A stretch of 64,000 nt of DNA. Source: an uncultured Bacteroidales bacterium (GTDB lineage Bacteria; Bacteroidota; Bacteroidia; Bacteroidales; Bacteroidaceae). The notes below the pieces were generated by a model. It searched no databases. It saw only the letters and a program-made list of their open reading frames with translations, and was not told the DNA's origin. Each line of letters opens with the position of its first letter. Position 1 is the first letter of the stretch. Both the position numbers and the translations under genes were made by a program. The stretch is from assembly GCA_902786925.1 (NCBI GenBank), contig CADAEK010000003.1:1-64000 (forward strand), in the 5' to 3' direction. This document shows positions 1 to 64,000 of this stretch, piece after piece.

Positions 1-41
1 CAAAGAGCTATTCTGTGCGCCTCCCTTCCGGAAAGCGAGTG

Positions 42-49
42 CAAAGGTA
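42..49 (-). promoter_or_regulatory. -7 promoter box of a leftward gene outside the window
   Basis: The minus strand reads TACCTTTG, an exact match to the Bacteroidota -7 consensus TAnnTTTG. It points left, so it should serve a gene that begins just before base 1. Confidence 0.55.
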
Positions 50-656
50 CTGCCTTTTTAATTAATGGCAAAATATTACAGCAACTTTTTTGAAAGAAAG
101 TGGCAAAATAGGAGGTTGAGGACACAATTATGGCAGGAAAACACTAAAAAGACCCTCAAAGGCGGTCACAAAGGGTGCTTTCACCCGTTTAGAGGGGCAA
201 CTGCCTCCTTTATAAATTCGCCCAATTTATAGGCAGAATCGAGCATTGAACACGGCTAAAGAGAATGGCAAAAAGGCTATTCCATCGGCGCAGAAAGGCT
301 TGTAGGCAAAGCATACACGACTTAGCAAGCAAGTCACATATGAAAGAACGGGCAAGCCTAACTGCAACGAGTGGAATAACCTTTACTGCATTTATAGAAA
401 GCCGCTCTTATGGGGGCAAGGATATCACTTCGTGTGACTTTCACTCCAATGAGGGTTTACAATAGGTCTATGAAGAGACTGTTTCGAGTCGCCCATTATC
501 CAATAGCTCCCTCGTTTTACACATTATTTATTATTATATAAGCTCTCGTGAACATAATTATATAAGCATATCTCCAAAAAAGACTCTTCACCTAACAGCA
601 TGATGCCCTCTAGGATTTCTCCCCTATCCTATTCGAGGGTTCCTCAGCACCTCAAA

Positions 657-723
657 ACCGACGTCGACGAGGTCGGTGCGGCGATGTCGACGAGGTCGGT
701 CAACCGATGTCGACGACATCGGT
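657..723. repeat. Palindrome array 1: three units at 23-bp period
   Basis: Three 21-bp units start at 657, 680 and 703, separated by 2-bp linkers, so the period is exactly 23. Each unit has 10-base arms around one central base. Arms are variants of ACCGAyGTCG. The third unit is a perfect inverted repeat (arms ACCGATGTCG and CGACATCGGT), the first has one mismatch, and the second starts GGCGATGTCG. All three share the central heptamer TCGACGA. The array matches array 2 (14012-14078) in reverse complement. Confidence 0.9.
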
Positions 724-784
724 TTAGGAGACGAAGGGCACGTGCCTGTGAAATGAAGGTATTGTGGAATCGAAAGTTTTTTCG

Positions 785-792
785 TAATTTTG
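785..792 (+). promoter_or_regulatory. -7 promoter box of the HU-like gene
   Basis: TAATTTTG matches TAnnTTTG and lies 46 bases before the HU-like start codon. Confidence 0.65.
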
Positions 793-838
793 CAGACAAA
801 ACACACGTATTACAATTGTCACTACAAAGGAAAACTCT

Positions 839-1264
839 ATGGCTATACCGTATAGAAAAAGAAAGAAAAAGATTCTTGGCCCTGATCATCAGCAACATGA
901 GGCATGGGTGATGGAGCAGTTTAGTTATGATCCGATTAAGTTCGAGGATTTTGTGAAGGAGTGCGTAATGGCACAGGGAGTGTCGGAAGCTCAAGTGAAA
1001 GGCATCGCCAGCGCTATGTCAAACCGCCTGCGAACTTATTTCACAATGGGTCACAGCGTGCAGATTGAGGGCATTGGCACTCTCAAACCCACCTTTAATG
1101 CACACAGCGCTGAAACGCCTGAAGAACTGGGAAACCAGAATGTGTTCAAGATGAAAGTGCAGTTCTATCCACACAAGGAGTTCAAAGAGGTGCTGCGCAA
1201 CATGACGGTGGTGGACATAGATGCCATCAACGAACTTCCTGGAGAAGAAGAGGTTGCCCAATAG
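839..1264 (+). CDS. HU-family-like DNA-binding protein
   Basis: The 141-residue product resembles the Bacteroidota HU-like proteins that are longer than canonical HU (about 90 residues). A basic N-terminus (residues 5-12, rich in Arg and Lys) is followed by an HU-like helical part (about residues 30-65) and a beta region with the pattern VQIEGIGTLKP at about residues 78-88, which corresponds to the conserved V-x-L-x-G-F-G-T-F element of HU. The C-terminus is acidic. It would bind DNA, perhaps as a nucleoid component. The ATG at 839 follows the promoter box by about 46 bases. It is followed on the same strand by an AraC-type regulator that has its own promoter box. The family assignment is fairly secure; the specific role is not. 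Confidence 0.75.
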   Translation: MAIPYRKRKKKILGPDHQQHEAWVMEQFSYDPIKFEDFVKECVMAQGVSEAQVKGIASAMSNRLRTYFTMGHSVQIEGIGTLKPTFNAHSAETPEELGNQNVFKMKVQFYPHKEFKEVLRNMTVVDIDAINELPGEEEVAQ

Positions 1265-1342
1265 GCGACGAGGATGCCAAGCGGAATTCTTTAGAAAGCT
1301 TAAAAATGACTGTCCGAACCATCAAGTCGGAAAAATAATTTA

Positions 1343-1350
1343 TAACTTTG
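1343..1350 (+). promoter_or_regulatory. -7 promoter box of the AraC-type gene
   Basis: TAACTTTG matches TAnnTTTG. It lies only 8 bases before ATG 1359, so the mRNA leader would be very short. It argues against any start upstream of 1343. Confidence 0.55.
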
Positions 1351-1358
1351 CAGGCGAA

Positions 1359-1772
1359 ATGCACAAGCAGGGAATTCACAAAGACCGTATTGACGCCATC
1401 CTCATCAAGGGCAAGAAGTATCGGGAGCCAGACTTTTCCGCTCAAACACTGGCGGAAATGCTGGAGGTGTCGGCGTCAAAATTGTCACGCATCATCAAAG
1501 ATGAATATGGAATGGCCTATGCTGACATAGTGCATGGCTACCGCATCCAAGATGCCAAACGCTACCTGAAGGACGCCCGAATGCTCCCCTATTCTGTTGA
1601 TGACATTGGAACGCTGGTGGGATTTAAGAATCGGCAGTCCTTTTTCGCTGCTTTCCGCAAGGCAACAGGAACCACACCGGAGCGCTATCGACGCGAAAAC
1701 GATGCGACTGAAGGCAGCACTGCCCCAACAGGTGAAGAGCCACAGGCCATCAGGAAGGGAAGTCGCACTTGA
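1359..1772 (+). CDS. Small AraC-type helix-turn-helix regulator
   Basis: The 137-residue protein is almost entirely a two-helix-turn-helix AraC/XylS DNA-binding domain. The first HTH is around residues 27-50 (SAQTLAEMLEVSASKLSRII). The second is around residues 80-105, with the signature VGFKNRQSFFAAFRKATGTTP, where GF, S-F and F-K-x-x-G-x-T-P are the family hallmarks. There is no N-terminal sensing domain, so it either binds an unknown partner or acts constitutively. An open frame reaches back to 1221 but overlaps the upstream gene and the promoter box, so ATG 1359 is preferred. The dipeptidyl peptidase gene starts 38 bases downstream and may be cotranscribed. Confidence 0.8.
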   Translation: MHKQGIHKDRIDAILIKGKKYREPDFSAQTLAEMLEVSASKLSRIIKDEYGMAYADIVHGYRIQDAKRYLKDARMLPYSVDDIGTLVGFKNRQSFFAAFRKATGTTPERYRRENDATEGSTAPTGEEPQAIRKGSRT

Positions 1773-1810
1773 GAAAAACGCAGATAAATAAACATACGAT
1801 ATCAGACAGA

Positions 1811-3841
1811 ATGAACAAGACAGTAAAAACAATGATGATTACAGCACTGATGACTGTTGGAGCAGGCACGACGAATGCTCAACAGAACAGTTCCAAAACG
1901 GCTTCGTCGGACAAATTGGAAGGAACTTTTGAGTACAGCAATGAGCGTTTTGCAGACCTGCAAATGCTACGCTACAAAGTAGAAGGGTTTGAAAACCTCT
2001 CGCTGAAACAGAAGACCTTCATCTATTATCTGCAAGAAGCAGCCCTCTATGGCCGCGACATCCTCTTCGACCAAAACGGCAAGTACAACCTGCGCATCCG
2101 CCAAATCATGGAGAATCTCTATACAAACTACAAAGGCGACCGCAACGGAAAGGACTTCAAGGCTTTCGAAGAATACCTGAAGCGCTTATGGTTCTCCAAC
2201 GGCATACACCATCACTATGGATGCGAGAAGTTTGTGCCAGGATTCAGCCAGAAATGGTTTAAAGAACAAACGAATTGCACCGATGAAATCGCTGATGTTA
2301 TCTTCAATCCAGAAACGATGAAGAAGCGCGTGAATCTTGCTGACGGCGATGACCTGGTGAAGACAAGCGCCTGCAATTACTACGAGAATGTAACCCAAGC
2401 TGAGGCGGAAGCGTTTTATGAGAAGCAGAAAGCTGAGGGCGATGCATTGCATCCTGTAATGTACGGCATGAATTCGCGCCTTGTAAAGACAAAAAACGGC
2501 GAACTCATCGAGAAAAAGTGGACCACGAGCAGCATGTATGGTGCAGCGCTGAAGAAGATTGTCGAGAACTTAAAGCTGGCGCGCCCCTATGCAGAGGATG
2601 CACAACAGCAGAAGGTTATCGACCTACTCATTTCCTACTATGAGACAGGTGATTTGAAAACCTTTGACCAGTATTCCATCGCATGGGTGAAGAACACGGA
2701 ACCACTGGTGGACTTTGTCAACGGATTTATTGAATGTTATGGCGACCCACTGGGATTGAAATGCTCTTGGGAAGGCTTCGTCAACTTCAAAGACATCGAG
2801 GCGACTAAGCGCACGGAAACCTTAAGTGCCAACGCCCAGTGGTTTGAAGACCATTCCCCTGTTGCACCTGAGTTCAAAAAGGAGAAGGTAAAGGGCATTA
2901 CTGCTAAAGTCATCAAAGCGGCTATACTGGCAGGCGACCTTTATCCATCGACTGCCATCGGCATCAATCTCCCTAACAGCAACTGGGTTCGCGCAGAACA
3001 CGGATCCAAGTCCGTCACCATCGGCAACCTTACTCATGCCTACAGCCAAGCAGCTAAGGGCAACGGCATGCTGCAAGAGTTCTCTTATGGACCCGAAGAG
3101 ATAGCGCTGATGGAAAAATATGACGATTTGACCAGCGATTTACACACGGATTTGCACGAATGTCTCGGCCATGGCAGCGGAAAGCTTCTGGAAGGCGTGG
3201 ATGCAGACAGTCTGAAGGCATACGGCAGCACGATTGAAGAGGCACGCGCCGACTTGTTTGCACTTTACTATCTGGCCGATCCTAAGCTGGTGGAGCTTGG
3301 TCTTGTGCCCGACGGCGAGGCTTATAAGGCGGCTTACATCGGTGAGATGCAGAACGCTCTGCTGACCCAATTGGTGCGCATCAATTTAGGAAATGACATT
3401 GAAGAGGCACATATGCGTAACCGCGCACTCATCGCACGATGGGCATACGAGCACGGCAAAGCTGACAACGTCATGGAATTTGTGAAACGTGACGGCAAGA
3501 CCTACTTGAAAATCAACGACTACCAGAAACTCAGAGGCCTATTCGGAGAACTACTGGCGGAGATTCAGCGTGTGAAGTCGACAGGCGATTTCAAGGGGGC
3601 ACAAGCACTCGTTGAGACATACGGAGTGAAGATTGACCCCGAACTCCACAAGGAGATTCTCGACCGTTACGCAAAACTCAACATTGCTCCATACAAGGGC
3701 TTTATCAATCCTGTCTATACCGCCGTACGTGATGCACAAGGCAATATCACAGACGTAACCATCTCTTACACGGAAGGATATGCCGAGCAAATGCTGCGCT
3801 ATAGCAAGGACTATTCTACTCTTCCACTCATCAATGAATAA
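1811..3841 (+). CDS. Dipeptidyl peptidase III (M49 zinc metallopeptidase)
   Basis: The 676-residue protein belongs to peptidase family M49, which releases dipeptides from peptide N-termini. The M49-specific zinc motif HExxxH appears as HECLGHGSG near residue 448, and the second motif as EEARAD near residue 475. Together they supply the two His and one Glu zinc ligands and the catalytic Glu. Length matches bacterial DPP III. The N-terminus (MNKTVKTMMITALMTVGAG, then an Ala-Gln cleavage region) looks like a signal peptide, so it is probably exported. ATG 1811 is chosen because it places the signal peptide at the start; the frame itself opens at 1769. The last 8 bases overlap the next gene, which suggests translational coupling. 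Confidence 0.93.
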   Translation: MNKTVKTMMITALMTVGAGTTNAQQNSSKTASSDKLEGTFEYSNERFADLQMLRYKVEGFENLSLKQKTFIYYLQEAALYGRDILFDQNGKYNLRIRQIMENLYTNYKGDRNGKDFKAFEEYLKRLWFSNGIHHHYGCEKFVPGFSQKWFKEQTNCTDEIADVIFNPETMKKRVNLADGDDLVKTSACNYYENVTQAEAEAFYEKQKAEGDALHPVMYGMNSRLVKTKNGELIEKKWTTSSMYGAALKKIVENLKLARPYAEDAQQQKVIDLLISYYETGDLKTFDQYSIAWVKNTEPLVDFVNGFIECYGDPLGLKCSWEGFVNFKDIEATKRTETLSANAQWFEDHSPVAPEFKKEKVKGITAKVIKAAILAGDLYPSTAIGINLPNSNWVRAEHGSKSVTIGNLTHAYSQAAKGNGMLQEFSYGPEEIALMEKYDDLTSDLHTDLHECLGHGSGKLLEGVDADSLKAYGSTIEEARADLFALYYLADPKLVELGLVPDGEAYKAAYIGEMQNALLTQLVRINLGNDIEEAHMRNRALIARWAYEHGKADNVMEFVKRDGKTYLKINDYQKLRGLFGELLAEIQRVKSTGDFKGAQALVETYGVKIDPELHKEILDRYAKLNIAPYKGFINPVYTAVRDAQGNITDVTISYTEGYAEQMLRYSKDYSTLPLINE

Positions 3842-4439
3842 CTTCATTAACGTCATCAAAAAGGAACTCCACGCCCAAATGAACGGGGTAGCATCGGCGC
3901 ATGCAAGGCAAACGGCCGACTACCGTATCAATTGGGGCGTGGAGCTGCCACGACTGGTCAATATGGCCGATGAAATCGCTCGTGGCGAATGGAATGAGGC
4001 CAACGAAACAGTCTCATCAATGCGCTCTTTGGCACAAGCGCTGTGGAACGACAGCACCAGAGAGTGCAAGATTCTGGCCTGCATGCTCATGCCTGCCGAA
4101 GAGATGTCCGAGGAAGTGTGCGACATTTGGGCCGAAAGCATTCAGACAGAAGAAATCGCTACCATGTTCTGCATGTATCTCACTCAGCGCTTGCCATACG
4201 CCAGCACAAAAGCCTTTGAATGGATAGCACATGAGGAGGTGATGCTGCAAACTTGCGGGTTCTTGACCCTCTGCCACCTCATCCGGAAATACAACCTGAG
4301 CGAAGAGGCTGAGGCGGAATTCTTGGACCAGGCGGGGGCTGCATTGGACAACAAGTATGCAACAAAGGCCCTGCAGATTTATGCATCAAAGAGCGCAGAG
4401 AACAGACGAAAAGCCAAAAAAGTGGCTGATTATTTGTAG
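3834..4439 (+). CDS. DNA alkylation repair (AlkD-like) HEAT-repeat protein
   Basis: The 201-residue all-helical protein resembles the ALK/AlkD family of HEAT-like repeat DNA glycosylases and their non-catalytic relatives. Features include W-x-S-x-x-x-E-x-K-like helices (LWNDSTRECKILACMLM at about residues 66-82) and later helices with WIAHEEVMLQTCGF. These proteins act on or bind alkylated DNA in the cytoplasm. The ATG at 3834 overlaps the end of the dipeptidyl peptidase gene by 8 bases. I cannot confirm catalytic residues, so it could be a non-enzymatic HEAT protein. Confidence 0.7.
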   Translation: MNNFINVIKKELHAQMNGVASAHARQTADYRINWGVELPRLVNMADEIARGEWNEANETVSSMRSLAQALWNDSTRECKILACMLMPAEEMSEEVCDIWAESIQTEEIATMFCMYLTQRLPYASTKAFEWIAHEEVMLQTCGFLTLCHLIRKYNLSEEAEAEFLDQAGAALDNKYATKALQIYASKSAENRRKAKKVADYL

Positions 4440-4456
4440 CGCCCACAGAAAAGCAG

Positions 4457-4464
4457 TAAATTTG
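4457..4464 (+). promoter_or_regulatory. -7 promoter box of the Fur-family gene
   Basis: TAAATTTG matches TAnnTTTG. It ends where an alternative GTG start (4464) would lie, which is why the ATG at 4488 is chosen for the gene. Confidence 0.55.
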
Positions 4465-4487
4465 TGCCCATATTGTGCTCAGGCCGT

Positions 4488-5063
4488 ATGAAAGAGGCAA
4501 TTAACGACGGTTCAAAGAAGAAGGATAATGCACGCGACATCCTCGCACGCTACATGTCAGAACAAGGAATGCGCAAAACTCCTGAACGATTTGCCATTCT
4601 GGATGTTGTGATGCGGATGAAGGGGCATCACAGTGCAGATGAGATTCTCACCATGATGCCACAAGACTTTCCCGTCAGCAGAGGCACCATCTACAGCACA
4701 TTGGCGCTGCTGGTGGAATGTGGCTTAGCCTATAACCATCAGACTGAAGGCGCCACCCTGTATGAATGCGCATTCGGCAAGCAGCCCCATCACCACTACA
4801 TCTGCACAGGATGCCACAAGATATGGGACCTGCATGATTCCACCATCGAGCAGGCGGTTTCGAAAATGAAAACGCCACGCTTCAAGAAGTTGCGATGCAG
4901 CACCTACATTTACGGCCTCTGCAACATCTGCCAGGCTAAGCTGGCGCGTGTCAAGAAGAAAATGGAGAAGCAGAAGGAAGCCAGCATGACACGTGAAGAA
5001 AGACGCTTTGCCCGCATCAACGAAGAGTTAGCGAAAGCCGCTGAATGGTTCAAAGAAAATTAA
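4488..5063 (+). CDS. Fur-family metal-dependent transcriptional regulator
   Basis: The 191-residue protein has a winged-helix domain (about residues 18-90: RKTPERFAILDVVM, then HHSADEI and SRGTIYSTLALLVECGL) and a C-terminal metal/dimerisation domain with HHHY, C-T-G-C and C-N-I-C. The two CxxC pairs would form the structural zinc site and the His cluster a regulatory metal site. That suits a Fur, Zur or PerR type repressor; the ligand cannot be read from sequence. A charged Lys/Glu-rich tail of about 40 residues follows the second CxxC, longer than in typical Fur. purA starts 21 bases downstream, so the two may be cotranscribed. Confidence 0.88.
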   Translation: MKEAINDGSKKKDNARDILARYMSEQGMRKTPERFAILDVVMRMKGHHSADEILTMMPQDFPVSRGTIYSTLALLVECGLAYNHQTEGATLYECAFGKQPHHHYICTGCHKIWDLHDSTIEQAVSKMKTPRFKKLRCSTYIYGLCNICQAKLARVKKKMEKQKEASMTREERRFARINEELAKAAEWFKEN

Positions 5064-5084
5064 ACCAATAAACTAAATAGAACA

Positions 5085-6353
5085 ATGAAAGTAGATGTAC
5101 TGTTAGGTCTTCAATGGGGAGACGAAGGTAAAGGTAAGGTAGTGGATGTATTGACACCTCGCTATGACGTTGTAGCCCGCTTCCAGGGAGGTCCTAACGC
5201 AGGACACACGCTCGAGTTCGAAGGAGAGAAGTATGTTCTTCGTTCCATTCCATCGGGCATTTTCCAAGGCGAGAAGGTTAATATCATTGGTAACGGCGTG
5301 GTGCTGGCTCCAGACCTCTTCATGGATGAAGCCAAAGACCTTGAGAAGAGCGGTCACAACCTCAAGAACCGCCTCCATATCTCAAAGAAAGCGCACCTCA
5401 TCATGCCAACACACCGTCTGCTCGACGCTGCATACGAAGCAGCTAAAGGCAAGAACAAAGTGGGCACTACAGGCAAAGGCATCGGCCCCACTTACACCGA
5501 CAAAACAAGCCGCAACGGTTTGCGCGTAGGTGATATCCTCGACAACTTCGAAGAGAAGTACGCAGCACACAAAGCACGTCACGAGGAAATCCTCAAGAGC
5601 CTCAACTATACCGACTACGATATCACAGAGGTGGAAAAGAAGTGGATGGAGGGCATCGAATACATCAAGCAGTTCCAGCTTGTTGACTCAGAGCACGAAA
5701 TCAACAACCTCCTGAAGCAAGGCAAATCAGTCCTCTGCGAAGGCGCACAAGGCACAATGCTTGATATCGACTTCGGCTCTTACCCCTTCGTTACATCATC
5801 TAACACTATCTGTGCTGGTGCTTGCATCGGCTTGGGCGTAGGTCCTAACAAGATAGGCGATGTATTCGGCATCATCAAGGCTTACTGCACACGCGTTGGT
5901 GCTGGCCCATTCCCTACAGAGCTGTTTGATGAGACCGGTGCCAAGATTCGTGCTATTGGCCATGAGTACGGCGCTGTGACAGGACGTGAGCGTCGTTGTG
6001 GCTGGATTGACCTTGTAGCACTGAAGTACGCCATCATGGTGAGCGGCGTTACCAAGCTTATCATGATGAAGAGCGACGTGCTTGACGACTTCGAGACTAT
6101 CAAGGCTTGTACTGCCTACAAGCTGAAGGATGGTAGCGTCATCGACTACTTCCCATACGACATCAGCGACGGTCTGATCGAGCCTGTTTACACAGAGCTG
6201 CCCGGATGGAAGACAGACCTCACCAAGATTACTTCAGAGTCCGAGTTCCCGAAGGCTTTCGCAGACTATATTGCCTTCCTCGAGAAAGAGCTCGAAACTC
6301 CTATCACTATCGTCAGCGTTGGTCCAGACCGTGAACAAACGATAGAAAGATAA
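5085..6353 (+). CDS. purA: Adenylosuccinate synthetase
   Basis: The 422-residue enzyme forms adenylosuccinate from IMP, aspartate and GTP, the first committed step to AMP. The N-terminal phosphate-binding loop GLQWGDEGKGKVVD and the adjacent GGPNAGHT are diagnostic. TTGKGIGPTY, the GAQGTMLDIDFGSYPFVTSS region and GRERRCGWIDLVALKYA are further family motifs. Length matches the family. The ATG has an AT-rich Bacteroidota-style leader. A TPR regulator gene begins 11 bases after the stop, so readthrough transcription is likely although the functions look unrelated. Confidence 0.97.
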   Translation: MKVDVLLGLQWGDEGKGKVVDVLTPRYDVVARFQGGPNAGHTLEFEGEKYVLRSIPSGIFQGEKVNIIGNGVVLAPDLFMDEAKDLEKSGHNLKNRLHISKKAHLIMPTHRLLDAAYEAAKGKNKVGTTGKGIGPTYTDKTSRNGLRVGDILDNFEEKYAAHKARHEEILKSLNYTDYDITEVEKKWMEGIEYIKQFQLVDSEHEINNLLKQGKSVLCEGAQGTMLDIDFGSYPFVTSSNTICAGACIGLGVGPNKIGDVFGIIKAYCTRVGAGPFPTELFDETGAKIRAIGHEYGAVTGRERRCGWIDLVALKYAIMVSGVTKLIMMKSDVLDDFETIKACTAYKLKDGSVIDYFPYDISDGLIEPVYTELPGWKTDLTKITSESEFPKAFADYIAFLEKELETPITIVSVGPDREQTIER

Positions 6354-6364
6354 CATATTCCCGA

Positions 6365-7543
6365 ATGAGACGGACCGCCTTTTCATTCCTTCTTATCATC
6401 ATACTGACTACCTTCTGTACGAGCAGGAGGAGTCAGTATGGTGTTGTTTTAGCGGATATAGACCGTCTCACCGAGGTTAATGCCGACAGCGCCAGGCGCT
6501 TGCTGGCTGGACTTAGCGACGAGATGAACGACGCTCCGGCGGAAGTCCAAGCATATTACCAGCTCCTGCTGGTGAAAGCGGATGACAAGGCCCATGTGCG
6601 CCACACCTCCGACTCGTTGATTAACACAGTCGCTACATATTTCAAGAAGAATCCCCAAAGTGGGCATTTGCCTGAAGCCTACTACTATGTTGGGCGCGTC
6701 AACTCCGACTTGCAGAACGGAGAGAGAGCCTTCATCTTCTTCCAAAAAGCACTCTTGGAAGACAGCACTCACGTGTCTATTCATCTCAAGAGCCGCATCT
6801 ACGCACAGATTGGCTACATCTATCTGCGCAATAGCCTCTATGAGGAAGCGATCAACATGCAGCAGCTTGCCTATTTCTATTGCAAGCAAGAGGGTGACAC
6901 TCTGGGCATGAGATATAGCGCTGAGGACATCCAGACCATCACGGCTCTTGCCGCTATCGATAGCGTCAGAGACGCATTCAAGACAGAGCGCTTAATGAAA
7001 GTACAAAAGCTGGCAGAGCAAGTCAAGAGCCAAGCGCTGTATGAGAAAAACGCAAAGTTGCAGGAAGAAAACACTCGAAACAGACTCATTGCATGGGGCG
7101 GCAGCATCGGCTTCATCCTTGTTCTGGCAGGAACAGGAGCAATTCTGTATCGGCGGTACAAACACCATCACGACCAAAGCACCGACACCACGCTTTCCTA
7201 TGCAAAGAAGCGTCAATTCTACGACAAAGACATTGACGAACTGCTGGCCACACATATATATAATAATAAAGCACTAAAAGAGGCTGACTGGAAGACGATA
7301 GAAACGGGGCTTTTGAGCACCTTTCCTGCCTTCAAGGAGAAACTCTTCTCCCTTTACCAACTTTCCGACACCGAGTATCACATATGCATGCTCATCAAGA
7401 TGGAAGTTTCCCCTTCCAATATCGCCAAATTGATGGCTATTGGCAATAGCGCGATCTCTCAAAATCGTCTTCGAATGCAACAAAAAGTGTTCGGCGGCAA
7501 AGGGACGGCCAAGGATTGGGACAAGTTCATCCTCTCCTTATAA
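6365..7543 (+). CDS. Membrane TPR regulator with C-terminal DNA-binding-like domain
   Basis: The 392-residue product starts with a lipoprotein-like signal (Cys near residue 18 in LTTFCTS), then tetratricopeptide-like helices (about residues 35-190), a coiled coil (about 200-232), one membrane segment (about 233-255) and a cytoplasmic C-terminal domain. That last domain has the pattern LSDTEYHICMLIKMEVSPS followed by IAKLMAIGNSAISQNRLRMQ, like a helix-turn-helix. This architecture is common in Bacteroidota as a one-component envelope sensor-regulator. It is paralogous in layout to the protein at 14428-16029 but shorter. No promoter box is seen in the 11-base gap after purA. Confidence 0.7.
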   Translation: MRRTAFSFLLIIILTTFCTSRRSQYGVVLADIDRLTEVNADSARRLLAGLSDEMNDAPAEVQAYYQLLLVKADDKAHVRHTSDSLINTVATYFKKNPQSGHLPEAYYYVGRVNSDLQNGERAFIFFQKALLEDSTHVSIHLKSRIYAQIGYIYLRNSLYEEAINMQQLAYFYCKQEGDTLGMRYSAEDIQTITALAAIDSVRDAFKTERLMKVQKLAEQVKSQALYEKNAKLQEENTRNRLIAWGGSIGFILVLAGTGAILYRRYKHHHDQSTDTTLSYAKKRQFYDKDIDELLATHIYNNKALKEADWKTIETGLLSTFPAFKEKLFSLYQLSDTEYHICMLIKMEVSPSNIAKLMAIGNSAISQNRLRMQQKVFGGKGTAKDWDKFILSL

Positions 7544-7666
7544 CGCACCGATTTACTGCCGATTAGGAAAAGCCTGTAAAATCCTTGTGAACTGTTCATA
7601 AGGGTCTGAAGCGAAATGTGAATTATTTGTAAACTCCATTATTTAGCGCCGATGGAGCGAAAAGTC

Positions 7667-7674
7667 TATCTTTG
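7667..7674 (+). promoter_or_regulatory. -7 promoter box of the DUF4419 gene
   Basis: TATCTTTG matches TAnnTTTG, 35 bases before ATG 7710. It overlaps the GTG at 7674 that would otherwise extend the gene. Confidence 0.6.
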
Positions 7675-7709
7675 TGGCATCAAAATGTTTAACTACAAAG
7701 TCATGTAAG

Positions 7710-9377
7710 ATGAAAACTAACCGTATCACATTGCTGGCAATCCTTTGCTTTGCTTTCTTTTCACTCTGTCGAGGCCAAAACCAAGGCACTCCTCCTGTTA
7801 CGCCTATTATTCCTGAGGAGCAACAGCCACGCGCCTACACGCTTCCACTGCCTCTCCCTTCAAAGTCTAAGGCCCAAACCATTATAGACAATATTCAATC
7901 CCCCGATTCTCTCATCTCGCAAAAGGAGATGGAACGAATCCAAAAGGAGATGGAACGAATCAAGAAAAAGGCCACAAAAGAAAGGAAGAAACACAGCAAG
8001 GTTCGGAGTTCTATAAACGAGAGCGCCATAAGCTACTCGGACGAAGGTGTCACGTTTGTGGTGGACGGCGACCTTCCTGAAATCGACAACAAGTATTTCA
8101 ACACTCTCTTAAACGGAAACGAAGTTGCCAAAAGCATCCTTTCCGTCATGGAATCTCCCCACAAGTCGCAGATAATTGCCACCAGCTTTGCCGATGAGAG
8201 CTTGACGTTTCCAGAGAAAGACGTCTTCTTCAGAAGCATCATCAGAGCCTATGCGAGCCATCGCCCTATCGTCCTTTCACCCGACATGATTTGGTTGCTC
8301 ATCAGCCAAGGATTCTCTCGCTACGTGAATGCCCACCCTGAGCAGCTTCGCGAGCAATTGGTAAGCCATACGGGAAAGATGGACTTAGTGGTGCAGACCA
8401 GCGAGGATTTGCTCACGGGTCAGCCTGATTGGGCGAAGCTGCTGGATGGCTTCAACGCTCAGATTAAAGAGAACACAAAGGGCGACCTTGCCAAAACTAT
8501 CACTGCCGACTTCTCCACCACAGGAGCTACAGAACGCATTGCCTCCGAAGTCACGCTGATGGAGACGGTGAAGTCCTACTTCGAATACATTATCATGCGA
8601 ATATCCTGCGGCATTCCTGCCGTCACCCTCAAGGGTACTCCCCAAGACTGGCAAAGAGTGCTGGACAAGACCCAGCAGCTGAAGCCCTACGGACTTGAAG
8701 CATGGACAGAAAGCCTCACTCCCATCCTGAAAGAGTTTGTTTTGGCAGCACAAGGGAACCCCAACCGCAAGTTCTGGCAAAGCATGGTCAAGCAAGAAAG
8801 GCCAGACCAATTAGAGGGTGGAGCCTGCAATCCCAATAAACCAACAGAGATTGACGGCTGGCTCCTGAAACTCTTCCCCGATGAGAACGGACAGACTCTC
8901 GACCAAACACCTCACACCAAGAGCATGCCTGTCGACCGAGCACGAGCAAACTTCAAATACCAGCAGATTAACCCTGCCGATGGAAGCCTCATCAGCGAGA
9001 CAACGATGGAGTTGATAGCAGGCTTTGTAGGTGCAGAAGTGGACACAGTCACCCGTGCCATCACACCCAAGATTGGCTGGATGGTCTGCACCACCGACGA
9101 CAACGAAACCACCCACCTAGAGTCCCTACAAAGGATGAATGACCCAGGAAGTTTGTTAGGCATCCATATCCGTGTGAAGGAAGTGCCTGAAATACTCGCC
9201 CAACTCGAACACATCCACAAACTACATCTCGTTTTCACCGATGAAATCGTGCTTCCCGACTGGATGGACAGTCTGACCATTGACGAACTCATCATTGCCA
9301 ACGAAGACAAGCTCTCCGACGCAGAGAAAGAAACAATTCGCCAACGCTTCCCACAAGTGCAATTCACCACTTGGTAA
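7710..9377 (+). CDS. Secreted DUF4419-domain protein
   Basis: The 555-residue protein begins with a signal peptide (MKTNRITLLAILCFAFFSLC) followed by a Pro-rich stretch and a short Lys/Glu coiled coil in which QKEMERI occurs twice. The rest matches the DUF4419 pattern: HRPIVLSPDMIWLLISQGF, VNAHPEQLREQLVSH, and later an IDGWLLKLFPDENG segment. The function of DUF4419 is unknown. The start is set at ATG 7710, after the promoter box. Two further genes for exported proteins follow with short gaps (33 and 34 bases), so the three probably form an operon of envelope or extracellular proteins. Confidence 0.8.
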   Translation: MKTNRITLLAILCFAFFSLCRGQNQGTPPVTPIIPEEQQPRAYTLPLPLPSKSKAQTIIDNIQSPDSLISQKEMERIQKEMERIKKKATKERKKHSKVRSSINESAISYSDEGVTFVVDGDLPEIDNKYFNTLLNGNEVAKSILSVMESPHKSQIIATSFADESLTFPEKDVFFRSIIRAYASHRPIVLSPDMIWLLISQGFSRYVNAHPEQLREQLVSHTGKMDLVVQTSEDLLTGQPDWAKLLDGFNAQIKENTKGDLAKTITADFSTTGATERIASEVTLMETVKSYFEYIIMRISCGIPAVTLKGTPQDWQRVLDKTQQLKPYGLEAWTESLTPILKEFVLAAQGNPNRKFWQSMVKQERPDQLEGGACNPNKPTEIDGWLLKLFPDENGQTLDQTPHTKSMPVDRARANFKYQQINPADGSLISETTMELIAGFVGAEVDTVTRAITPKIGWMVCTTDDNETTHLESLQRMNDPGSLLGIHIRVKEVPEILAQLEHIHKLHLVFTDEIVLPDWMDSLTIDELIIANEDKLSDAEKETIRQRFPQVQFTTW

Positions 9378-9410
9378 GCATAGTTACATAACCCACAAAA
9401 TATACATACA

Positions 9411-10259
9411 ATGAAAGCTACTTTTACTAACATCATGGCCGCAGCAGCCATTGCCTTTGCGCCTACACTCTGCATGGCACAGACCGACAACCCCCGTGGA
9501 GTCTACAAACTCACATCGCTCATCAATAAAGAGGGCGTCACCATCCAAGCACCGTTCGACCAATATAAAATATGCACGGACAGCGTCACGCTGATGTTCA
9601 CCATGCAGGGTAGCGGATTCTCTTTGGGCAAGAACGACTCACAAGTGTTCAACTACACAGGCGAAAAGCCCGATGCCAACAATGCCACTGCCACCCGCAT
9701 CTTCGACAGCAACGCTGAGCACTTCACGCTGAAATGGTGGAGCACCTATCAGAACCACCTCTTGTTTCCTCACAACGACTGGTGCACCGAGTTCTACGAG
9801 TCAGGAAAGTACTCCGTCAATGCTAAAACCATTCTTGATGCCCTCATGTCGCCCAGCGATTCCAACCCCCAATGTCCCTTCATCGGCACATGGCGATTCT
9901 TGGGCATGATGGACGAAATTCGGGACGTGAAGAAGCAGCTGATTGCACTCCACAAGAACATTGAAGATGGCATGGACATCGGCAACCTTATCTTCACCCC
10001 TTCATACGCTATCATGTACAGCAACAGAGGCCGAGGAGGCTCCATCGAATATGCTGGCTATAAAAGTAAGAAGAAAATCTTGATGTCAAATTTGCAGCAC
10101 AAGAATATCCGCGAACAGAACTTCATCTGGCTCACCAAAGACTGTTTCGCCATAGAAGTCCACCTCGACGGCTATCGCACTGACTACCAAATCTGGGAAC
10201 GTATGCCCAATACAGAACCGCTGATCAATAAGATAGCCAGCCAGTATGTAGCACATTAG
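9411..10259 (+). CDS. Exported protein of unknown function, possibly lipocalin-like
   Basis: The 282-residue product has a signal peptide (to about residue 23, ending in ALA-like LCMAQ). Two segments beginning NPRGVYKLTSLI and CPFIGTWRFLGM each look like the first strand of a lipocalin-type beta barrel (G-x-W/Y motif). The C-terminus has a strand pattern ending DYQIWERM. I infer two small barrels of the kind seen in Bacteroidota lipocalin-like domains, but this is weak. It lies between the DUF4419 gene and another secreted protein and is probably cotranscribed with them. Confidence 0.5.
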   Translation: MKATFTNIMAAAAIAFAPTLCMAQTDNPRGVYKLTSLINKEGVTIQAPFDQYKICTDSVTLMFTMQGSGFSLGKNDSQVFNYTGEKPDANNATATRIFDSNAEHFTLKWWSTYQNHLLFPHNDWCTEFYESGKYSVNAKTILDALMSPSDSNPQCPFIGTWRFLGMMDEIRDVKKQLIALHKNIEDGMDIGNLIFTPSYAIMYSNRGRGGSIEYAGYKSKKKILMSNLQHKNIREQNFIWLTKDCFAIEVHLDGYRTDYQIWERMPNTEPLINKIASQYVAH

Positions 10260-10293
10260 GAGTTAAATGTTAGGAGTTAAAAAGACAGACAAC

Positions 10294-11124
10294 ATGAAAA
10301 GAGCTCTCATCCTCATGCTGTTGGCACTCTTTGCCACCAGCACCTTTGCCCAACCTCACACAATCAAAAGGACCGACCGCCTGCTCACGGCACCAGGACT
10401 GCCTCGCTACAGGAAAGGGCGTGATCAAACCGTTCCCTTTATCGAGGCCTTCCGGTATGAAGGAAACGAAGAGGCCAAACGTTGGTGGACAGGATATTAT
10501 GAGCCCAACGTGTCCGGCGCAAAAACAGCCGAAAAAGCACGAAAGAAGAGAGAGAAGGCGTACAATGCTTACGAGAAGGAATGGGACAAGATGACCGACT
10601 CACTCCCTCATCACAGACATCTGTTTATCGCACGCCCCTCTTTTTCTTCCCCATTCGGCCTCTCCTATAGTCCTAAAGACACAGCATTAGTCTATCTGGA
10701 GCAGCGGTGGGACGGAAACAAGAAAAAAGGCAAGAAGGTGACGTTCCACACCCGCAAGATGAAGGTGACTGAAGCCATCTACGACTCCATCCAATGCTTG
10801 CACAAACTGGCGGTTTACACTTCTGCCCAGTTCGACCCCGACTACACGACGCTTGATGGAACCAGTTACCACTTTGTCTGGTACTCTTTCTCAGGCGACA
10901 AATACGCCAGAAGCTCCGACAATGGGTCAAGAACCTGCAAACAGTTACAGAAGACCTTCGAAAACATCTGCGTGGCATTGAGAGCCGACAACCTCGACCA
11001 ACTCCAATCCCTCATGCCTGCCATCCACGAACTCCTCGCCCACTATCGAACGCTCCTTCTGCCCGATGTGCCGATAGACGACTGGGATTTGGATGCAGCA
11101 GCCAGAAAACGGAACAACAAATAA
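10294..11124 (+). CDS. Exported protein of unknown function
   Basis: The 276-residue product starts with a clear signal peptide (MKRALILMLLALFATSTFA). The mature part is basic and rich in aromatic residues, with a Lys/Arg-Ala helix (about residues 70-95, KTAEKARKKREKAYNAYEKE). I do not recognise a family. The frame opens at 10267, but ATG 10294 puts the signal peptide first. It is the last of three secreted-protein genes on this strand; the stop lies one base from the end of the convergent deacetylase gene, leaving no room for a separate terminator. Confidence 0.7.
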   Translation: MKRALILMLLALFATSTFAQPHTIKRTDRLLTAPGLPRYRKGRDQTVPFIEAFRYEGNEEAKRWWTGYYEPNVSGAKTAEKARKKREKAYNAYEKEWDKMTDSLPHHRHLFIARPSFSSPFGLSYSPKDTALVYLEQRWDGNKKKGKKVTFHTRKMKVTEAIYDSIQCLHKLAVYTSAQFDPDYTTLDGTSYHFVWYSFSGDKYARSSDNGSRTCKQLQKTFENICVALRADNLDQLQSLMPAIHELLAHYRTLLLPDVPIDDWDLDAAARKRNNK

Positions 11125-11125
11125 C

Positions 11126-12205
11126 TTATAGTGAAGACAGCAACTTCACGTACAGCGAGATAGCAGCGTCTATCTCGCTGATTTTTATGAATTCGTCTGC
11201 TGTGTGAGAGCGTGACGACTCACCCGGTCCGAGTTTGAGCGAAGGGAAGCGCATCAGGGCTTGGTCGCTCAACGTAGGTGATCCGAAGGGTTTCATGCCC
11301 TCCTTGATGCAGGCTTGGACAAAGGGGTGCGACTCGTCTATCCTCGACGAAGACAGGCGGAAAGAACGTGCTTTCAACTCCGAAGTGAGATGCTCCTGGA
11401 AGAAAGCAAAGATTTCCTCATTGGTGTAGCACTCGTTGCTGCGTACATCAATGGTGAAGGTACACTGGTCGGGAATGACGTTGTGCTGTGTGCCGGCATT
11501 GACGATGGTGACCGTGTTCTTCACAGGCCCCAGCAAGTCCGTCTGCTTCGGGAACTGCCACTGCGAGAGCCACTGGATGTCCTTCATGGCATGATAGATG
11601 GCGTTGTCGCCCTCGTTCCGAGCCGCGTGTCCCGCCTTGCCGTGTGCTGTCGCATCAATCACCATCAGCCCCTTCTCCGCAATAGCAGGTTGCATGCCTG
11701 TGGGTTCGCCCACGATGGCAAAGTCAATCTTGGGCAGAAGAGGCAGCACACTTTCGATGCCATTCTTGCCAGATACCTCTTCTTCGCAACTCGCCAAATA
11801 AATAAGATGATATGATTGCAGACAGTCTTTCAACAGCATGAACACCTGTAGCAGCGCCATCAAACCACCGCCACAATCGTTACTTCCCAAGCCATAGAGC
11901 GTGTCGCCCTCTTGTGTCGGAGAGAACGGGTCGTGCTGCCAACCAGCCACAGGCTTCACGGTGTCTATATGAGCATTCAGCAAAATAATGGGCTTCTTCT
12001 CCGCCTGGCCACCATCGTCCAGCGCGTGGGCTGACAGGCACCACACGTTGTTCCCATGCCGCAGGGGGTTCAATCCCTTCTCCTTCATATATGCTTCCAG
12101 CACATCGGCAGCCGCCTTTTCGTCGCGGCTCACGCTTGGCGTGGCAATCAGCCTCTTCAGCAGTTCCACCGCCTCCTCAGTCTGTTCCTTATACTTCAGT
12201 TCCAT
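11126..12205 (-). CDS. argE: M20-family deacetylase, likely acetylornithine (or succinylornithine) deacetylase
   Basis: The 359-residue protein is an M20/M28-type zinc amidohydrolase. Metal-site motifs are visible in order: NAHIDTVKP (His and Asp), GLGSNDCGGGL (bridging Asp), ASCEEEVSG (catalytic Glu-Glu), VGEPTG, and near the C-terminus GPGESSRSHTADE with the last His ligand. This suits ArgE-type enzymes that free ornithine in arginine synthesis; in Bacteroidota the substrate is often the N-succinyl form. No other arginine gene is nearby, so the exact substrate is inferred. The gene has its own upstream promoter box. Confidence 0.82.
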   Translation of the reverse strand: MELKYKEQTEEAVELLKRLIATPSVSRDEKAAADVLEAYMKEKGLNPLRHGNNVWCLSAHALDDGGQAEKKPIILLNAHIDTVKPVAGWQHDPFSPTQEGDTLYGLGSNDCGGGLMALLQVFMLLKDCLQSYHLIYLASCEEEVSGKNGIESVLPLLPKIDFAIVGEPTGMQPAIAEKGLMVIDATAHGKAGHAARNEGDNAIYHAMKDIQWLSQWQFPKQTDLLGPVKNTVTIVNAGTQHNVIPDQCTFTIDVRSNECYTNEEIFAFFQEHLTSELKARSFRLSSSRIDESHPFVQACIKEGMKPFGSPTLSDQALMRFPSLKLGPGESSRSHTADEFIKISEIDAAISLYVKLLSSL

Positions 12206-12227
12206 TGTTTCAGTTCCTTTTTGGGGG

Positions 12228-12235
12228 CAAAGTTA
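12228..12235 (-). promoter_or_regulatory. -7 promoter box of the M20 deacetylase gene
   Basis: The minus strand reads TAACTTTG, an exact TAnnTTTG match, 22 bases before the start codon. Confidence 0.6.
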
Positions 12236-12342
12236 GTTTTTTTCTTTTACTTTGCAAAAAAATCGGCCATAGGGGTATTTGATTCCCCTTTTCGTGTGTC
12301 TTATTTGCAGAGAAAGGCAAAAATGCCTGCATCACAATCTTT

Positions 12343-12837
12343 ATGAATTACGACAAAACCACATTCGAGCAACTCTACAAGAACAACTACCGACAAATGT
12401 ATCGGTTCGCCTTCTCCATACTGGAGGAGGCGGAAGATGCCCGTGATGCCGTGAGCCAGGTCTTCACCCAGATGTGGCACACGCAGCCTCAACTGAAGGA
12501 GGACTCCATCACGGGCTACCTCTTGGCAGCAGTACGGAACCACTGCCTCAACACCCTGCGAACCCGCCGTCAGAATGCCACCATCGAAGCAGAACTGAAA
12601 GCCGAGCTATCCGAACATCAGGCACAGGAACGGCACGAACTGCTGGACGAACTGGCGCGAGTCATCGACGAGCACCTGACAGAGCAGGACAAGCGCATCC
12701 TCGCTCTCCACTACGACCAAGAAATGACTTATCGCGAAACGGCTCAAACCCTGGGCATCAGCCCTTCTGCCGTCAACAAGCACATTTCTCATTCACTTTC
12801 CAAAATCCGTTCCATCTTTAAGACCACCGAACAATGA
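12343..12837 (+). CDS. ECF-type RNA polymerase sigma factor
   Basis: The 164-residue protein has sigma region 2 at about residues 5-70 (FEQLYKNNYRQMYRFAFSIL, then AEDARDAVSQVFTQMW) and sigma region 4 at about 110-160 (LTEQDKRILALHYDQEMTYR, then TAQTLGISPSAVNKHISHSL). There is no region 1 or 3, as expected for the extracytoplasmic-function class. Its TGA overlaps the start of the next gene by four bases (ATGA), the usual arrangement for a sigma factor and its membrane-bound antagonist. No exact TAnnTTTG box is seen upstream, so it may use another promoter class or autoregulation. Confidence 0.93.
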   Translation: MNYDKTTFEQLYKNNYRQMYRFAFSILEEAEDARDAVSQVFTQMWHTQPQLKEDSITGYLLAAVRNHCLNTLRTRRQNATIEAELKAELSEHQAQERHELLDELARVIDEHLTEQDKRILALHYDQEMTYRETAQTLGISPSAVNKHISHSLSKIRSIFKTTEQ

Positions 12838-13841
12838 AAACCGAAGAACTTGACAAGAAAATAGGCATGCCCGACATCGACACAGAATGGGCAAAGTTTG
12901 AGAAAGAAGTGATGGGTGCAGCAAAACCAAGTCCCAAGCACACTTTCCTCAAGAGTTTCACCACCAAAGCCGCCGCCATTGCCAGCATCATCTTCCTGCT
13001 CGGCGGAGCCATTGCCTCGGCCGTCATCGTCCTCCAAAACAACGACAGCCAGCCACAGGCGGAGAAGTTTGAGTACAAGCCGCTGGTAGAAGTCATCCAG
13101 CAAAAGCACAAGGGAAAAGAAACCTCCTTCTACATCGTCCACTACTGCGATGGCGTGTGGATTCAGCACGAAGGCGAAAAGGGACACATCGAGGAAGAGT
13201 ATTTCCAGATGGCATTCCGCGTTGCGCAGACCGTCATGCAGATAGACGGCAAGCCATTCACCCAGAAGAACCTGCCACGTATGCGCAACAGCCATCTGAA
13301 GAAGATTGAGCTGAAGCGGCAGGATGGCAAAGTGATGGTCAACCTCATTACCCAGTTATCGGGCGGCATCCCATCAGGTGTGACAGGCAATGCACCACGC
13401 ATCCAGACCCTCTTCCTCTTCCCCAACGGCATGCTCGGCATCATCGACAAGAAGGCAAAGGCGGGCGACTGGCAGCATTACAGCATCACCGACTGGGATG
13501 AGAACCAGTGGGGCTGGAGTGTCCGCAAGGAGATGGAACGTGGTTGCCACCGCCTCGGCTACAAAGCCTACATCTATGCCAGTGCTGAAACGCCCCAGCA
13601 GTACATCGACCGCGCCACCCGCATGATGGACGAGATGGGCATCCAGAATTACGAGCTGGTCAAAGACCTCCCCATCGCGCACTGGACCGATCAGCAGTAT
13701 CGCCAATGGGCCCAGCTGCAGAAACAAAAACATCCGCAGTACGACTGGCGATGGCTATTCGACCAGTTGCCCGAAAGCCTCGACGGCACCGACCTGCACG
13801 ACAAGTGGCACATCGTCAAGGAAGTGTATGGTGTGAAATAA
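12834..13841 (+). CDS. Single-pass membrane protein, probable anti-sigma factor
   Basis: The 335-residue protein has a 42-residue cytoplasmic segment containing DIDTEWAKFEKEV, similar to the short N-terminal helix by which Bacteroidota anti-sigma proteins bind ECF factors, then one membrane helix (about residues 48-68, AAAIASIIFLLGGAIASAVI) and a long periplasmic part. It is not a standard FecR protein. In the periplasmic part (about residues 135-170) the run QIDGKPFTQKNLPRM, then LKKIELKR, resembles the plug-domain motif of TonB-dependent receptors. Overlap with the sigma gene supports the anti-sigma role. A terminator follows at 13913-13945. The sensed signal is unknown. Confidence 0.6.
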   Translation: MKTEELDKKIGMPDIDTEWAKFEKEVMGAAKPSPKHTFLKSFTTKAAAIASIIFLLGGAIASAVIVLQNNDSQPQAEKFEYKPLVEVIQQKHKGKETSFYIVHYCDGVWIQHEGEKGHIEEEYFQMAFRVAQTVMQIDGKPFTQKNLPRMRNSHLKKIELKRQDGKVMVNLITQLSGGIPSGVTGNAPRIQTLFLFPNGMLGIIDKKAKAGDWQHYSITDWDENQWGWSVRKEMERGCHRLGYKAYIYASAETPQQYIDRATRMMDEMGIQNYELVKDLPIAHWTDQQYRQWAQLQKQKHPQYDWRWLFDQLPESLDGTDLHDKWHIVKEVYGVK

Positions 13842-13912
13842 ACAATAATGACTGTGCGCCATTAGCAACTGATAGTAATTAAAGATAAGTTAAACGAAGG
13901 TTAACCAAAGAG

Positions 13913-13945
13913 CCAGCTACTTGCGAAAGTGGCTGGTTTCTTTTT
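13913..13945 (+). terminator. Intrinsic terminator after the anti-sigma gene
   Basis: A 10-bp stem (CCAGCTACTT with AAGTGGCTGG, one G-U pair) with loop GCGA is followed by a T-rich run. Confidence 0.8.
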
Positions 13946-14011
13946 CCATCATCCTAAAAGCCTTCCATCCTTTTTTGCCTCAACCGAACGCCCCATCGCT
14001 AACACCTCCAA

Positions 14012-14078
14012 ACCGATGTCGTCGACATCGCTTCACCGACCTCGTCGACATCGGTCGACCGACGTCGACGAGGTCGGT
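14012..14078. repeat. Palindrome array 2: three units at 23-bp period
   Basis: Three 21-bp palindromic units start at 14012, 14035 and 14058, again exactly 23 bp apart. Arms are variants of ACCGAyGTCG or ACCGACCTCG. The central heptamers are TCGTCGA, TCGTCGA and TCGACGA. Read in reverse complement, unit order and sequence match array 1 with only a few mismatches. The left flank in direct orientation also resembles that of array 1 (CACCTCCAAACCG here, CACCTCAAAACCG there). Confidence 0.9.
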
Positions 14079-14348
14079 TTTTGGGCACAAAGCGCACCTC
14101 ATCTGCAGGAGTGGATATTCCCTAGCTGAAACGACGGTGTTGTCTCATCTGGTGTATCAACTATACCGGTTGAATGGCACATCAGCAACCCATGTCCTTC
14201 CAGCAAGTGAGCAGCAAGCCGGCTGACGTGCCCTTTTATCACGGGAAAAAGGGAAAATAAGTGGGGTTGCACAGGCACTTTTCCATCCTTAATAGTGGAA
14301 AAAGGGTGGAAAATAAACACTCAATTCCATGATTATCAGACAGAGAGA

Positions 14349-14370
14349 GGTGGAATAAAGATTTCCACCT
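14349..14370. repeat. Short inverted repeat upstream of a promoter
   Basis: AGGTGGAA and TTCCACCT flank a 6-base AT-rich loop, about 30 bases upstream of the promoter box at 14400. It lacks a T run, so an operator is more likely than a terminator. Related AGTGGAAAAAGGGTGGAAAA repeats lie just upstream. Confidence 0.4.
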
Positions 14371-14399
14371 CATTCCTTTGCCGAGTCACCGAATAGCTA

Positions 14400-14407
14400 T
14401 ACCTTTG
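14400..14407 (+). promoter_or_regulatory. -7 promoter box of the 14428 regulator gene
   Basis: TACCTTTG matches TAnnTTTG, 20 bases before ATG 14428. Confidence 0.65.
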
Positions 14408-14427
14408 CAGCACCAAAACGGGCAAAT

Positions 14428-16029
14428 ATGAAAAGAAAAACTATTGTCATCATCATCGGAGTGTTATTGCTGGGGGTAGCAGGCGCCATTGGATGGGACC
14501 TGCGAGACCTGCCACAGCAACACTTGCTCCATGAAGCAGAAGACATTGTATTCACTGACGCAGATAGCGCAAAACGGATACTGGAACGAGTTGACACGAC
14601 TCGACTGACAGAGAGTTCGCAAATGCTCTATGACCTGCTGCGGGCTATGGTGCACGAAGAACAATGGTATGCGCAGCATTGCGATACGGGCTCCTGCCTC
14701 TCGTCGGATGCGGAAATCTGGAACTTCAAGCGCGAAGCTGGCCGCCAGGAAGCAAGCCATCAAGCATTTCCCGATGACAGCACCCTTTCCCGCGTGTACC
14801 GCTATTATGAAGAAGAGAGCCTTGGCGGTGCCAGCGACGACCAGGATGCCCTGAGACATTTCGGGCGCATTTGCTTCGTGCTGAGTGGCCACCAAGGTGA
14901 AAAAGCGCTGCCATCACAAGTCAGCAAGTTCTTCCACTTGGCCATCCATTGTGCCGAGACGACAGAAGACCATTCCCTTGCCTATCGAGCCTATGACAAG
15001 TTTGCAAGCCACAAGCTTCTTCCCTCGTCAATTCAACAAGAGCAGGCTCAACGACGTGCACTGGAACATTATCGCTTGTCGGCCGACCATCCACGATGGC
15101 TGCTGACGATACTTAACGACTACGGATACCATGTGCTCCATTCCGCACCTTTCGACCTGCACCACTTTAGCTCTCTGGAACGCATCGTCAACATGGCGGC
15201 CCTGCATTGCAAAGAACCAGCATCGCCACAGGTCACAGACTCCATCTATCAGACTCTGGACTCCCTTTGGGCATTGCCTCACCCCAATTTTTCACCAACA
15301 CTTGCCTTTAGCATCAGAAGAGGCGTTTCCATCACTGGAGACATTACCGTACCCATCGGGATGTATGAAGAAGCCTATGCCGACACCGCGAACCATTGGC
15401 CCGAGAAGTATGAAACCATCATAAAATGGTCAAAGCAAGAGTTCGCCACCAGCCAAGGCGCATATCTGGCATCAGGCTATGTGAAGAAGTCTGCCTTGAC
15501 ACAACGATACCTGATGCTGGCCATCATTGTCATTCTCCTGCTGAGCTTACTGTTTCTGGCTTTCCTTTTCCGCAACTGGCACCTCAAGACTCGCCAACAA
15601 CATGAAGCGGAGCAAAACGCTCACCAGCGCGAAGCCCATGAATTGGCAGAGCGTCTGCGGCAGAAGGATACCGTCATCGCCATGCTGCGTGGCCACATCA
15701 TGGACAAGAGTGAAATTCTCGACATGCTGGAAACAAAGGCAAACAAACGCACCATCATCAACGCCCGCAATTGGCGCGAGATAGAGATGACGCTTGACAC
15801 TGCCGATGGCAACTTCGTCAGCCGTTTGCGAGCTGAGCACCCGCAGTTCAGCGAGGATGACATCCGACTGTGCATGCTCACACGGCTGAAACTCTCCAAC
15901 ACCGCTCTTTCAGCCATCTATGTAATTTCCGTTTCAGCCGTGCAGCATCGCAAGCAGAAACTGAAAAAGGAAGGGTTTGGCGTCACAGACCCAACCATCA
16001 CCTTCGACCAGATTATCGCAAACTACTAA
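14428..16029 (+). CDS. Membrane TPR sensor-regulator with C-terminal HTH-like domain
   Basis: The 533-residue protein has an N-terminal signal or anchor (IVIIIGVLLLGVAGAIGW), an extracytoplasmic helical TPR-like region (about residues 25-340), a second membrane segment (about 360-382, YLMLAIIVILLLSLLFLAFL), a coiled coil rich in Gln, Glu and His (about 385-430), and a C-terminal domain with the pattern FSEDDIRLCMLTRLKLSNTA then IYVISVSAVQHRKQKLKKEG. The last domain has the same layout as in the 6365-7543 protein. It likely senses an envelope signal and regulates transcription directly. The outer-membrane gene begins 12 bases downstream, so the pair is almost certainly one operon. Confidence 0.72.
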   Translation: MKRKTIVIIIGVLLLGVAGAIGWDLRDLPQQHLLHEAEDIVFTDADSAKRILERVDTTRLTESSQMLYDLLRAMVHEEQWYAQHCDTGSCLSSDAEIWNFKREAGRQEASHQAFPDDSTLSRVYRYYEEESLGGASDDQDALRHFGRICFVLSGHQGEKALPSQVSKFFHLAIHCAETTEDHSLAYRAYDKFASHKLLPSSIQQEQAQRRALEHYRLSADHPRWLLTILNDYGYHVLHSAPFDLHHFSSLERIVNMAALHCKEPASPQVTDSIYQTLDSLWALPHPNFSPTLAFSIRRGVSITGDITVPIGMYEEAYADTANHWPEKYETIIKWSKQEFATSQGAYLASGYVKKSALTQRYLMLAIIVILLLSLLFLAFLFRNWHLKTRQQHEAEQNAHQREAHELAERLRQKDTVIAMLRGHIMDKSEILDMLETKANKRTIINARNWREIEMTLDTADGNFVSRLRAEHPQFSEDDIRLCMLTRLKLSNTALSAIYVISVSAVQHRKQKLKKEGFGVTDPTITFDQIIANY

Positions 16030-16041
16030 TCCATAACAAAC

Positions 16042-18762
16042 ATGAAGAAAAGCTTTTTTCGATGCGGAAACCTCCGCATCCTGCTATTGCTATGCCTCAT
16101 CGTAAGCACACAAACAGCCCTTAAGGCCGACATTGTCAAGGGCCGTGTGGTGGATGCCGAAACAAAAGAACCTATACCAGAAGCCCAGGTGAAGTACACT
16201 CAACAGACAGACAACTACGGCTATTCCATCAGGTCTGCCCAAACTGACTCCTTAGGCAATTTCACGATCTTTGCCGATGGACGCGGCAAACTGGAAGTGT
16301 TCATGCTGGGCTACAACACGATGTCGAAGACGGTACTGGCCTTCAGCAATAGCCAGAAAGACACAATTGACATTGGCACAATGGAACTGAAAATGGCTCC
16401 GCAGATGCTGAAGATGGTAGAGGTGAAGGGGCACGCACGGCGGTTCACCGTAAAGGGCGACACGATTATCTTTCACCCTGAGGCTTTCCACTTGCAGGAG
16501 GGCGCAAGGCTTGACGAACTGATTAAGCAACTGCCGGGTGTGCAGATGGGCAGTGACGGAAAACTCTCATGGAACGGCAAGCCCATCCGCATCACGATGG
16601 ACGGTGAGAGTCTATTCGGCGGCGACGACCTAGTGAAACAGCTGCCTGCCGAGGCGGTGGAGAATATCAAAGCTTACAACAAGCAATCGGAATTCAGCAA
16701 GCGCACAGGCAAAGATGACGGGACACAGGACATGGTGCTCGACCTGAACATCAAGCCAGGCTTCCTCGACCGCTGGTATGGGGATGTGAAAGCATACTAC
16801 CAATCACCGAAATACTATAATGGTGAGCTTTTGATGAACCGCCTCTCGAAGACTGACCCCCTGATGGTCTTTGCCAATGCAAACAACATCGACAGGCATT
16901 GGCGACGCAATATGAAGGGGAGTAGCGCATACATGAACAACGGTTTTGGCAAAGAGCAAGGCATCTCGGCTGGCTATCAGCACAATGGCAAAGAAAGGAA
17001 GGAGGGCTCACAGAAGCTGCAGAGCTTCTACAGTTTCACAGGCGGATTAGCACATGATGACGACTGGCACACCCTGCACCAATTGACAGAGAACTACTTT
17101 CCCAACACTGCAGCTACACGCATCAGCACTGAGAATCATCAGCGCGCACATAAGCTGGAGCCACGACTCAACGCCTACGCTAAATGGATGCCTGACTCGC
17201 TGAACACCTTCTGGTTAATTGCAAATGTGGAGCACAGCGATAGCCGCTCGTACAGCCACCAACGCTCCGAACAAGAAGATGCATTTGGCATAGACTATAT
17301 GCCGACGCTCTCGCAACAGAACACAACCAACACGAATGGGCACGAAACGAAACTGAATGCCCTAATCGTGTGGGAGCACTACGTGAAGGATGGCGCACTG
17401 GGAGCGAGTGTCAAACTGGATTACCAAGATGGGAAGACCGATGGCCTGACCAACCGCACCATCACGGCGCACACGCAATCCTACTCCTCATCGCAATTCA
17501 CCCAAACCTACACCTCACCTGCTCGGCAATTCTCCACGACGGCAGAAGCTCACCATGCCCGATGGCTCACTGGGAAATGGATGATACAGGCACAATATAT
17601 CCTGACCTACGACCACAACCGTAAGGACCAAGACTTCATGACCAATGGAATGGCCGATGACGCTAACAGCTACCATCAGCTATACACCCACCATGAGCAT
17701 GGCTTGCGAATCTCACAGACCATCAACCTCAATCCTGTTCAGCTGATGCCGACGGTCTCGACTCGCTGGCAGCGTGAAGGTCAAGACTACCAACGAGGCA
17801 TGCTCGACACGACGGCCGTACGCCATTACTTTTTTGTTGACCCCTCACTCCGGGCCACATGGAAACTCAGCAAGACCATAGGACTTGAACTGAACTACGC
17901 CTTCACAACGAAACAGCCCGATATCCTTAAGACCATTGGCTACCGCGACCTCACCGACCCGTACTTCATCACAGAGGGCAATCCTCATTTGCGAAACACC
18001 CACACGCATACTACGAATCTTACTTATAACATGGTGCTCGCACACAGCCAGACCTCTTTCAGCACCTCTGCCGGCTACACGCACAACAACTGCGAGACCA
18101 CCACTGCATTAAGTTACGACCCAAAAACTGCCATCTATACCAGCCGACCCGAAAATGTCAAAGGCAGCAAATCATGGACATTCCGACTCAACATCGACCA
18201 GAGTCTGGGCGACTACTTCCAGCTACAAAGCGACTTCCACCTGAATGCGGGCAAACGGTACGGTTACCTCACCTTCCAGCCCACACAGCAAGAGCGAACC
18301 TTGAACCGCCAAAGCAGCATGAATCCTCGAGAGAACCTCACTTTCTCATTCGATTACAACTGGCTCAAAGCCTCTGTTTATGCAGAGATTGCCGCTGACC
18401 GACTCCGCTATACGGCTTCACCCGAACAGAACACGACCCACTGGAACAACAACTTCGGTCTGAACGCAGAGATTTCCTTAGGCAACTTCTACGTCTACAC
18501 CAGCCTCAACGAGCGCATCAGCCGAGGCTACACTCTCAGCAGCATGAACCGCAACATCCTCGTGTGGGACAGTTCCGTCACTTGGAAAATACTGAAGAAT
18601 AAAGCCCGTATCACGTTGGAGCTGGACGATATATTAAACAGCGAAGACGGACGCTGGAGCGAGCAGTCTGCCTATCAGCAAACGACCTCCTGGCAGAAGT
18701 TCCGCCACCACTATGTCGGCATCAGCTTCACATACCATCTGGACGCGAAGAAGAAGGAATGA
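16042..18762 (+). CDS. Outer-membrane beta-barrel protein of the TonB-receptor-like family
   Basis: The 906-residue protein has a signal peptide, an N-terminal carboxypeptidase-regulatory-like domain (about residues 30-110, starting IVKGRVVDAETKEPIPEAQV), a plug-like region (ARLDELIKQLPGVQM, ITMDGESLFGGDDLVKQLPA, VENIKAYNKQSEF) and a long C-terminal beta barrel with alternating aromatic strands up to the last residues. This fits the Bacteroidota outer membrane beta-barrel family related to TonB-dependent receptors. No SusD partner is next to it, and its close coupling to a membrane regulator suggests a dedicated, regulated transporter or surface protein. The substrate is unknown. Confidence 0.8.
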   Translation: MKKSFFRCGNLRILLLLCLIVSTQTALKADIVKGRVVDAETKEPIPEAQVKYTQQTDNYGYSIRSAQTDSLGNFTIFADGRGKLEVFMLGYNTMSKTVLAFSNSQKDTIDIGTMELKMAPQMLKMVEVKGHARRFTVKGDTIIFHPEAFHLQEGARLDELIKQLPGVQMGSDGKLSWNGKPIRITMDGESLFGGDDLVKQLPAEAVENIKAYNKQSEFSKRTGKDDGTQDMVLDLNIKPGFLDRWYGDVKAYYQSPKYYNGELLMNRLSKTDPLMVFANANNIDRHWRRNMKGSSAYMNNGFGKEQGISAGYQHNGKERKEGSQKLQSFYSFTGGLAHDDDWHTLHQLTENYFPNTAATRISTENHQRAHKLEPRLNAYAKWMPDSLNTFWLIANVEHSDSRSYSHQRSEQEDAFGIDYMPTLSQQNTTNTNGHETKLNALIVWEHYVKDGALGASVKLDYQDGKTDGLTNRTITAHTQSYSSSQFTQTYTSPARQFSTTAEAHHARWLTGKWMIQAQYILTYDHNRKDQDFMTNGMADDANSYHQLYTHHEHGLRISQTINLNPVQLMPTVSTRWQREGQDYQRGMLDTTAVRHYFFVDPSLRATWKLSKTIGLELNYAFTTKQPDILKTIGYRDLTDPYFITEGNPHLRNTHTHTTNLTYNMVLAHSQTSFSTSAGYTHNNCETTTALSYDPKTAIYTSRPENVKGSKSWTFRLNIDQSLGDYFQLQSDFHLNAGKRYGYLTFQPTQQERTLNRQSSMNPRENLTFSFDYNWLKASVYAEIAADRLRYTASPEQNTTHWNNNFGLNAEISLGNFYVYTSLNERISRGYTLSSMNRNILVWDSSVTWKILKNKARITLELDDILNSEDGRWSEQSAYQQTTSWQKFRHHYVGISFTYHLDAKKKE

Positions 18763-18920
18763 CCTCTGCGAAGAGGAGAATAAACTACAGAGAGAATCTG
18801 GCCAAAGTGTTTGGCTCACAAAGGCGCGGCTTTCCAATCATAATGCACAAGAAAGGAATCTATTTCCCGTTCATTCACATTATTTTACCCTCAAAACCAC
18901 GTATATTATTGAGAAAGTCG

Positions 18921-18928
18921 TAACTTTG
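18921..18928 (+). promoter_or_regulatory. -7 promoter box of the glycyl-tRNA synthetase gene
   Basis: TAACTTTG matches TAnnTTTG, 40 bases before the ATG. Confidence 0.65.
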
Positions 18929-18968
18929 CAACGTTTTTGTGGACTGAACAATAAAAACATACAACATA

Positions 18969-20522
18969 ATGGCACAACAAGAAGACATTTTCAAGAAAGT
19001 GGTGAGCCACTGCAAGGAATACGGATTCGTGTTCCCTTCATCAGAGATTTACGACGGACTGGGCGCAGTATATGACTACGGTCAGAACGGCGTGGAGTTG
19101 AAGAACAACATCAAGCAATACTGGTGGCAGTATATGGTGCTGCTGCACGAGAACATCGTGGGCATCGACTCCGCCATCTTCATGCACCCCACTATTTGGA
19201 AGGCTTCAGGCCATGTGGATGCGTTCAACGACCCACTCATCGACAACCGCGACTCTAAGAAGCGCTATCGCGCTGATGTGCTCATCGAGGACCAGATTGC
19301 CAAGTATGACGAGAAGATTGAGAAAGAAGTGGCAAAGGCACGCAAGCGTTTTGGCGATGCTTTTGACGAGGCACAGTACCGTGCAACTTCTCCTCGCGTG
19401 CTCGAAGAGCAGGCTAAGCGCGACAATCTGCACCAGCGCTATCAGGAGGTGATGAACGCAGAAGGCGGCATCGACCTTGAAGGACTGAAGCAGATTATCC
19501 TCGACGAGGAGATTGCCTGCCCTATCAGCGGCACAAGAAACTGGACAGATGTGCGTCAGTTCAACCTGATGTTCAAGACAGAGATGGGCGCTGCTGCTGA
19601 AGGCGCATCAACCATCTACCTGCGCCCAGAGACGGCTCAGGGCATCTTCGTAAACTACCTGAACGTGCAGAAGACAGGCCGCATGAAGATTCCTTTCGGC
19701 ATTGCACAGATTGGTAAGGCTTTCCGCAACGAGATTGTGGCACGTCAGTTCATCTTCCGCATGCGTGAGTTTGAGCAGATGGAGATGCAGTTCTTCGTAA
19801 AGCCAGGCACTGAGCTGCAGTGGTTTGAGGAATGGAAGAAGCGCCGCATGGCTTGGCACCAGGCGCTCGGCTTCGGCGAAGAGAACTACCGCTTCCACGA
19901 CCACGACAAGCTGGCTCACTATGCCAACGCGGCTACCGACGTGGAATTCAAGATGCCATTCGGCTTCAAGGAGGTAGAGGGTATTCACTCTCGCACAAAC
20001 TTCGACCTCTCTCAGCACGCTCAATACAGCGGCAAGAAGATTGAATACTTCGACCCAGAAGACAACACTTCATACACTCCATACGTCATCGAGACTTCCA
20101 TCGGTGTGGACCGCATGTTCCTCTCTGTGATGTGCCACAGCTACTGTGAGGAGAAGCTCGAAGGTGGCGACACCCGCGTGGTGCTCCGTCTGCCTGCAGC
20201 CCTCGCTCCTATCAAGCTGGCCGTGTTCCCACTCACCAAGAAAGACGGTCTGCCAGAGAAGGCTCGCGAAATCATCGACAGCCTCAAGTTCCACTTCAAC
20301 TGCAAGTATGAGGAGAAGGACCAGATTGGTAAGCGCTACCGTCGTCAGGACGCCATCGGCACACCTTTCTGCGTGACTGTGGACAATCAGACGCTGGAGG
20401 ACAACACCGTGACATTGCGCTACCGCGACACCATGAAGCAAGAGCGCGTGAACATCGCTGACCTTCGTGGCATCATCGAAGACCAAGTGACTATCACAAG
20501 TCTTCTGAAGAACCTGAAATAA
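18969..20522 (+). CDS. glyS: Glycine--tRNA ligase, single-chain class II type
   Basis: The 517-residue enzyme attaches glycine to tRNA-Gly. It is the homodimeric type, not the alpha/beta heterotetramer: the N-terminus reads SHCKEYGFVFPSSEIYDGLG and then GAVYDYGQNGVELKNNIKQY, which is diagnostic. Class II motif 2 is seen in IGKAFRNEI and EFEQMEMQFF, motif 3 in ETSIGVDRMFLSVM. The C-terminal anticodon-binding domain begins around residue 410 (LAPIKLAVFPLTKKDGL). Length fits bacterial examples. An FKBP lipoprotein gene follows after 57 bases and is likely cotranscribed. Confidence 0.96.
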   Translation: MAQQEDIFKKVVSHCKEYGFVFPSSEIYDGLGAVYDYGQNGVELKNNIKQYWWQYMVLLHENIVGIDSAIFMHPTIWKASGHVDAFNDPLIDNRDSKKRYRADVLIEDQIAKYDEKIEKEVAKARKRFGDAFDEAQYRATSPRVLEEQAKRDNLHQRYQEVMNAEGGIDLEGLKQIILDEEIACPISGTRNWTDVRQFNLMFKTEMGAAAEGASTIYLRPETAQGIFVNYLNVQKTGRMKIPFGIAQIGKAFRNEIVARQFIFRMREFEQMEMQFFVKPGTELQWFEEWKKRRMAWHQALGFGEENYRFHDHDKLAHYANAATDVEFKMPFGFKEVEGIHSRTNFDLSQHAQYSGKKIEYFDPEDNTSYTPYVIETSIGVDRMFLSVMCHSYCEEKLEGGDTRVVLRLPAALAPIKLAVFPLTKKDGLPEKAREIIDSLKFHFNCKYEEKDQIGKRYRRQDAIGTPFCVTVDNQTLEDNTVTLRYRDTMKQERVNIADLRGIIEDQVTITSLLKNLK

Positions 20523-20579
20523 CCAGTCAAAGTGCGAGCAGTTCACTCTCCACGGAGCGTTGGAAACAGTACATATCAT

Positions 20580-21215
20580 ATGACTATCAAAGGATTCTTA
20601 TACCGTACTCTCATAGCGTTAGCCCTTCCCCTAATGGGGATGGGCTTCTCGTCATGCAGCGAGAACGAAGAAGCGGGCGAGTATGACAACTGGCAGACCA
20701 GGAACCAGCATTATGTAGATTCCATTGCCAACCTGGCACAGAACGGCACAGACGGATGGACCAAGATATTGGGTTACCGTCACGTTTCAACCGAAGAGAG
20801 CCCTGACCTGAACAGCAACCATTACGTCTACATCCAGAAGAACAGTAATGGCGCAGGCACCAAGAAGCCTGAGTACAACGACTCTGTCCGTGTGCACTAC
20901 TTTGGCCGCTTGATACCATCTGGTTCGTACAAAAACGGCTTCAACTTTGGCAAGAGTTACAGTTCCAACACGTTTAACGAGGCGACTGACGTTCCCACGT
21001 TGATGGCCGTGAACGCCAACGTGGATGGCTTTGCCACTGCGCTGATGAACATGGTGGAAGGTGATGACTGGACCATCGTCATCCCATACCACCTTGGTTA
21101 TGGAACCAGCGCCTATGGCTCGGCACAAATACCAGGCTACTCAACGCTTATCTTCAACGTTAAGCTTGCGCGTATCTATAAATATAAGAAAGATACCGAC
21201 ACTACATGGCATTAG
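20580..21215 (+). CDS. FKBP-type peptidyl-prolyl isomerase lipoprotein
   Basis: The 211-residue product has a lipoprotein signal with Cys near residue 26 (MGMGFSSCSE). The C-terminal half matches an FKBP domain: VRVHYFGRLIPSG, GFATALMNMVEGDDWTIVIP, HLGYGTSAYG and ending STLIFNVKLARI. It would catalyse proline isomerisation or act as a chaperone at the periplasmic face of a membrane. Several active-site aromatics are kept, but the segment between the first strand and the GFATAL helix is divergent. ATG 20580 is chosen over an in-frame GTG at 20532 because it places the signal peptide at the start. Confidence 0.85.
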   Translation: MTIKGFLYRTLIALALPLMGMGFSSCSENEEAGEYDNWQTRNQHYVDSIANLAQNGTDGWTKILGYRHVSTEESPDLNSNHYVYIQKNSNGAGTKKPEYNDSVRVHYFGRLIPSGSYKNGFNFGKSYSSNTFNEATDVPTLMAVNANVDGFATALMNMVEGDDWTIVIPYHLGYGTSAYGSAQIPGYSTLIFNVKLARIYKYKKDTDTTWH

Positions 21216-21322
21216 TCCAGCCAAGCGCCAACGAGTCACGCACAGGACAAGCAATCCCATGCCGACTCTTTAGCGCGTTGCACAAAAGACTATAAGGCTA
21301 CTATAGCGACAAGCATCATAAG

Positions 21323-21371
21323 CCAGCGCGGCCCTTGATTCCCAATTGTTCGGAATCAAGGGCCGCGCTGG
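21323..21371. terminator. Strong bidirectional hairpin between FKBP and asd genes
   Basis: A perfect 20-bp GC-rich stem (arms 21323-21342 and 21352-21371, starting CCAGCGCGGC) with a 9-base loop lies between convergent genes. The T-run on either side is weak, but position and stability favour termination. Confidence 0.75.
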
Positions 21372-21401
21372 TTTCTTTACCACGGAACGGGAATCATACA
21401 A

Positions 21402-21435
21402 CAAGGGGCTACGTCCACGCAGACATAGCCCCTTG
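21402..21435 (-). terminator. Hairpin downstream of asd
   Basis: CAAGGGGCTA and TAGCCCCTTG form a perfect 10-bp stem with a 14-base loop, 30 bases after the asd stop. There is no clear T run, so it may stabilise the mRNA end rather than terminate by itself. Confidence 0.45.
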
Positions 21436-21465
21436 GCATATCATACCTCTGATGAAGAGGAAGTC

Positions 21466-22476
21466 TTATTTCACGTTACCGACCTTAATGAGGTACTCGG
21501 CAATCTGCACAGCATTCAAGGCTGCACCCTTCTTAATCTGGTCGCCAGAGAGCCAGAATGTGAGGCCGTTCTCGTTAGCAAGGTCCTTGCGCACACGACC
21601 TACATATACGTCATCCTTGCCAGCGGTGAAGAGAGGCATAGGATACTTCTGGTTCTTAGGATCGTCGATGAGTGTTACACCCTCAGCCGCAGCGATAGCA
21701 GCCTGTGCCTCTTCCACAGAGATAGGCTTCTCAGTCTCTACCCATACAGCCTCAGAGTGAGCACGGAGTGACGAGATACGTACACACATAGCCGAGCACT
21801 TCGCATCGGTGTGCATAATCTTGCGGGTCTCGTTAAACATCTTCATTTCCTCTTTTGTGTAGCCATTATCCTGGAACACGTCAATCTGAGGAATCACGTT
21901 GTAAGCCAACTGATAAGCGAACTTGTTCACAGTAGGCTCCTTGCCTTCCACAAGCTCCTTGTACTGCTGCTGCAACTCAGCCATTGCGGCTGCGCCAGCA
22001 CCAGAAGCACTCTGATAGCTTGCCACGTGAATGCGCTGGATGTGGCTAAGTTTCTCGATAGGCTTGAGCACAACCACCATCATGATTGTGGTGCAGTTAG
22101 GGTTGGCGATGATGCCACGAGGACGGTTCAGCGCATCTTCTGCATTGCACTCAGGCACAACCAATGGCACATCGTCGTCCATACGGAATGCGCTAGAGTT
22201 GTCAATCATCACTGCACCATACTTCGTGATGTCCTCTGCAAACTCTTTTGAAGTTCCAGCACCAGCCGAGGTGAAAGCGATATCAACGCCCTTGAAGTCA
22301 TCGCCGTGTTTGAGAAGCTGCACCTCATATTCCTTACCACGGAACGTATATTTCGTGCCAGCACTACGAGTGGAGCCGAAAAGCACAAGTTCGTCAATTG
22401 GGAAATTTCTCTCATCAAGAACACGAAGGAATTCCTGTCCTACGGCACCACTGGCACCGACGATAGCTACTTTCAT
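21466..22476 (-). CDS. asd: Aspartate-semialdehyde dehydrogenase
   Basis: The 336-residue enzyme reduces aspartyl phosphate to aspartate semialdehyde with NADPH, the branch-point step to lysine/diaminopimelate, threonine and methionine. The N-terminal nucleotide-binding loop is [20 protein letters not shown]. The catalytic cysteine lies in [12 protein letters not shown], preceded by [19 protein letters not shown]. The substrate-binding Arg region is [17 protein letters not shown]. Length is typical. With dapB (40840) and ddh (63000) it is one of three lysine-pathway genes in the window, all unlinked. It has its own promoter box. Confidence 0.96.
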
Positions 22477-22528
22477 CTTGTTTACCTTATTTGTTATTGA
22501 AATTATTGATTCACCGTAAAAAACGCTG

Positions 22529-22536
22529 CAAAATTA
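22529..22536 (-). promoter_or_regulatory. -7 promoter box of asd
   Basis: The minus strand reads TAATTTTG, matching TAnnTTTG, 52 bases before the asd start. Confidence 0.65.
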
Positions 22537-22580
22537 CAACTTTCCAATAGAAAAAAGAAAGAGGAACGATGGAAAAAGTG

Positions 22581-22588
22581 TATCTTTG
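22581..22588 (+). promoter_or_regulatory. -7 promoter box of the antiporter gene
   Basis: TATCTTTG matches TAnnTTTG, about 60 bases before the TTG start at 22648. It is divergent from the asd promoter. Confidence 0.6.
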
Positions 22589-22647
22589 CACAAAAATCAT
22601 GTGTTTCGACACATAAACATGCTTATTGGACTACCAAACCTATCAAC

Positions 22648-24789
22648 TTGGACGTAATCACCACATATCTGCCCATCACTGACCCGACGTGGATATTCCT
22701 GCTCGTGCTCTGCGTGATCTTGTTTGCCCCCATGATATTCAGCAAACTACACATTCCGCACATTATCGGAATGATTCTGGCAGGTGTGCTGATTGGTGAG
22801 CATGGCTTCAACATTCTGGCCCGCGATGCCTCGTTCGAACTCTTCGGTAAGGTCGGCATCTACTTCATCATGTTTCTGGCGGGTCTGGAGATGAACCTGC
22901 AGAACCTCAAGCAGAATCGCACCAAAGGACTTATCTTTGGCATCATCACCACGTTTATTCCCTTCGTCTTAGGCTATGTGGCAGGGTACTACTTCCTCCA
23001 CTACAGTTTCTTGGCCTCGCTCCTGCTGGCCTGCATCTTCGCATCCCATACATTGGTGGCCTACCCCATTGTAGGGCGCTACGGACTCAGCAATACTCCT
23101 TCTGTCACCATCTCGGTAGCAGCCACGATGGTGGCTCTCCTCTCTGCCCTGCTCTTCTTAGCAGGCATTGCTGGCGTCATCAAGGGGACAGGCGGTTGGC
23201 TGTTTTGGGGACTCTTCGGACTAAAGTTCGTTGTCTACATCTTTGCTATGTTCTTCCTGCTGCCGTGCCTCATCCGCGCGTTCTTCAAGAAGTATAGCGA
23301 GCCCGTCATCCAATTCACCTTCACGCTGACCGTGGTGCTCCTTTCTGCAGCTGTCGCTGAACTTTGCGGACTTGAAGGCATTTTCGGAGCATTCCTTTCA
23401 GGTTTGGTGCTCAACCGCTTTGTGCCCAACACCTCGCCTTTGATGAGCCGCATTGAGTTTATCGGCAACGCCCTTTTCATTCCTTACTTTCTAATCGGTG
23501 TGGGCATGCTGGTAAATATTGCCCCCTTGTTCCGAGAGTCCCAAGCAGCCGTTGTGGTAGTTATCATGGTGGTAGCAGGCACATTGTCTAAATACCTGGC
23601 TGCATACACCAGTCGCAAGATCTTCCACATGTCCCGTGCAGAGGGAGTGATGATGTTTGGCCTCACCGAAGCCCACGCAGCAGGCGCACTGGCGATGGTG
23701 ATGGTAGGCGTGAACCTCCAGATAGCTCCAGGCGTACCCCTCATGAACAACGCCGTGCTTGACGGTGTAGTCATCATGATTCTCATTTCATGCATCATTT
23801 CCTCCATTGCCACCGACCAAGCTGCCAAGAAGCTGAAGGTGCAAGGCAGCAGCACCGACAAGAAGACGCGCCGAGACAGCACAGCCCTCGACGACGAGAA
23901 GATACTCATCCCCATCAATGAGCCCAGCAACATCGGCACTTTGATGTCCACGGCCTTCATGATGCGCAACCGTCAGCTCAACCGCGGACTCATCTGCCTG
24001 AACATCATCAACGACGCCGACCTGAGCGACCAGACACAGGCGCACAGTCGCGAGTGTCTGGAGATGGCCACCCAATTGGCCTCTGCAGCAGATGTGCCCG
24101 TGCAGACTCAGACGCGCCTGGCTGTCAACTTCGCCACAGCTACCATTCATGCTCTGCGTGAAAACGATGCCAGCGAGCTTCTCATCGGCCTGCATCGCCA
24201 GCGTCACAAGGGCGACTCCTTCCTCGGACTCTTTGCCCAAGGCCTCATTGACGGAGTATCGCGACAAATCATTATTGTTGACCTTCATATTCCAGCCAAC
24301 ACCATCCGCAAGATTGTAGTAGCCGTGCCCGAAAAGGCTGAGTACGAACGAGGCTTCTACCGCTGGATTAACCGTCTGGCCCGCATGGCCGAAGACCTCA
24401 GTTGCCAGATGGTATTCTACGCTCCAGAAAGCACCAACAATCTCATTCTGCGCTACATGCGCGAACGCCACAAGAGCGTGCGAGACGATTATGAAGTCTT
24501 TGAGTCATGGAACGATTTCCCTGCCTTGCGCCACGAAGTCAACACAGACCAGCTCCTTGTTGTGGTCACCGCTCGACGGGGCAGTATCTCCTACCAGAGC
24601 AACTTCTCAAAACTGCCCATCCTGTTGCAGCAGCACTTCAGCCACACAAGCCTCATGCTCATTTATCCCGACCAAGAAGAGCAGACGGGCGAGCTTCATG
24701 ACTTCACCGACCCACATCGCAACACGACAACAGCAGACACCACACTCGTCGGCAAGTGGCTCAGCAAGTGGATTGGAGAGATGGGATAA
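22648..24789 (+). CDS. CPA2-family cation:proton antiporter with cytoplasmic Usp-like domain
   Basis: The 713-residue protein has an N-terminal transporter part of about 12 membrane segments (about residues 10-390). Family features include PHIIGMILAGVLIGEHG near the start and AGLEMNLQNLKQN, with later GLEGIFGAFLSGLVLNR and HAAGALAMVMVG. The C-terminal 300 residues are soluble, with two universal-stress-protein-like halves. It would exchange Na+ or K+ for protons in the inner membrane. No ATG is available in frame between the upstream stop and residue 37, so the start appears to be TTG at 22648, which places the first membrane helix correctly. Confidence 0.85.
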   Translation: MDVITTYLPITDPTWIFLLVLCVILFAPMIFSKLHIPHIIGMILAGVLIGEHGFNILARDASFELFGKVGIYFIMFLAGLEMNLQNLKQNRTKGLIFGIITTFIPFVLGYVAGYYFLHYSFLASLLLACIFASHTLVAYPIVGRYGLSNTPSVTISVAATMVALLSALLFLAGIAGVIKGTGGWLFWGLFGLKFVVYIFAMFFLLPCLIRAFFKKYSEPVIQFTFTLTVVLLSAAVAELCGLEGIFGAFLSGLVLNRFVPNTSPLMSRIEFIGNALFIPYFLIGVGMLVNIAPLFRESQAAVVVVIMVVAGTLSKYLAAYTSRKIFHMSRAEGVMMFGLTEAHAAGALAMVMVGVNLQIAPGVPLMNNAVLDGVVIMILISCIISSIATDQAAKKLKVQGSSTDKKTRRDSTALDDEKILIPINEPSNIGTLMSTAFMMRNRQLNRGLICLNIINDADLSDQTQAHSRECLEMATQLASAADVPVQTQTRLAVNFATATIHALRENDASELLIGLHRQRHKGDSFLGLFAQGLIDGVSRQIIIVDLHIPANTIRKIVVAVPEKAEYERGFYRWINRLARMAEDLSCQMVFYAPESTNNLILRYMRERHKSVRDDYEVFESWNDFPALRHEVNTDQLLVVVTARRGSISYQSNFSKLPILLQQHFSHTSLMLIYPDQEEQTGELHDFTDPHRNTTTADTTLVGKWLSKWIGEMG

Positions 24790-24933
24790 GGATTTGATTA
24801 CGGTCATCTCCCAGCTAAGGCGCCAAAGAGAGCGCACTTAGCCAGTCAGACCGACTGAAGACGAAGGGACAGGAGAGAAGCACACAGGGGAAGCCTCCTT
24901 CCTCACCATCATCAGACCAAACAACGAAATACA

Positions 24934-25659
24934 ATGATACAACTACAAAACATCACCAAATCTTTCGGCACACTCCAAGTGCTCAAAGGCATTGACCTTC
25001 AAATCGGCAAGGGAGAAGTGGTCAGCATCGTAGGGCCCTCTGGAGCCGGCAAGACGACGCTGCTCCAAATCATGGGCACTCTCGACACTCCTGACACCGG
25101 TTCCGTATTGCTTGACGGCATCGATGTCACCCGGCTGAAAGACAAAGAACTGGCACGCTTCCGCAACCAGCGATTAGGCTTCGTGTTCCAGTTCCACCAG
25201 CTTCTGCCCGAGTTCACAGCCTTGGAGAACGTGTGCATCCCTGCTCTCATTGCAGGCACCAGCACGAAGCAGGCTACAGAACGCGCCAAGGAGCTGCTCG
25301 ACTATCTGAACCTCAGCGAGCGCGCCCATCACAAGCCAGCAGAGCTTTCCGGTGGTGAGAAGCAGCGTATTGCTGTGGCACGGGCACTCATCAACAACCC
25401 TGCCATCATCCTGGCCGACGAACCCTCAGGCTCGCTCGACTCCAAGAACAAGGAAGAGCTTCACCAGCTTTTCTTCGACCTGCGCGACAAGTTCGGGCAG
25501 ACCTTCGTCATCGTCACCCACGACGAGGCGCTCTCACAAATCACAGACAGAACGATACATATCAAAGACGGAATGATAGACAACGTTATCGGCACGAACG
25601 GAGCAGATGAAGCGATTGAAACCGAAAACGTCAATGAAGACAACGCACCATCGGCATAA
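24934..25659 (+). CDS. ABC transporter ATPase of the LolD/MacB type
   Basis: The 241-residue ATPase has Walker [10 protein letters not shown] (about residue 35-43), Q-loop region [18 protein letters not shown], signature [15 protein letters not shown], Walker B ILADEPSG followed by [10 protein letters not shown], and the switch His in VIVTHDE. The [16 protein letters not shown] segment is typical of LolD-type ATPases, which power lipoprotein release from the inner membrane (LolCDE) or MacB-like export. No permease gene is adjacent, so it must partner with one encoded elsewhere. The acidic tail of about 20 residues is unusual for LolD. The CvfB-like gene starts about 100 bases downstream. Confidence 0.88.
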
Positions 25660-25755
25660 CAAGCGGTGCTCATTCCAAACGAAGCGACAAGGCACAGCCT
25701 GCTAATGCTTCCATACAACACTTTAACAACGATTATCTCAAAAAACAGAAAACTT

Positions 25756-26502
25756 ATGGCACAGTTGAAATTAGGCAAGAGAAACCTACTGAAGGTCTTG
25801 CGCATAAAAGAACATGGTGTATATCTTGAGGGTGGCGACATCGGCGACATTCTGTTGCCCAAGCGCTATGTGCCCGAAGGCACGAAAGTGGGCGATACCC
25901 TCGACGTGTTCCTCTATCTCGACCAGGAGGAACGCCTCATCGCCACCACCGAGCATCCACTCATTGAGGTGGGACAGTTTGCCTATCTTGAATGCAGCTG
26001 GACCAACGAATATGGCGCATACCTCAATTGGGGCTTGATGAAAGACCTCTTCTGCCCCTTCCGCGAGCAGAAAGTGCGCATGCAGCGTGGCAAGCGGTAC
26101 CAAGTCTATTGCTACATCGACGACAAGACCTACCGCATCGTCTGCTCCAGCAAGATAGAGAAGTTCCAGAAGGCCATTAGCGAACAGAACGGAGGCAGCA
26201 CACAACCCTCTCGTCCTGCACGCCCCAATTTCTCACCCTATCCCGACACACCACCTTCAGACCGCAAGGTGATTATCGGCGACTTCTCGAAGCGCCTCTT
26301 CGAGCATCTGCAACTCGCTCCCAATGGCTTCTCACCCTATCATGACAAGTCGCCTGCCGAGGAAATCTACTCCATGTTTGGCGTCAGCAAGAAGGTGTTC
26401 AAGCAGGCTGTGGGTGACCTCTACAAGCAGGAACTCATCACGATTCGCCCCGATGGCATCGAGCTGACCGTGAAAGGCAAAGCGATGGGTGTAGAGGAAT
26501 AA
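25756..26502 (+). CDS. CvfB-like S1-domain RNA-binding protein
   Basis: The 248-residue protein matches the CvfB family: serial S1-like OB folds followed by a winged-helix C-terminal domain. Seen are LGKRNLLKVLRIKEHGVYLE then GDILLPKRYVPEG (first S1), LECSWTNEYGAYLNWGLMKD then LFCPFREQ (second S1), and a C-terminal PYHDKSPAEEIYSMFGVSKK helix pattern followed by VFKQAVGDLYKQ. It probably binds RNA in the cytoplasm. An open frame extends 30 codons further upstream, but ATG 25756 starts the conserved part. Codons fit neighbouring genes. Confidence 0.85.
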   Translation: MAQLKLGKRNLLKVLRIKEHGVYLEGGDIGDILLPKRYVPEGTKVGDTLDVFLYLDQEERLIATTEHPLIEVGQFAYLECSWTNEYGAYLNWGLMKDLFCPFREQKVRMQRGKRYQVYCYIDDKTYRIVCSSKIEKFQKAISEQNGGSTQPSRPARPNFSPYPDTPPSDRKVIIGDFSKRLFEHLQLAPNGFSPYHDKSPAEEIYSMFGVSKKVFKQAVGDLYKQELITIRPDGIELTVKGKAMGVEE

Positions 26503-26622
26503 AGCACAAATTGCTATTATCATACGGGTCATACCACAAAAGAGCTATCTGCTCCAAAGGGTATGGCCCTTTTTCTTTTCCGGAAGACCGTGTGAGGAAG
26601 AGGTGGAATAGGAAAAAGCGCA

Positions 26623-26723
26623 TGTAACACTGCGGTAGTGTTACATATGTAACACACCCTGTGTTACAAGTGTAACATCGAGTGTGTGACAAATGTTACA
26701 GAGGGTATGTTACAACTGTTACA
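26623..26723. repeat. Palindrome array 3: TGTNACA heptamers on a 23-bp grid
   Basis: Nine copies of the heptamer TGTTACA or its complement TGTAACA (one variant TGTGACA) occur in 101 bases. From 26648 the layout is strict: heptamer, 7-base centre, heptamer, 2-base linker, with unit starts at 26648, 26671, 26694 and 26717, a 23-bp period. Centres are CACCCTG, TCGAGTG and GAGGGTA. The first unit (26623-26645) is a perfect 10-base inverted repeat with a longer centre. The second unit is a perfect palindrome apart from its three-base core. Confidence 0.9.
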
Positions 26724-26732
26724 CGAGAAGCG

Positions 26733-26757
26733 CCACAAAGGGCAAGAGCCTTTGTGG
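26733..26757. terminator. Hairpin in the convergent region
   Basis: GCCACAAAGG and CCTTTGTGGC form a 10-bp stem around a 6-base loop. No T run follows on either strand, so its terminator role is uncertain. Confidence 0.4.
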
Positions 26758-26820
26758 CAAAAGGGATGAGCTACTACAGCACAAGGCAGTTGAGCCCCTA
26801 AAGTATACCATTGAAAAAAA

Positions 26821-26848
26821 GAAAGCCAGGCCGTAAAGCCTGGCTTTC
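26821..26848. terminator. Bidirectional intrinsic terminator
   Basis: GAAAGCCAGGC and GCCTGGCTTTC form a perfect 11-bp stem with loop CGTAAA, preceded by an A run and followed by TTTAT. It sits directly after the stop of the minus-strand EnvC-like gene and ends transcription from both sides. Confidence 0.9.
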
Positions 26849-26849
26849 T

Positions 26850-28379
26850 TTATCTTACCCATTGTTCCGGATTCAAGCGCGCACTCTCGTTACGCAGCTG
26901 GAAGTGCAGGATGTAGCGCCCATCGGAGTCTTGGCCCACAGCACCCAACGTATCCTTCGTCTTCACGCTCTGTCCCTTCCGGACCGACACAGACGAAAGA
27001 CCTGAATAAACCGAAATATAGGAACCATGTCGGAGCATGACGATGTAGGTGCCAGCATACTGGAACACAGAACTTACCGTTCCGTTGAACACGGCTCGAG
27101 CCGCACATCCTTGCTGTCCTCTGATGTCAATGCCCTTGTTGTCCAACATCACATTGCGAAGACCGGCCACAGCATAGTTGCCATAATGGCCCACCACATT
27201 GTAGCTGCCCGTGATAGGCATAGGCAAGCGTCCCTTGTTGGCCACGAAGTTGCTGGACAATCGAGCATCGCCACTTGCATCGTTGCTCTTCCACGCCTCA
27301 TACTTCTCACGCTCCACCTTCTCCTCTTTCGTAGCAGTCTTCACATTGGCCTCTGCCGCCTTGGCTTCAGCCTTAGCCTTCTCTGCAGCAGCCTTGGCCG
27401 CTGTTTTTTCAGCCTCTGTCTTGGCAGCTCTGCGAGCAGCTTCAGCCGCCTCAGCCGCCTTGCGAGCCCGTTCTGCTGCAGCTTTAGCCTCAGCCAGTTT
27501 GCGCGCCTTCTCACGAGCCTCGGCCTCAGCCTTTCTGCGAGCCTCTTCCGCCTTGCGTTTCCGCTCGGCTTCTGCACGGCGGGCCGCTTCAATCTCGGCC
27601 TGAATAATACGGTCTATCTCTGCATTGATAGCCGCTTCTTTCTTCTGATAGTCCTTGATTTGCTGCTGAACCGTAGCAATATTCTTGTTCAGGAATTCCA
27701 CCTGTGTCTGCGCATGCTGCTTCATGCCCTGCAACGAGCGCTTTTGCTGTTCCACCGTCTGCAGGTTCTGCTCTTTCTGGGTCTTGGCCGCCAACAGTTC
27801 GTTTTGCTTGGCTTTCACCTCCAGCTGTTTCTCTTTCAGCAGTTCTCCTTGTGCCTTCTGGAAGGTGGAGTACTCACGCAGATAGCGCAGACGGCGCATC
27901 ATCTGCGAGAAATTCTCTGCCGAGAAGATGAACATCAGCTGGTTCTGCACGGACTTGTTCCTGCGCAAATGCACCATCGCTTTCGCATATCGCTTCTTCT
28001 TCACATCCAGTTCACGCTGCAAACGACCCAACTCTGCGTTCAGCGTGTCTATTGTCACATCCAGAGAATGAATCTCCTTGTTCAAACTGTCAATGGACTG
28101 CTGCTGCTTGCCTATCTGATGGTCAAGAATCAGCACGCTATCCAGACTCGCCTTCACATCCTTGTTCAATTTGGCAAGGCGTGCCTGCGACTGCTTCTTG
28201 GCTGCCTGTGTGGCAGCCTGCTCTTTCTTCAGTTGCGCCTTGGTCGGAGCAGGCTTTTTCTGCTGGGTTGTCTTGGTGGTAGCTGGCTTCTTGGCAGTTG
28301 TAGTCTTCTTCCCTCGGGTTTGAGCCGCCAAAGGAAGTGCCAGCGCCACGGCCATCGCTATGATTACGAGTCTTTTCAC
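26850..28379 (-). CDS. EnvC/NlpD-like murein hydrolase activator with degenerate LytM domain
   Basis: The 509-residue product has a signal peptide, a Lys/Ala/Thr-rich linker, a long coiled coil (about residues 55-270), an Ala/Glu/Lys/Arg-rich helical stretch (about 270-355) and a C-terminal LytM (M23-like) domain. In that domain the zinc motifs are altered: the first His of HxG(I/V)D is replaced in LDNKGIDIRG, HGSYISVYSGL lacks the usual H-L, and LHFQLRN keeps only the last part of H-x-H. I infer a non-catalytic activator of amidases acting in cell division. The start is GTG, overlapping the upstream lipoprotein stop as GTGA. Confidence 0.82.
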   Translation of the reverse strand: MKRLVIIAMAVALALPLAAQTRGKKTTTAKKPATTKTTQQKKPAPTKAQLKKEQAATQAAKKQSQARLAKLNKDVKASLDSVLILDHQIGKQQQSIDSLNKEIHSLDVTIDTLNAELGRLQRELDVKKKRYAKAMVHLRRNKSVQNQLMFIFSAENFSQMMRRLRYLREYSTFQKAQGELLKEKQLEVKAKQNELLAAKTQKEQNLQTVEQQKRSLQGMKQHAQTQVEFLNKNIATVQQQIKDYQKKEAAINAEIDRIIQAEIEAARRAEAERKRKAEEARRKAEAEAREKARKLAEAKAAAERARKAAEAAEAARRAAKTEAEKTAAKAAAEKAKAEAKAAEANVKTATKEEKVEREKYEAWKSNDASGDARLSSNFVANKGRLPMPITGSYNVVGHYGNYAVAGLRNVMLDNKGIDIRGQQGCAARAVFNGTVSSVFQYAGTYIVMLRHGSYISVYSGLSSVSVRKGQSVKTKDTLGAVGQDSDGRYILHFQLRNESARLNPEQWVR

Positions 28380-29035
28380 TGGGCCATCAGATTGCTAAAG
28401 AGTTTGTTGGCATCGGTTTTCACATACTTGTCAGACACGCTCGTATGAGCTTCCCAATTCGAAGAACTGCCCTTACCTGAGAGCTGCAAGTCCAGCTGAA
28501 TAGGTCGGCTGGCAGGTATTGTGTAAGAGACTTTGTCTGAGTTTTGTGCCTCTTTCCAAAAGAAGTCCTGAATGGTGCTGAAGCCGATGTTGCGACTCTT
28601 CAGCGAAGAGAAGTCCTCATAAGTAGTGCTCACATAGCGCTTGTTCAGACGGTCGATAACCAGCACGTTGTCAGGCGACAACTCCAGACGGCCCACTTCT
28701 GCAATACCTAGAAGAGGATCTACCAACGTGATCTGAATCACGTCGTCATAACGCATACGCAAAGTACCGGTCGTTGAGATGTCCTTATCGTCTCGTCTCA
28801 AACGCACCTTCACCTTTGCCGTAAAGTTCGTGCCAGCAGCAATCTGCTTCGCTGCTGATGGGGCATCTTGCTTAGCCGGAGCCTTTTGTGTGTCCTTAGA
28901 AGTCGTAGCAGGAGGCGTGTTCACCGTCACCACAGGCGCCGTTTTATCTGTTCCGTTGTCCGTAGCCTTCTTGGCCGAGCGGCACGATGCCATCACCAGT
29001 AGTGCAGGCACCAGCAACCATACCAGTTTGTTCAT
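28376..29035 (-). CDS. DUF4292 outer-membrane lipoprotein
   Basis: The 219-residue lipoprotein has a signal peptide ending in VMASC with Cys near residue 18, a Thr/Ala/Lys-rich linker (about residues 20-65) and a DUF4292 domain, a beta-rich fold reminiscent of LolA/LolB lipoprotein carriers (ISTTGTLRMRYDDVIQITLV, VGRLELSPDNVLVIDRLNKR). Function is unknown. Its ATG overlaps the stop of the TPR gene (ATGA) and its TGA overlaps the GTG of the EnvC-like gene, so the three are translationally coupled and probably serve a common envelope process. Confidence 0.85.
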   Translation of the reverse strand: MNKLVWLLVPALLVMASCRSAKKATDNGTDKTAPVVTVNTPPATTSKDTQKAPAKQDAPSAAKQIAAGTNFTAKVKVRLRRDDKDISTTGTLRMRYDDVIQITLVDPLLGIAEVGRLELSPDNVLVIDRLNKRYVSTTYEDFSSLKSRNIGFSTIQDFFWKEAQNSDKVSYTIPASRPIQLDLQLSGKGSSSNWEAHTSVSDKYVKTDANKLFSNLMAQ

Positions 29036-30672
29036 TTTCTCTTAGGTTTTTTCTTATTGATTTTCTTTATATGTTCTACGAGATCATCACTAATCTCTTC
29101 GCCGTCTTTCTGCATCTGCTCCACGGTCTTGTCCATCCACTCAGCGGCTTGCTCATAGCGTTTCATCTGGTAGAGCACCCATGCATAGGTATCCATGTAG
29201 GTAGCGTTGTTCGGCTCCAGCTCATTCGACTTGCGGCTCATGGCCTCTGCACGCTCCAGGTTCTTCTTCTTCTCCGAAAGGTAGTAGGCATAGTTGTTCA
29301 GCACCATTGCATCGTCTGGGTCATATCCAAGACACGCCTCAAATGACTCAAAGGCCTTGTCGTCTTGTCCCAACTGGTGATAGATGTCGCCCAACAACGA
29401 ATACATATTAGTATATAACTTCACTCGGTTTGACACCCCAGCCTGTTCTACATGCTCCAAGCCACTTTTGAAGGCTTCAACAGCTTCCGGCAATTTTTTT
29501 TGCTGGAAATAGGCCACACCCAGATAGTAGTAAAAGACAGGATCTTCTGTTTTGTAGTCAACAGCCGGCTTACAGATGTTCACAATACCAAGCGTGTCTT
29601 CTTCATCAATGGCATAAGAGAGAAGCTCTGTGCGTGCCATATTGTTCTCGGGGTCAAGTTCCAGCATGCGCCACAAGTCTGGTTTTACCTGACTCTGAGG
29701 CATCTTCTTGGTAACCATGTAGCGCACCTTCAGCTCCAACAGCCCTCCTTTTTCCTGAGTATTAGGCAACACCTCATCAAACAACTGCATGATGACGGTC
29801 GAGTCTGAGCCTGACGCCAAGTTCTCGTGCACCAGCACACCCATCATTCTCACACGGGTTGCATCGTCCACAGCCTTGCTCGTCAGCAGGCGCTTGATAT
29901 AGTCATGGTATAGCGAGTCCTGGCCTTCGCCTCTATAGTAGTTTGCCATTGACAGAAGCAAGGTTCCGTTCTCTCGGTCTTTCGCTTCAACCGCCTTGAA
30001 TTGTGCCAAAGCCTCTTCCTTTTTTCCGGCATCCAGATACAAGTCGCCTATCACCACTTGATAACGCAAGTCATTCGGATATTCGGCAGCCAACTGCTTC
30101 ATCTCATCGAAGGCACGCTTCTCATCTTTCATCTGCAAGAACAGGCGGAACTTCTCCATCGACAGCTGCTCACTCTTTCCTTCCTTCACTTCCACCTTGT
30201 CCATCACTTTCACCATCTGTTCATAGTCATGCTTCTGGTCATACAAATCCAGCAGCATCATCAGCACTTCACTCTTCTCTGGCCAGCGTTGCGCCATTTC
30301 CTCCACATGCTTCAGCGCCTCATCGTTGCGGCGATGTTCCATATAGAGCGACACCAATCGGTTCTCGTACCAATAATTGTCGGGATATAAACGGCACGCC
30401 TCTTCCAACGCCCCGATGGCCAGCGAGTCGTTGCCCACATAGCGATACAGATTAGCCAGTTCATACAGCACCACGCCCGATGTAGGATTCAACATCTTGC
30501 AATAGTCGAATAGGTCGATGGCTTCAGCATAGTTATGTGCCTGTTTCTGGCGTTCGGCTTCCTGGAAGAGATAGTCAAACTTCACTCCTTGCGCACCAGC
30601 CGTGACCCACAACCAGCACACAAAGCAAAAGACGCTCCATTGTCGCCAACCGTTCATCTTCACATTGTTCAT
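29032..30672 (-). CDS. Exported tetratricopeptide-repeat protein
   Basis: The 546-residue protein starts with a signal peptide (SVFCFVCWLWVTAGAQ) and consists almost entirely of TPR units with the usual A/G/Y pattern, for example NYAEAIDLFDYCKMLNPTSG, LALEEACRLYPDN-type and KAFESFEACLGYDPDD segments, ending in a Lys-rich tail. It likely acts as a scaffold in the periplasm. A longer frame begins at 30690, but that overlaps the promoter box; ATG 30672 (or 30657) is more plausible. First gene of a three-gene overlapping operon with the DUF4292 lipoprotein and the EnvC-like protein. Confidence 0.82.
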   Translation of the reverse strand: MNNVKMNGWRQWSVFCFVCWLWVTAGAQGVKFDYLFQEAERQKQAHNYAEAIDLFDYCKMLNPTSGVVLYELANLYRYVGNDSLAIGALEEACRLYPDNYWYENRLVSLYMEHRRNDEALKHVEEMAQRWPEKSEVLMMLLDLYDQKHDYEQMVKVMDKVEVKEGKSEQLSMEKFRLFLQMKDEKRAFDEMKQLAAEYPNDLRYQVVIGDLYLDAGKKEEALAQFKAVEAKDRENGTLLLSMANYYRGEGQDSLYHDYIKRLLTSKAVDDATRVRMMGVLVHENLASGSDSTVIMQLFDEVLPNTQEKGGLLELKVRYMVTKKMPQSQVKPDLWRMLELDPENNMARTELLSYAIDEEDTLGIVNICKPAVDYKTEDPVFYYYLGVAYFQQKKLPEAVEAFKSGLEHVEQAGVSNRVKLYTNMYSLLGDIYHQLGQDDKAFESFEACLGYDPDDAMVLNNYAYYLSEKKKNLERAEAMSRKSNELEPNNATYMDTYAWVLYQMKRYEQAAEWMDKTVEQMQKDGEEISDDLVEHIKKINKKKPKRK

Positions 30673-30687
30673 AATCAAAATTTTGTG

Positions 30688-30695
30688 CAAAGGTA
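30688..30695 (-). promoter_or_regulatory. -7 promoter box of the TPR/DUF4292/EnvC-like operon
   Basis: The minus strand reads TACCTTTG, matching TAnnTTTG, about 15 bases before ATG 30672. Confidence 0.65.
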
Positions 30696-30749
30696 GTGCT
30701 TTTTCGATTAAGAATTAAGAATAAAGAGTTAAGATTTAAGAAAATATCC

Positions 30750-30757
30750 TAACTTTG
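30750..30757 (+). promoter_or_regulatory. -7 promoter box of the dGTPase-like gene
   Basis: TAACTTTG matches TAnnTTTG, about 83 bases before ATG 30841. Confidence 0.6.
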
Positions 30758-30840
30758 CAACCGCCACGCTGCAGAAACCGCTTTCATCCATCTGGTTCTA
30801 CGGCTATGGCTCACTTGAACGATTTAACCTCATCGCAGCA

Positions 30841-32154
30841 ATGAACTGGCTTCAACTCATCTCCAATAAGCGGCTCGGCCAAGAAGACTATCACGGTCTG
30901 CACGGCGACGACCGCACCGAATTCAAACGCGACTACGACCGTCTCATCTTCTCTGCCCCGTTCCGGCGCATGCAGAACAAGACGCAGGTATTCCCCTTGC
31001 CTGGCAGCATCTTCGTGCACAACCGCCTTACCCACTCTCTGGAGGTGGCCAGTGTAGGCCGCAGTTTGGGCGACGACGTAGCGCACAAGCTCATCCAACG
31101 GCATCCAGAACTGGACCACACACTCTTCGCCGAGATTGGCTCTATCGTCTCTGCTGCCTGTCTGGCACACGACATGGGCAATCCGCCATTTGGGCATTCG
31201 GGTGAACGCGCCATTGCCTCCTACTTCAGCGAGGGTGAAGGCATCAAATACAAAGGGCAACTCAGTCCTGAGCAATGGGCAGACATCACCCACTTCGATG
31301 GCAACGCTAACGCATTCCGCTTGCTCACCCATCAGTTCAAGGGACGACGCCAAGGTGGATTCGTGCTCACTTACTCCACGCTGGCAGCCATCGTCAAATA
31401 CCCCTATCCCGCCATTGAGGCCACCAAGCAAAAGTTTGGTTACTTCACGCAGGAAGAGCCTCTCTATACCCGCATCGCCCACGAACTCGGCATCGCCAAG
31501 ACTGAGGTGGGCTGGATGCGTCATCCACTGGCCTATCTCGTAGAAGCCGCCGACGATATCTGCTACGAAATCATGGACTTGGAGGATGCCCACAAGCTAA
31601 AGATACTCTCCTTCGAACAAACCCGTGAACTCATGCTGGGCTTCGTCACACCAGAACGACGTGAGCACATCATCAAGCGTGCCTCCGAGACCTCCGACCT
31701 CAACGAGCAAGTGGCCTACTTCCGCTCTTGTGCCATTGGTGAGCTGGAGAAAGAGTGCGTCCGTGTCTTTGTGGAGAACGAAGAAAGCATCCTCAACGGC
31801 ACCTTCACCGGTTCCCTCATTGGCCATGCTTGCCCACTTGTGCACGACGCTTACGAGGCTTGTGTCAAGGTGGCGATGAGCCGCATCTACCGCAGCCGCG
31901 ACGTTGTGGACACCGAACTGGCCGGTTACAAAATCATCTATACTCTCATGGGACTCTTCATCCATGCGGTAATGAACCCTCAACACGCCTACAGCCGCCT
32001 TCTGCTCGACCGCGTGTCTTCCCAATACGAAGTCACTCACCCCGACACCTACGTTCGCATCATGGCGGTGCTGGACTATCTCTCAGGCATGACCGATGTC
32101 TTCGCCCTTGACCTCTACCGAAAGATTAACGGAGAGAGCCTCCCTATGATATAA
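30841..32154 (+). CDS. dgt: Deoxyguanosinetriphosphate triphosphohydrolase-like protein
   Basis: The 437-residue HD-domain protein matches the dGTPase family, which cleaves dNTPs to deoxynucleosides and tripolyphosphate. The N-terminus reads DYDRLIFSAPFRRMQNKTQV then TRLTHSLEVASVGRSLG (first His). The HD pair is in AACLAHDMGNPPFGHSGE. Further conserved parts are THFDGNANAFRLLTH and VEAADDICYEIMDLED (last Asp). Substrate preference among dNTPs is not readable. It may help balance nucleotide pools. A terminator shared with the convergent nucleoside kinase follows. Confidence 0.92.
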   Translation: MNWLQLISNKRLGQEDYHGLHGDDRTEFKRDYDRLIFSAPFRRMQNKTQVFPLPGSIFVHNRLTHSLEVASVGRSLGDDVAHKLIQRHPELDHTLFAEIGSIVSAACLAHDMGNPPFGHSGERAIASYFSEGEGIKYKGQLSPEQWADITHFDGNANAFRLLTHQFKGRRQGGFVLTYSTLAAIVKYPYPAIEATKQKFGYFTQEEPLYTRIAHELGIAKTEVGWMRHPLAYLVEAADDICYEIMDLEDAHKLKILSFEQTRELMLGFVTPERREHIIKRASETSDLNEQVAYFRSCAIGELEKECVRVFVENEESILNGTFTGSLIGHACPLVHDAYEACVKVAMSRIYRSRDVVDTELAGYKIIYTLMGLFIHAVMNPQHAYSRLLLDRVSSQYEVTHPDTYVRIMAVLDYLSGMTDVFALDLYRKINGESLPMI

Positions 32155-32157
32155 TCA

Positions 32158-32197
32158 GTTGGCGGCATTCAACAAGTGAGTGTTGAATGCCGCCAAC
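32158..32197. terminator. Bidirectional hairpin between convergent genes
   Basis: A perfect 17-bp stem (GTTGGCGGCATTCAACA with its complement) and a 6-base loop AGTGAG lie between the dGTPase-like and kinase stops. Confidence 0.8.
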
Positions 32198-32205
32198 GAG
32201 TATGC

Positions 32206-33327
32206 TTAATATTCGAATGCGCTGCCGCCGAGGAACTCTCGCAGGAGCGAGTCAGGCGGGAGCAAGCTGACAGGCAAGTCGTGGAAACGGTTGCACACCC
32301 AGATGAGCCGTTGGGCTTCACCATAGTTCGGATCCGTTTGAGGCACTTCCTTGAGTAAGGGAAGTGCTTTTTCTTTTAGAAGCGCTATCTCATACTGGAA
32401 GCCAGTGCAGAAGTTGATGTCCGCATTCTCCTGGAATGGCACAATCCAATGGTCCTCGCCTCTGCGCACAGAAGACCAGCGTGCCAACGTCTCCGAAGCT
32501 GTAGTGTTGCGGAATTGAGCATCGCGCACCATGCGGCGAAGCAGGCGGTTGTCGGTGGTGCCTTGATAGGTGCCATTGTCCTGCTTAGCCACGGTAAGGC
32601 CTGAGATATAGACACGCAAGAGTGCCTCGCTTGGAATTTCACCCGTCAGCATGGGGTTAAGGGCATGAATGCCTTCCATAATCAGGACGGTATTGGGCTC
32701 CAGTCGCAAGCGACGTCCGCTGGGCTCGTTCTTGCCCGTCGTGAAGTCGTAGCGAGGCAGTTCCACCTCCTCGCCCTGCAGCAACTGATTGAAGTGCTTT
32801 TGGAACAGCGGTATGTCCAGTGCATAGATGCTCTCATAGTCATAGCCGCCCTTGGCATCGAGCGGCGTCTTCTCACGGTCCACATAATAATCGTCGAATG
32901 AGATGCTTTTTGCCGTATAGCCATTCCGCTCCAGCGCCATACAGAGCTTCTTGCTGAAGGTCGTCTTGCCGCTCGACGATGGGCCTGCAATCAAGATAGC
33001 CTTCACCTTCGGACGCTGCGCCACCGCATCGCCAATCAGCTGTATGCCACGAGATTGCAGCGCCTCCGCCATCTTCACCATCTTCTCCCCTTCTCCATTA
33101 TCAATCGCGCGGTTCAGCATTCCTACAGACAAGAACACCGTCTTCAGCCGGTGAGAGAACAAGTAGCGTCCTCGGATGCGGCCGACAAGATACTGAATCA
33201 CCTCATCAAGCGTTTTCCCTGCGAATTCAGCCTTAATTTGTTCTGAAATCTTCAAAAAAGCTCCGTTCACTTCGAACTTTTCTGAACTTTTATTACTTTT
33301 GCACCCGTATGGTGAAGATGTGTCCAT
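32206..33327 (-). CDS. Uridine kinase-family nucleoside kinase
   Basis: The 373-residue protein has a P-loop kinase domain like uridine/phosphoribulokinase enzymes. Walker A is LIAGPSSSGKTTFSKKL (about residue 117-133), followed by SISFDDYYVDREKTP, LPRYDFTTGKNEPSG, and TVLIMEGIHALNP. An N-terminal segment (about residues 20-110) contains FSHRLKTVFLSVGMLNRAID. The longest frame starts at 33396, upstream of the promoter box, so ATG 33327 is preferred. This makes the protein shorter than the roughly 450-550 residue Bacteroidota homologues I recall, which carry an extra N-terminal domain; this comparison is from memory. The substrate is probably a pyrimidine nucleoside. Confidence 0.8.
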   Translation of the reverse strand: MDTSSPYGCKSNKSSEKFEVNGAFLKISEQIKAEFAGKTLDEVIQYLVGRIRGRYLFSHRLKTVFLSVGMLNRAIDNGEGEKMVKMAEALQSRGIQLIGDAVAQRPKVKAILIAGPSSSGKTTFSKKLCMALERNGYTAKSISFDDYYVDREKTPLDAKGGYDYESIYALDIPLFQKHFNQLLQGEEVELPRYDFTTGKNEPSGRRLRLEPNTVLIMEGIHALNPMLTGEIPSEALLRVYISGLTVAKQDNGTYQGTTDNRLLRRMVRDAQFRNTTASETLARWSSVRRGEDHWIVPFQENADINFCTGFQYEIALLKEKALPLLKEVPQTDPNYGEAQRLIWVCNRFHDLPVSLLPPDSLLREFLGGSAFEY

Positions 33328-33360
33328 AGACTTAAACGATTTCTTATTAGTTTGATGTGC

Positions 33361-33368
33361 CAAATATA
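33361..33368 (-). promoter_or_regulatory. -7 promoter box of the nucleoside kinase gene
   Basis: The minus strand reads TATATTTG, matching TAnnTTTG, 33 bases before ATG 33327. Confidence 0.6.
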
Positions 33369-33418
33369 CGACAAATCTTCGACACACCTTACACACAAAC
33401 GTTTAAATTATACTTTTT

Positions 33419-35149
33419 ATGCTTGAATTAACACAATTTTTAGTGCTCATCGGTTCTGTTGCCATGCTCATGTATGGCATGAAGGTGATGAGTGAAGGCC
33501 TTCAGAAGATGGCGGGTAGCAAGCTGCGCACCGTGCTGGGCACCATGACCACAAACCGCTTCACAGGTTTGCTCACAGGCGCCTTCATCACCACCGCCAT
33601 CCAGTCCTCCACTGCCACCACCGTGATGACGGTCAGCTTCGTGAGCGCTGGACTGCTGTCGCTCGCACAGGCCATCTCCGTCATCATGGGCGCCAACATC
33701 GGCACCACAGCCACGGCATGGATTATGGTGCTGGGAGGCGGTTCGTTCGATATGCGCCTGGTGGTCTATTTGGCCATCGTGGTGAGCATCATCTTCATCT
33801 ACACGAAGAAGAACGCCAATTTGGGTGAATTCATCATTGGTCTGGCCTTCATGCTGTTAGGCTTGACCACTCTCAAGAACAACGCCAACGATATGCACCT
33901 CGACGAGGTGCCAGCCATCTCCAACTTCTTCGCTCAAATCAGCGGCTGGGGCTATGGCTCCTACTTCCTGTTCCTCACCATCGGCGGACTGCTCACCTGC
34001 GCTGTGCAGAGCTCTGCAGCCATCATGGCTATCACCATGACCCTCTGCTCCACAGGCATCCTGCCTATTGACATGGGCATCGCGCTGGTGATGGGCGAGA
34101 ACATCGGCACCACCGTCACCTCCAACATTGTGGCACTCTCTGCCACCACTCAGGCAAGACGTGCCGCCATGGCCCACCTCGTCTTCAACCTCTTCGGAGT
34201 CATCTGGGTGCTGGCCATCTTCCCTTATTTTGTTGATTTCATCTGTGGGCTTTGGAACGTGGAGTACACACCAGGCGTACTCAACCACAACGTGAACCGC
34301 AACAATCTCAGCGCCATCCTCGCCACCTTCCACACCGCCTTCAACGTCTGCAACGTGCTCATCCTGATTTGGTTTATCAACCCGATGGAGAAGCTCGTAT
34401 GCCTGTTAGTAGCGCAGAAGACCACCGAGGAAGAGGAAGAAGGCCGACTGCACTTCATCTCAGGTGGTATCCTCTCCACCGCCGAGCTCTCCATCCTCGA
34501 AGCCAAGAAAGAAATCAACCTCTTCGTGGAGCGTTGCGTGAAGATGTATCAGATGGTGGAGCAACTCCTCCACACCGAGAAGGGCGACCACTTCAACAAG
34601 CTCTTCAGCCGCGTAGAGAAGTACGAGAGCATCACCGACAACATGGAAGTAGAGATATGCGACTATCTCTCCAAGGTGAGTGAAGGTCGCCTGTCAGCCG
34701 AGTCAAAGCAGGAGATTCAGCACATGATGCGAATGTGCGACGAGCTGGAGTCTGTAGGCGACTCCTGCTACAACATCGCCCGCACCATGAGCCGCAAGCG
34801 CCAGCACTCGCAAGAAGACTTCACCGACAAGCAGTATGAGCACATCCAGAACATGATGCAGCTCGTAGAGGATGCCATCAAGCAAATGGCCGTAGTCATC
34901 GAGCACGGCGAGCATCGCTTTGTCGACTTGCACAAGAGCTACAACACTGAACATGAAATCAATAACTACCGCAACCAGCTCAAGAGCCAGAACATCATCG
35001 ATGTGAGCAATCAGCTCTACGACTACCAAATCGGCGTCTATTACATGGACCTCATCGGTGAGTGCGAGAAGCTGGGCGACTATATTATAAATGTAATAGA
35101 AGCCTCAGGCATCAAGGAAAAGAAAGCAAATGGTTTCAAGGTGAGCTGA
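33419..35149 (+). CDS. Na+/phosphate cotransporter family protein with PhoU-like domain
   Basis: The 576-residue protein has an N-terminal transporter part with two inverted halves, each carrying the family's Q-S-S motif: IQSSTATTVMTVSFVSAGLL (about residue 60) and VQSSAAIMAITMTLCSTG (about residue 198). G-A-N-I-G-T-T and GENIGTTVTSNI also occur as the paired signature. The C-terminal 200 residues are soluble and helical, like PhoU (ILEAKKEINLFVERCVKMYQ, ESVGDSCYNIARTM). It would import phosphate with sodium across the inner membrane. A hairpin at 35191-35236 follows. Confidence 0.93.
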   Translation: MLELTQFLVLIGSVAMLMYGMKVMSEGLQKMAGSKLRTVLGTMTTNRFTGLLTGAFITTAIQSSTATTVMTVSFVSAGLLSLAQAISVIMGANIGTTATAWIMVLGGGSFDMRLVVYLAIVVSIIFIYTKKNANLGEFIIGLAFMLLGLTTLKNNANDMHLDEVPAISNFFAQISGWGYGSYFLFLTIGGLLTCAVQSSAAIMAITMTLCSTGILPIDMGIALVMGENIGTTVTSNIVALSATTQARRAAMAHLVFNLFGVIWVLAIFPYFVDFICGLWNVEYTPGVLNHNVNRNNLSAILATFHTAFNVCNVLILIWFINPMEKLVCLLVAQKTTEEEEEGRLHFISGGILSTAELSILEAKKEINLFVERCVKMYQMVEQLLHTEKGDHFNKLFSRVEKYESITDNMEVEICDYLSKVSEGRLSAESKQEIQHMMRMCDELESVGDSCYNIARTMSRKRQHSQEDFTDKQYEHIQNMMQLVEDAIKQMAVVIEHGEHRFVDLHKSYNTEHEINNYRNQLKSQNIIDVSNQLYDYQIGVYYMDLIGECEKLGDYIINVIEASGIKEKKANGFKVS

Positions 35150-35190
35150 CACAGGCAATCAGTCTGCAGCAAGCGACTCCAACAGAAAAA

Positions 35191-35236
35191 AAACATGACG
35201 GATGGCTAAATTTATGACGAGCCATCCGTCATGTTT
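35191..35236 (+). terminator. Hairpin after the Na/Pi cotransporter gene
   Basis: A perfect 17-bp stem (AAACATGACGGATGGCT with its complement) around a 12-base loop, preceded by an A run. The CGGATGG core also occurs in the hairpin elements around lepB. Confidence 0.75.
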
Positions 35237-35249
35237 CAATTAAAATACT

Positions 35250-35257
35250 TACCTTTG
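35250..35257 (+). promoter_or_regulatory. -7 promoter box of the tRNA pair
   Basis: TACCTTTG matches TAnnTTTG, 18 bases before the first tRNA base. Confidence 0.65.
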
Positions 35258-35274
35258 CACCCGCTTACTAGGAT

Positions 35275-35349
35275 GGCCCCATAGTTCAATGGATAGAACA
35301 AATCTCTCCTAAAGATTAGATCCGGGTTCGATTCCCGGTGGAGCTACCA
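35275..35349 (+). tRNA. tRNA-Arg (anticodon CCU)
   Basis: A 75-base cloverleaf with encoded CCA. D stem GTTC/GAAC, anticodon stem AATCT/AGATT around loop CTCCTAA (anticodon CCT), T stem CCGGG/CCCGG around TTCGATT. It reads AGG. The acceptor stem has a G-U first pair and a C-A mismatch at position 4-69, which is unusual. Confidence 0.93.
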
Positions 35350-35404
35350 GCCAGCCATTCTCTGAAATGCGTTTCACATGGCGGCGGGTAAAAGACTAAC
35401 ACAC

Positions 35405-35477
35405 ACGGGGTTAGTTTAGTTGGTAGAATATCGGTCTCCAAAACCGAGGGTCGGGGGTTCGAGTCCCTCACCCCGTG
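35405..35477 (+). tRNA. tRNA-Trp (anticodon CCA)
   Basis: A 73-base cloverleaf without encoded CCA. Acceptor stem ACGGGGT/ACCCCGT, discriminator G, anticodon stem TCGGT/ACCGA around CTCCAAA (anticodon CCA), T stem GGGGG/CCCTC. It follows tRNA-Arg after 55 bases and is probably cotranscribed with it. Confidence 0.95.
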
Positions 35478-35481
35478 CTCA

Positions 35482-35527
35482 GCAGGCGGGCCAAGAAGAA
35501 ACGTCTTCTTGGCCCGCCTGCTTTTTT
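35482..35527 (+). terminator. Strong intrinsic terminator after the tRNAs
   Basis: A perfect 18-bp stem (arms 35482-35499 and 35504-35521, starting GCAGGCGGGC) with loop AACG is followed by TTTTTT. Confidence 0.95.
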
Positions 35528-35747
35528 CTATCCTCTTCCACCATCACTTTTTCCCCTTGTCCGCATTTGTATTTTTTTAACCTTTGTATCATTTTCTAAA
35601 ATTATGGTTTAATATTTGAAACATTATGCGCCATAAACTACCGAACTTTACCGCCGAAATATCTACAACACTGGGCAAAGTGTCGACGATACCTTTTACA
35701 CATTATTTATTAATTAACAATCTTTATTTAACCAATCAAACCAAAGT

Positions 35748-38700
35748 ATGAAGAAACTTTTTACGTTTGTTCTGGCGCTGGCTGCATCCTTTGCGGCCTA
35801 TGCGCAAAACTGGGAGGCAGGTGAAGACGTCACTGTAGCTCTCGGTCTTGGTGACACCGACGGTACCTTCTCTGGTGAATGGGCTGCCAACAATTATGCT
35901 GGCGGTGACGTGAAGACAGCCGGTAACTACTGGAAGGGCGACGCTCCTAACGAGTACCGTGCCATCGAAGACGGCCATGGCGTTCTCGCCTTCTACAACC
36001 GTCCCAACTTCGACCTGTATCAGGTTGTATTTGTTCCTGCAGGTTCTTACACCATCAAGGTGCAGTCCTACTACCGTGAAGGTAACCCTAACGACACCTT
36101 CACCAACTGGAACAACAAGGGCCGTGTCAAGAAGAATGTATATCTCTATGCATCCATCTTGGAGAGCGAAGACCCAACATCAACCGTTGTACGTGACTTC
36201 AGCGAGCTGATCCGTTCAATGGCCAGCCAGGATCCTGTAGCTACAGCAGAGCGTTACAGCAACGCAGAGCTCAGCTGGGCTACCGATGGTCATCAGCAGA
36301 AGAAGTTCGGCGTGGAGACGCCTATTGAGGTTTACTACCCAAGCTGTAACTCAGGTAACTACTATTACCTCGCTGGCCCTGACGCTTGCTATCCTAACGA
36401 GATGAAGATTGTGCTCTCCGAAGATGCTTATGTTCGTATGGGTATCCGCAAGATTGCATCTATCCCAGAGGACTATGTTCCACTCTATGACTTCCAGGTT
36501 ATCTACAACGGCCCAGCCGACGAAGAGGCTGTGATGGACGCTGCTGCGGAGGACTGCTACAAGGCATTGGAAGAGCTTAAGGACTTCCAGACTCAGCTTG
36601 AAGAGGCAGATTTCTCTGGCTTTGCAGGCGCTGTGGGCGACCTCGTGATGGAGTTCGTAGACGATATTGACAACGCAGAATCTGTTGCTGACCTTGACCA
36701 AATTCTTTCTGATATTAAAACGACCACAGAGAACTACCTCAAGAGCCTTACTGCTGTGAATAGCCTGGATGACCTCATCACCATGTCTGCCGACATGTTG
36801 GCATCAACCAACTTCCCAGGCTATTCAACTTTCGAGGCTGCATACAACCAAGCAGTCGCTGACGCCAAGACTGATGACACAGAAAAACTTGGCGACAACC
36901 CAGGCGTTTACTTCAATACTGTATATGAGGCACTCGCAACTGCTCGTGCCAACTACCTCGACTCTCAGGCAAAAGACGAAGAAGGCGCAAAAGACTTCTC
37001 TGCCTTAATCAAGTATCCTTGGTTCGTGAATCCAGAGTACACTCCTACCCAGAACGAGGACAAAACTTGGACTCTGAAGGAAGAGACTTGGAACTGGGGC
37101 AATGTTCAAGGCCAAGATGACTATGACAAGAAGAAAGGTGGTAGAACCGACATCGCTTCTCAAGTCATTTTGGGCACAGATGCTTCTGTCAACAACCAAT
37201 GGTATAAGAGACTGAAGGCATTCGGTAATGGTTGGTCTGCTAACAGCTTCCATCTGTACTATCAGGGTGGTCTGATTGGTGTATCACAGGGCTGGTGCTC
37301 TGAATTCGATGACTGGGAAGGCGTTTGCCAGCAGTTGGTTGGTCTTCCTAATGGTTACTATAGCCTGAAGGGACTTGCACGTGGTACTGGTACCGGTAAG
37401 TGGAACGATAACAACCTGCCTCCATATCACAACATTTTCGCGCAGAACTCTGATGAAGTAGTAGTTAGATCTGTTGTTGGCCATACCGACTCTTATTATT
37501 CTCCAGCATACGGATGGAATGAATGGAATCCTAACGTATGGCAGGAGCACAAGACTGGCACAATCGAAGTTTCAGACGGTAGACTCTTGATTGGCTGCCA
37601 AAGTAGCTGGATTGCAAACTTCACAGGCTTCCGCCTCCTGTTCTACGGAACAAATCCTCCTTTCACAAGCCTGATCCAGAAAGAGCTTGACGCTATTGAA
37701 AATGATCGTGCCGACATCACATTCAAAGGTGACAACGCGGCTATTGACGAGCTTCTCAAGCAGATTGTATTGCCTATCGAGGATGCTGAAACATACGACG
37801 CTGCACTCGTAAAGATTCACGACATCAACGACTACATCACCAAAGCTAAGGCTGCCGCAAAGAACTACAAAGCTGCTGAAACTTACACTAAACTCCTGGA
37901 CACCTACACTACTGCAGACGAACAGGATATTATCAATCCTGCATGGACTTATGCAATAAATCTGGGTGAAAACGAAAATGACGTTTACACCATGATTGAT
38001 GCTGCCAACGCTATTGCTAACAAGTACGGTGATTACCTCAAGCTGTACGACAAGGCTGGCAAGTTCGCAAGTACTGATGCAAACCTGGGCAAGGTGATTA
38101 GCGAGCAGACTGCTTACCTCAAAGCTAATTACGTATCTGAAGCAACCCTGCAGTCATTCATTGACAATATCTATCCTGCATACAACCGTGTATTGTTTGC
38201 TGCAGAGGGAGCTGCTGATGCTACTAAGGATAAGCCATATACCGTAGGCATCGCAAACCCAGACTTCACCAACAGCCCATCAGACGGTTGGTCAGGCGCT
38301 ACTCCATCACAGAACCAGTATGGTCAGGAAGTTGTAGGTAACGTAGTGAAGGGTATCAACGCAGAGCTTTGGAACGCTGATCCATTCACACTCTCTCAGA
38401 AGCTTTTTGGTCTGCCAGCTGGTACTTACAGACTTAGCGCACAAGTCCTCTATCGCGACGGTAAAGAAGTCACTAAGGAGCTCGTTGACAAGTACAATGC
38501 AGAAGGCCAAGAGAATTGGGAGAACGCTAATGCAATGCTCTTCGCTAAGACAAGCGACGAAAACATCCAGTCTGTGAAGATCAAGGCTATTGAGGCTCTC
38601 CAGTCTAAAAAATTCTCATTCACTGAGGGTAAGTTCGATCTCGACAAGGAAAATAGCGAGTATGATGACGACGACAACCTCGTTGACCCTGTTTACAAAG

Positions 38701-39122
38701 AGAACTACGCTGAGGTGAAAAGGGATGAGAAAAATAAGACTGTCTATCCATTCGACACCGAAATCGTTACTGATGGAGGCACCTTCTACTACCCAGCTTC
38801 TATGTACGGTTTCTACTGCGTTTGCCAGAAAGATCCTGAGTTCTTCAGACATAGCGTAGAGATTACCATCGAGGATGGTGAGACACTCGAGATTGGTATC
38901 CAGAAGACCAAGAAGATTGATTCTGACTGGGTAATCTTCGACAACTTCGAACTTCTCTACCTCTCAGGTGAGACCTTCAAGGAGACCGTTACAGAAATCA
39001 CTGAGACAGAAGCTGCACCAAAGGCTGAAAGCAAGAAGCTCTTCAACCTCGCTGGTCAGGAAGTCAACAAGGACTTCAAGGGCATCACTATTGATTCTAA
39101 CGGTGTGAAGCGCTACAAGTAA
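35748..39122 (+). CDS. Large secreted multidomain protein of unknown function
   Basis: The 1124-residue protein has a signal peptide (MKKLFTFVLALAASFAAYAQ). Three beta-rich modules, at about residues 21-260, 420-650 and 830-1085, each contain the same element: PAGSYTIKVQSYYREG, PNGYYSLKGLARGTG and PAGTYRLSAQVLYRDG. Two Ala/Asp-rich helical spacers separate them. I infer carbohydrate-binding-like beta sandwiches on helical stalks. The C-terminus ends KLFNLAGQEVNKDFKGITID plus a short basic tail, a motif seen on many Prevotella-type exported proteins. Codons are skewed to GGT, GCT and other high-expression choices compared with neighbours, and the 5-prime untranslated region is AT-rich. It is monocistronic, with a terminator at 39154. 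Function is not known. Confidence 0.75.
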   Translation: MKKLFTFVLALAASFAAYAQNWEAGEDVTVALGLGDTDGTFSGEWAANNYAGGDVKTAGNYWKGDAPNEYRAIEDGHGVLAFYNRPNFDLYQVVFVPAGSYTIKVQSYYREGNPNDTFTNWNNKGRVKKNVYLYASILESEDPTSTVVRDFSELIRSMASQDPVATAERYSNAELSWATDGHQQKKFGVETPIEVYYPSCNSGNYYYLAGPDACYPNEMKIVLSEDAYVRMGIRKIASIPEDYVPLYDFQVIYNGPADEEAVMDAAAEDCYKALEELKDFQTQLEEADFSGFAGAVGDLVMEFVDDIDNAESVADLDQILSDIKTTTENYLKSLTAVNSLDDLITMSADMLASTNFPGYSTFEAAYNQAVADAKTDDTEKLGDNPGVYFNTVYEALATARANYLDSQAKDEEGAKDFSALIKYPWFVNPEYTPTQNEDKTWTLKEETWNWGNVQGQDDYDKKKGGRTDIASQVILGTDASVNNQWYKRLKAFGNGWSANSFHLYYQGGLIGVSQGWCSEFDDWEGVCQQLVGLPNGYYSLKGLARGTGTGKWNDNNLPPYHNIFAQNSDEVVVRSVVGHTDSYYSPAYGWNEWNPNVWQEHKTGTIEVSDGRLLIGCQSSWIANFTGFRLLFYGTNPPFTSLIQKELDAIENDRADITFKGDNAAIDELLKQIVLPIEDAETYDAALVKIHDINDYITKAKAAAKNYKAAETYTKLLDTYTTADEQDIINPAWTYAINLGENENDVYTMIDAANAIANKYGDYLKLYDKAGKFASTDANLGKVISEQTAYLKANYVSEATLQSFIDNIYPAYNRVLFAAEGAADATKDKPYTVGIANPDFTNSPSDGWSGATPSQNQYGQEVVGNVVKGINAELWNADPFTLSQKLFGLPAGTYRLSAQVLYRDGKEVTKELVDKYNAEGQENWENANAMLFAKTSDENIQSVKIKAIEALQSKKFSFTEGKFDLDKENSEYDDDDNLVDPVYKENYAEVKRDEKNKTVYPFDTEIVTDGGTFYYPASMYGFYCVCQKDPEFFRHSVEITIEDGETLEIGIQKTKKIDSDWVIFDNFELLYLSGETFKETVTEITETEAAPKAESKKLFNLAGQEVNKDFKGITIDSNGVKRYK

Positions 39123-39153
39123 TACAATCGCATTACATTCTTCTAAATAAAGA

Positions 39154-39187
39154 CCCCGCCACTCACTTTCGAGTGGCGGGGCTTTTT
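39154..39187 (+). terminator. Intrinsic terminator after the large secreted protein gene
   Basis: CCCCGCCACTC pairs with GAGTGGCGGGG around loop ACTTTC, preceded by AAATAAAGA and followed by CTTTTT. Confidence 0.92.
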
Positions 39188-39286
39188 ATTCAATTAAGTG
39201 GGAAGTGATTCTTTTTACTTCACTTTTAACACCCTTTTAATCTCCCCCCTAAGCAGGAAGATTTTGGGGCTTTCCCCCTCCAAAAA

Positions 39287-39351
39287 CGGTGTGAGTCACA
39301 CCGAGGGTGGCGGTCTGAGTCACACCGACCATACCGGTGTGACTCAGACCG
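39287..39351. repeat. Palindrome array 4: three 17-bp units at 24-bp period
   Basis: Three palindromes of 8-base arms around one base start at 39287, 39311 and 39335, exactly 24 bp apart: CGGTGTGAGTCACACCG, CGGTCTGAGTCACACCG and CGGTGTGACTCAGACCG. They mix two half-sites, CGGTGTGA and CGGTCTGA. The 7-base spacers are AGGGTGG and ACCATAC. The left flank CCCCCTCCAAAAA resembles that of arrays 1 and 2. It lies between convergent genes. Confidence 0.9.
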
Positions 39352-39413
39352 CCAAAGTGGTGCAGGAAGCACCTCTAAAGGAGGGGTGAGTGGAGGAGCG
39401 CTGATGCGCACCG

Positions 39414-40736
39414 TCAGGATTCTTTCTCGTGCAGGAAATCGGGTGTTCGGCGAATATATTCGTAGCCAAACTTGCAGCGCAGACAATCACGGCGCTGGCA
39501 GTAATTGCGATGAAGCTGGAGAAGTGCCTGAGAGTCGGCTGCGTTCTCGCATGGGATGCCAGCAGCAGCCCAGTCACGGATGATGCTGTCGTTCTCGGGC
39601 GGCAGTTGCTGCCACAGGGCGAAAGCGCGGTCGCACAGGCGCTGGTCGGACTTGTAGCGGCCATAAGTGAAGAGCATGGGCGCCACGCTGTTGATGATGA
39701 GCAGCTGTATGGAGGCCTTGGAGAGAACTTTCTCTGCTGGCTTCGTAGGCTGGGAGGCGAACGTGTAGTGGGTGCGCCAGAAGTCGCTCACATGGGTGAG
39801 GAGCAGGGCGCTCACCTCGTCGATGCTTTCGGCATTGAGGAGGCGCGAGAGATTGAGCCGCTGCTCGTAGTAGAGCATGGCGAGCTGGGCAATGCGGATG
39901 TGGGGGAAGTTCTGTGGGCGGAGCCTGAGGAACTTCCACGCGCTGCGCGGAATGGGGGTGAGGGTGAACTTGTGGCGCAGGAAACGGTATTCCTTTTGCA
40001 GGCGGATATAATAGTCATCCGGCGAGGAAGCGAGCGCTGCGTCTGTTGATGGTTCGTCCTCGAGCAAGCCTGCCTGACCGAAGAAGATGGCTTCTATTTG
40101 GAAAAGGCTGTCGCGATGCTTGCCCACGGCCATGAGGGGAATGGAGCGTGCCCACTGCTCAAAGGCGTCGCCGTTGATGCCGAAGCCGAAACTGCGTGCC
40201 AAGGTGACGAAGAGGGTGCCTTCCCAGTCCTTGTCGAGGCTTTCACGGCGCTGCATGATTTGCCGTGCGCGCTCCTCGAAGCGCTGAAGAGTGAGTGTGG
40301 TCATCCAGTTGTGCACCAGGAAGAGGGGCAAGTCGCCCACCACCCCCCGACAGCGGGGACGGACATCGCTGCGGCTGAGCGTGTCGAAATTGTCATGCAC
40401 GAAGGCGGGCACAGGAAGCTGCAGCTGGGGAATGGGTTGCCCATTGGGATAGAACAAGGGTTGGTCCACCTCGCATGCCACATGGAGGATGATGTTCTCA
40501 TAGGCGGGGTCAGTGTCGTGGTGGTGGCGGAACCAGTCGCTGGTCTTGAGGTGCAACTCCACGTTGCCCACCCATTCGGCACCATCCAGCTTGATTTTCG
40601 CTCCTGTGAAGTCGGGGCCTGCATCCGTGTTGTGAATGCCGGGGTTGAGCACCTCCAGCAGACGCCCATCGGTGGTGCGGAGCTCGCGCAAGGGGAAAAG
40701 CCTGTGCATCCACGTGTAATGCAAGAGTTGTTCCAT
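39414..40736 (-). CDS. DUF2851 family protein
   Basis: The 440-residue protein begins MEQLLHYTWMHRLFPLREL and continues VLNPGIHNTDAGPDF, NVELHLKTSDWFRHHHDTDP and NIILHVACEVD, matching DUF2851, which is widespread in Bacteroidota. The N-terminal block with conserved Glu, His and Asp residues looks like a nuclease-type fold, but no activity is known to me. The C-terminal part has a Cys cluster (CQRRDCLRCKFG). It has its own promoter, divergent from dapB. Confidence 0.85.
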   Translation of the reverse strand: MEQLLHYTWMHRLFPLRELRTTDGRLLEVLNPGIHNTDAGPDFTGAKIKLDGAEWVGNVELHLKTSDWFRHHHDTDPAYENIILHVACEVDQPLFYPNGQPIPQLQLPVPAFVHDNFDTLSRSDVRPRCRGVVGDLPLFLVHNWMTTLTLQRFEERARQIMQRRESLDKDWEGTLFVTLARSFGFGINGDAFEQWARSIPLMAVGKHRDSLFQIEAIFFGQAGLLEDEPSTDAALASSPDDYYIRLQKEYRFLRHKFTLTPIPRSAWKFLRLRPQNFPHIRIAQLAMLYYEQRLNLSRLLNAESIDEVSALLLTHVSDFWRTHYTFASQPTKPAEKVLSKASIQLLIINSVAPMLFTYGRYKSDQRLCDRAFALWQQLPPENDSIIRDWAAAGIPCENAADSQALLQLHRNYCQRRDCLRCKFGYEYIRRTPDFLHEKES

Positions 40737-40758
40737 GTTTCTTGTACTAATTTTTGTT

Positions 40759-40766
40759 CAAAGGTA
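40759..40766 (-). promoter_or_regulatory. -7 promoter box of the DUF2851 gene
   Basis: The minus strand reads TACCTTTG, matching TAnnTTTG, 22 bases before the start. Confidence 0.65.
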
Positions 40767-40787
40767 CAGAAAAAAAAGAAAATTCAC

Positions 40788-40795
40788 TACCTTTG
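40788..40795 (+). promoter_or_regulatory. -7 promoter box of dapB
   Basis: TACCTTTG matches TAnnTTTG, 44 bases before ATG 40840. It is divergent from the DUF2851 promoter, with 21 bases between the two boxes. Confidence 0.65.
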
Positions 40796-40839
40796 CAGTG
40801 TTTTTCAAGAATTTACACCATCAAACAAGACATACGACA

Positions 40840-41595
40840 ATGAAAATAGCATTGATTGGATATGGCAAGATGGGCAAGATGATTGAGCAGATTGCCTTGA
40901 GCCGCGGCCACGAGATTGTGAGCATCATCGACATCGACAACCAGGAGGACTTCGAGAGCGAGGCGTTTGCCAGCGCTGACGTGGCTATCGAGTTCACCAC
41001 ACCCATGACGGCGTATGGCAACTACCTGAAGGCCTGGAAAGCGGGCGTGAAGGTGGTGAGCGGCAGCACAGGATGGCTGAAGGAGCATGGCGACGATGTG
41101 CGCAAGGCTTGCGCAGAGGGCGGCAAGACGCTGTTCTGGGCCAGCAACTACTCTATCGGCGTGGCTATCTTCAGCGCTGTGAACAAGTATCTGGCCAGCA
41201 TCATGAACCAGTTCCCACAGTATGACGTGAAGGAGGAGGAGACGCACCACATCCACAAGCTGGACCATCCATCGGGCACAGGCATCACGCTGGCAGAGCA
41301 GATTGTGGAGCGCCTGGACCGCAAGAAGGACTGGACCATGGGCTATCTGCAGCAGCCTGACGGCACTGTGGAAGGCACTGACCAGGTGGCAGACGACTTG
41401 CTGCCCATCAGCAGCATACGCCGCGACGAGGTGCCTGGCATCCACTCTATCACATGGAACAGCGAGGCGGACCAGATTACCATTACGCACGACGCACACT
41501 CACGCCAGGGCTTTGCGCTGGGCGCTGTGATTGCCGCCGAGTTCACAGCTCAGCACGAAGGACTGCTGAGCACCGACGACTTGTTCAAATTTTAG
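40840..41595 (+). CDS. dapB: 4-hydroxy-tetrahydrodipicolinate reductase
   Basis: The 251-residue enzyme reduces the dipicolinate precursor in the diaminopimelate/lysine pathway. The N-terminal nucleotide loop is MKIALIGYGKMGKMIEQIAL, with ASADVAIEFTTP next and the family's SGSTGW. The catalytic His-Lys region appears as EETHHIHKLDHPSGTGITLA. Length fits the shorter Bacteroidota DapB. ATG 40840 follows the promoter box; the open frame continues upstream without a good start. lepB follows after a hairpin element of about 100 bases. Confidence 0.95.
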   Translation: MKIALIGYGKMGKMIEQIALSRGHEIVSIIDIDNQEDFESEAFASADVAIEFTTPMTAYGNYLKAWKAGVKVVSGSTGWLKEHGDDVRKACAEGGKTLFWASNYSIGVAIFSAVNKYLASIMNQFPQYDVKEEETHHIHKLDHPSGTGITLAEQIVERLDRKKDWTMGYLQQPDGTVEGTDQVADDLLPISSIRRDEVPGIHSITWNSEADQITITHDAHSRQGFALGAVIAAEFTAQHEGLLSTDDLFKF

Positions 41596-41695
41596 TAAAA
41601 AGCGAAAAATCTAAGTTACCCACTATTCGGATGGCTTCTCATTCGTAATGGTAATTCAGATTTTTCGCTTTTCACTCTTCACTTTTCACTTACAA
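41596..41695. repeat. Hairpin element between dapB and lepB
   Basis: AAAAGCGAAAAATCT (41598-41612) is complementary to 41658-41672. The 45-base loop holds a second stem (TTACC/GGTAA) and the motif ATTCGGATGG. A TTTCACTCTTCACTTTTCAC run follows. Sequence and position resemble the element at 43196-43290, and it starts right after the dapB stop. Confidence 0.75.
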
Positions 41696-41707
41696 TATTT
41701 CAACTAC

Positions 41708-43195
41708 ATGGGATTCGACTATAAGAACTTTAAGAAAACACGTTCTGGAGAGAACAACAAGCCCGAATGGGCGGGTTGGAAATGGGTGAAGTTTGGCGTG
41801 GCCACGGCCTGCTACCTGGCTTTCCTCGTATGGGTGAAGTCATGGTGGGGACTGGTGGTGGTGCCTTTCATCTATGACGTGTACATCAGCAAGAAAATTA
41901 AATGGACTTGGTGGAAGGAGCTGGAGAGCGATGTGGCACGCACCATCATGAGCTGGCTGGACGCCATCGTGTTTGCGCTGGTGGCGGTGTATTTTGTCAA
42001 TAACTTCTTCTTCCAGAACTACCAGATTCCTTCTTCATCGCTGGAAAAGACGCTGATGACGGGCGACTTCCTGCTGGTGAGCAAGATGAGCTACGGCCCA
42101 CGCATTCCACAGACGCCACTGACCATGCCGCTGACGCAGCACACGCTGCCACTGGTGAACACGAAGTCGTATCTCGAATGGCCTCAGTGGGAGTATCGCC
42201 GCGTGAAGGGATTTGGCAAGGTGGAACTGGGCGACATCGTGGTGTTCAACTACCCTGCCGGCGACACAGTGGCTGTGGGACACAATGGCGACTATTATGA
42301 CCTGTGCTACCAGCTGGGCAGCAAAGCTGTGATGGACCAAGGATATGAGGTGCCGCTGATGCAGAACCTCCCCCGTGAGGAGCAGCAGAAGCAGTTTGAC
42401 CAGCTGTATGCCATCGGCAAGCAGGTGGTGGCCTCGCAGACGAATATCTACGGCAGCGTGACGAGCCGTCCGGCCGACCGCCGCGAGAACTATGTGAAGC
42501 GCTGTGTGGGCCTGCCTGGACAGACGCTGCAAATCAAGGACAAAATCATCTATGTGGACGGCAAGAAGCAGGAGACTCCTACGTTCGCACAGTTTAACTA
42601 TAAGGTATATACGCGCAACTACCAGGTGCTGACCAACGAGATGTGTGAGGAGCTGAACATCAGCGACGAGGACCGTGACAAGATTCTGGACCACGACATG
42701 GGCATTCCACTCACGCACATGGCGGCGGAGGCGCTGCGGGCCAACAAGGACTTCTGCGACAGCATCGTGGAGGTGAAGGACGGCTACTGGGGCAACCTCT
42801 ACCCCATCAACCACCAGTATGGCTGGACACGCGACAACTACGGCCCTATCTGGATTCCTGCCAAGGGCAAGAGCGTGAAGCTGACACTGGACAATCTGGC
42901 CATCTACGAGCGCCCTATCCGCGTGTATGAGAAGAATGAACTGGAGGTGAAGGACGGACGCATCTACATCAATGGCAAGCAGACGAACGAATATACGTTC
43001 AAGATGGACTACTACTGGATGATGGGCGACAACCGCCACAACTCGGCAGACAGCCGCTACTGGGGCTTCGTGCCTGAGGACCACGTGGTGGGCAAGCCGC
43101 TGTTCATCTGGCTCTCCCTCATCACCGACCGCTACGGACAGTCGCACGGCGTGCGCTGGAACCGCTTGTTCACATGGGTAGATAATATTAAGTAA
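41708..43195 (+). CDS. lepB: Signal peptidase I
   Basis: The 495-residue protein is a membrane-anchored S26 signal peptidase that removes signal peptides on the outer face of the inner membrane. Two N-terminal hydrophobic segments (about residues 22-50 and 75-103) precede the catalytic box IPSSSLEKTLMTGDFLLVSK (Ser near residue 109). The Lys box is YVKRCVGLPGQTLQIKD (Lys near 264). Box E, MMGDNRHNSADSRYWG, lies near residue 440. A large insert between the last two is typical of Bacteroidota. ATG 41708 gives a normal N-terminus; the frame extends 20 codons into the hairpin element. Confidence 0.93.
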   Translation: MGFDYKNFKKTRSGENNKPEWAGWKWVKFGVATACYLAFLVWVKSWWGLVVVPFIYDVYISKKIKWTWWKELESDVARTIMSWLDAIVFALVAVYFVNNFFFQNYQIPSSSLEKTLMTGDFLLVSKMSYGPRIPQTPLTMPLTQHTLPLVNTKSYLEWPQWEYRRVKGFGKVELGDIVVFNYPAGDTVAVGHNGDYYDLCYQLGSKAVMDQGYEVPLMQNLPREEQQKQFDQLYAIGKQVVASQTNIYGSVTSRPADRRENYVKRCVGLPGQTLQIKDKIIYVDGKKQETPTFAQFNYKVYTRNYQVLTNEMCEELNISDEDRDKILDHDMGIPLTHMAAEALRANKDFCDSIVEVKDGYWGNLYPINHQYGWTRDNYGPIWIPAKGKSVKLTLDNLAIYERPIRVYEKNELEVKDGRIYINGKQTNEYTFKMDYYWMMGDNRHNSADSRYWGFVPEDHVVGKPLFIWLSLITDRYGQSHGVRWNRLFTWVDNIK

Positions 43196-43290
43196 AAAGT
43201 GAAGAGTGAAGAGTGAAAAGTGAAGAATCTATTTTACCTGCCATCCGGATGGAGGATACTTAGATTCTTCACTTTTCACTCTTCACTCTC
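43196..43290. repeat. Perfect 29-bp inverted repeat between lepB and wbqC-like gene
   Basis: Arms 43203-43231 and 43261-43289 are perfect complements (GAAGAGTGAAAAGTGAAGAA core), around a 29-base loop that contains the 12-base palindrome CCATCCGGATGG. It begins after the lepB stop and ends 11 bases before the next start. TTACCTGCCATCCGGATGG in the loop aligns with the loop of the 41596-41695 element. Confidence 0.9.
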
Positions 43291-43300
43291 ATAAGCAACT

Positions 43301-43924
43301 ATGACGATGATTCTTCCAAGCGCTTATCTGCCGCCTATTTCGTGGTTCGCTCATCTGTTGACGGGCGAGCAGGTCTGCATTGAGCAATACGAGAACTACC
43401 ACAAGCAGACTATCCGCAACCGGTGCACCATCGACGCACCGAACGGACCGCTGAACTTGTCTATTCCTGTGGACAAAAGCACGTTCACGGGCGGAAAGTG
43501 CTTGATGAAAGATGTACGCATCAGCAGCCACAACGACTGGCAGCATCAGCATTGGTACGCGCTGGAGACAAGCTACTTCAACTCTCCTTTCTTCGAATAT
43601 CTGCAGGATGATTTCCGTCCGCTGTATGAACAAAAATGGGACTTCTTGATGGACTTCAACGAAGCCCTCATACAAAAATGTTGCGAGATGCTTGACATAC
43701 AGCCAAACATCTCGCGTACTTCTAATTATATAGGGGTTGAGCCAACTGCCTACGGGCTTTCCTCAACGGAGCCATCTCAACAGTCCACTCCTACCTATTA
43801 TCAAGTCTTTCAGCAAAAGCACGGTTTCTTGACCAACCTGAGCATTATTGACCTCATCTTCAATATGGGGCCCGAAAGTGTGCTTGTGCTACAATCTCAA
43901 CGCAACCAACAAGCGACGCGCTGA
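43301..43924 (+). CDS. WbqC-like family protein
   Basis: The 207-residue protein matches the WbqC family: ILPSAYLPPISWFAHLL, NRCTIDAPNGPLNLSIPV, and DWQHQHWYALETSYFNSPFF followed by DDFRPLYEQKWDFLMDFNEA. Some WbqC proteins are encoded in O-antigen clusters, and a surface-polysaccharide gene set lies just downstream on the other strand, but the biochemical role is unclear. It is the last gene of a dapB-lepB-wbqC row linked by hairpin elements, and it ends 7 bases from the convergent phosphatase gene. Confidence 0.85.
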   Translation: MTMILPSAYLPPISWFAHLLTGEQVCIEQYENYHKQTIRNRCTIDAPNGPLNLSIPVDKSTFTGGKCLMKDVRISSHNDWQHQHWYALETSYFNSPFFEYLQDDFRPLYEQKWDFLMDFNEALIQKCCEMLDIQPNISRTSNYIGVEPTAYGLSSTEPSQQSTPTYYQVFQQKHGFLTNLSIIDLIFNMGPESVLVLQSQRNQQATR

Positions 43925-43931
43925 GCTATCA

Positions 43932-44654
43932 TTACAGAATCATGTTCTGAATGCCGGCCAACTGGGCGACCTGCTCTTTCTTAAGCCCCTTGACATTGAC
44001 GCCGGCCATGAACGCTCTCAAGCGGTGAAGGTCTGAGCCAAAGAAGGAATAATAGCCTTTGGACAAGAGCATCTGTGCCTTTTCCTGCGCAGGACGACCA
44101 TAGGCGCCTACTAAGGAGACTATGTTCAGCTGGAGCTTCACCTTCATCGCCACTAACTGTTCATAGTGGCTGTCCTCCATGTAGATGTAGCGCTCTGGGT
44201 GAGCCAAGATGGGGGTATAGCCTATTCCCTGAATACGCTTCAACGTCTCATGGAAATCGATAGGAGGCTGGAAGTAGGAGGTCTCCACCAAGAGGTGGTC
44301 TCTCTTGGGACCTATGGGCATGAGCTGCTTGGCAGCTAAACGTTCTGTGAAGAGGTTGTCAAGCATGTTCTCAGCAGCCAGATTGAGCTTCACGGGGCCT
44401 TGGTAGGCTTCCTGAAGCTCCTGGAAGCGAGCTTGAAGCTCTTCCGGAGTGTTGGGCCAATCTTCCATGATGTGAGGCGTGAGCCACACTTCCTTGATGC
44501 CTATCTTCTCATAATACTCCAAGATGGCTAACGACTCTTCCATATGCTGGACGCCGTCGTCAACTCCGGGGAGAATGTGACTGTGCCAATCGGTGGCACC
44601 TGAGAAGATGCCTGTGTTGATTAGCTTCTTTTTGGTGTTGAAGATACCAAACAT
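43932..44654 (-). CDS. CpsB-type tyrosine-protein phosphatase (PHP domain)
   Basis: The 240-residue protein is a PHP-fold metal-dependent phosphatase. The metal motifs are TDWHSHILPGVDDGV (about residue 23-37), WLTPHIMEDWPNT, ILAHPERYIYME and the final SDLHR. It would dephosphorylate the tyrosine autokinase encoded 48 bases upstream, controlling surface polysaccharide assembly. The open frame begins with TTG at 44663; ATG 44654 is preferred. Confidence 0.92.
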   Translation of the reverse strand: MFGIFNTKKKLINTGIFSGATDWHSHILPGVDDGVQHMEESLAILEYYEKIGIKEVWLTPHIMEDWPNTPEELQARFQELQEAYQGPVKLNLAAENMLDNLFTERLAAKQLMPIGPKRDHLLVETSYFQPPIDFHETLKRIQGIGYTPILAHPERYIYMEDSHYEQLVAMKVKLQLNIVSLVGAYGRPAQEKAQMLLSKGYYSFFGSDLHRLRAFMAGVNVKGLKKEQVAQLAGIQNMIL

Positions 44655-44702
44655 ATATCCCAATTATTAGGTTAGTTAAGTTATGCTAGCCAGTGTAACA
44701 AA

Positions 44703-47177
44703 TCACTCGGAACTTCCGTAGCCATAACCATAGCCGTAACCATAGCCATAGCCATAGCCGTAACGACTGTAGTAGCCGTACTTGTGATAACCGTAACGTC
44801 CTGCAGCCTCTGTACCGTTCAGCAAGAGCGCCATGTTCTTAAACTTCTTCTCTTTGTACATCGTATCGATGTTAGGCAGCATGCCACGGTCAAGCAAGCC
44901 TGCACGAACGATGAAGAGGGTGAGATCCACATAGCGGTTGATGATGGCGGAGTCGGCGAGCATCTCTACAGGAGGACAGTCGAGGAAGACGTAGTCGTAC
45001 TCTTCACGCATCTTTGCAATCATCTCCTCAAGACGTGGGCTATAGAGCAACTCGGCAGGGTTAGGAGGCAGTGAACCACAAGGCAACACGTCAAGATTCT
45101 TGTGGAGAGTGCCACAGAGCATGACGGAGTGGAAGTCGTCAATATCACCATTGAGATAGCCGGCAACACCTGCCTTGGGGTTATCTATATAGATACTCAA
45201 AGAGGCCTTACGGAGGTCGAGGTCGACAACGGCAACCTTCTTGCCCTTGATGGCATAGCAGACGGCAAGGTTCATCGCCAAGAAGGTCTTACCTGAGCCT
45301 GGGTTGAAGGATGAGGTCATAATCACCTTGTCGTCACCATGGCCCAGCATGAACTCGAGGTTGGTACGAACCACACGGAAGGCTTCGTTGATGACGTCGC
45401 GACGATGGTCGCGCACAACGAGCTCTCGCTTCTCTGCAGGAGCTTTGGCACCCTTACGCTTTGACTTCACCCAAGAGATAAACTTGGCAATGGCACGGAA
45501 ACGGCGTTTCTTCTTGCGCTCGTAGAACGGTATCTCACCAACGTAAGGTGTGACGAGGTTCTCAATATCCCTGCGCCCACGAACACGAGTATCCATGACC
45601 TCCAACATATAGATGATACCGATGGGGAGTGCCAAGCCGATGGCAAAGGCTACCAGCAGAATCTTACCCTTAGCGGGTGCAACGGGCAAGTCGGAACCGA
45701 CGGCCCAGTTGATGATGCGAGTGTTATAGGCGGTGAATGTCTGGCTGATTTCGTTCTCCTCACGCTTCTGGAGCAGGAAGAGGTAGAGGGATTCCTTCAC
45801 CTTCTGCTGACGCTCCACGGAGAGGATGTACTTGGCCTGTGTTGGGTTGGTGCTCAACTGAGTGTTGGACATGGCCTCTTTACGCTCGAGGGTCTTTATC
45901 TGGCTGTTGAGCGTATAGATGTAGTTATCAAGCGAGGCAAGTATCATCTTGCGCATCATGGCTAGCTTCTGGTCCAGCTCCACCACGAGAGGGTTCTGCT
46001 CATTGCTGTTGGTAGCGTAGTTGTTGCGCTGCAAGAGATCCTGGTTGTAGGACGAGATTTGCTGCTCGATGCTGGGGTTCTCAATGCCAGAGTTGGCTGG
46101 CAGCAACTGGTTCTTGTTGAGGTTGCTGCTCAACTGCTGACGGATGTAGTTGGCCATTGAGCGACGGTTGTTGTAGTCGAACAACTGGTCGCCTGTAGCA
46201 TTGGAACGCTCGAAGTAAGCGCCTGCGGCCTGAGCCACGTCAGGGATGCGGTTGCTACTCTTATAAGAAGAAATGGAGTTGTCGACTGAACCGAGCTCTG
46301 CCTCAATCACTTTCAGACGCTCTTCAATAAACTTGGAAGTGCTGATGGTGATTTGGTTCTTCTCCTTCAACCAATTTTCATTATAAACCTCGATGATTTC
46401 GTTGACAATGTCTGTGGCACGCTCCACTGACACGTCGGTGTAAGAAAGGTCGATAACGTCTGCATTCTTATCGGCCAACTCTGCACCCATACGGCTGAGG
46501 CAGATTTCCACAGCCACCTTGGAACGGTACTTCTCGATTTCTATTTCGCTGATGGCAGGAAGATCTAAATTGGGGACGTAGGCTGGGTTGCTGCTGACGA
46601 CTACAGAACCACCGGTTGGCATGGCAATCGTGTCAAGCAACGCGCCCTTAACCACCTCACGGCATTCGTCGGGGCCAATGGATGTGAGGTTCAGACGGAA
46701 CTGGTTGTTCTTGACTGACAAGGTACCTGTCAACGACACGTTGTCCAAGTTGACGAACTCTACTACATAGGGAAGTGTGGTACCATAGAGAAGCTTGTCG
46801 TAGAAAAGACCTTTGACGTAGTAGTTAGTCTCCAAACCAAGGTTCTTCACCACACCAGACATGACGGATGGTGAATTGAGCGTCAGAATCTCGTTATAGA
46901 CATTGGACTGAAGGTTGATGCCACCCAGATCTGAGAGTTCTGACACGGCTCCTTTGGCTTTCTTGGAGTCTTCCTTGATGAGTACTGCTGCTGAACGGGT
47001 GTAGCGGGGTGGTGTCGTCTTGATATACATGAAAGCAATGGCTACGCATACAAGGACGGATGCGACTATCCATTGCCACTTATTGAGACATAAAAAGAAT
47101 ATATCAACAATATTCATCCCCTCATTTTCCTGCTCGGATGAACTCACTTCAAGATTATGTACGTTTTCTTCAGACAT
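44703..47177 (-). CDS. Polysaccharide co-polymerase/tyrosine autokinase (Wzc-like)
   Basis: The 824-residue protein combines a Wzz chain-length domain, two membrane segments (about residues 33-52 and 505-525), a long periplasmic coiled-coil part with a GNVR-like region, and a cytoplasmic BY-kinase. Kinase motifs are Walker A SSFNPGSGKTFLAMN (about 622), Walker A' VAVVDLDLR and Walker B VFLDCPP (about 730). The C-terminus (about 790-822) is a Tyr-rich cluster ending in an uninterrupted Tyr-Gly repeat, the expected autophosphorylation tail but unusually regular. It works with the phosphatase downstream and the export lipoprotein upstream. Confidence 0.93.
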   Translation of the reverse strand: MSEENVHNLEVSSSEQENEGMNIVDIFFLCLNKWQWIVASVLVCVAIAFMYIKTTPPRYTRSAAVLIKEDSKKAKGAVSELSDLGGINLQSNVYNEILTLNSPSVMSGVVKNLGLETNYYVKGLFYDKLLYGTTLPYVVEFVNLDNVSLTGTLSVKNNQFRLNLTSIGPDECREVVKGALLDTIAMPTGGSVVVSSNPAYVPNLDLPAISEIEIEKYRSKVAVEICLSRMGAELADKNADVIDLSYTDVSVERATDIVNEIIEVYNENWLKEKNQITISTSKFIEERLKVIEAELGSVDNSISSYKSSNRIPDVAQAAGAYFERSNATGDQLFDYNNRRSMANYIRQQLSSNLNKNQLLPANSGIENPSIEQQISSYNQDLLQRNNYATNSNEQNPLVVELDQKLAMMRKMILASLDNYIYTLNSQIKTLERKEAMSNTQLSTNPTQAKYILSVERQQKVKESLYLFLLQKREENEISQTFTAYNTRIINWAVGSDLPVAPAKGKILLVAFAIGLALPIGIIYMLEVMDTRVRGRRDIENLVTPYVGEIPFYERKKKRRFRAIAKFISWVKSKRKGAKAPAEKRELVVRDHRRDVINEAFRVVRTNLEFMLGHGDDKVIMTSSFNPGSGKTFLAMNLAVCYAIKGKKVAVVDLDLRKASLSIYIDNPKAGVAGYLNGDIDDFHSVMLCGTLHKNLDVLPCGSLPPNPAELLYSPRLEEMIAKMREEYDYVFLDCPPVEMLADSAIINRYVDLTLFIVRAGLLDRGMLPNIDTMYKEKKFKNMALLLNGTEAAGRYGYHKYGYYSRYGYGYGYGYGYGYGYGSSE

Positions 47178-47217
47178 TTTTATTCTGTTTTTCTTTCTAT
47201 TTCGTATCGACTATTAT

Positions 47218-48018
47218 TTATTTCGTTATCAACAACACCATCGTCACTGCAAATGACATGGCAGACATCCAGAAGGTTGGCGTCAGGATGGTATTGCCAA
47301 CAGCCGTACTCTGACGTGCCTTCACTTTGTTTGGCTCTACATAGATGACATCATCCTGTTGCAACATAAAGACGGGTGATGCACACAGATCCTTGAACTT
47401 GGTGAGGTCCACTTCATAGGTATCGACGGAGTTGCCATTCTTGCGGAACACTTTAACGTTCTTTCGGTTGCCGTACTGTGTCAGGTCGCCTGCACGCTCA
47501 ATGGCGTCCAAGATGGTGAACTGGTCGCGGTTGATGGGAACGATACCGGCATTCTTCACTTCGCCCAATACGCCCACATGAAGGTCGGCATACTCAACAG
47601 TGACTGTTGCGTCTTTCAAGCCCTGCTCGGAAGTGGTGAGGGCTTTCTTTACAGCAACTGCTATTTCGTTTCTGTTCAAGCCTGCAACTGCTATCTTACC
47701 CAAAATAGGGAAGTCTATTTCGCCGTTCTCATCGACGGTATAGTATGAAATGTAGCCATACCCTGTGCTTTGAGCAGACGTCGAACCAACACGATTGGTG
47801 GAAGACAACAAGTTATACATGGTTGCCATGGCAGGGTCCTTACAACTAACAATTATGGAAATCTTGTCATAAGGTCTTATTTTTACCGTCTGCATCGCAT
47901 TTACTACAGGACTGTTGTCACCTGCTACTGTATCCTGAAAATAATTAAAATTACGGACAGAGCCACATGAGCTCAATAAGAGCAAGAGAACAGTAAATAG
48001 AAATATATTCTTTTTCAT
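47218..48018 (-). CDS. Polysaccharide export lipoprotein (Wza-like)
   Basis: The 266-residue lipoprotein has Cys near residue 18 (LLLLSSCGS), a polysaccharide-export domain (RPYDKISIIVSCKDPA, then GEIDFPILGKIAVAGLNRNE) and an SLBB domain (VGVLGEVKNAGIVPINRDQF, then TILDAIERAGDLTQYG). A hydrophobic stretch ends the protein. It likely forms the outer-membrane export pore for the polysaccharide handled by the Wzc-like kinase. ATG 48018 places the signal peptide first, though the frame opens at 48090. No glycosyltransferases are in the window. Confidence 0.92.
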   Translation of the reverse strand: MKKNIFLFTVLLLLLSSCGSVRNFNYFQDTVAGDNSPVVNAMQTVKIRPYDKISIIVSCKDPAMATMYNLLSSTNRVGSTSAQSTGYGYISYYTVDENGEIDFPILGKIAVAGLNRNEIAVAVKKALTTSEQGLKDATVTVEYADLHVGVLGEVKNAGIVPINRDQFTILDAIERAGDLTQYGNRKNVKVFRKNGNSVDTYEVDLTKFKDLCASPVFMLQQDDVIYVEPNKVKARQSTAVGNTILTPTFWMSAMSFAVTMVLLITK

Positions 48019-48108
48019 CGTAAAAGTAATGTTTAAATTGCTTCTCAACACCACGACACGCGCAACGCGTACAACGGAATGCAAAGACACATTTACCTAT
48101 AATTGCTG

Positions 48109-48116
48109 CAAAGTTA
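48109..48116 (-). promoter_or_regulatory. -7 promoter box of the polysaccharide export operon
   Basis: The minus strand reads TAACTTTG, matching TAnnTTTG, about 90 bases before ATG 48018. Confidence 0.55.
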
Positions 48117-48189
48117 CAACTTTTCCTTCCCCACTCAAGGAAAAACGAACTTTTTTTGTTATATTTATTCTATTTAGAAAAAGATTTAA

Positions 48190-48197
48190 TACTTTTG
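48190..48197 (+). promoter_or_regulatory. -7 promoter box of the acyltransferase pair
   Basis: TACTTTTG matches TAnnTTTG, 17 bases before ATG 48215. Confidence 0.65.
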
Positions 48198-48214
48198 CAT
48201 AACTTTTCAGTATT

Positions 48215-49090
48215 ATGGCGACAGAGGCAGAAGACTTCAAAGTGGACATAGACCAAGTGCTGAAGGACAAGCTGGGCGACAAGGCTAAGTTTGTTCCTCG
48301 ATGCTTGGTGTCATGGCTGAAAGGCATCATCCACCAAGACTGGATGAACGTCCATCTATGCGGCGAAGGGAAAGGACAAGTGGGTGTGGAATGGCTGGAC
48401 GGATGCCTCAAATACTTGAACTGTAAAACAAAGGTGCAGACGAATATCGGCGGTGTGATTCAGGAAGGCCTGGATGCCTTGCCCGGAAACGAAGGCGGGC
48501 GCTACTTCACCATCGTAAGCAATCACCCTCTCGGAGGGCAAGACGGCATTGCACTGGGCTCCATCGTCTGCCACAAGTTTGACAGTCAGATGGTTTATCT
48601 GGTCAATGACATCTTGATGAACTTCAAAGGACTTGCACCACTATGCGTACCTATTAATAAGACGGGGCGCAATAGCCGCAATTTTCCAAAGATGGTGGAG
48701 GCCGCATTCCAGTCACCCAAGAATGTGGTGATGTTCCCCGCTGGGCTCTGCTCACGGAAAGGGGAAGATGACGTCATTAAAGACTTAGAATGGAAGAAGA
48801 CGTTCATCACCAAATCTATTGAATACCAACGAGACGTGATTCCTGTTTATTTCTCAGGACACAACTCTGACCGTTTCTACAATATCGCCCGCTGGTGCAA
48901 GCGACTGCACATCAAGTTCAACATCGCCATGTTGTATCTGGCCGATGAGATGTACAAGAACCAAGGCAAAACCTTTACCGTCACTTTTGGAGAGCCTATC
49001 CCATGGCAGACGTTTGACAAGTCAAAGACACCTACGGAATGGGCACAATGGGTGAAAGAAAAAGTATATCAGTTAGACAGAGAACAATAG
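48215..49090 (+). CDS. glsA: Lyso-lipid acyltransferase, likely glycine-lipid O-acyltransferase
   Basis: The 291-residue protein is a PlsC-like acyltransferase with the motif SNHPLGGQDGIALG in place of the usual H-x4-D (here five residues separate His and Asp), then VPINKTGRNSR and MFPAGLCSRKGEDD. In Bacteroides, the GlsA/GlsB pair makes glycine lipids: GlsB adds an amide-linked hydroxy-fatty acid to glycine and GlsA adds the second acyl chain. A GlsB-like gene follows after 47 bases, which supports this role. The amino acid head group (glycine or ornithine) is inferred, not seen. Confidence 0.72.
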   Translation: MATEAEDFKVDIDQVLKDKLGDKAKFVPRCLVSWLKGIIHQDWMNVHLCGEGKGQVGVEWLDGCLKYLNCKTKVQTNIGGVIQEGLDALPGNEGGRYFTIVSNHPLGGQDGIALGSIVCHKFDSQMVYLVNDILMNFKGLAPLCVPINKTGRNSRNFPKMVEAAFQSPKNVVMFPAGLCSRKGEDDVIKDLEWKKTFITKSIEYQRDVIPVYFSGHNSDRFYNIARWCKRLHIKFNIAMLYLADEMYKNQGKTFTVTFGEPIPWQTFDKSKTPTEWAQWVKEKVYQLDREQ

Positions 49091-49137
49091 GGAAATATGG
49101 CATGCCCCTAACATTAGAATAAGGATACAAACAAGAT

Positions 49138-50166
49138 ATGGAAGCAGAAATTATGGCACCCATCCCTAAAGAGGTGCTAAAATCAGAACTGACCGACGAC
49201 AAGCGCTTGCGTATGACCAGCAAGAGCAACAATGAAGTGTATGTCATCACTTGGCAAGATTCTCCAAATGTGGTACGAGAGATTGGTCGTCTCCGAGAAA
49301 TCGCTTTCCGCGCTGCCGGTGGCGGAACAGGACTGGATTGTGACCTCGATGAGTTTGACACGATGGAGAACCCCTACAAGCAACTCATCGTATGGAACCC
49401 TGAGTCGGAAGAAATCATTGGCGGTTACCGCTACATCCTTGGCCCCGACATTAAACTGGACGAGAAAGGACAGCCCATCTTGGCCACAAGTCACATGTTC
49501 CACTTCTCAGATGAGTTCATCAAGAACTACATGCCCTACACTATCGAGCTAGGACGTTCGTTCGTGACGGTGGAATACCAATCTACCCGTGCTGACGGCA
49601 AATCCATCTTTGCCCTTGACAACCTGTGGGACGGACTCGGTGCGCTTGCTGTCATCATGCCTGGATGCAAGTACTTCTTTGGCAAGATGACCATGTATCC
49701 CAGCTATAACCGCAAAGGACGCGACATGATTCTCTACTTCCTCCGTAAGCACTTCGGCGACAAGGACGGTCTTGTGATTCCTACCAAACCTCTGGAACTG
49801 GAGCACGACCCGAAGGAGTTCGAGAAGATTTTCTGCGAGGATTCTTTCAAAGAGGACTATAAGATTCTCAACCGAGAAGTGCGTGCCTTAGGCTATAACA
49901 TTCCTCCTCTTGTCAATGCATATATGGGACTCTCCCCCACAATGAAGATGTTTGGAACTGCCATCAACTACGGTTTTGGCGACGTGGAGGAAACCGGCAT
50001 CTTAATTGCCGTCAGCGAAATCTACGACCAGAAGCGTATCCGCTATGTGGACAATTTCGCCAAGGAGCACCCCGAGTACATCCGTATTACCAGTGGCGCT
50101 AACAAGGTCATCTACGAACCAAAGAACAAGGAAGAGCTTACGGATGACTTTGACCCTGTGAAGTAA
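49138..50166 (+). CDS. glsB: N-acyltransferase of the OlsB/hemolysin-like type, likely glycine N-acyltransferase
   Basis: The 342-residue protein has a GNAT-like fold as in OlsB: REIAFRAAGGGTGLDCDLDE, NPYKQLIVWNPESEEIIGGY then RYILG, and ELGRSFVTVEYQS. It likely transfers a 3-hydroxy-acyl chain from acyl carrier protein to the amino group of glycine, giving N-acyl glycine lipids in the envelope. It is cotranscribed with the acyltransferase before it, and a terminator follows at 50223-50263. Confidence 0.75.
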   Translation: MEAEIMAPIPKEVLKSELTDDKRLRMTSKSNNEVYVITWQDSPNVVREIGRLREIAFRAAGGGTGLDCDLDEFDTMENPYKQLIVWNPESEEIIGGYRYILGPDIKLDEKGQPILATSHMFHFSDEFIKNYMPYTIELGRSFVTVEYQSTRADGKSIFALDNLWDGLGALAVIMPGCKYFFGKMTMYPSYNRKGRDMILYFLRKHFGDKDGLVIPTKPLELEHDPKEFEKIFCEDSFKEDYKILNREVRALGYNIPPLVNAYMGLSPTMKMFGTAINYGFGDVEETGILIAVSEIYDQKRIRYVDNFAKEHPEYIRITSGANKVIYEPKNKEELTDDFDPVK

Positions 50167-50222
50167 CTCACTCCAACGGTTTTCCGTACATTAATAAATA
50201 TAATGGGGATTACATCCCGCGC

Positions 50223-50263
50223 AAAAGTGGCACAGCTTCTTAGTTTTCGTGCCACTTTTTTTT
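50223..50263 (+). terminator. Intrinsic terminator after the acyltransferase pair
   Basis: AAAAGTGGCAC pairs with GTGCCACTTTT across a 15-base loop, followed by a T run. Confidence 0.88.
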
Positions 50264-50283
50264 GTTAATACAAATAAAATACC

Positions 50284-50291
50284 TACTTTTG
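50284..50291 (+). promoter_or_regulatory. -7 promoter box of the CoA-transferase gene
   Basis: TACTTTTG matches TAnnTTTG, 33 bases before ATG 50325. Confidence 0.65.
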
Positions 50292-50324
50292 CACAAAATT
50301 AAACAATTTGTGTATTAAAAGATT

Positions 50325-51821
50325 ATGGCATTTACAAGAATCACCGCTGCAGAGGCTGCAGCACTCATCAAGAACGGAGACAATATCGGCCTGTCAGGTT
50401 TCACGCCTGCAGGCACACCAAAAGCTGTAACAGCAGAGATTGCCAAGATTGCTCACGCTGAGCATGAGGCAGGCCGCCCATACCAGATTGGCATCTTCAC
50501 AGGCGCATCTACAGGCCAGTCTTGTGATGGCGTTTTATCCGATGAACAAGCCATCCGTTACCGCGCACCTTACACCACTAACTCTACTTTCCGCAAGCAT
50601 GTGAATGCTGGTGAAATTGCCTATAACGACATTCACCTCGGCATGATGGCACAGGATCTTCGCTATGGATTCCTCGGCGATGTAGATTGGGCTATCCTTG
50701 AAGTGTGCGCAATCGAAGAGGACGGCAAAGTGTACCTTACGGCTGCTGGCGGTATTTCTCCCACTGTAGCCCGTCTCGCAAAGAAAGGAATTATTCTTGA
50801 ATTGAACGCATTCCATTCAGCTAATTCAATTGGCATACACGACGTGTATGAGCCACTTGACCCTCCATGCCGCAAGCCTATCCCTATTGAGAAGGTGACT
50901 GACCGTATCGGAACGACTTATTTGCAACTTGACCCCAAGAAGATTGTAGGTGTAGTGGAGTGCAATATTCCTGACGAAGCTCGTTCATTCAAGGATGCGG
51001 ATCCTATTACAGACAAGATTGGCGAGAACGTGGCAAACTTCCTCATGAACGAGAAGAAGCGCGGCATTATTCCTTCAAGCTTCCTTCCTTTCCAGAGCGG
51101 TGTGGGCACTACTGCCAACGCTATTCTCTTCGCGCTTGGAAGCAATCCAGAAATGCCTCAGATGGAGGTCTACACAGAAGTGCTTCAGAACGCTATCGTT
51201 GACCTCATGTTCCAAGAGAAAGTGAAGTGTGCTTCTACTTGCTCGCTCACGGTGACAAACGACAAGCTCCAGAGCATCTACGATAACATCAACTTCTTCA
51301 AGGATAAGCTGGTGCTCCGCCAATCTGAGATTTCTAATAACGCTGAGGTTATCCGCCGTCTTGGTCTCATCGCTATCAATACAGCTATTGAGGTGGACCT
51401 ATATGGACACGCCAACTCTACACAAATCTGTGGCACTAAGATGATGAATGGTATCGGCGGTTCAGGCGACTTCGAGCGCAACGCCTTCCTCTCTATCTTC
51501 ACATGTTCTTCTGTAGCAAAGGGCGGTGCAATTTCTGCAATTGTACCATTCTGCAGCCACATTGACCACACCGAACACGACGTGAACATCATCGTTACGG
51601 AACAGGGTGTGGCAGACTTGCGCGGAAAGAGCCCTATCGAACGCGCACACGCCATCATTGAAAACTGTGCGCACCCAGACTACAAGCAACTGCTTTGGGA
51701 CTATCTCAAGATTTCGCAGAAAGGCCAGTCATGGCATAACCTTGCAGCTACCCACGCATTCCACGACACCTTTATCAAGGAAGGCGACATGCACAAGGTC
51801 GACTTCAGCAAATTCGCATAA
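50325..51821 (+). CDS. Acetyl-CoA hydrolase/succinate CoA-transferase family enzyme
   Basis: The 498-residue enzyme belongs to the family I CoA-transferases. Seen are NIGLSGFTPAGTPKAV near the N-terminus, SGVGTTANAILFALG (CoA-binding G-V-G region, about residue 262), the likely catalytic Glu in MEVYTEVLQNAIVDL, and GGSGDFERNAFLS with the C-terminal VTEQGVADLRGKSP. In Bacteroidota such enzymes can move CoA between succinate and acetate or propionate during fermentation. Specificity is not readable. Codon use (GCT, GGT, CGC-rich) suggests strong expression. The exonuclease III gene starts 11 bases downstream. Confidence 0.9.
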   Translation: MAFTRITAAEAAALIKNGDNIGLSGFTPAGTPKAVTAEIAKIAHAEHEAGRPYQIGIFTGASTGQSCDGVLSDEQAIRYRAPYTTNSTFRKHVNAGEIAYNDIHLGMMAQDLRYGFLGDVDWAILEVCAIEEDGKVYLTAAGGISPTVARLAKKGIILELNAFHSANSIGIHDVYEPLDPPCRKPIPIEKVTDRIGTTYLQLDPKKIVGVVECNIPDEARSFKDADPITDKIGENVANFLMNEKKRGIIPSSFLPFQSGVGTTANAILFALGSNPEMPQMEVYTEVLQNAIVDLMFQEKVKCASTCSLTVTNDKLQSIYDNINFFKDKLVLRQSEISNNAEVIRRLGLIAINTAIEVDLYGHANSTQICGTKMMNGIGGSGDFERNAFLSIFTCSSVAKGGAISAIVPFCSHIDHTEHDVNIIVTEQGVADLRGKSPIERAHAIIENCAHPDYKQLLWDYLKISQKGQSWHNLAATHAFHDTFIKEGDMHKVDFSKFA

Positions 51822-51832
51822 GCTACATAACC

Positions 51833-52621
51833 ATGAAGTTTATTTCTTGGAACGTAAATGGACTCCGCGCCGTGTGCGGCAAGGGTTTCTCTGAGACCTT
51901 CGCCGCGCTCGACGCGGATTTCTTTTGCCTGCAGGAGACTAAGATGCAGGCTGGACAACTCGATCTCGCCTTCCCAGACTACCAGTCCTTTTGGAACTAC
52001 GCCGACAAGAAAGGCTATTCAGGCACAGCTATCTACACGAAGCATACGCCCCTCAGCATCGCATACGGATTGCCACAAGACATTATTCAACAGATGCCTA
52101 CCAATGAATGGCAAGAGATGAATACAGAAGGACGTGTCATCACACTCGAGTATGACACATTCTATGTAGTTACCGTATATACTCCTAATTCACAAGATGG
52201 GCTTAAGCGCCTTGACCAACGCATGATATGGGACGATGCATTCCGTATGTATCTGCTACAGCTTGACCAAAAGAAGCCAGTCCTTGCCTGTGGTGACATG
52301 AACGTGGCACATGAAGAAATCGACATCAAGAACCCGAAGTCGAATCGTCACAACGCTGGTTTCACAGACGAAGAGCGCGCTAAATTCTCTGATTTGCTTC
52401 AAAGTGGATTCACTGACACGTTCCGCTATTTCTTCCCTGACCAAGCAAACATCTACTCATGGTGGAGCTATCGCTTCCATGCTCGCGAAAAGAATGCAGG
52501 CTGGCGCATCGACTATTGGCTCTGTTCTAACCGGCTACAGCCCCAGCTGCTTTCCGCCCATATACATACGGACATTATGGGTAGCGACCACTGCCCTGTA
52601 GAAGTGACGGTGGAGCTTTGA
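51833..52621 (+). CDS. xth: Exodeoxyribonuclease III (AP endonuclease)
   Basis: The 262-residue enzyme is an ExoIII-type base-excision repair nuclease that cuts at abasic sites. Motifs in order: MKFISWNVNGLRAV, FFCLQETKMQ (metal-binding Glu), VVTVYTPNS, ACGDMNVAHEEIDIKNPK (catalytic Asp-Asn), GFTDEERAKFSDLL, WWSYRFHAREKNAGWRIDYW and the closing GSDHCPV (catalytic His). It is probably cotranscribed with the CoA-transferase. Confidence 0.97.
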   Translation: MKFISWNVNGLRAVCGKGFSETFAALDADFFCLQETKMQAGQLDLAFPDYQSFWNYADKKGYSGTAIYTKHTPLSIAYGLPQDIIQQMPTNEWQEMNTEGRVITLEYDTFYVVTVYTPNSQDGLKRLDQRMIWDDAFRMYLLQLDQKKPVLACGDMNVAHEEIDIKNPKSNRHNAGFTDEERAKFSDLLQSGFTDTFRYFFPDQANIYSWWSYRFHAREKNAGWRIDYWLCSNRLQPQLLSAHIHTDIMGSDHCPVEVTVEL

Positions 52622-52637
52622 CCTTAAGCTAAAGCTC
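52613..52637. terminator. Short hairpin between convergent genes
   Basis: GAGCTTT and AAAGCTC pair across an 11-base loop spanning the xth stop. There is only a weak T/C-rich tail. Confidence 0.35.
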
Positions 52638-52656
52638 TCCCCTGTTCCTCTATTAT

Positions 52657-54369
52657 TTATTGGAAATACGTCTCCATCAGCTTTTGGGCGGCACTATCCC
52701 CCATATCGATGGCACGTTGAATATTCTGGCGAGCGTTTTCACGTTCGCCTTTTTGTAACTGAGCATAACCAAGAATACGGTATGCATCGATAATGTCGGA
52801 GTTCAGGCGAATCGCTTGTTGGCACGACTCAATACACTCATCAAGCATTCCTACACGGATGGTAATTGCGGCACGCTCCACATGATAGAGAGGTGTACGC
52901 GGTGCCATCTCTATCGCCTTATTGATGTCGTCAATGGCCTGCTGAAACATACGTGCATTCACTTCAATCTGTGAACGTTCATAATAGAAAACCGCACTTA
53001 CCTTTCCTTCTAACAGGTAGGCGTATTGGGTATAATCAAGAACTGCTTCGCGGTACTTGCCTGCATTGGCATAAAGTTGTCCACGACGAATAACATAGTT
53101 TGCTGCTTCGCGTGGCAAAGGACTACCCATTAACGCCAAGGCTGAGTCGAGCGGTGCTACCAGTTCTGCCAATGAATCGCCACGCTCCTCACGAGCCATA
53201 CTGATGGCATAAAGGTAGGCTGGAGCAGCGCTACCACCCCCTTGCAACAAATCTTCATATAGATTGATTGCTGCATCATAGTCCTTTTTCTCCATCAGCA
53301 TCTGCGCCTTGAGTGTTTGACACTTCACGTATTCATCTTTTTGTTGGTCACTAGCAGGCTTTGCCGCATTCAGTTGAAGGGCTTTCTCTACATATCCTAT
53401 GGCTGTTTCTATGGTCCACTGCTCATAGGCTGGCTCAGGCTGCAGCCTTAATTTATCAAAGATGAGTGATGCAACGTTATAATGCCCTGCAGCCTTATCC
53501 TCTACCAGCGATAAATACTGTGCCATATCCTGTGCGGCTTCATCAAAGCGTGTAAGGTCAATTAGAGGTGTAGCACGTCGAAGATACCCTTCTGCATTCT
53601 TGGGGAATGATGCCACGAAACGGTTGACCATATCCATATATTCCTCATTCTCTGCTGAGCGCGACTTAATATACAGATATACTAATGCTTCCTCGGCCGT
53701 AGTAGGTAATGACTTTGGTATAAAAATGTTGTTCAAGGCAACCGATGCAGAGTTGGTGGGAATGGCAACCATCTTTAGCGTCTCGCAAAAACGAACATCA
53801 AGCACATAACTCTTATTGCCCAAGATAGAGTGCAGTATACCTACCAATGCCCCTGAGGCATTGAAAACAGGTGAGCCTATCAAGCTCGCATCCAATTGAC
53901 GATCCAAACCATAATATACATACTTCCCTTGAATAAGGGATGTATCTTCCACTGTTACTTGCTCACTCTGCACAGCAACTCCATCAGAAGGACGCAGCAC
54001 ATATAACGCAGATTTCAGAGGTTGGTCTGATGTTGCTATTGGATAAGGAGCTTTTCCTTTCACAGGAATATGGAAATGTACTTGAGAGTAAGCGTCATCT
54101 GCACCTAACACACAATCAACTACAGCCTGCTTTCCATCAGCCGTAACCACAACCGCTTTGCTTGCTCCTTTAAACAAACGGAAATCAGCCAAAGCCTCGC
54201 CATTCTCACCGACATAAAAACCTATGCCTTTCTGAAGAAGAGCACCTTGTTTGTCATACGTAGTAAGAGAGAATATGCCTTTCTTGGCTTTCGCCACAAA
54301 CTTGGGTTGAGCACAAGCTGCACATACGATACAAAGGAGAGTAAAAGTAAGCAGTAAAGATTTCTTCAT
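52657..54369 (-). CDS. Exported protein with degenerate trypsin-like domain and TPR repeats
   Basis: The 570-residue product has a signal peptide (KKSLLLTFTLLCIVCAACAQ), an HtrA-like beta domain (about residues 25-200) and TPR repeats (about 230-570). In the protease part, the position of the catalytic His looks altered (GFYVGENGEALADFRLFKGA, where TN-x-HV is expected), and the Ser region reads LIGSPVFNASGALVGI without the usual G-N-S-G-G. It probably no longer cleaves, but may bind peptides. The longest frame starts with TTG two codons upstream; ATG 54369 is preferred. It is last in the dnaN run. Confidence 0.75.
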   Translation of the reverse strand: MKKSLLLTFTLLCIVCAACAQPKFVAKAKKGIFSLTTYDKQGALLQKGIGFYVGENGEALADFRLFKGASKAVVVTADGKQAVVDCVLGADDAYSQVHFHIPVKGKAPYPIATSDQPLKSALYVLRPSDGVAVQSEQVTVEDTSLIQGKYVYYGLDRQLDASLIGSPVFNASGALVGILHSILGNKSYVLDVRFCETLKMVAIPTNSASVALNNIFIPKSLPTTAEEALVYLYIKSRSAENEEYMDMVNRFVASFPKNAEGYLRRATPLIDLTRFDEAAQDMAQYLSLVEDKAAGHYNVASLIFDKLRLQPEPAYEQWTIETAIGYVEKALQLNAAKPASDQQKDEYVKCQTLKAQMLMEKKDYDAAINLYEDLLQGGGSAAPAYLYAISMAREERGDSLAELVAPLDSALALMGSPLPREAANYVIRRGQLYANAGKYREAVLDYTQYAYLLEGKVSAVFYYERSQIEVNARMFQQAIDDINKAIEMAPRTPLYHVERAAITIRVGMLDECIESCQQAIRLNSDIIDAYRILGYAQLQKGERENARQNIQRAIDMGDSAAQKLMETYFQ

Positions 54370-54387
54370 GTCCAAATTACATATACG

Positions 54388-56061
54388 CTATTGATTGTCC
54401 AACAAAGACCGTGCATTGTCCAAAGCAGCCTGCGTGAGTTTCTCGCCACTCAGCATATGGGCTATTTCCTCCACACGCTGCTCCGCTGTCAAAGGAACGA
54501 TGTGGCTCAACGTTGCATCCTCAGTATCCTCCTTATACACTTTATAATGGTGAGCACCCATTGCTGCTATTTGCGGTAAATGCGTGATAGAGATGACCTG
54601 ACGTTCGTGCTGTCCCATCTCCTGCATGATGCGTGCCATCTTTTCAGCGATAGAACCACTGACACCCGTATCGATTTCATCGAAGATAATAGTTGGCAAC
54701 TTGACAGCACCCGCAATAAGCGCTTTCAGCGACAACATGACACGAGCGATTTCACCACCTGAAGCAATTTGGCTGACAGGTTTCAAGTCTCCGCTCTTAT
54801 TGGCATTAAAGAGGAACTGCACTTGGTCATAACCTGTAGGTGTCAGTTCTGAAGGATGCACTATCACCGAACATTTGAACTGGACATTAGGCATACCTAA
54901 TGGCAAAAGCCGTTCCTGCATCTCTTGCTCCACCTGCTTAGCCACCCTTTGCCGTTCCTTAGACAACTGTTCAGCCAATTGAAGACATTGTTTATGCTGT
55001 GCATCCACTTTCTGACGCAATTCTTCAAGCATCTCATCCGAATGAGTGATGCGCATCAACTTTTCTTCCAGCTCTTCCTGCAAGGCCAGCAACTCTCCCA
55101 CCGTATCAACCCCATGCTTCTTCTGCAAGGTGTAAATCGTGTTCAGACGCTCATTCACCTGCTCCAAACGCTGTGGATTATACTCCACATCCTCTGCATT
55201 GCCCTCCAACTCTTCCGCAACATCTTTCAACTCTATATAGCAAGAGTCTAACCTCTCCGCCAATTCATTTGCAGTTACGTATACAGACGAGATGGACCGC
55301 AAGGCAGAAAGTCCTTGCTTCAGCAAACTCAACGCATCCGCCCCGTCTGTAGAAGATTGCAGCAGGTTCGCAGCCGTATAGAGCGCAGACTTGATATCCT
55401 CTGCATGTTCCAACGTCTCCTGTTCTGCCTCCAATTCGGCCTGTTCATCTTCCTGCAGGTTCTCGTTAGCCAGCTGTTCTACTTGGAAACGCAAATAATC
55501 CTCATCTTCCCTACTGCGTTTTGCCTCTTCTTGTACAGATTCCAGCTCACGTACCGATGCCTTATAAGCCTTATAAGCATCCCTATACTCATCAAGCAAT
55601 GTTTGATGATTGGCAACAATATCCAATATGTTCAATTGGAAATCCTCTTTCCCGAGCAAAAGATTCTTATGCTGCGAGTGTACATCAATGAGCTGTTCGC
55701 CAATCTCCTTCAACTGAGCCAAAGATGCAGGTGTATCATTGATAAAAGCACGTGACTTTCCAGATGCCGTCAGTTCGCGGCGGATTATGCACTCTGCACC
55801 GTCAAAATCGAAGTCATTCTCGCTGAAAAACGAATCCAGCTGATAAGCAGACAGGTCGAAAGTACTCTCTATCACACAACGGTTTGCTCCTGGCTTCATT
55901 GCTTTCGAATCAGCACGCTGCCCTAAAAGCAAACCGATAGCACCGATGATGATAGACTTTCCTGCACCTGTTTCGCCCGTAATCACGGAAAAGCCAGGAT
56001 GGAACTCTATATCCAGATGCTCAATCAGCGCGTAGTTCTCTATGTGCAGACGACGAATCAT
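54388..56061 (-). CDS. recN: DNA repair protein RecN
   Basis: The 557-residue SMC-like ATPase takes part in double-strand break repair. Walker A is SVITGETGAGKSIIIGAIGL (about residue 28-47), a long coiled coil spans about 150-370, and the C-terminal half holds the signature ASGGEIARVMLSLKALI and Walker B PTIIFDEIDTGVSG. The D-loop and H-motif follow (VISITHLPQIAA). It overlaps the upstream DUF4835 gene by 4 bases. Confidence 0.96.
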   Translation of the reverse strand: MIRRLHIENYALIEHLDIEFHPGFSVITGETGAGKSIIIGAIGLLLGQRADSKAMKPGANRCVIESTFDLSAYQLDSFFSENDFDFDGAECIIRRELTASGKSRAFINDTPASLAQLKEIGEQLIDVHSQHKNLLLGKEDFQLNILDIVANHQTLLDEYRDAYKAYKASVRELESVQEEAKRSREDEDYLRFQVEQLANENLQEDEQAELEAEQETLEHAEDIKSALYTAANLLQSSTDGADALSLLKQGLSALRSISSVYVTANELAERLDSCYIELKDVAEELEGNAEDVEYNPQRLEQVNERLNTIYTLQKKHGVDTVGELLALQEELEEKLMRITHSDEMLEELRQKVDAQHKQCLQLAEQLSKERQRVAKQVEQEMQERLLPLGMPNVQFKCSVIVHPSELTPTGYDQVQFLFNANKSGDLKPVSQIASGGEIARVMLSLKALIAGAVKLPTIIFDEIDTGVSGSIAEKMARIMQEMGQHERQVISITHLPQIAAMGAHHYKVYKEDTEDATLSHIVPLTAEQRVEEIAHMLSGEKLTQAALDNARSLLDNQ

Positions 56062-56984
56062 TTCTTAATTCTGTTCCAATAGGTGTTTTGGCTGGCATTG
56101 ATGGAAGAAACAATATCATAAACTTCTTGCTTCTCCTTCTCTGTGCCATGTCCTGAATAGATATTGACTATCTCGTCACGTTTGAAGTCCGTATAAATCT
56201 GAGGTAATTGTGACAATGGCTTGTTACTATGTGCTTCCTTCAGCAACTCCAATGCCTCTGTCACAGCAACTCTACCTCGATCTGCATTTTGTGCCATCTC
56301 GTCAAGCCCTTGCCTGTAGTATTTGTACTGCATTTGTCGCAGGGGTTCGAGCGACGACTCCATATAGTCATTGATAATGGCATGCCGATTCTTAGAGTCC
56401 TGAAAAGCCCTCCAACCAGAGCCCTCCATTCCCTGTGCATTATTGACAATACTTTCCACCACGTGCAGTACTTCCGTTCCACCCAATGGTGAGAAGGTGT
56501 CCAAATCCATACCAATAAACAGATATGCATAATAGGCCAGCATTGCCGTCAGATTATTGTCCAGATTATTGATATTGAATTCCAACGGATCATGCTCCTT
56601 GTACGTAAAGGAGAAGTCCGCATCCTTCATGGAAAAGACAGTTGTGCTATATGCCGAATTGAAGACTGGACGTGACACTTGGAACATCAGTTCCCCAGTA
56701 AATGCGTTATTTGCCTCATCATACTTCTTAATCGTGATGTTCATGCTACAGTCTATACGCTCCGCCTTTTGGAACTGGAGATCTGTCCATTCACGATTAT
56801 TCATAAATTCAGAGATAGCGGTTTCAAGCGTTTCAAAGACACTCTTGTTGGTACCCTGCACTTGCGAGTGGATAACCTTCACTGTGCAATTCAGTTCTTG
56901 AGCACACAACTTGCTGCCTAGCATTAGCACGAGAGCCAATGCCATGACTTTCAATATCCCTATTTTCAATTGCTCTATCCGCAT
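56058..56984 (-). CDS. DUF4835 (PorD-like) exported protein
   Basis: The 308-residue protein has a signal peptide (VMALALVLMLGSKLCAQ) and then matches DUF4835: ELNCTVKVIHSQVQGTNKSV, ISEFMNNREWTDLQF, ERIDCSMNITI, FQVSRPVFNSAYSTTVF and LTAMLAYYAYLFIGMDLDTF. The family has been linked by some annotators to the type IX secretion system as PorD; I recall that link but cannot verify it. It sits between recN and coaBC, an arrangement I believe is common in Bacteroidota. Confidence 0.85.
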   Translation of the reverse strand: MRIEQLKIGILKVMALALVLMLGSKLCAQELNCTVKVIHSQVQGTNKSVFETLETAISEFMNNREWTDLQFQKAERIDCSMNITIKKYDEANNAFTGELMFQVSRPVFNSAYSTTVFSMKDADFSFTYKEHDPLEFNINNLDNNLTAMLAYYAYLFIGMDLDTFSPLGGTEVLHVVESIVNNAQGMEGSGWRAFQDSKNRHAIINDYMESSLEPLRQMQYKYYRQGLDEMAQNADRGRVAVTEALELLKEAHSNKPLSQLPQIYTDFKRDEIVNIYSGHGTEKEKQEVYDIVSSINASQNTYWNRIKK

Positions 56985-56999
56985 ACGCCTACTCTATCG

Positions 57000-58202
57000 T
57001 TAACGCATGACGGCCTCCATCTGATTAATGATATCAACCGCCACCTCTGGTTTCGACTTTAGAGGAAACTCCGTCTTGTCATCTGCTGTAATAATCGTGA
57101 TTTTGTTGGTTTCAGTCTGAAAACCTGCTCCAGCATCACGCAAACTATTCAACACAATAAAATCGAAGTTTTTCTTTTTCAGTTTTGATTGAGCGTTTGT
57201 CTCCTCATCATTGGTTTCAAGAGCAAAGCCAACAAGAGTCTGACTCTCCTTTTTCAACTGCCCTAACGAAGCAGCAATATCTGGATTTGGTTTCAAATGC
57301 AGAATCATCTCATCACCCGTGCGCTTAATCTTCTGAGAAGCCACATCACATGGAGTAAAGTCTGCTACAGCTGCACATAAAATGGCGGAATCCATTGAGG
57401 GATACAACCGCAGACACTCTTCATACATCTCACGAGCACTTTCCACGTCTATACGTTGTATGTTCGGATGCTTTGCCTGCATCGTTGCAGATACAGGTCC
57501 ACAAACCAATGCAACTTCTGCTCCCCTAGCAGCACATTCCTCAGCAAGGGCAAACCCCATCTTTCCAGAGGAATAGTTTCCAATAAAGCGTACAGGGTCT
57601 ATCTTCTCATAAGTCGGACCAGCAGTAATGAGCACTTTCTTGCCTTTCAGGCTTTCCTGCTGAGCAAAGAAACGCTCCAGCGCTGCCACGATGTTCTCCG
57701 GCTCTTCCATGCGTCCCTTCCCTTCCAGTTTGGATGCCAAAAAACCCGTACCAGGTTCAATGATATGATTGCCATATGACTGCAGAGTCTTCAGATTCTG
57801 CTGCGTAGAAGGATGAGCATACATATCCAAATCCATGGCAGGAGCCACAAAGACGGGCGCTTTCATAGACAGATAAATCGTGATGAGCATGTTATCGGCA
57901 ATGCCGTTGGCCATCTTGCCAATGGTTGAAGCCGTGGCAGGTGCAATCAACATGGCATCAGCCCATAGTCCAAGGTCCACATGGGAATGCCAAGTGCCAT
58001 CTCGCTGAGAGAAAAACTCGCTGATGACAGGTTTGCTAGTCAATGCCGACAGGGTGATAGGCGTGATAAACTCTTTACCTGCAGGAGTAATGACCACTTG
58101 CACCTCAGCCCCCTTTTTAATCAGTTGGCGGATAATTAGGCATGACTTATAAGCAGCAATACTGCCAGTGATGCCGAGCACTATTTTCTTACCTTTCAAC
58201 AT
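57000..58202 (-). CDS. coaBC: Bifunctional phosphopantothenoylcysteine synthetase/decarboxylase
   Basis: The 400-residue enzyme makes 4-phosphopantetheine for coenzyme A. The N-terminal flavin decarboxylase (about residues 1-185) has KIVLGITGSIAAYKS, the FMN-binding His in GTWHSHVDLGLWADAMLIAP and APAMDLDMYAHPSTQ, the counterpart of P-x-M-N-x-x-M-W. The C-terminal synthetase starts VLITAGPTYEKIDPVRFIGN, with AAVADFTPCDVASQKIKRTG and GFALETNDE. Both halves are complete. Confidence 0.96.
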   Translation of the reverse strand: MLKGKKIVLGITGSIAAYKSCLIIRQLIKKGAEVQVVITPAGKEFITPITLSALTSKPVISEFFSQRDGTWHSHVDLGLWADAMLIAPATASTIGKMANGIADNMLITIYLSMKAPVFVAPAMDLDMYAHPSTQQNLKTLQSYGNHIIEPGTGFLASKLEGKGRMEEPENIVAALERFFAQQESLKGKKVLITAGPTYEKIDPVRFIGNYSSGKMGFALAEECAARGAEVALVCGPVSATMQAKHPNIQRIDVESAREMYEECLRLYPSMDSAILCAAVADFTPCDVASQKIKRTGDEMILHLKPNPDIAASLGQLKKESQTLVGFALETNDEETNAQSKLKKKNFDFIVLNSLRDAGAGFQTETNKITIITADDKTEFPLKSKPEVAVDIINQMEAVMR

Positions 58203-58204
58203 AG

Positions 58205-58981
58205 TTACTTCTGCGACTTAGACGCCAAATATAATTTGGTCAAGACCTGCTTGGTGTTTTGGGCAAAGTCTCCCTGCATCATCCATGCATAATAGCTGGG
58301 GTCAAGACGAAGGAGCACATCCACTACAGGCTTGCCTTTGTGCTTTCCGAAATTAAAGACTTCCACACCCTTCTCATTGCGAATAATACGGCCTGCAAAA
58401 TCCACGTTATTGTTCATCTTGCTATACTCGGCCAAATAATTCACGTCATTCTTCAAATCAGCAGGGTAACGATCCAGTTGTGCCTCCAGCACTTCCAATG
58501 TGGCACGTGTATCGGCAAGGGCCGAATGAGCATTTTCCAAGTCTTTCTCACAATAATACTTATAGGCCGCCACCAATGTGCGACGCTCCAACTTGTGATA
58601 GATATTCTGTACGTCAATGCACTTACGCTTCGATACATCAAAGTCCATGCCCTGGCGCAGGAACTCCTCACACAGCAGGGGGATGTCAAACTTATTCGAG
58701 TTGAAACCTGCCAAATCACAGCCCTGAAAGGTATTGAAAAGCTCCTGTGCGACGTCCTTGAATGTTGGACAGTCAACAACATCTGCATCGTAGATTCCAT
58801 GCACCTCAGACGCTCTTGGCGGAATGGGCATGCCCGGATTGAGACGCATAGACTTTGATTCCTCATTGCCATTAGGAAAAACTTTGATGTAGCAAAGTTC
58901 CACAATGCGGTCCTTTGCTACATCAACGCCCGTCGTCTCCAAATCGAAGAATATGATTGGGTTTTGTAAGTTCAGTTTCAT
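58205..58981 (-). CDS. DnaQ-like 3'-5' exonuclease
   Basis: The 258-residue protein has a DEDDh exonuclease fold: IIFFDLETTGVDVAKDRIVE (Asp, Glu), GFNSNKFDIPLL (second Asp) and AHSALADTRATLEVL (His, last Asp). The C-terminal 70 residues contain VFNFGKHKGKPVVDVL, a module often attached to such nucleases. It may act as proofreading subunit or in repair. It lies 2 bases after dnaN and 2 bases before coaBC. Confidence 0.92.
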   Translation of the reverse strand: MKLNLQNPIIFFDLETTGVDVAKDRIVELCYIKVFPNGNEESKSMRLNPGMPIPPRASEVHGIYDADVVDCPTFKDVAQELFNTFQGCDLAGFNSNKFDIPLLCEEFLRQGMDFDVSKRKCIDVQNIYHKLERRTLVAAYKYYCEKDLENAHSALADTRATLEVLEAQLDRYPADLKNDVNYLAEYSKMNNNVDFAGRIIRNEKGVEVFNFGKHKGKPVVDVLLRLDPSYYAWMMQGDFAQNTKQVLTKLYLASKSQK

Positions 58982-58983
58982 TA

Positions 58984-60108
58984 TCAGTCTTTCAACATCA
59001 TAGGCATCAGCAGCATGATAAGGTCTTCATTCTCATCCTGCTCCGCAGGTGTGATGACACCAGCTCTACTTGGGTCTGCAAGCTCAAGTACAACGTCACT
59101 GCTGGTGATGCTGTTCAAAACGTCGAGCAAGAATGGGCCATTGAAACCTATGCTCATGGCCATACCATCATACTCGCACATGATGTGTTCTTCTGCCGAT
59201 GTAGAGAAATCCAAATCCTGAGCCGAGACAGTCAGCGTACCACGATCCACATGAAGCTTAATCAGCGCACTGCTCTGGCTGGCAAACACGCTGACGCGAC
59301 GCAATGCACTGATAAAGGCGAGGCGGTCTGCCGTTACGCGGAAAGGATTGTCGGTAGGAATCACAGAATTGTAATTGGGGTAACGTCCCTCTATCAGACG
59401 GCAGCTAATTACATAGTCCGTCATCTGCAGCTCTGCATTGCGGTCATCAAAACGCACCGCCACTTCGCCTTCAGCCTTAGGGAGCACTGTCTTCAGCAAC
59501 AAAGCGGGCTTCTTAGGCAGGATAAAGGCCGAGTTCTCATCCGAGCGAACAGAAAGAACGCGGTTACGCACCAATTTGTGTCCATCGCTGGCCACGAATG
59601 TGATGTTCTCTGTAGTGATGTCGAAATAGACACCATTCATCTGAGGACGGAGTTCATCATCAGCAGCTGCAAAAAGACAACGAGTAATGCCGTCCAGCAT
59701 CACCTGTGCATCAATCGCGATGTGGCGAGAAGACTCGCTGATGCCTGTGGGCTCTGGGAATTCATATCCGTTCTGCCCAATCAGGTTATAACGACCGTTT
59801 TGATAGTTTATCTCAATGGCGAATGTGCTAGGGTCCACATTGAATGAAATGGGCTGTTCGGATATTTCTTTTATCGAACTAATCAGCTGTTTAGCGCCAA
59901 TGGCAAACTTTCCTTCTCCATCTGCATCCATCACCTCGAGGGTAGTCACCATCGTGGTTTCGCTGTCGGATGCGGTCATCTTCAGCGTACTGCCAGAAAG
60001 CTCAAACAAGATGCAGTCGAGGATAGGCAAAGCGTTCTTTGAGCTCTGTACTCGGCTTATTGTCTGCAGGCGATTGCTGAGGCTTGTACTTGATACATTG
60101 AATCTCAT
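58984..60108 (-). CDS. dnaN: DNA polymerase III beta subunit (sliding clamp)
   Basis: The 374-residue protein starts MRFNVSSTSLSNRLQTISRV and then SSKNALPILDCILFELSGST, typical of DnaN. Later signatures are EISEQPISFNV, SLLKTVLPKAEGEV-like, and the C-terminal FNGPFLLDVL with the final LLMPMMLKD. It tethers replicative polymerase to DNA. It leads a tightly packed minus-strand run of six genes with replication, repair and CoA functions. No dnaA is adjacent, so this is probably not the origin. Confidence 0.97.
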   Translation of the reverse strand: MRFNVSSTSLSNRLQTISRVQSSKNALPILDCILFELSGSTLKMTASDSETTMVTTLEVMDADGEGKFAIGAKQLISSIKEISEQPISFNVDPSTFAIEINYQNGRYNLIGQNGYEFPEPTGISESSRHIAIDAQVMLDGITRCLFAAADDELRPQMNGVYFDITTENITFVASDGHKLVRNRVLSVRSDENSAFILPKKPALLLKTVLPKAEGEVAVRFDDRNAELQMTDYVISCRLIEGRYPNYNSVIPTDNPFRVTADRLAFISALRRVSVFASQSSALIKLHVDRGTLTVSAQDLDFSTSAEEHIMCEYDGMAMSIGFNGPFLLDVLNSITSSDVVLELADPSRAGVITPAEQDENEDLIMLLMPMMLKD

Positions 60109-60131
60109 TGTCGAAAATATTTATTTGCACA

Positions 60132-60139
60132 CAAAGTTA
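60132..60139 (-). promoter_or_regulatory. -7 promoter box of the dnaN operon
   Basis: The minus strand reads TAACTTTG, matching TAnnTTTG, 23 bases before the dnaN start. Confidence 0.7.
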
Positions 60140-60171
60140 GAGAGAAGTTTTGAGAATACAAAAAAAAAGCG

Positions 60172-60179
60172 TACTTTTG
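60172..60179 (+). promoter_or_regulatory. -7 promoter box of the DUF3127 gene
   Basis: TACTTTTG matches TAnnTTTG, 40 bases before the ATG, divergent from the dnaN promoter. Confidence 0.65.
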
Positions 60180-60219
60180 TGGCTGATTTTAATGAATGTA
60201 TAACAATAAATAACAAAAT

Positions 60220-60633
60220 ATGGAATTTACAGGAAGAATCATCGAGGCCCTGGAGCCAAGAAGCGGTATGTCAGCCAGAACTGGCAACCCATGGAAAATG
60301 CAAGATTTCGTGATTGAGGAGACAGTGGGCCAGTTCCCCAAGAGAATGGTTTTTAACGTCTTCGGTGAAGATAACTTGAACCGTTTCAACATACAGAAAG
60401 GCCAAGAATTGACCGTATCTTTCGATATCAACGCTCGCGAATACAACGGACGTTGGTACAATGACATACGTGCATGGAACGTCGTTGCTGCTCAGCCTGC
60501 AGCCGCACCCGCCGCTCAGCCAGCAGCTGCCGCAACAGCCGCTGCTCCATTCCCTCCGGCACAGCCAGCTGCGCCTGCACAGGCAAACGCATTTGAGGCT
60601 GCTCCAGACGAGTCAAGCGACCTGCCTTTCTAA
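60220..60633 (+). CDS. DUF3127 OB-fold protein resembling single-stranded DNA-binding protein
   Basis: The 137-residue protein has a compact N-terminal beta domain (about residues 1-90: MEFTGRIIEALEPRSGMSAR, then FVIEETVGQFPKRMVFNVFG and LTVSFDINAREYNGRWYNDI), matching DUF3127, with an SSB-like OB-fold look. A Pro/Ala/Gln-rich linker (about 92-128) leads to the acidic tip DESSDLPF, close to the SSB C-terminal peptide D-D-D-I-P-F that recruits repair and replication partners. It sits divergently from dnaN. It may bind ssDNA or a partner protein; no activity is known to me. A bidirectional terminator follows. Confidence 0.85.
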   Translation: MEFTGRIIEALEPRSGMSARTGNPWKMQDFVIEETVGQFPKRMVFNVFGEDNLNRFNIQKGQELTVSFDINAREYNGRWYNDIRAWNVVAAQPAAAPAAQPAAAATAAAPFPPAQPAAPAQANAFEAAPDESSDLPF

Positions 60634-60654
60634 TTAAGGCGACAGTATAACAAA

Positions 60655-60698
60655 CAAAAGCCCCCGAACATTCTTTCACAGATGTTCGGGGGCTTTTG
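60655..60698. terminator. Bidirectional terminator between DUF3127 and DUF2264 genes
   Basis: A perfect 17-bp stem (CAAAAGCCCCCGAACAT and its complement) with a 10-base loop; the A-rich and T-rich ends serve both strands. Confidence 0.9.
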
Positions 60699-60716
60699 CT
60701 ATTACTACGGATGAGC

Positions 60717-62060
60717 TTATTCCCAATAGAGAATCTCCCTGTTAATGTTCCACTTATGGTCCTTGGGGAAGTCATCTCCTTCCCATGCCTTCTTGCTGGT
60801 CCACTTCTCGGCAGGGTCAGTCCAGAAAGGATCTGTAGCAGGGAGTCCAAGTGGCATGAATGCCAATGAGGTCATGTAGAGCGAACCATTGTTGGTATAC
60901 CAGTCTGCAACATTAGGATGTGAACCCACAAAGCCGATGGTCAGGAAACCGCCTGAATTGTAGTTGTGACTCTTCTGCTTGGCGTTCTTGAGAGGGTTCT
61001 CTACTTGACCATAGAACATACGGTTAGCCACGGCCGTAATGGCGGCACGCACCTGGCCGTTGTGCAGCTCCTGTGGCAGCTGTTTTCGCCATGCCAACTG
61101 TGCTAATGGCTGAAGCACTGCCATACGGTAAGGGATGCTTCGTCCGACCACTGGGAACGTGCCTTCAGGCGAGATAAAGCGTTCCAAGATGACTGACCAC
61201 TTCTGCATGCGCTTACGCACTTCCTGCATGCGGTTTTTAGCAGTGTTGCGCTTTCCGTCGGTAGCACGAATAAGGTAGCTATTGCCTCCCTGACGGGCAC
61301 TAATCATCTCCAGACACTCCAGATACATAGGCTGGATAACAAACGAGTTGTAGTAGTCGAAGGCGAAAGATGGCCCATCACTGTAGATACCGTCACCAAT
61401 GTACCACTCCTCCACTTTGCTCATGGCGGTCTTGATACGGAAGGCATCATAGTCGGCACCTACATACATCAGGAAGCTCTCTTCCATGCCTACAAAAAGG
61501 AACCAGTTGGTGTAAGGTGGGTCATAGCGACGCAAGCCCTTGATTTCCTTGATATAAAGCTCTTTGGTTTCTTTTGGAAGTGGCACCCAAAGAGAGTCAT
61601 AACCACGATAGAGACCTTCTACCACATAGGCTCCGTCCACCAAGGTTTGTCCACCATTTTCCCATCCGAGACGGTCTGGCGACTTTGGATCGACAGCGTT
61701 GATGATAGCCTTGCGTGTCCACTCACGCAACTGCTTGCGTTTTGCAGATTCGGGCGTGTCGTCGTCGGGAAGATTAAGCCATGGGGCCAAACCTGCCAAC
61801 AAGCGACCAAAGGCTTCCATATAGGCAACTTTCTTGTCGCGCTTATCCCATGTAGGAGAAAGCTCCAGATTGGTGCAGCCACCTGCGGTGTCCATCACCT
61901 GCTGCAGTTTTCCTTCTGCCATGTTCCGCATCACGGGTTCTGCCATCTGATACATGATGTCCACCCATACTTCGCGGTCTGTCTTTTGTTTGTTCTTCGG
62001 CGCGGCAAACGTGCTCATGCAGGCACACACCAAAGCCATAGTCAAAGCAAATTTCTTCAT
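60717..62060 (-). CDS. Exported DUF2264 protein
   Basis: The 447-residue product has a signal peptide (MKKFALTMALVCACMSTFAA) and a DUF2264 fold, an alpha-barrel like that of polysaccharide-related enzymes. Typical segments are MEAFGRLLAGLAPWL, DPKSPDRLGWENGGQ, NNWFLFVGMEE-like NWFLFVGMEESFLM, WYIGDGIYSDGPSFAFDYYN and VVGRSIPYRM. Related proteins occur in glycan-utilisation loci, but no activity can be assigned here. It may be cotranscribed with the lipoprotein gene 63 bases upstream. Confidence 0.88.
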   Translation of the reverse strand: MKKFALTMALVCACMSTFAAPKNKQKTDREVWVDIMYQMAEPVMRNMAEGKLQQVMDTAGGCTNLELSPTWDKRDKKVAYMEAFGRLLAGLAPWLNLPDDDTPESAKRKQLREWTRKAIINAVDPKSPDRLGWENGGQTLVDGAYVVEGLYRGYDSLWVPLPKETKELYIKEIKGLRRYDPPYTNWFLFVGMEESFLMYVGADYDAFRIKTAMSKVEEWYIGDGIYSDGPSFAFDYYNSFVIQPMYLECLEMISARQGGNSYLIRATDGKRNTAKNRMQEVRKRMQKWSVILERFISPEGTFPVVGRSIPYRMAVLQPLAQLAWRKQLPQELHNGQVRAAITAVANRMFYGQVENPLKNAKQKSHNYNSGGFLTIGFVGSHPNVADWYTNNGSLYMTSLAFMPLGLPATDPFWTDPAEKWTSKKAWEGDDFPKDHKWNINREILYWE

Positions 62061-62123
62061 AATAGGTTATTCATTAGAGGTTTTTCTTCTATTTCGATGT
62101 CATATCACCACATACGGGCTCGG

Positions 62124-62714
62124 TCAGTTATAACGTTCAAACTCTGTCATAAACTCACCGTTCATCAGCACAAGGCTATCCGATGTCAACTGCATGATTT
62201 CGAACGTGTCAACCACGGCAGGAGCCTCATCTCCGATTCGCTTGGGCACATGGAGCAGCAACTGTCCAGCCCGCACCTCCCAAGAGTCATAATCAATGGT
62301 CATATTATAGGTTGCTGCCCGGCCGCCTGAGTTCAGCTCTAGGCTCTGCTCGCGACCATCTGCTCCACGCTGTGACCACAAGTGCTGCAACGAAGTGAGG
62401 TTGACTGCTACGGAGGCAAAAATATCTTCATCGGACACGTTGTAAACCACCTGCACTTCATCACCCACGCGAACACCACCCATCACAGCCTGCCCTGGCA
62501 CACGGATATAGACGGTGTCGCCATCATCACCAAGGAACTCCATCACATTCATGCTTGAGCCCTCGCCAATGGTGCCATGTGCCTCAACGATGCTTGGTAT
62601 CTCATCCAACACACGTATTTCCACAGGCGGTTTCTGTGGTTCCTTTTTCTTCTCTTCACACGAAAAGAAGGCAAGCGCAACAAATGCCATTAAAGCAATC
62701 GAAATCTTATTCAT
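62124..62714 (-). CDS. Lipoprotein, possibly lipocalin-like
   Basis: The 196-residue lipoprotein has Cys near residue 19 (LAFFSCEEKKKEP). The first part (about residues 45-105) reads like a small beta domain (IGEGSSMNVMEFLGDDGDTV, VMGGVRVGDEVQVVYNV). The second part (LTSLQHLWSQRGADGREQSL, then WEVRAGQLLLHVPKR and DTFEIMQLTSDSLVLMN) matches the strand order of Bacteroidota lipocalin-like lipoproteins. Function is unknown. Confidence 0.65.
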   Translation of the reverse strand: MNKISIALMAFVALAFFSCEEKKKEPQKPPVEIRVLDEIPSIVEAHGTIGEGSSMNVMEFLGDDGDTVYIRVPGQAVMGGVRVGDEVQVVYNVSDEDIFASVAVNLTSLQHLWSQRGADGREQSLELNSGGRAATYNMTIDYDSWEVRAGQLLLHVPKRIGDEAPAVVDTFEIMQLTSDSLVLMNGEFMTEFERYN

Positions 62715-62739
62715 GGTAAACTTCTATGACTTGATGTTG

Positions 62740-62747
62740 CAAAGATA
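62740..62747 (-). promoter_or_regulatory. -7 promoter box of the lipoprotein gene
   Basis: The minus strand reads TATCTTTG, matching TAnnTTTG, 25 bases before the start. Confidence 0.6.
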
Positions 62748-62876
62748 GCACATATTTTCTCGGCAACGACACTTTTTCCGAAAAGTTTTTCGTGGGATGC
62801 TCTACTTTCAGCTTTTACATTCAATTCGCCTATTACTTCGCTCCTACGGACGAAACAGAATAGCACCCCTACGCCG

Positions 62877-62958
62877 ACACCCTGCGCGTAATTAATTGCG
62901 CACCCTGCACAATAAAATATGCGCACCCTGCGCGTTAATACACGTGCAGGGTGCGCAC
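62877..62958. repeat. Palindrome array 5: CACCCTG heptamers on a 23-bp grid
   Basis: CACCCTG occurs at 62878, 62901 and 62924, and its complement CAGGGTG at 62947, all exactly 23 bp apart. The 16-base segments between them are partly palindromic and AT-rich in the middle with GCG-type ends. Units extend to imperfect palindromes such as GCGCA-CCC-TGCGC. It lies between the lipoprotein gene and ddh. A repeat GGGCCTA (twice, 9-bp spacing) follows at about 62965-62981. Confidence 0.85.
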
Positions 62959-62999
62959 TATAGAGGGCCTACAAGGGCCTAAATTGCATCCTCAGAAGC

Positions 63000-63899
63000 T
63001 TAGACAAGGTGACGGATGAGTTCCTCCTTATCACCACACAGCATGTCGATGACAGGAATCTCAATCATTGTGTAAGCACCTGGCTGCTGCTTGAGTGATG
63101 CACGAGCCACATTGACGAGCACCTGAGCCGTAAGCGCAGGGTTGTTAATCTTCATATCGAACTCGAAGAGTTGGTTGTGGGTCTTACCACTAACGCCCTT
63201 GCGAACGAGGTTCACGCCATGACCTACGTCGTTGAGGGCATCTACGCATGGAACCTGCTGCACGTGTGTTTCGTCATTGACGAAGTAAGGGTCAGCCTTG
63301 ATAGCAGCCTCCACAGCCTTGAAATCAGCACCTTCTTCCAGCTCTACATATACCATGCGGCGGTGAATGCCTGTGCCTACAGGAATCGTCATAGAAAGGG
63401 CATCCTTCACGCCATCAATGGCACGCACAGCCACAGAGTGACCCATTGAACGGCCTGGACCAAAGTTTGTATAGCTTACGCCCTTAGGAGCAAGACTCTC
63501 CATGAGAGAGCGCACAATAGAGTCAGAACCTGGATCCCAACCAGCAGAAATAACAGAAACAGCATTGTTAGCCTTGGCCACAGCGTCAAGCGAACGACGA
63601 AGGTCAACAATCTGGGTGTGGATGTCAAATGAGTCAACAGTGTTGATACCCAAAGCAAGGCACTGCTTTGCATATTCTTCAACCTTACGGGTTGGAGTGG
63701 CAAGAATAGCCACCTGCACATCCTTCAGGTCTGTGATATTCTTTACTACTGGATAGTTGGCCAGTTCAGCAGGCTTGTTGGCTTCGCCGTTGCGACGAAC
63801 CACGCCTACACACTCCATGTCCTCAGAAGCCTCAATAGCCTCGAGTGCATACTTTCCAATGTTGCCATAACCTACGATGGCGGCACGAATCTTTGTCAT
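63000..63899 (-). CDS. ddh: meso-Diaminopimelate D-dehydrogenase
   Basis: The 299-residue enzyme makes meso-diaminopimelate in one reductive amination step from tetrahydrodipicolinate, bypassing several steps of the lysine pathway. The N-terminus is KIRAAIVGYGNIGKYALEAI. The family-specific SAGWDPGSDSIVRSLMESL and FGPGRSMGHSVAVRAIDGVK follow, with GIHRRMVYVELEEGADF and THVQQVPCVDALNDVGHGVN. Length is below that of the Corynebacterium enzyme by about 20 residues, as is common in this phylum. No TAnnTTTG box is seen upstream; three copies of TATAGGT lie there. Confidence 0.94.
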   Translation of the reverse strand: MTKIRAAIVGYGNIGKYALEAIEASEDMECVGVVRRNGEANKPAELANYPVVKNITDLKDVQVAILATPTRKVEEYAKQCLALGINTVDSFDIHTQIVDLRRSLDAVAKANNAVSVISAGWDPGSDSIVRSLMESLAPKGVSYTNFGPGRSMGHSVAVRAIDGVKDALSMTIPVGTGIHRRMVYVELEEGADFKAVEAAIKADPYFVNDETHVQQVPCVDALNDVGHGVNLVRKGVSGKTHNQLFEFDMKINNPALTAQVLVNVARASLKQQPGAYTMIEIPVIDMLCGDKEELIRHLV

Positions 63900-63925
63900 A
63901 ATTTTGTGTTGGTCTAAATAATAAA

Positions 63926-63961
63926 ACCTATAAGTCCTGTTTAACCTATATAATACCTATA
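63926..63961 (-). promoter_or_regulatory. Triple TATAGGT repeat upstream of ddh
   Basis: On the minus strand TATAGGT occurs three times (63926-63932, 63944-63950, 63955-63961), within 63 bases of the ddh start, where no TAnnTTTG box is present. It could be a regulator site or alternative promoter element. Confidence 0.35.
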
Positions 63962-64000
63962 ATTCTTATTATAAAGAAGGGCAGCAACGTGCATGTTGCT

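Follow-up and report, generated by a model that had tools for sequence, protein, structure and literature searches.

Short palindromic arrays, usually of three units on a rigid grid, are dispersed over the genomes of a group of rumen bacteria, namely an uncultured Bacteroidales bacterium and its relatives. They belong to several sequence families that keep apart from one another along the chromosome, their arms hardly change between sister species, and at one orthologous site the palindrome can differ while the geometry stays. Tentatively, and at somewhat below an even chance, such arrays are explained as binding arrays for paralogous dimeric proteins, which would mark intervals of the chromosome and would have spread as mobile elements.

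Arrays within the window

The window (that is, the whole stretch of DNA analysed) comprises 64,000 nt, positions 1-64,000 of the forward strand of contig CADAEK010000003.1 (assembly GCA_902786925.1). An earlier note, made by reading the sequence, had placed five arrays there, at 657, 14012, 26623, 39287 and 62877, and the computed palindrome centres find them at those places and bear out the pitch that it gave, namely 23 bp, and 24 bp at 39287 (Table 1). Its claim that spacing is kept across an inverted unit also holds, inasmuch as ACCCTGC occurs at 62879, 62902 and 62925 and the inverted GCAGGGT at 62946, so that all four derived motif centres fall on the 23-bp grid. This array is weaker, since the palindrome score peaks at only two of the four motif centres (62904 and 62927); it fails the triplet scan described below and rests on direct reading. 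The five palindromes had been described as unrelated; the arrays at 657 and 14012 share one family, ACCGANNTCGWCGANNTCGGT, which leaves four families in the window. Within the window Rfam identifies two tRNAs only, and no family at any array.

Table 1. Arrays and end motifs in the window
Feature	Position	Strand	Centres	Units and remarks
Family B array	657..723	.	667/690/713	three 21-bp units, 23-bp grid: 657-677, 680-700, 703-723
Family B array	14012..14078	.	14022/14045/14068	three 21-bp units, 23-bp grid: 14012-14032, 14035-14055, 14058-14078
Family C array (TGTTACA-type half-sites)	26624..26726	.	26634, then dyads every 11.5 bp from 26646.5 to 26715.5	four to five 23-bp units; outer limits by eye
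Left end motif, family A element	39269..39286	+		consensus CTTCC....CCWC-A-rich; weak in the 39287 copy
Family A array	39287..39351	.	39295/39319/39343	three 17-bp palindromes CGGTSTGASTCASACCG, 7-bp spacers, 24-bp grid
Right end motif, family A element	39352..39369	-		reverse complement CTTCCTGCACCACTTTGG
Family D array (GCGCACCCTGCGC type)	62877..62956	.	motif centres 62881, 62904, 62927, inverted 62950	23-bp grid; outer limits by eye

Abundance and distribution

Triplets were sought by summed palindrome score, at periods of 16-40, in 464,000 bases of the source genome (the window and 20 further stretches). At scores of at least 23, six triplets occur at period 23 and 12 at period 24, with a single one (at 17) across all other periods; a first-order Markov shuffle of the 464-kb sample, a comparison that the earlier note had proposed, yields none, versus these 18. 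At scores of at least 21, the counts at periods 23 and 24 are seven and 13, versus two and zero after shuffling. One array listed by the scan, L014, is AT-rich and looks spurious. It is confirmed that the arrays are real, far above chance and genome-wide: the source genome, a draft that is 92% complete, holds 36 triplets of family A (the 39287 kind), 11 of family B (the 657 and 14012 kind) and representatives of rarer families, about 50 arrays in total, so that the five of the window are by no means the only cases.

Relatives carry other palindromes at the same pitch and also a 21-bp class, and triplets in congeners fall mainly at 21, 23 or 24 bp. The description is to be qualified in that pitch takes three values, some families are apparent neighbours and unit number is not always three. 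Farther afield, 326 kb from 10 genomes of 10 other genera gave no 23- or 24-bp triplet and one at 21 bp, and a scan of 275 kb from genomes G027, G030, G036 and G041 gave no convincing 23- or 24-bp triplet; because family B afterwards turned up in G027, G030 and G041 when its pattern was searched for, the scan must be insensitive at low copy number, which weakens "no arrays" as a statement about any sample and limits the ten-genera negative as well. Family A is absent from 234 genomes (at least 90% complete) of 21 other genera.

Different palindromes at one site

Although the arrays had been taken to be intergenic only, three genes hold an in-frame triplet, each at one codon site. These coding-site arrays consist of three 21-bp units on the grid, and the species share the 3 x 23 bp geometry but not the palindrome, which differs in all three units. 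At a period of 23 bp each of the three units is read in a different frame, so their conservation cannot be owed to the encoded protein. Different families also occupy different sites of one genome: in G030, GTGGGGCAC lies in a GSCFA-like gene and WCG in a gene for glycerate kinase (names that we assume from motifs recognised by eye), and in G007 the GTACCC type and CCCC lie at different sites. A candidate intergenic swap, identified from the anchoring genes, sets family A at L143 against family B at L065 of the source genome; the intergenic DNA around the two does not align, so that swaps are counted at coding sites only.

Conservation of arms and variation of half-sites

Among the matches listed, 26 arrays that are orthologous between the source genome and a sister species differ at 1 of 1092 arm positions, compared with 8 of 78 centre, 25 of 364 spacer and 115 of 676 flank positions (ungapped). 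The relative arrays in this comparison were retrieved by an exact two-unit pattern, with each unit within 2 mismatches; in the unit not required by the pattern, one per array, the same 26 arrays (again among the matches listed) changed at 1 of 364 positions. Of 30 RUG418 loci among the matches listed, L146 was dropped, having no third unit on the grid; L139 and L142 yielded no partner, and L118 (four units) was excluded from the counts. Whole-array conversion would not be expected to leave just the arms unchanged.

Identical halves are found in 47 of 104 family A units of the source genome (57.9 expected), in 126 of 264 family A units of relatives (147.3 expected) and in 3 of 70 family B units (19.7 expected). 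The degenerate positions thus vary per half-site and not as pairs, which argues against a hairpin or cruciform function. Family A also follows a half-type grammar: 30 of 32 arrays contain two C-type halves each. The flanks of the spacers differ in 56 of 64 (31.5 expected). Dimer binding in its simple form does not predict this grammar, which counts against the reading favoured here. Because the source genome, G032 and G010 share ancestry, neither these half-site counts nor the spacing tests below are independent.

Spacing along the chromosome

Arrays keep clear of those of other families. With families pooled, the source genome has 35 gaps, none of them below 5 kb, where random placement gives a mean of 7.5 (0 of 20,000 simulations); none of the 16 non-A arrays lies within 5 kb of an A array (3.97 expected, P=0.008), and 32 pieces of about ±2 kb contain no second array. 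Among the arrays listed, and with some contig extents assumed, G010 has 20 gaps with none below 5 kb (P=0.005) and G017 has 14 with a minimum of 10.0 kb (P=0.00015). Spacing is weak within single families: family A of the source genome alone gives P=0.03-0.04 and family B alone no signal (3 gaps, P 0.43-0.93). For G010, the gap CV gives P=0.07, the cross-family test P=0.07-0.08 and gaps below 5 kb in family A alone P=0.15.

These tests exclude five family F windows of the source genome, the sole one placed (C1:95.7 kb) being 7.8 kb from an A array. Weak unnamed scan hits and single-unit matches (B at C1:93016 and C1:107642, D at C1:38026, and four others) are likewise not counted as arrays; the single-unit B match at C1:107642 lies 0.9 kb from an A array, and the D match at C1:38026 0.7 kb.

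The in-frame copies, the different palindromes at one orthologous site, the avoidance between families and the three pitch values all go beyond the earlier note.

Interpretation

Under the reading favoured here, each array would be a landing site for several dimers, usually consisting of three palindromic operators bound side by side, whose six half-sites would alternate in orientation with dyads every 11.5-12 bp. Families A, B, C, D and others would be the sites of paralogues, or of successive versions of a protein, with other specificities and a similar oligomer pitch; they might act as interchangeable markers at least 5-10 kb apart, comparable to the dispersed sites that organise chromosomes or serve nucleoid occlusion, rather than regulate individual genes. 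New copies would arrive as small mobile elements of about 100 bp with inverted ends, a placed copy would be kept by selection on its half-sites, and the palindrome would be replaceable while place and pitch stay. The proteins and their oligomer, a role at the scale of the chromosome and the mode of palindrome swap are what we infer from the patterns set out above. Against this, interchangeable families would need several proteins for one job, and two features resemble mobile DNA: spacer sets look genome-specific (by eye), and orthologous copies are absent for 2 of 5 arrays of relatives and, in reverse, for 1 of 1.

SlmA and Noc sites are single sites with one protein and one consensus. The available text of PMC4117426 describes such sites (SBS in the case of SlmA) as dispersed over the chromosome, commoner near the origin, and bound by TetR- or ParB-type proteins, SlmA as a dimer of dimers. 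As dispersed sites they are a candidate for something that works alike; the arrays, known here from DNA alone, differ in being multi-unit and of many families.

The earlier note had offered two explanations, mobile or amplifying elements and sites of a family of dimeric proteins, and its interpretation is partly supported, both ideas having gained ground: the former from dispersal, presence or absence between species and a shared inverted end motif, the latter from half-sites that vary and arms that diverge by almost nothing.

Palindromic repeats of this dispersed sort are usually classed as selfish elements or RNA hairpins. It is unlikely, though worth serious weight, that the arrays are small selfish elements of one superfamily (MITE- or RPE-like), for which a candidate transposase would bind the palindromes as dimers, target immunity would give the spacing and family change would follow transposase change. 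Such elements would account for the genome-specific look of the spacer sets, for arrays being present or absent between species (as at the empty/filled pair G010 versus G012) and for the ends of family A, where 46 of 72 have CC[AT]C at one constant position and a pair of control windows give 2 of 72 and 3 of 72; the terminal inverted repeats expected of a MITE are thus present, though degenerate. By eye, no target-site duplication is seen at that single pair. If a copy were selfish, nothing should keep arm change down to 0.1% while the flanks moved far more. Target immunity is normally specific to one transposase, whereas avoidance here crosses families. RAYT-type Y1_Tnp (PF01797) was not found in the source genome (a draft, as noted) or in G007, G011, G012, G017, G032, G035 and G043; it scores below cut-off in G010, G027 and G030, and exceeds it in the array-bearing drafts G015, G016 and G031. 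Viral contigs include 12 with a single family A match and no array, and none matches the family B pattern; neither phage nor plasmid sequences match the 39287 array.

Rickettsia palindromic elements (RPEs) are long single palindromes. According to the available text of PMC10969869, they are about 150 bp long, form several families and are inserted in frame in unrelated genes, a precedent for the in-frame copies that favours selfish elements. The arrays are likewise palindromic and multi-family, with in-frame insertion in three genes, but unlike RPEs, which are known here by description, they are triplets on a grid (3 x 21 bp), mostly intergenic and kept apart. The available text of PMC3733652 describes REPs as short, dispersed palindromes, mostly extragenic, sometimes grouped, of several families per genome and in some cases inside genes, with different REPs near the same recB site in two Xanthomonas species; it also describes CGTC REPs, present in Bacteroidetes too, as being without a known transposase and having a CGTC tag, an 8-9-bp stem, a 4-5-bp loop and a CCA tail. 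The arrays resemble REPs and BIMEs in being short, dispersed, palindromic, multi-family and sometimes in genes, but differ in their fixed pitch, usual count of three, chromosome spacing and change of palindrome at constant pitch. Filing them under REP/RAYT was rejected, RAYT not being found in the source genome or in most array-rich genomes, although three array-bearing genomes do have a Y1_Tnp hit. On reading the 36 family A arrays of the source genome and their flanks, unpaired GTAG at the stem foot and head-to-head dimers are absent; by eye, the CGTC tag is absent from family A and the GTACCC type, and in family B and the G011 type CGTC lies within the arms and is not an unpaired tag.

That the arrays are RNA or cruciform elements, with hairpins that serve as bidirectional terminators or transcript stabilisers (an A-run before, a T-run after), is improbable. 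AAAA...TTTT flanks are common, pairing potential is strong, and convergent gaps hold 12 of 24 classable family A copies versus a background of 25/109 (11 further copies, in called ORFs, being set aside). Real arrays fold no weaker than rearranged ones (0.39), which accords with hairpins; by the same energies hairpin avoidance as such is not established, and as a cause of the half-type grammar it is unsupported. Against hairpins stand the copies that lie within ORFs or in the gaps of divergent gene pairs, degenerate positions that avoid pairing, many copies without a T-run (by eye), the absence of any Rfam family at the window arrays, and chromosome spacing that hairpins leave unexplained. Outer stem pairing between left and right end modules was rejected, since the modules vary independently (by eye).

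Operators of ordinary regulators, such as a CRP- or TetR-like regulon, would also have dimeric half-sites in repeated operators, but are disfavoured and quite improbable, given about 50 regularly spaced arrays beside a mixed set of seemingly unrelated genes (judged by eye), in all gene orientations and also inside genes. Unlike CRISPR repeats, which alternate with long, unique spacers and come with cas genes, the arrays have 7-bp or 2-bp spacers, usually three units and about 50 loci.

Mu- and Tn7-like transposons have several transposase sites of about 22 bp per end, and their copies exclude each other over kilobases. With such precedent, arrays maintained by the host as imitations of the multi-site ends of resident transposons would shield the chromosome by immunity and track the current transposons. 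Spacing across families, turnover and constraint would then share a single explanation, yet this is the least probable of all; no transposon with such palindromes at its ends was found among viral, phage and plasmid collections. The array units differ from Mu- and Tn7-type ends in being palindromic, no cargo or transposase is seen with them, and exclusion crosses families.

Implications

A search of the open-access literature for such arrays and palindromic elements found no description. It is possible, if rather doubtful, that the arrays amount to a chromosome ruler whose definition lies in geometry instead of sequence, in which a genus-wide set of interchangeable triplets would inherit pitch, place and distance while their letters are rewritten along with fast-evolving DNA-binding proteins, much as at eukaryotic centromeres and PRDM9 sites. 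One orthologous site can be followed across a dozen species, where several palindrome families occupy it at unchanged spacing, which puts the co-evolution of marker and reader within reach of a direct test. Should the arrays be chromosome markers, no counterpart of them is known to us in this branch of the Bacteroidota, and array DNA would offer a simple handle for finding the protein.

Palindrome arrays in the window and its genome

As read from sequence, four families account for the five arrays of the window. The earlier note had described five unrelated palindromes on one grid: the grid of 23 bp (24 bp at 39287) is confirmed in all five arrays and, as that note had also claimed, spacing is kept across an inverted unit (in the array at 62877), but the palindromes form four families, A, B, C and D, and not five, the arrays at 657 and 14012 both belonging to family B. 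Within the window arrays of families A, B and C, dyads recur every 11.5 or 12 bp because half-sites also face each other over the spacers; such an array is a series of at least six alternating half-sites. Heptamer tandem repeats (TTTTCAC, AGTGAAG, TCTTCAC) occur at window positions 41662-41691, 43190-43226 and 43266-43289, within or near gene ends.

Palindrome arrays of the window
Position	Family	Units	Pitch
657	B	21-bp ACCGANNTCGWCGANNTCGGT	23 bp
14012	B	21-bp ACCGANNTCGWCGANNTCGGT	23 bp
26624	C	TGTTACA type	23 bp
39287	A	17-bp CGGTSTGASTCASACCG, 7-bp spacers	24 bp
62877	D	GCGCACCCTGCGC type; one unit inverted, still on grid	23 bp

A scan of 464 kb of the genome to which the window belongs (score at least 23) found 6 palindrome triplets at period 23, 12 at period 24 and one across the remaining periods of the 16-40 range, while shuffled DNA, set beforehand as the refuting test, gave zero at this threshold. 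Nor are the five arrays the only cases in this genome: family A comprises at least 72 two-unit windows (up to 3 mismatches allowed) and 36 arrays, 32 of them with every unit mismatch-free; family B comprises 11 arrays from 21 windows; and family F has 5 matches. One family F triplet, with one mismatch, lies at C1:95717 (L018 15717), 7.8 kb from the nearest family A array.

Constraint on half-sites

Pairing of arrays between this genome and its sister species RUG418 (G032), whose flanks are 84-98% identical, gave 27 pairs, of which one with unequal unit numbers was set aside and the other 26 were compared base by base. Differences occur at 1 of 1092 arm positions, 1 of 156 at positions 5/13, 8 of 78 in centres and 25 of 364 in spacers; in the flanks they number 16 of 260 over the first five bases, 115 of 676 over bases 6-18 (ungapped, hence inflated) and 20 of 104 over bases 19-20. 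RUG418 arrays were fetched by a pattern demanding two exact units; the unit outside this pattern has 1 arm change in 364, although it too was allowed no more than 2 mismatches, and the lack of that unit removed one of the 30 loci. The simplest account of arm conservation would be selection on the half-sites.

Variation in families A and B is confined to single half-sites. Units with two identical halves are fewer than expected by chance in family A of this genome (47/104 vs 57.9 expected), in family A of relatives (126/264 vs 147.3) and in family B (3/70 vs 19.7). Exactly two C-type halves (a family A half-site variant) occur in 30 of 32 family A arrays of this genome (10.5 expected) and in 65 of 84 from relatives (27.7 expected), and such halves never face each other over a spacer (0/64 and 0/168); because the relatives include the sister species, the two sets of counts are not independent. 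That half-sites vary singly and that identical halves are under-represented argues against pairing as the function.

Palindrome families at three coding sites

The earlier note had placed the arrays in intergenic DNA, which fails for family B in this genome: three of its arrays lie in frame within genes, the first for glycerate kinase, the second for a GSCFA-like protein and the third for another product. Since 23 cannot be divided evenly by three, each unit of a triplet falls in a different reading frame, and conservation therefore acts on DNA rather than on peptide.

At the glycerate kinase site (30 loci fetched, 10 not readable for the triplet), a 3 x 23 triplet stands at one codon position in 13 of 20 readable loci and is missing from 7; centres are WCG in 8 and CCCC in 2 (G012, G007), the remaining palindromes being GTGCCCCAC (G011), GTGGGGCAC (G017) and CACCCGACGGGTG (G035), and in every filled locus the three units match one another. 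The GSCFA site carries a triplet in 10 of 30 loci (20 without): WCG in 5, GTCGGGGAC in 2 (G044, G008), GTGGGGCAC in G030 and GTACCCSAGGGGTAC in G007 and G016. The third-gene site has a firm triplet in 6 of 30 loci (G008 doubtful, 11 without, 12 not readable): WCG in G000, G032 and G015, CCCC in G012, CCACGWCGTGG in G016 and GTGGGGCAC in G011. Period 23 is best or tied-best in 26 of the 30 filled loci by palindrome scan. The exceptions are glycerate kinase in G017 and GSCFA in G007, each with a higher-scoring other period, and both G008 loci, where the scan fails (one has unread bases), so that the G008 triplets are supported by reading alone. Family differences at the same site suggest that the palindrome was changed in place, independent re-insertion at one spot being less probable; within one genome, different families occupy different coding sites in G030 and G007.

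A loop in orthologues of the L068 gene hosts a second repeat class: L276 and L277 (from G027 and G030) have in-frame heptamer-like repeats (CAACTCT/CAACTGT) where other species have the palindrome triplet.

Spread, turnover and pitch within the genus

Family A is present in 9, family B (in the wide sense) in 13 and family F (GTGSSSCAC) in 10 of 45 genomes of the genus, F being dominant in G011 (35 matches) and G017 (43). Across the taxonomic family, A occurs in 10 of 249 genomes, every one of the same genus. At least 90 named matches are MAGs of Prevotellaceae, Bacteroidaceae or Bacteroidales and, among the matches listed, come from rumen or goat reticulum, judged by their names. In the comparison of syntenic loci that the earlier note had proposed, this genome's contigs offered anchors for 5 relative arrays: an A array occupies the corresponding place for 3 of them and is missing for 2; in the reverse direction, the one array looked for is absent, and the third-gene site is empty in G010. 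CC[AT]C occupies one set position in 46 of 72 family A ends (wider consensus CTTCC....CCWC-A-run).

Other palindromes use the same pitch in sampled relatives (CGTACCC-type in G035, CAATTTGTACG-type in G007, GTGCCCCAC-type in G017, CGGACTGCTCCAGTCCG-type in G015), and in G016 family A palindromes sit on a 23-bp pitch; pitch and palindrome can therefore be combined in different ways. Two congener samples gave 4+2 triplets at period 21, 6+4 at 23, 1+5 at 24 and 4+1 at periods 32-38, with 1+0 in shuffles of the samples (score at least 22 throughout). A 21-bp class of arrays occurs in G016, G012 and the window's genome. Its palindromes are AT-rich, with roughly four units to an array, and it is seen at C2:78463 (L024 18463), G012:C11 30657 and 50518, and G016 L308-L310. 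Three units per array is a rule, not a law: L118 and L031 have four, G007:C67 six, family C and the 21-bp class at least four, and one RUG418 locus two. By eye, most G017 GTGSSSCAC arrays have an overall dyad, their outer units being turned towards one another (CCCC first, GGGG last).

Spacing along the chromosome and interpretation

With families pooled (C, D and 21-bp arrays entered only where scanned), none of 35 within-contig gaps in the window's genome is below 5 kb (random mean 7.5), and the gap CV is 0.47 vs 0.98 at random. Families A and B together give 28 gaps, zero below 5 kb (P=0.0015), and A alone P=0.03-0.04; B alone, with 3 gaps, gives no spacing signal. Non-A arrays avoid A arrays (0/16 within 5 kb vs 3.97 expected, P=0.008), and none of 32 pieces extending about 2 kb to each side of an array or a single unit showed a further array. 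None of the 20 gaps in G010 falls short of 5 kb (P=0.005), with P=0.07 for the CV and P=0.07-0.08 across families; in G017 the smallest of 14 gaps is 10.0 kb (P=0.00015), with P=0.02 for gaps below 5 kb and P=0.05 for the CV. Array density may follow chromosome domains. Contigs C3 of this genome and G010:C55, partly orthologous (L161 vs L013), are both array-dense, other contigs being sparse.

The arrays are filed here among dispersed palindromic repeats, as something new there, because REP, CGTC-REP and RPE each fall short in a defining feature that was tested. Selfish elements with target immunity, a less favoured reading, would account for dispersal and spacing but leave the constraint and the cross-family avoidance unexplained. 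Constraint, half-site independence, in-gene position, interchangeability and spacing instead favour, on sequence grounds, a reading of the arrays as putative protein-bound chromosome markers that would have arrived as mobile elements.
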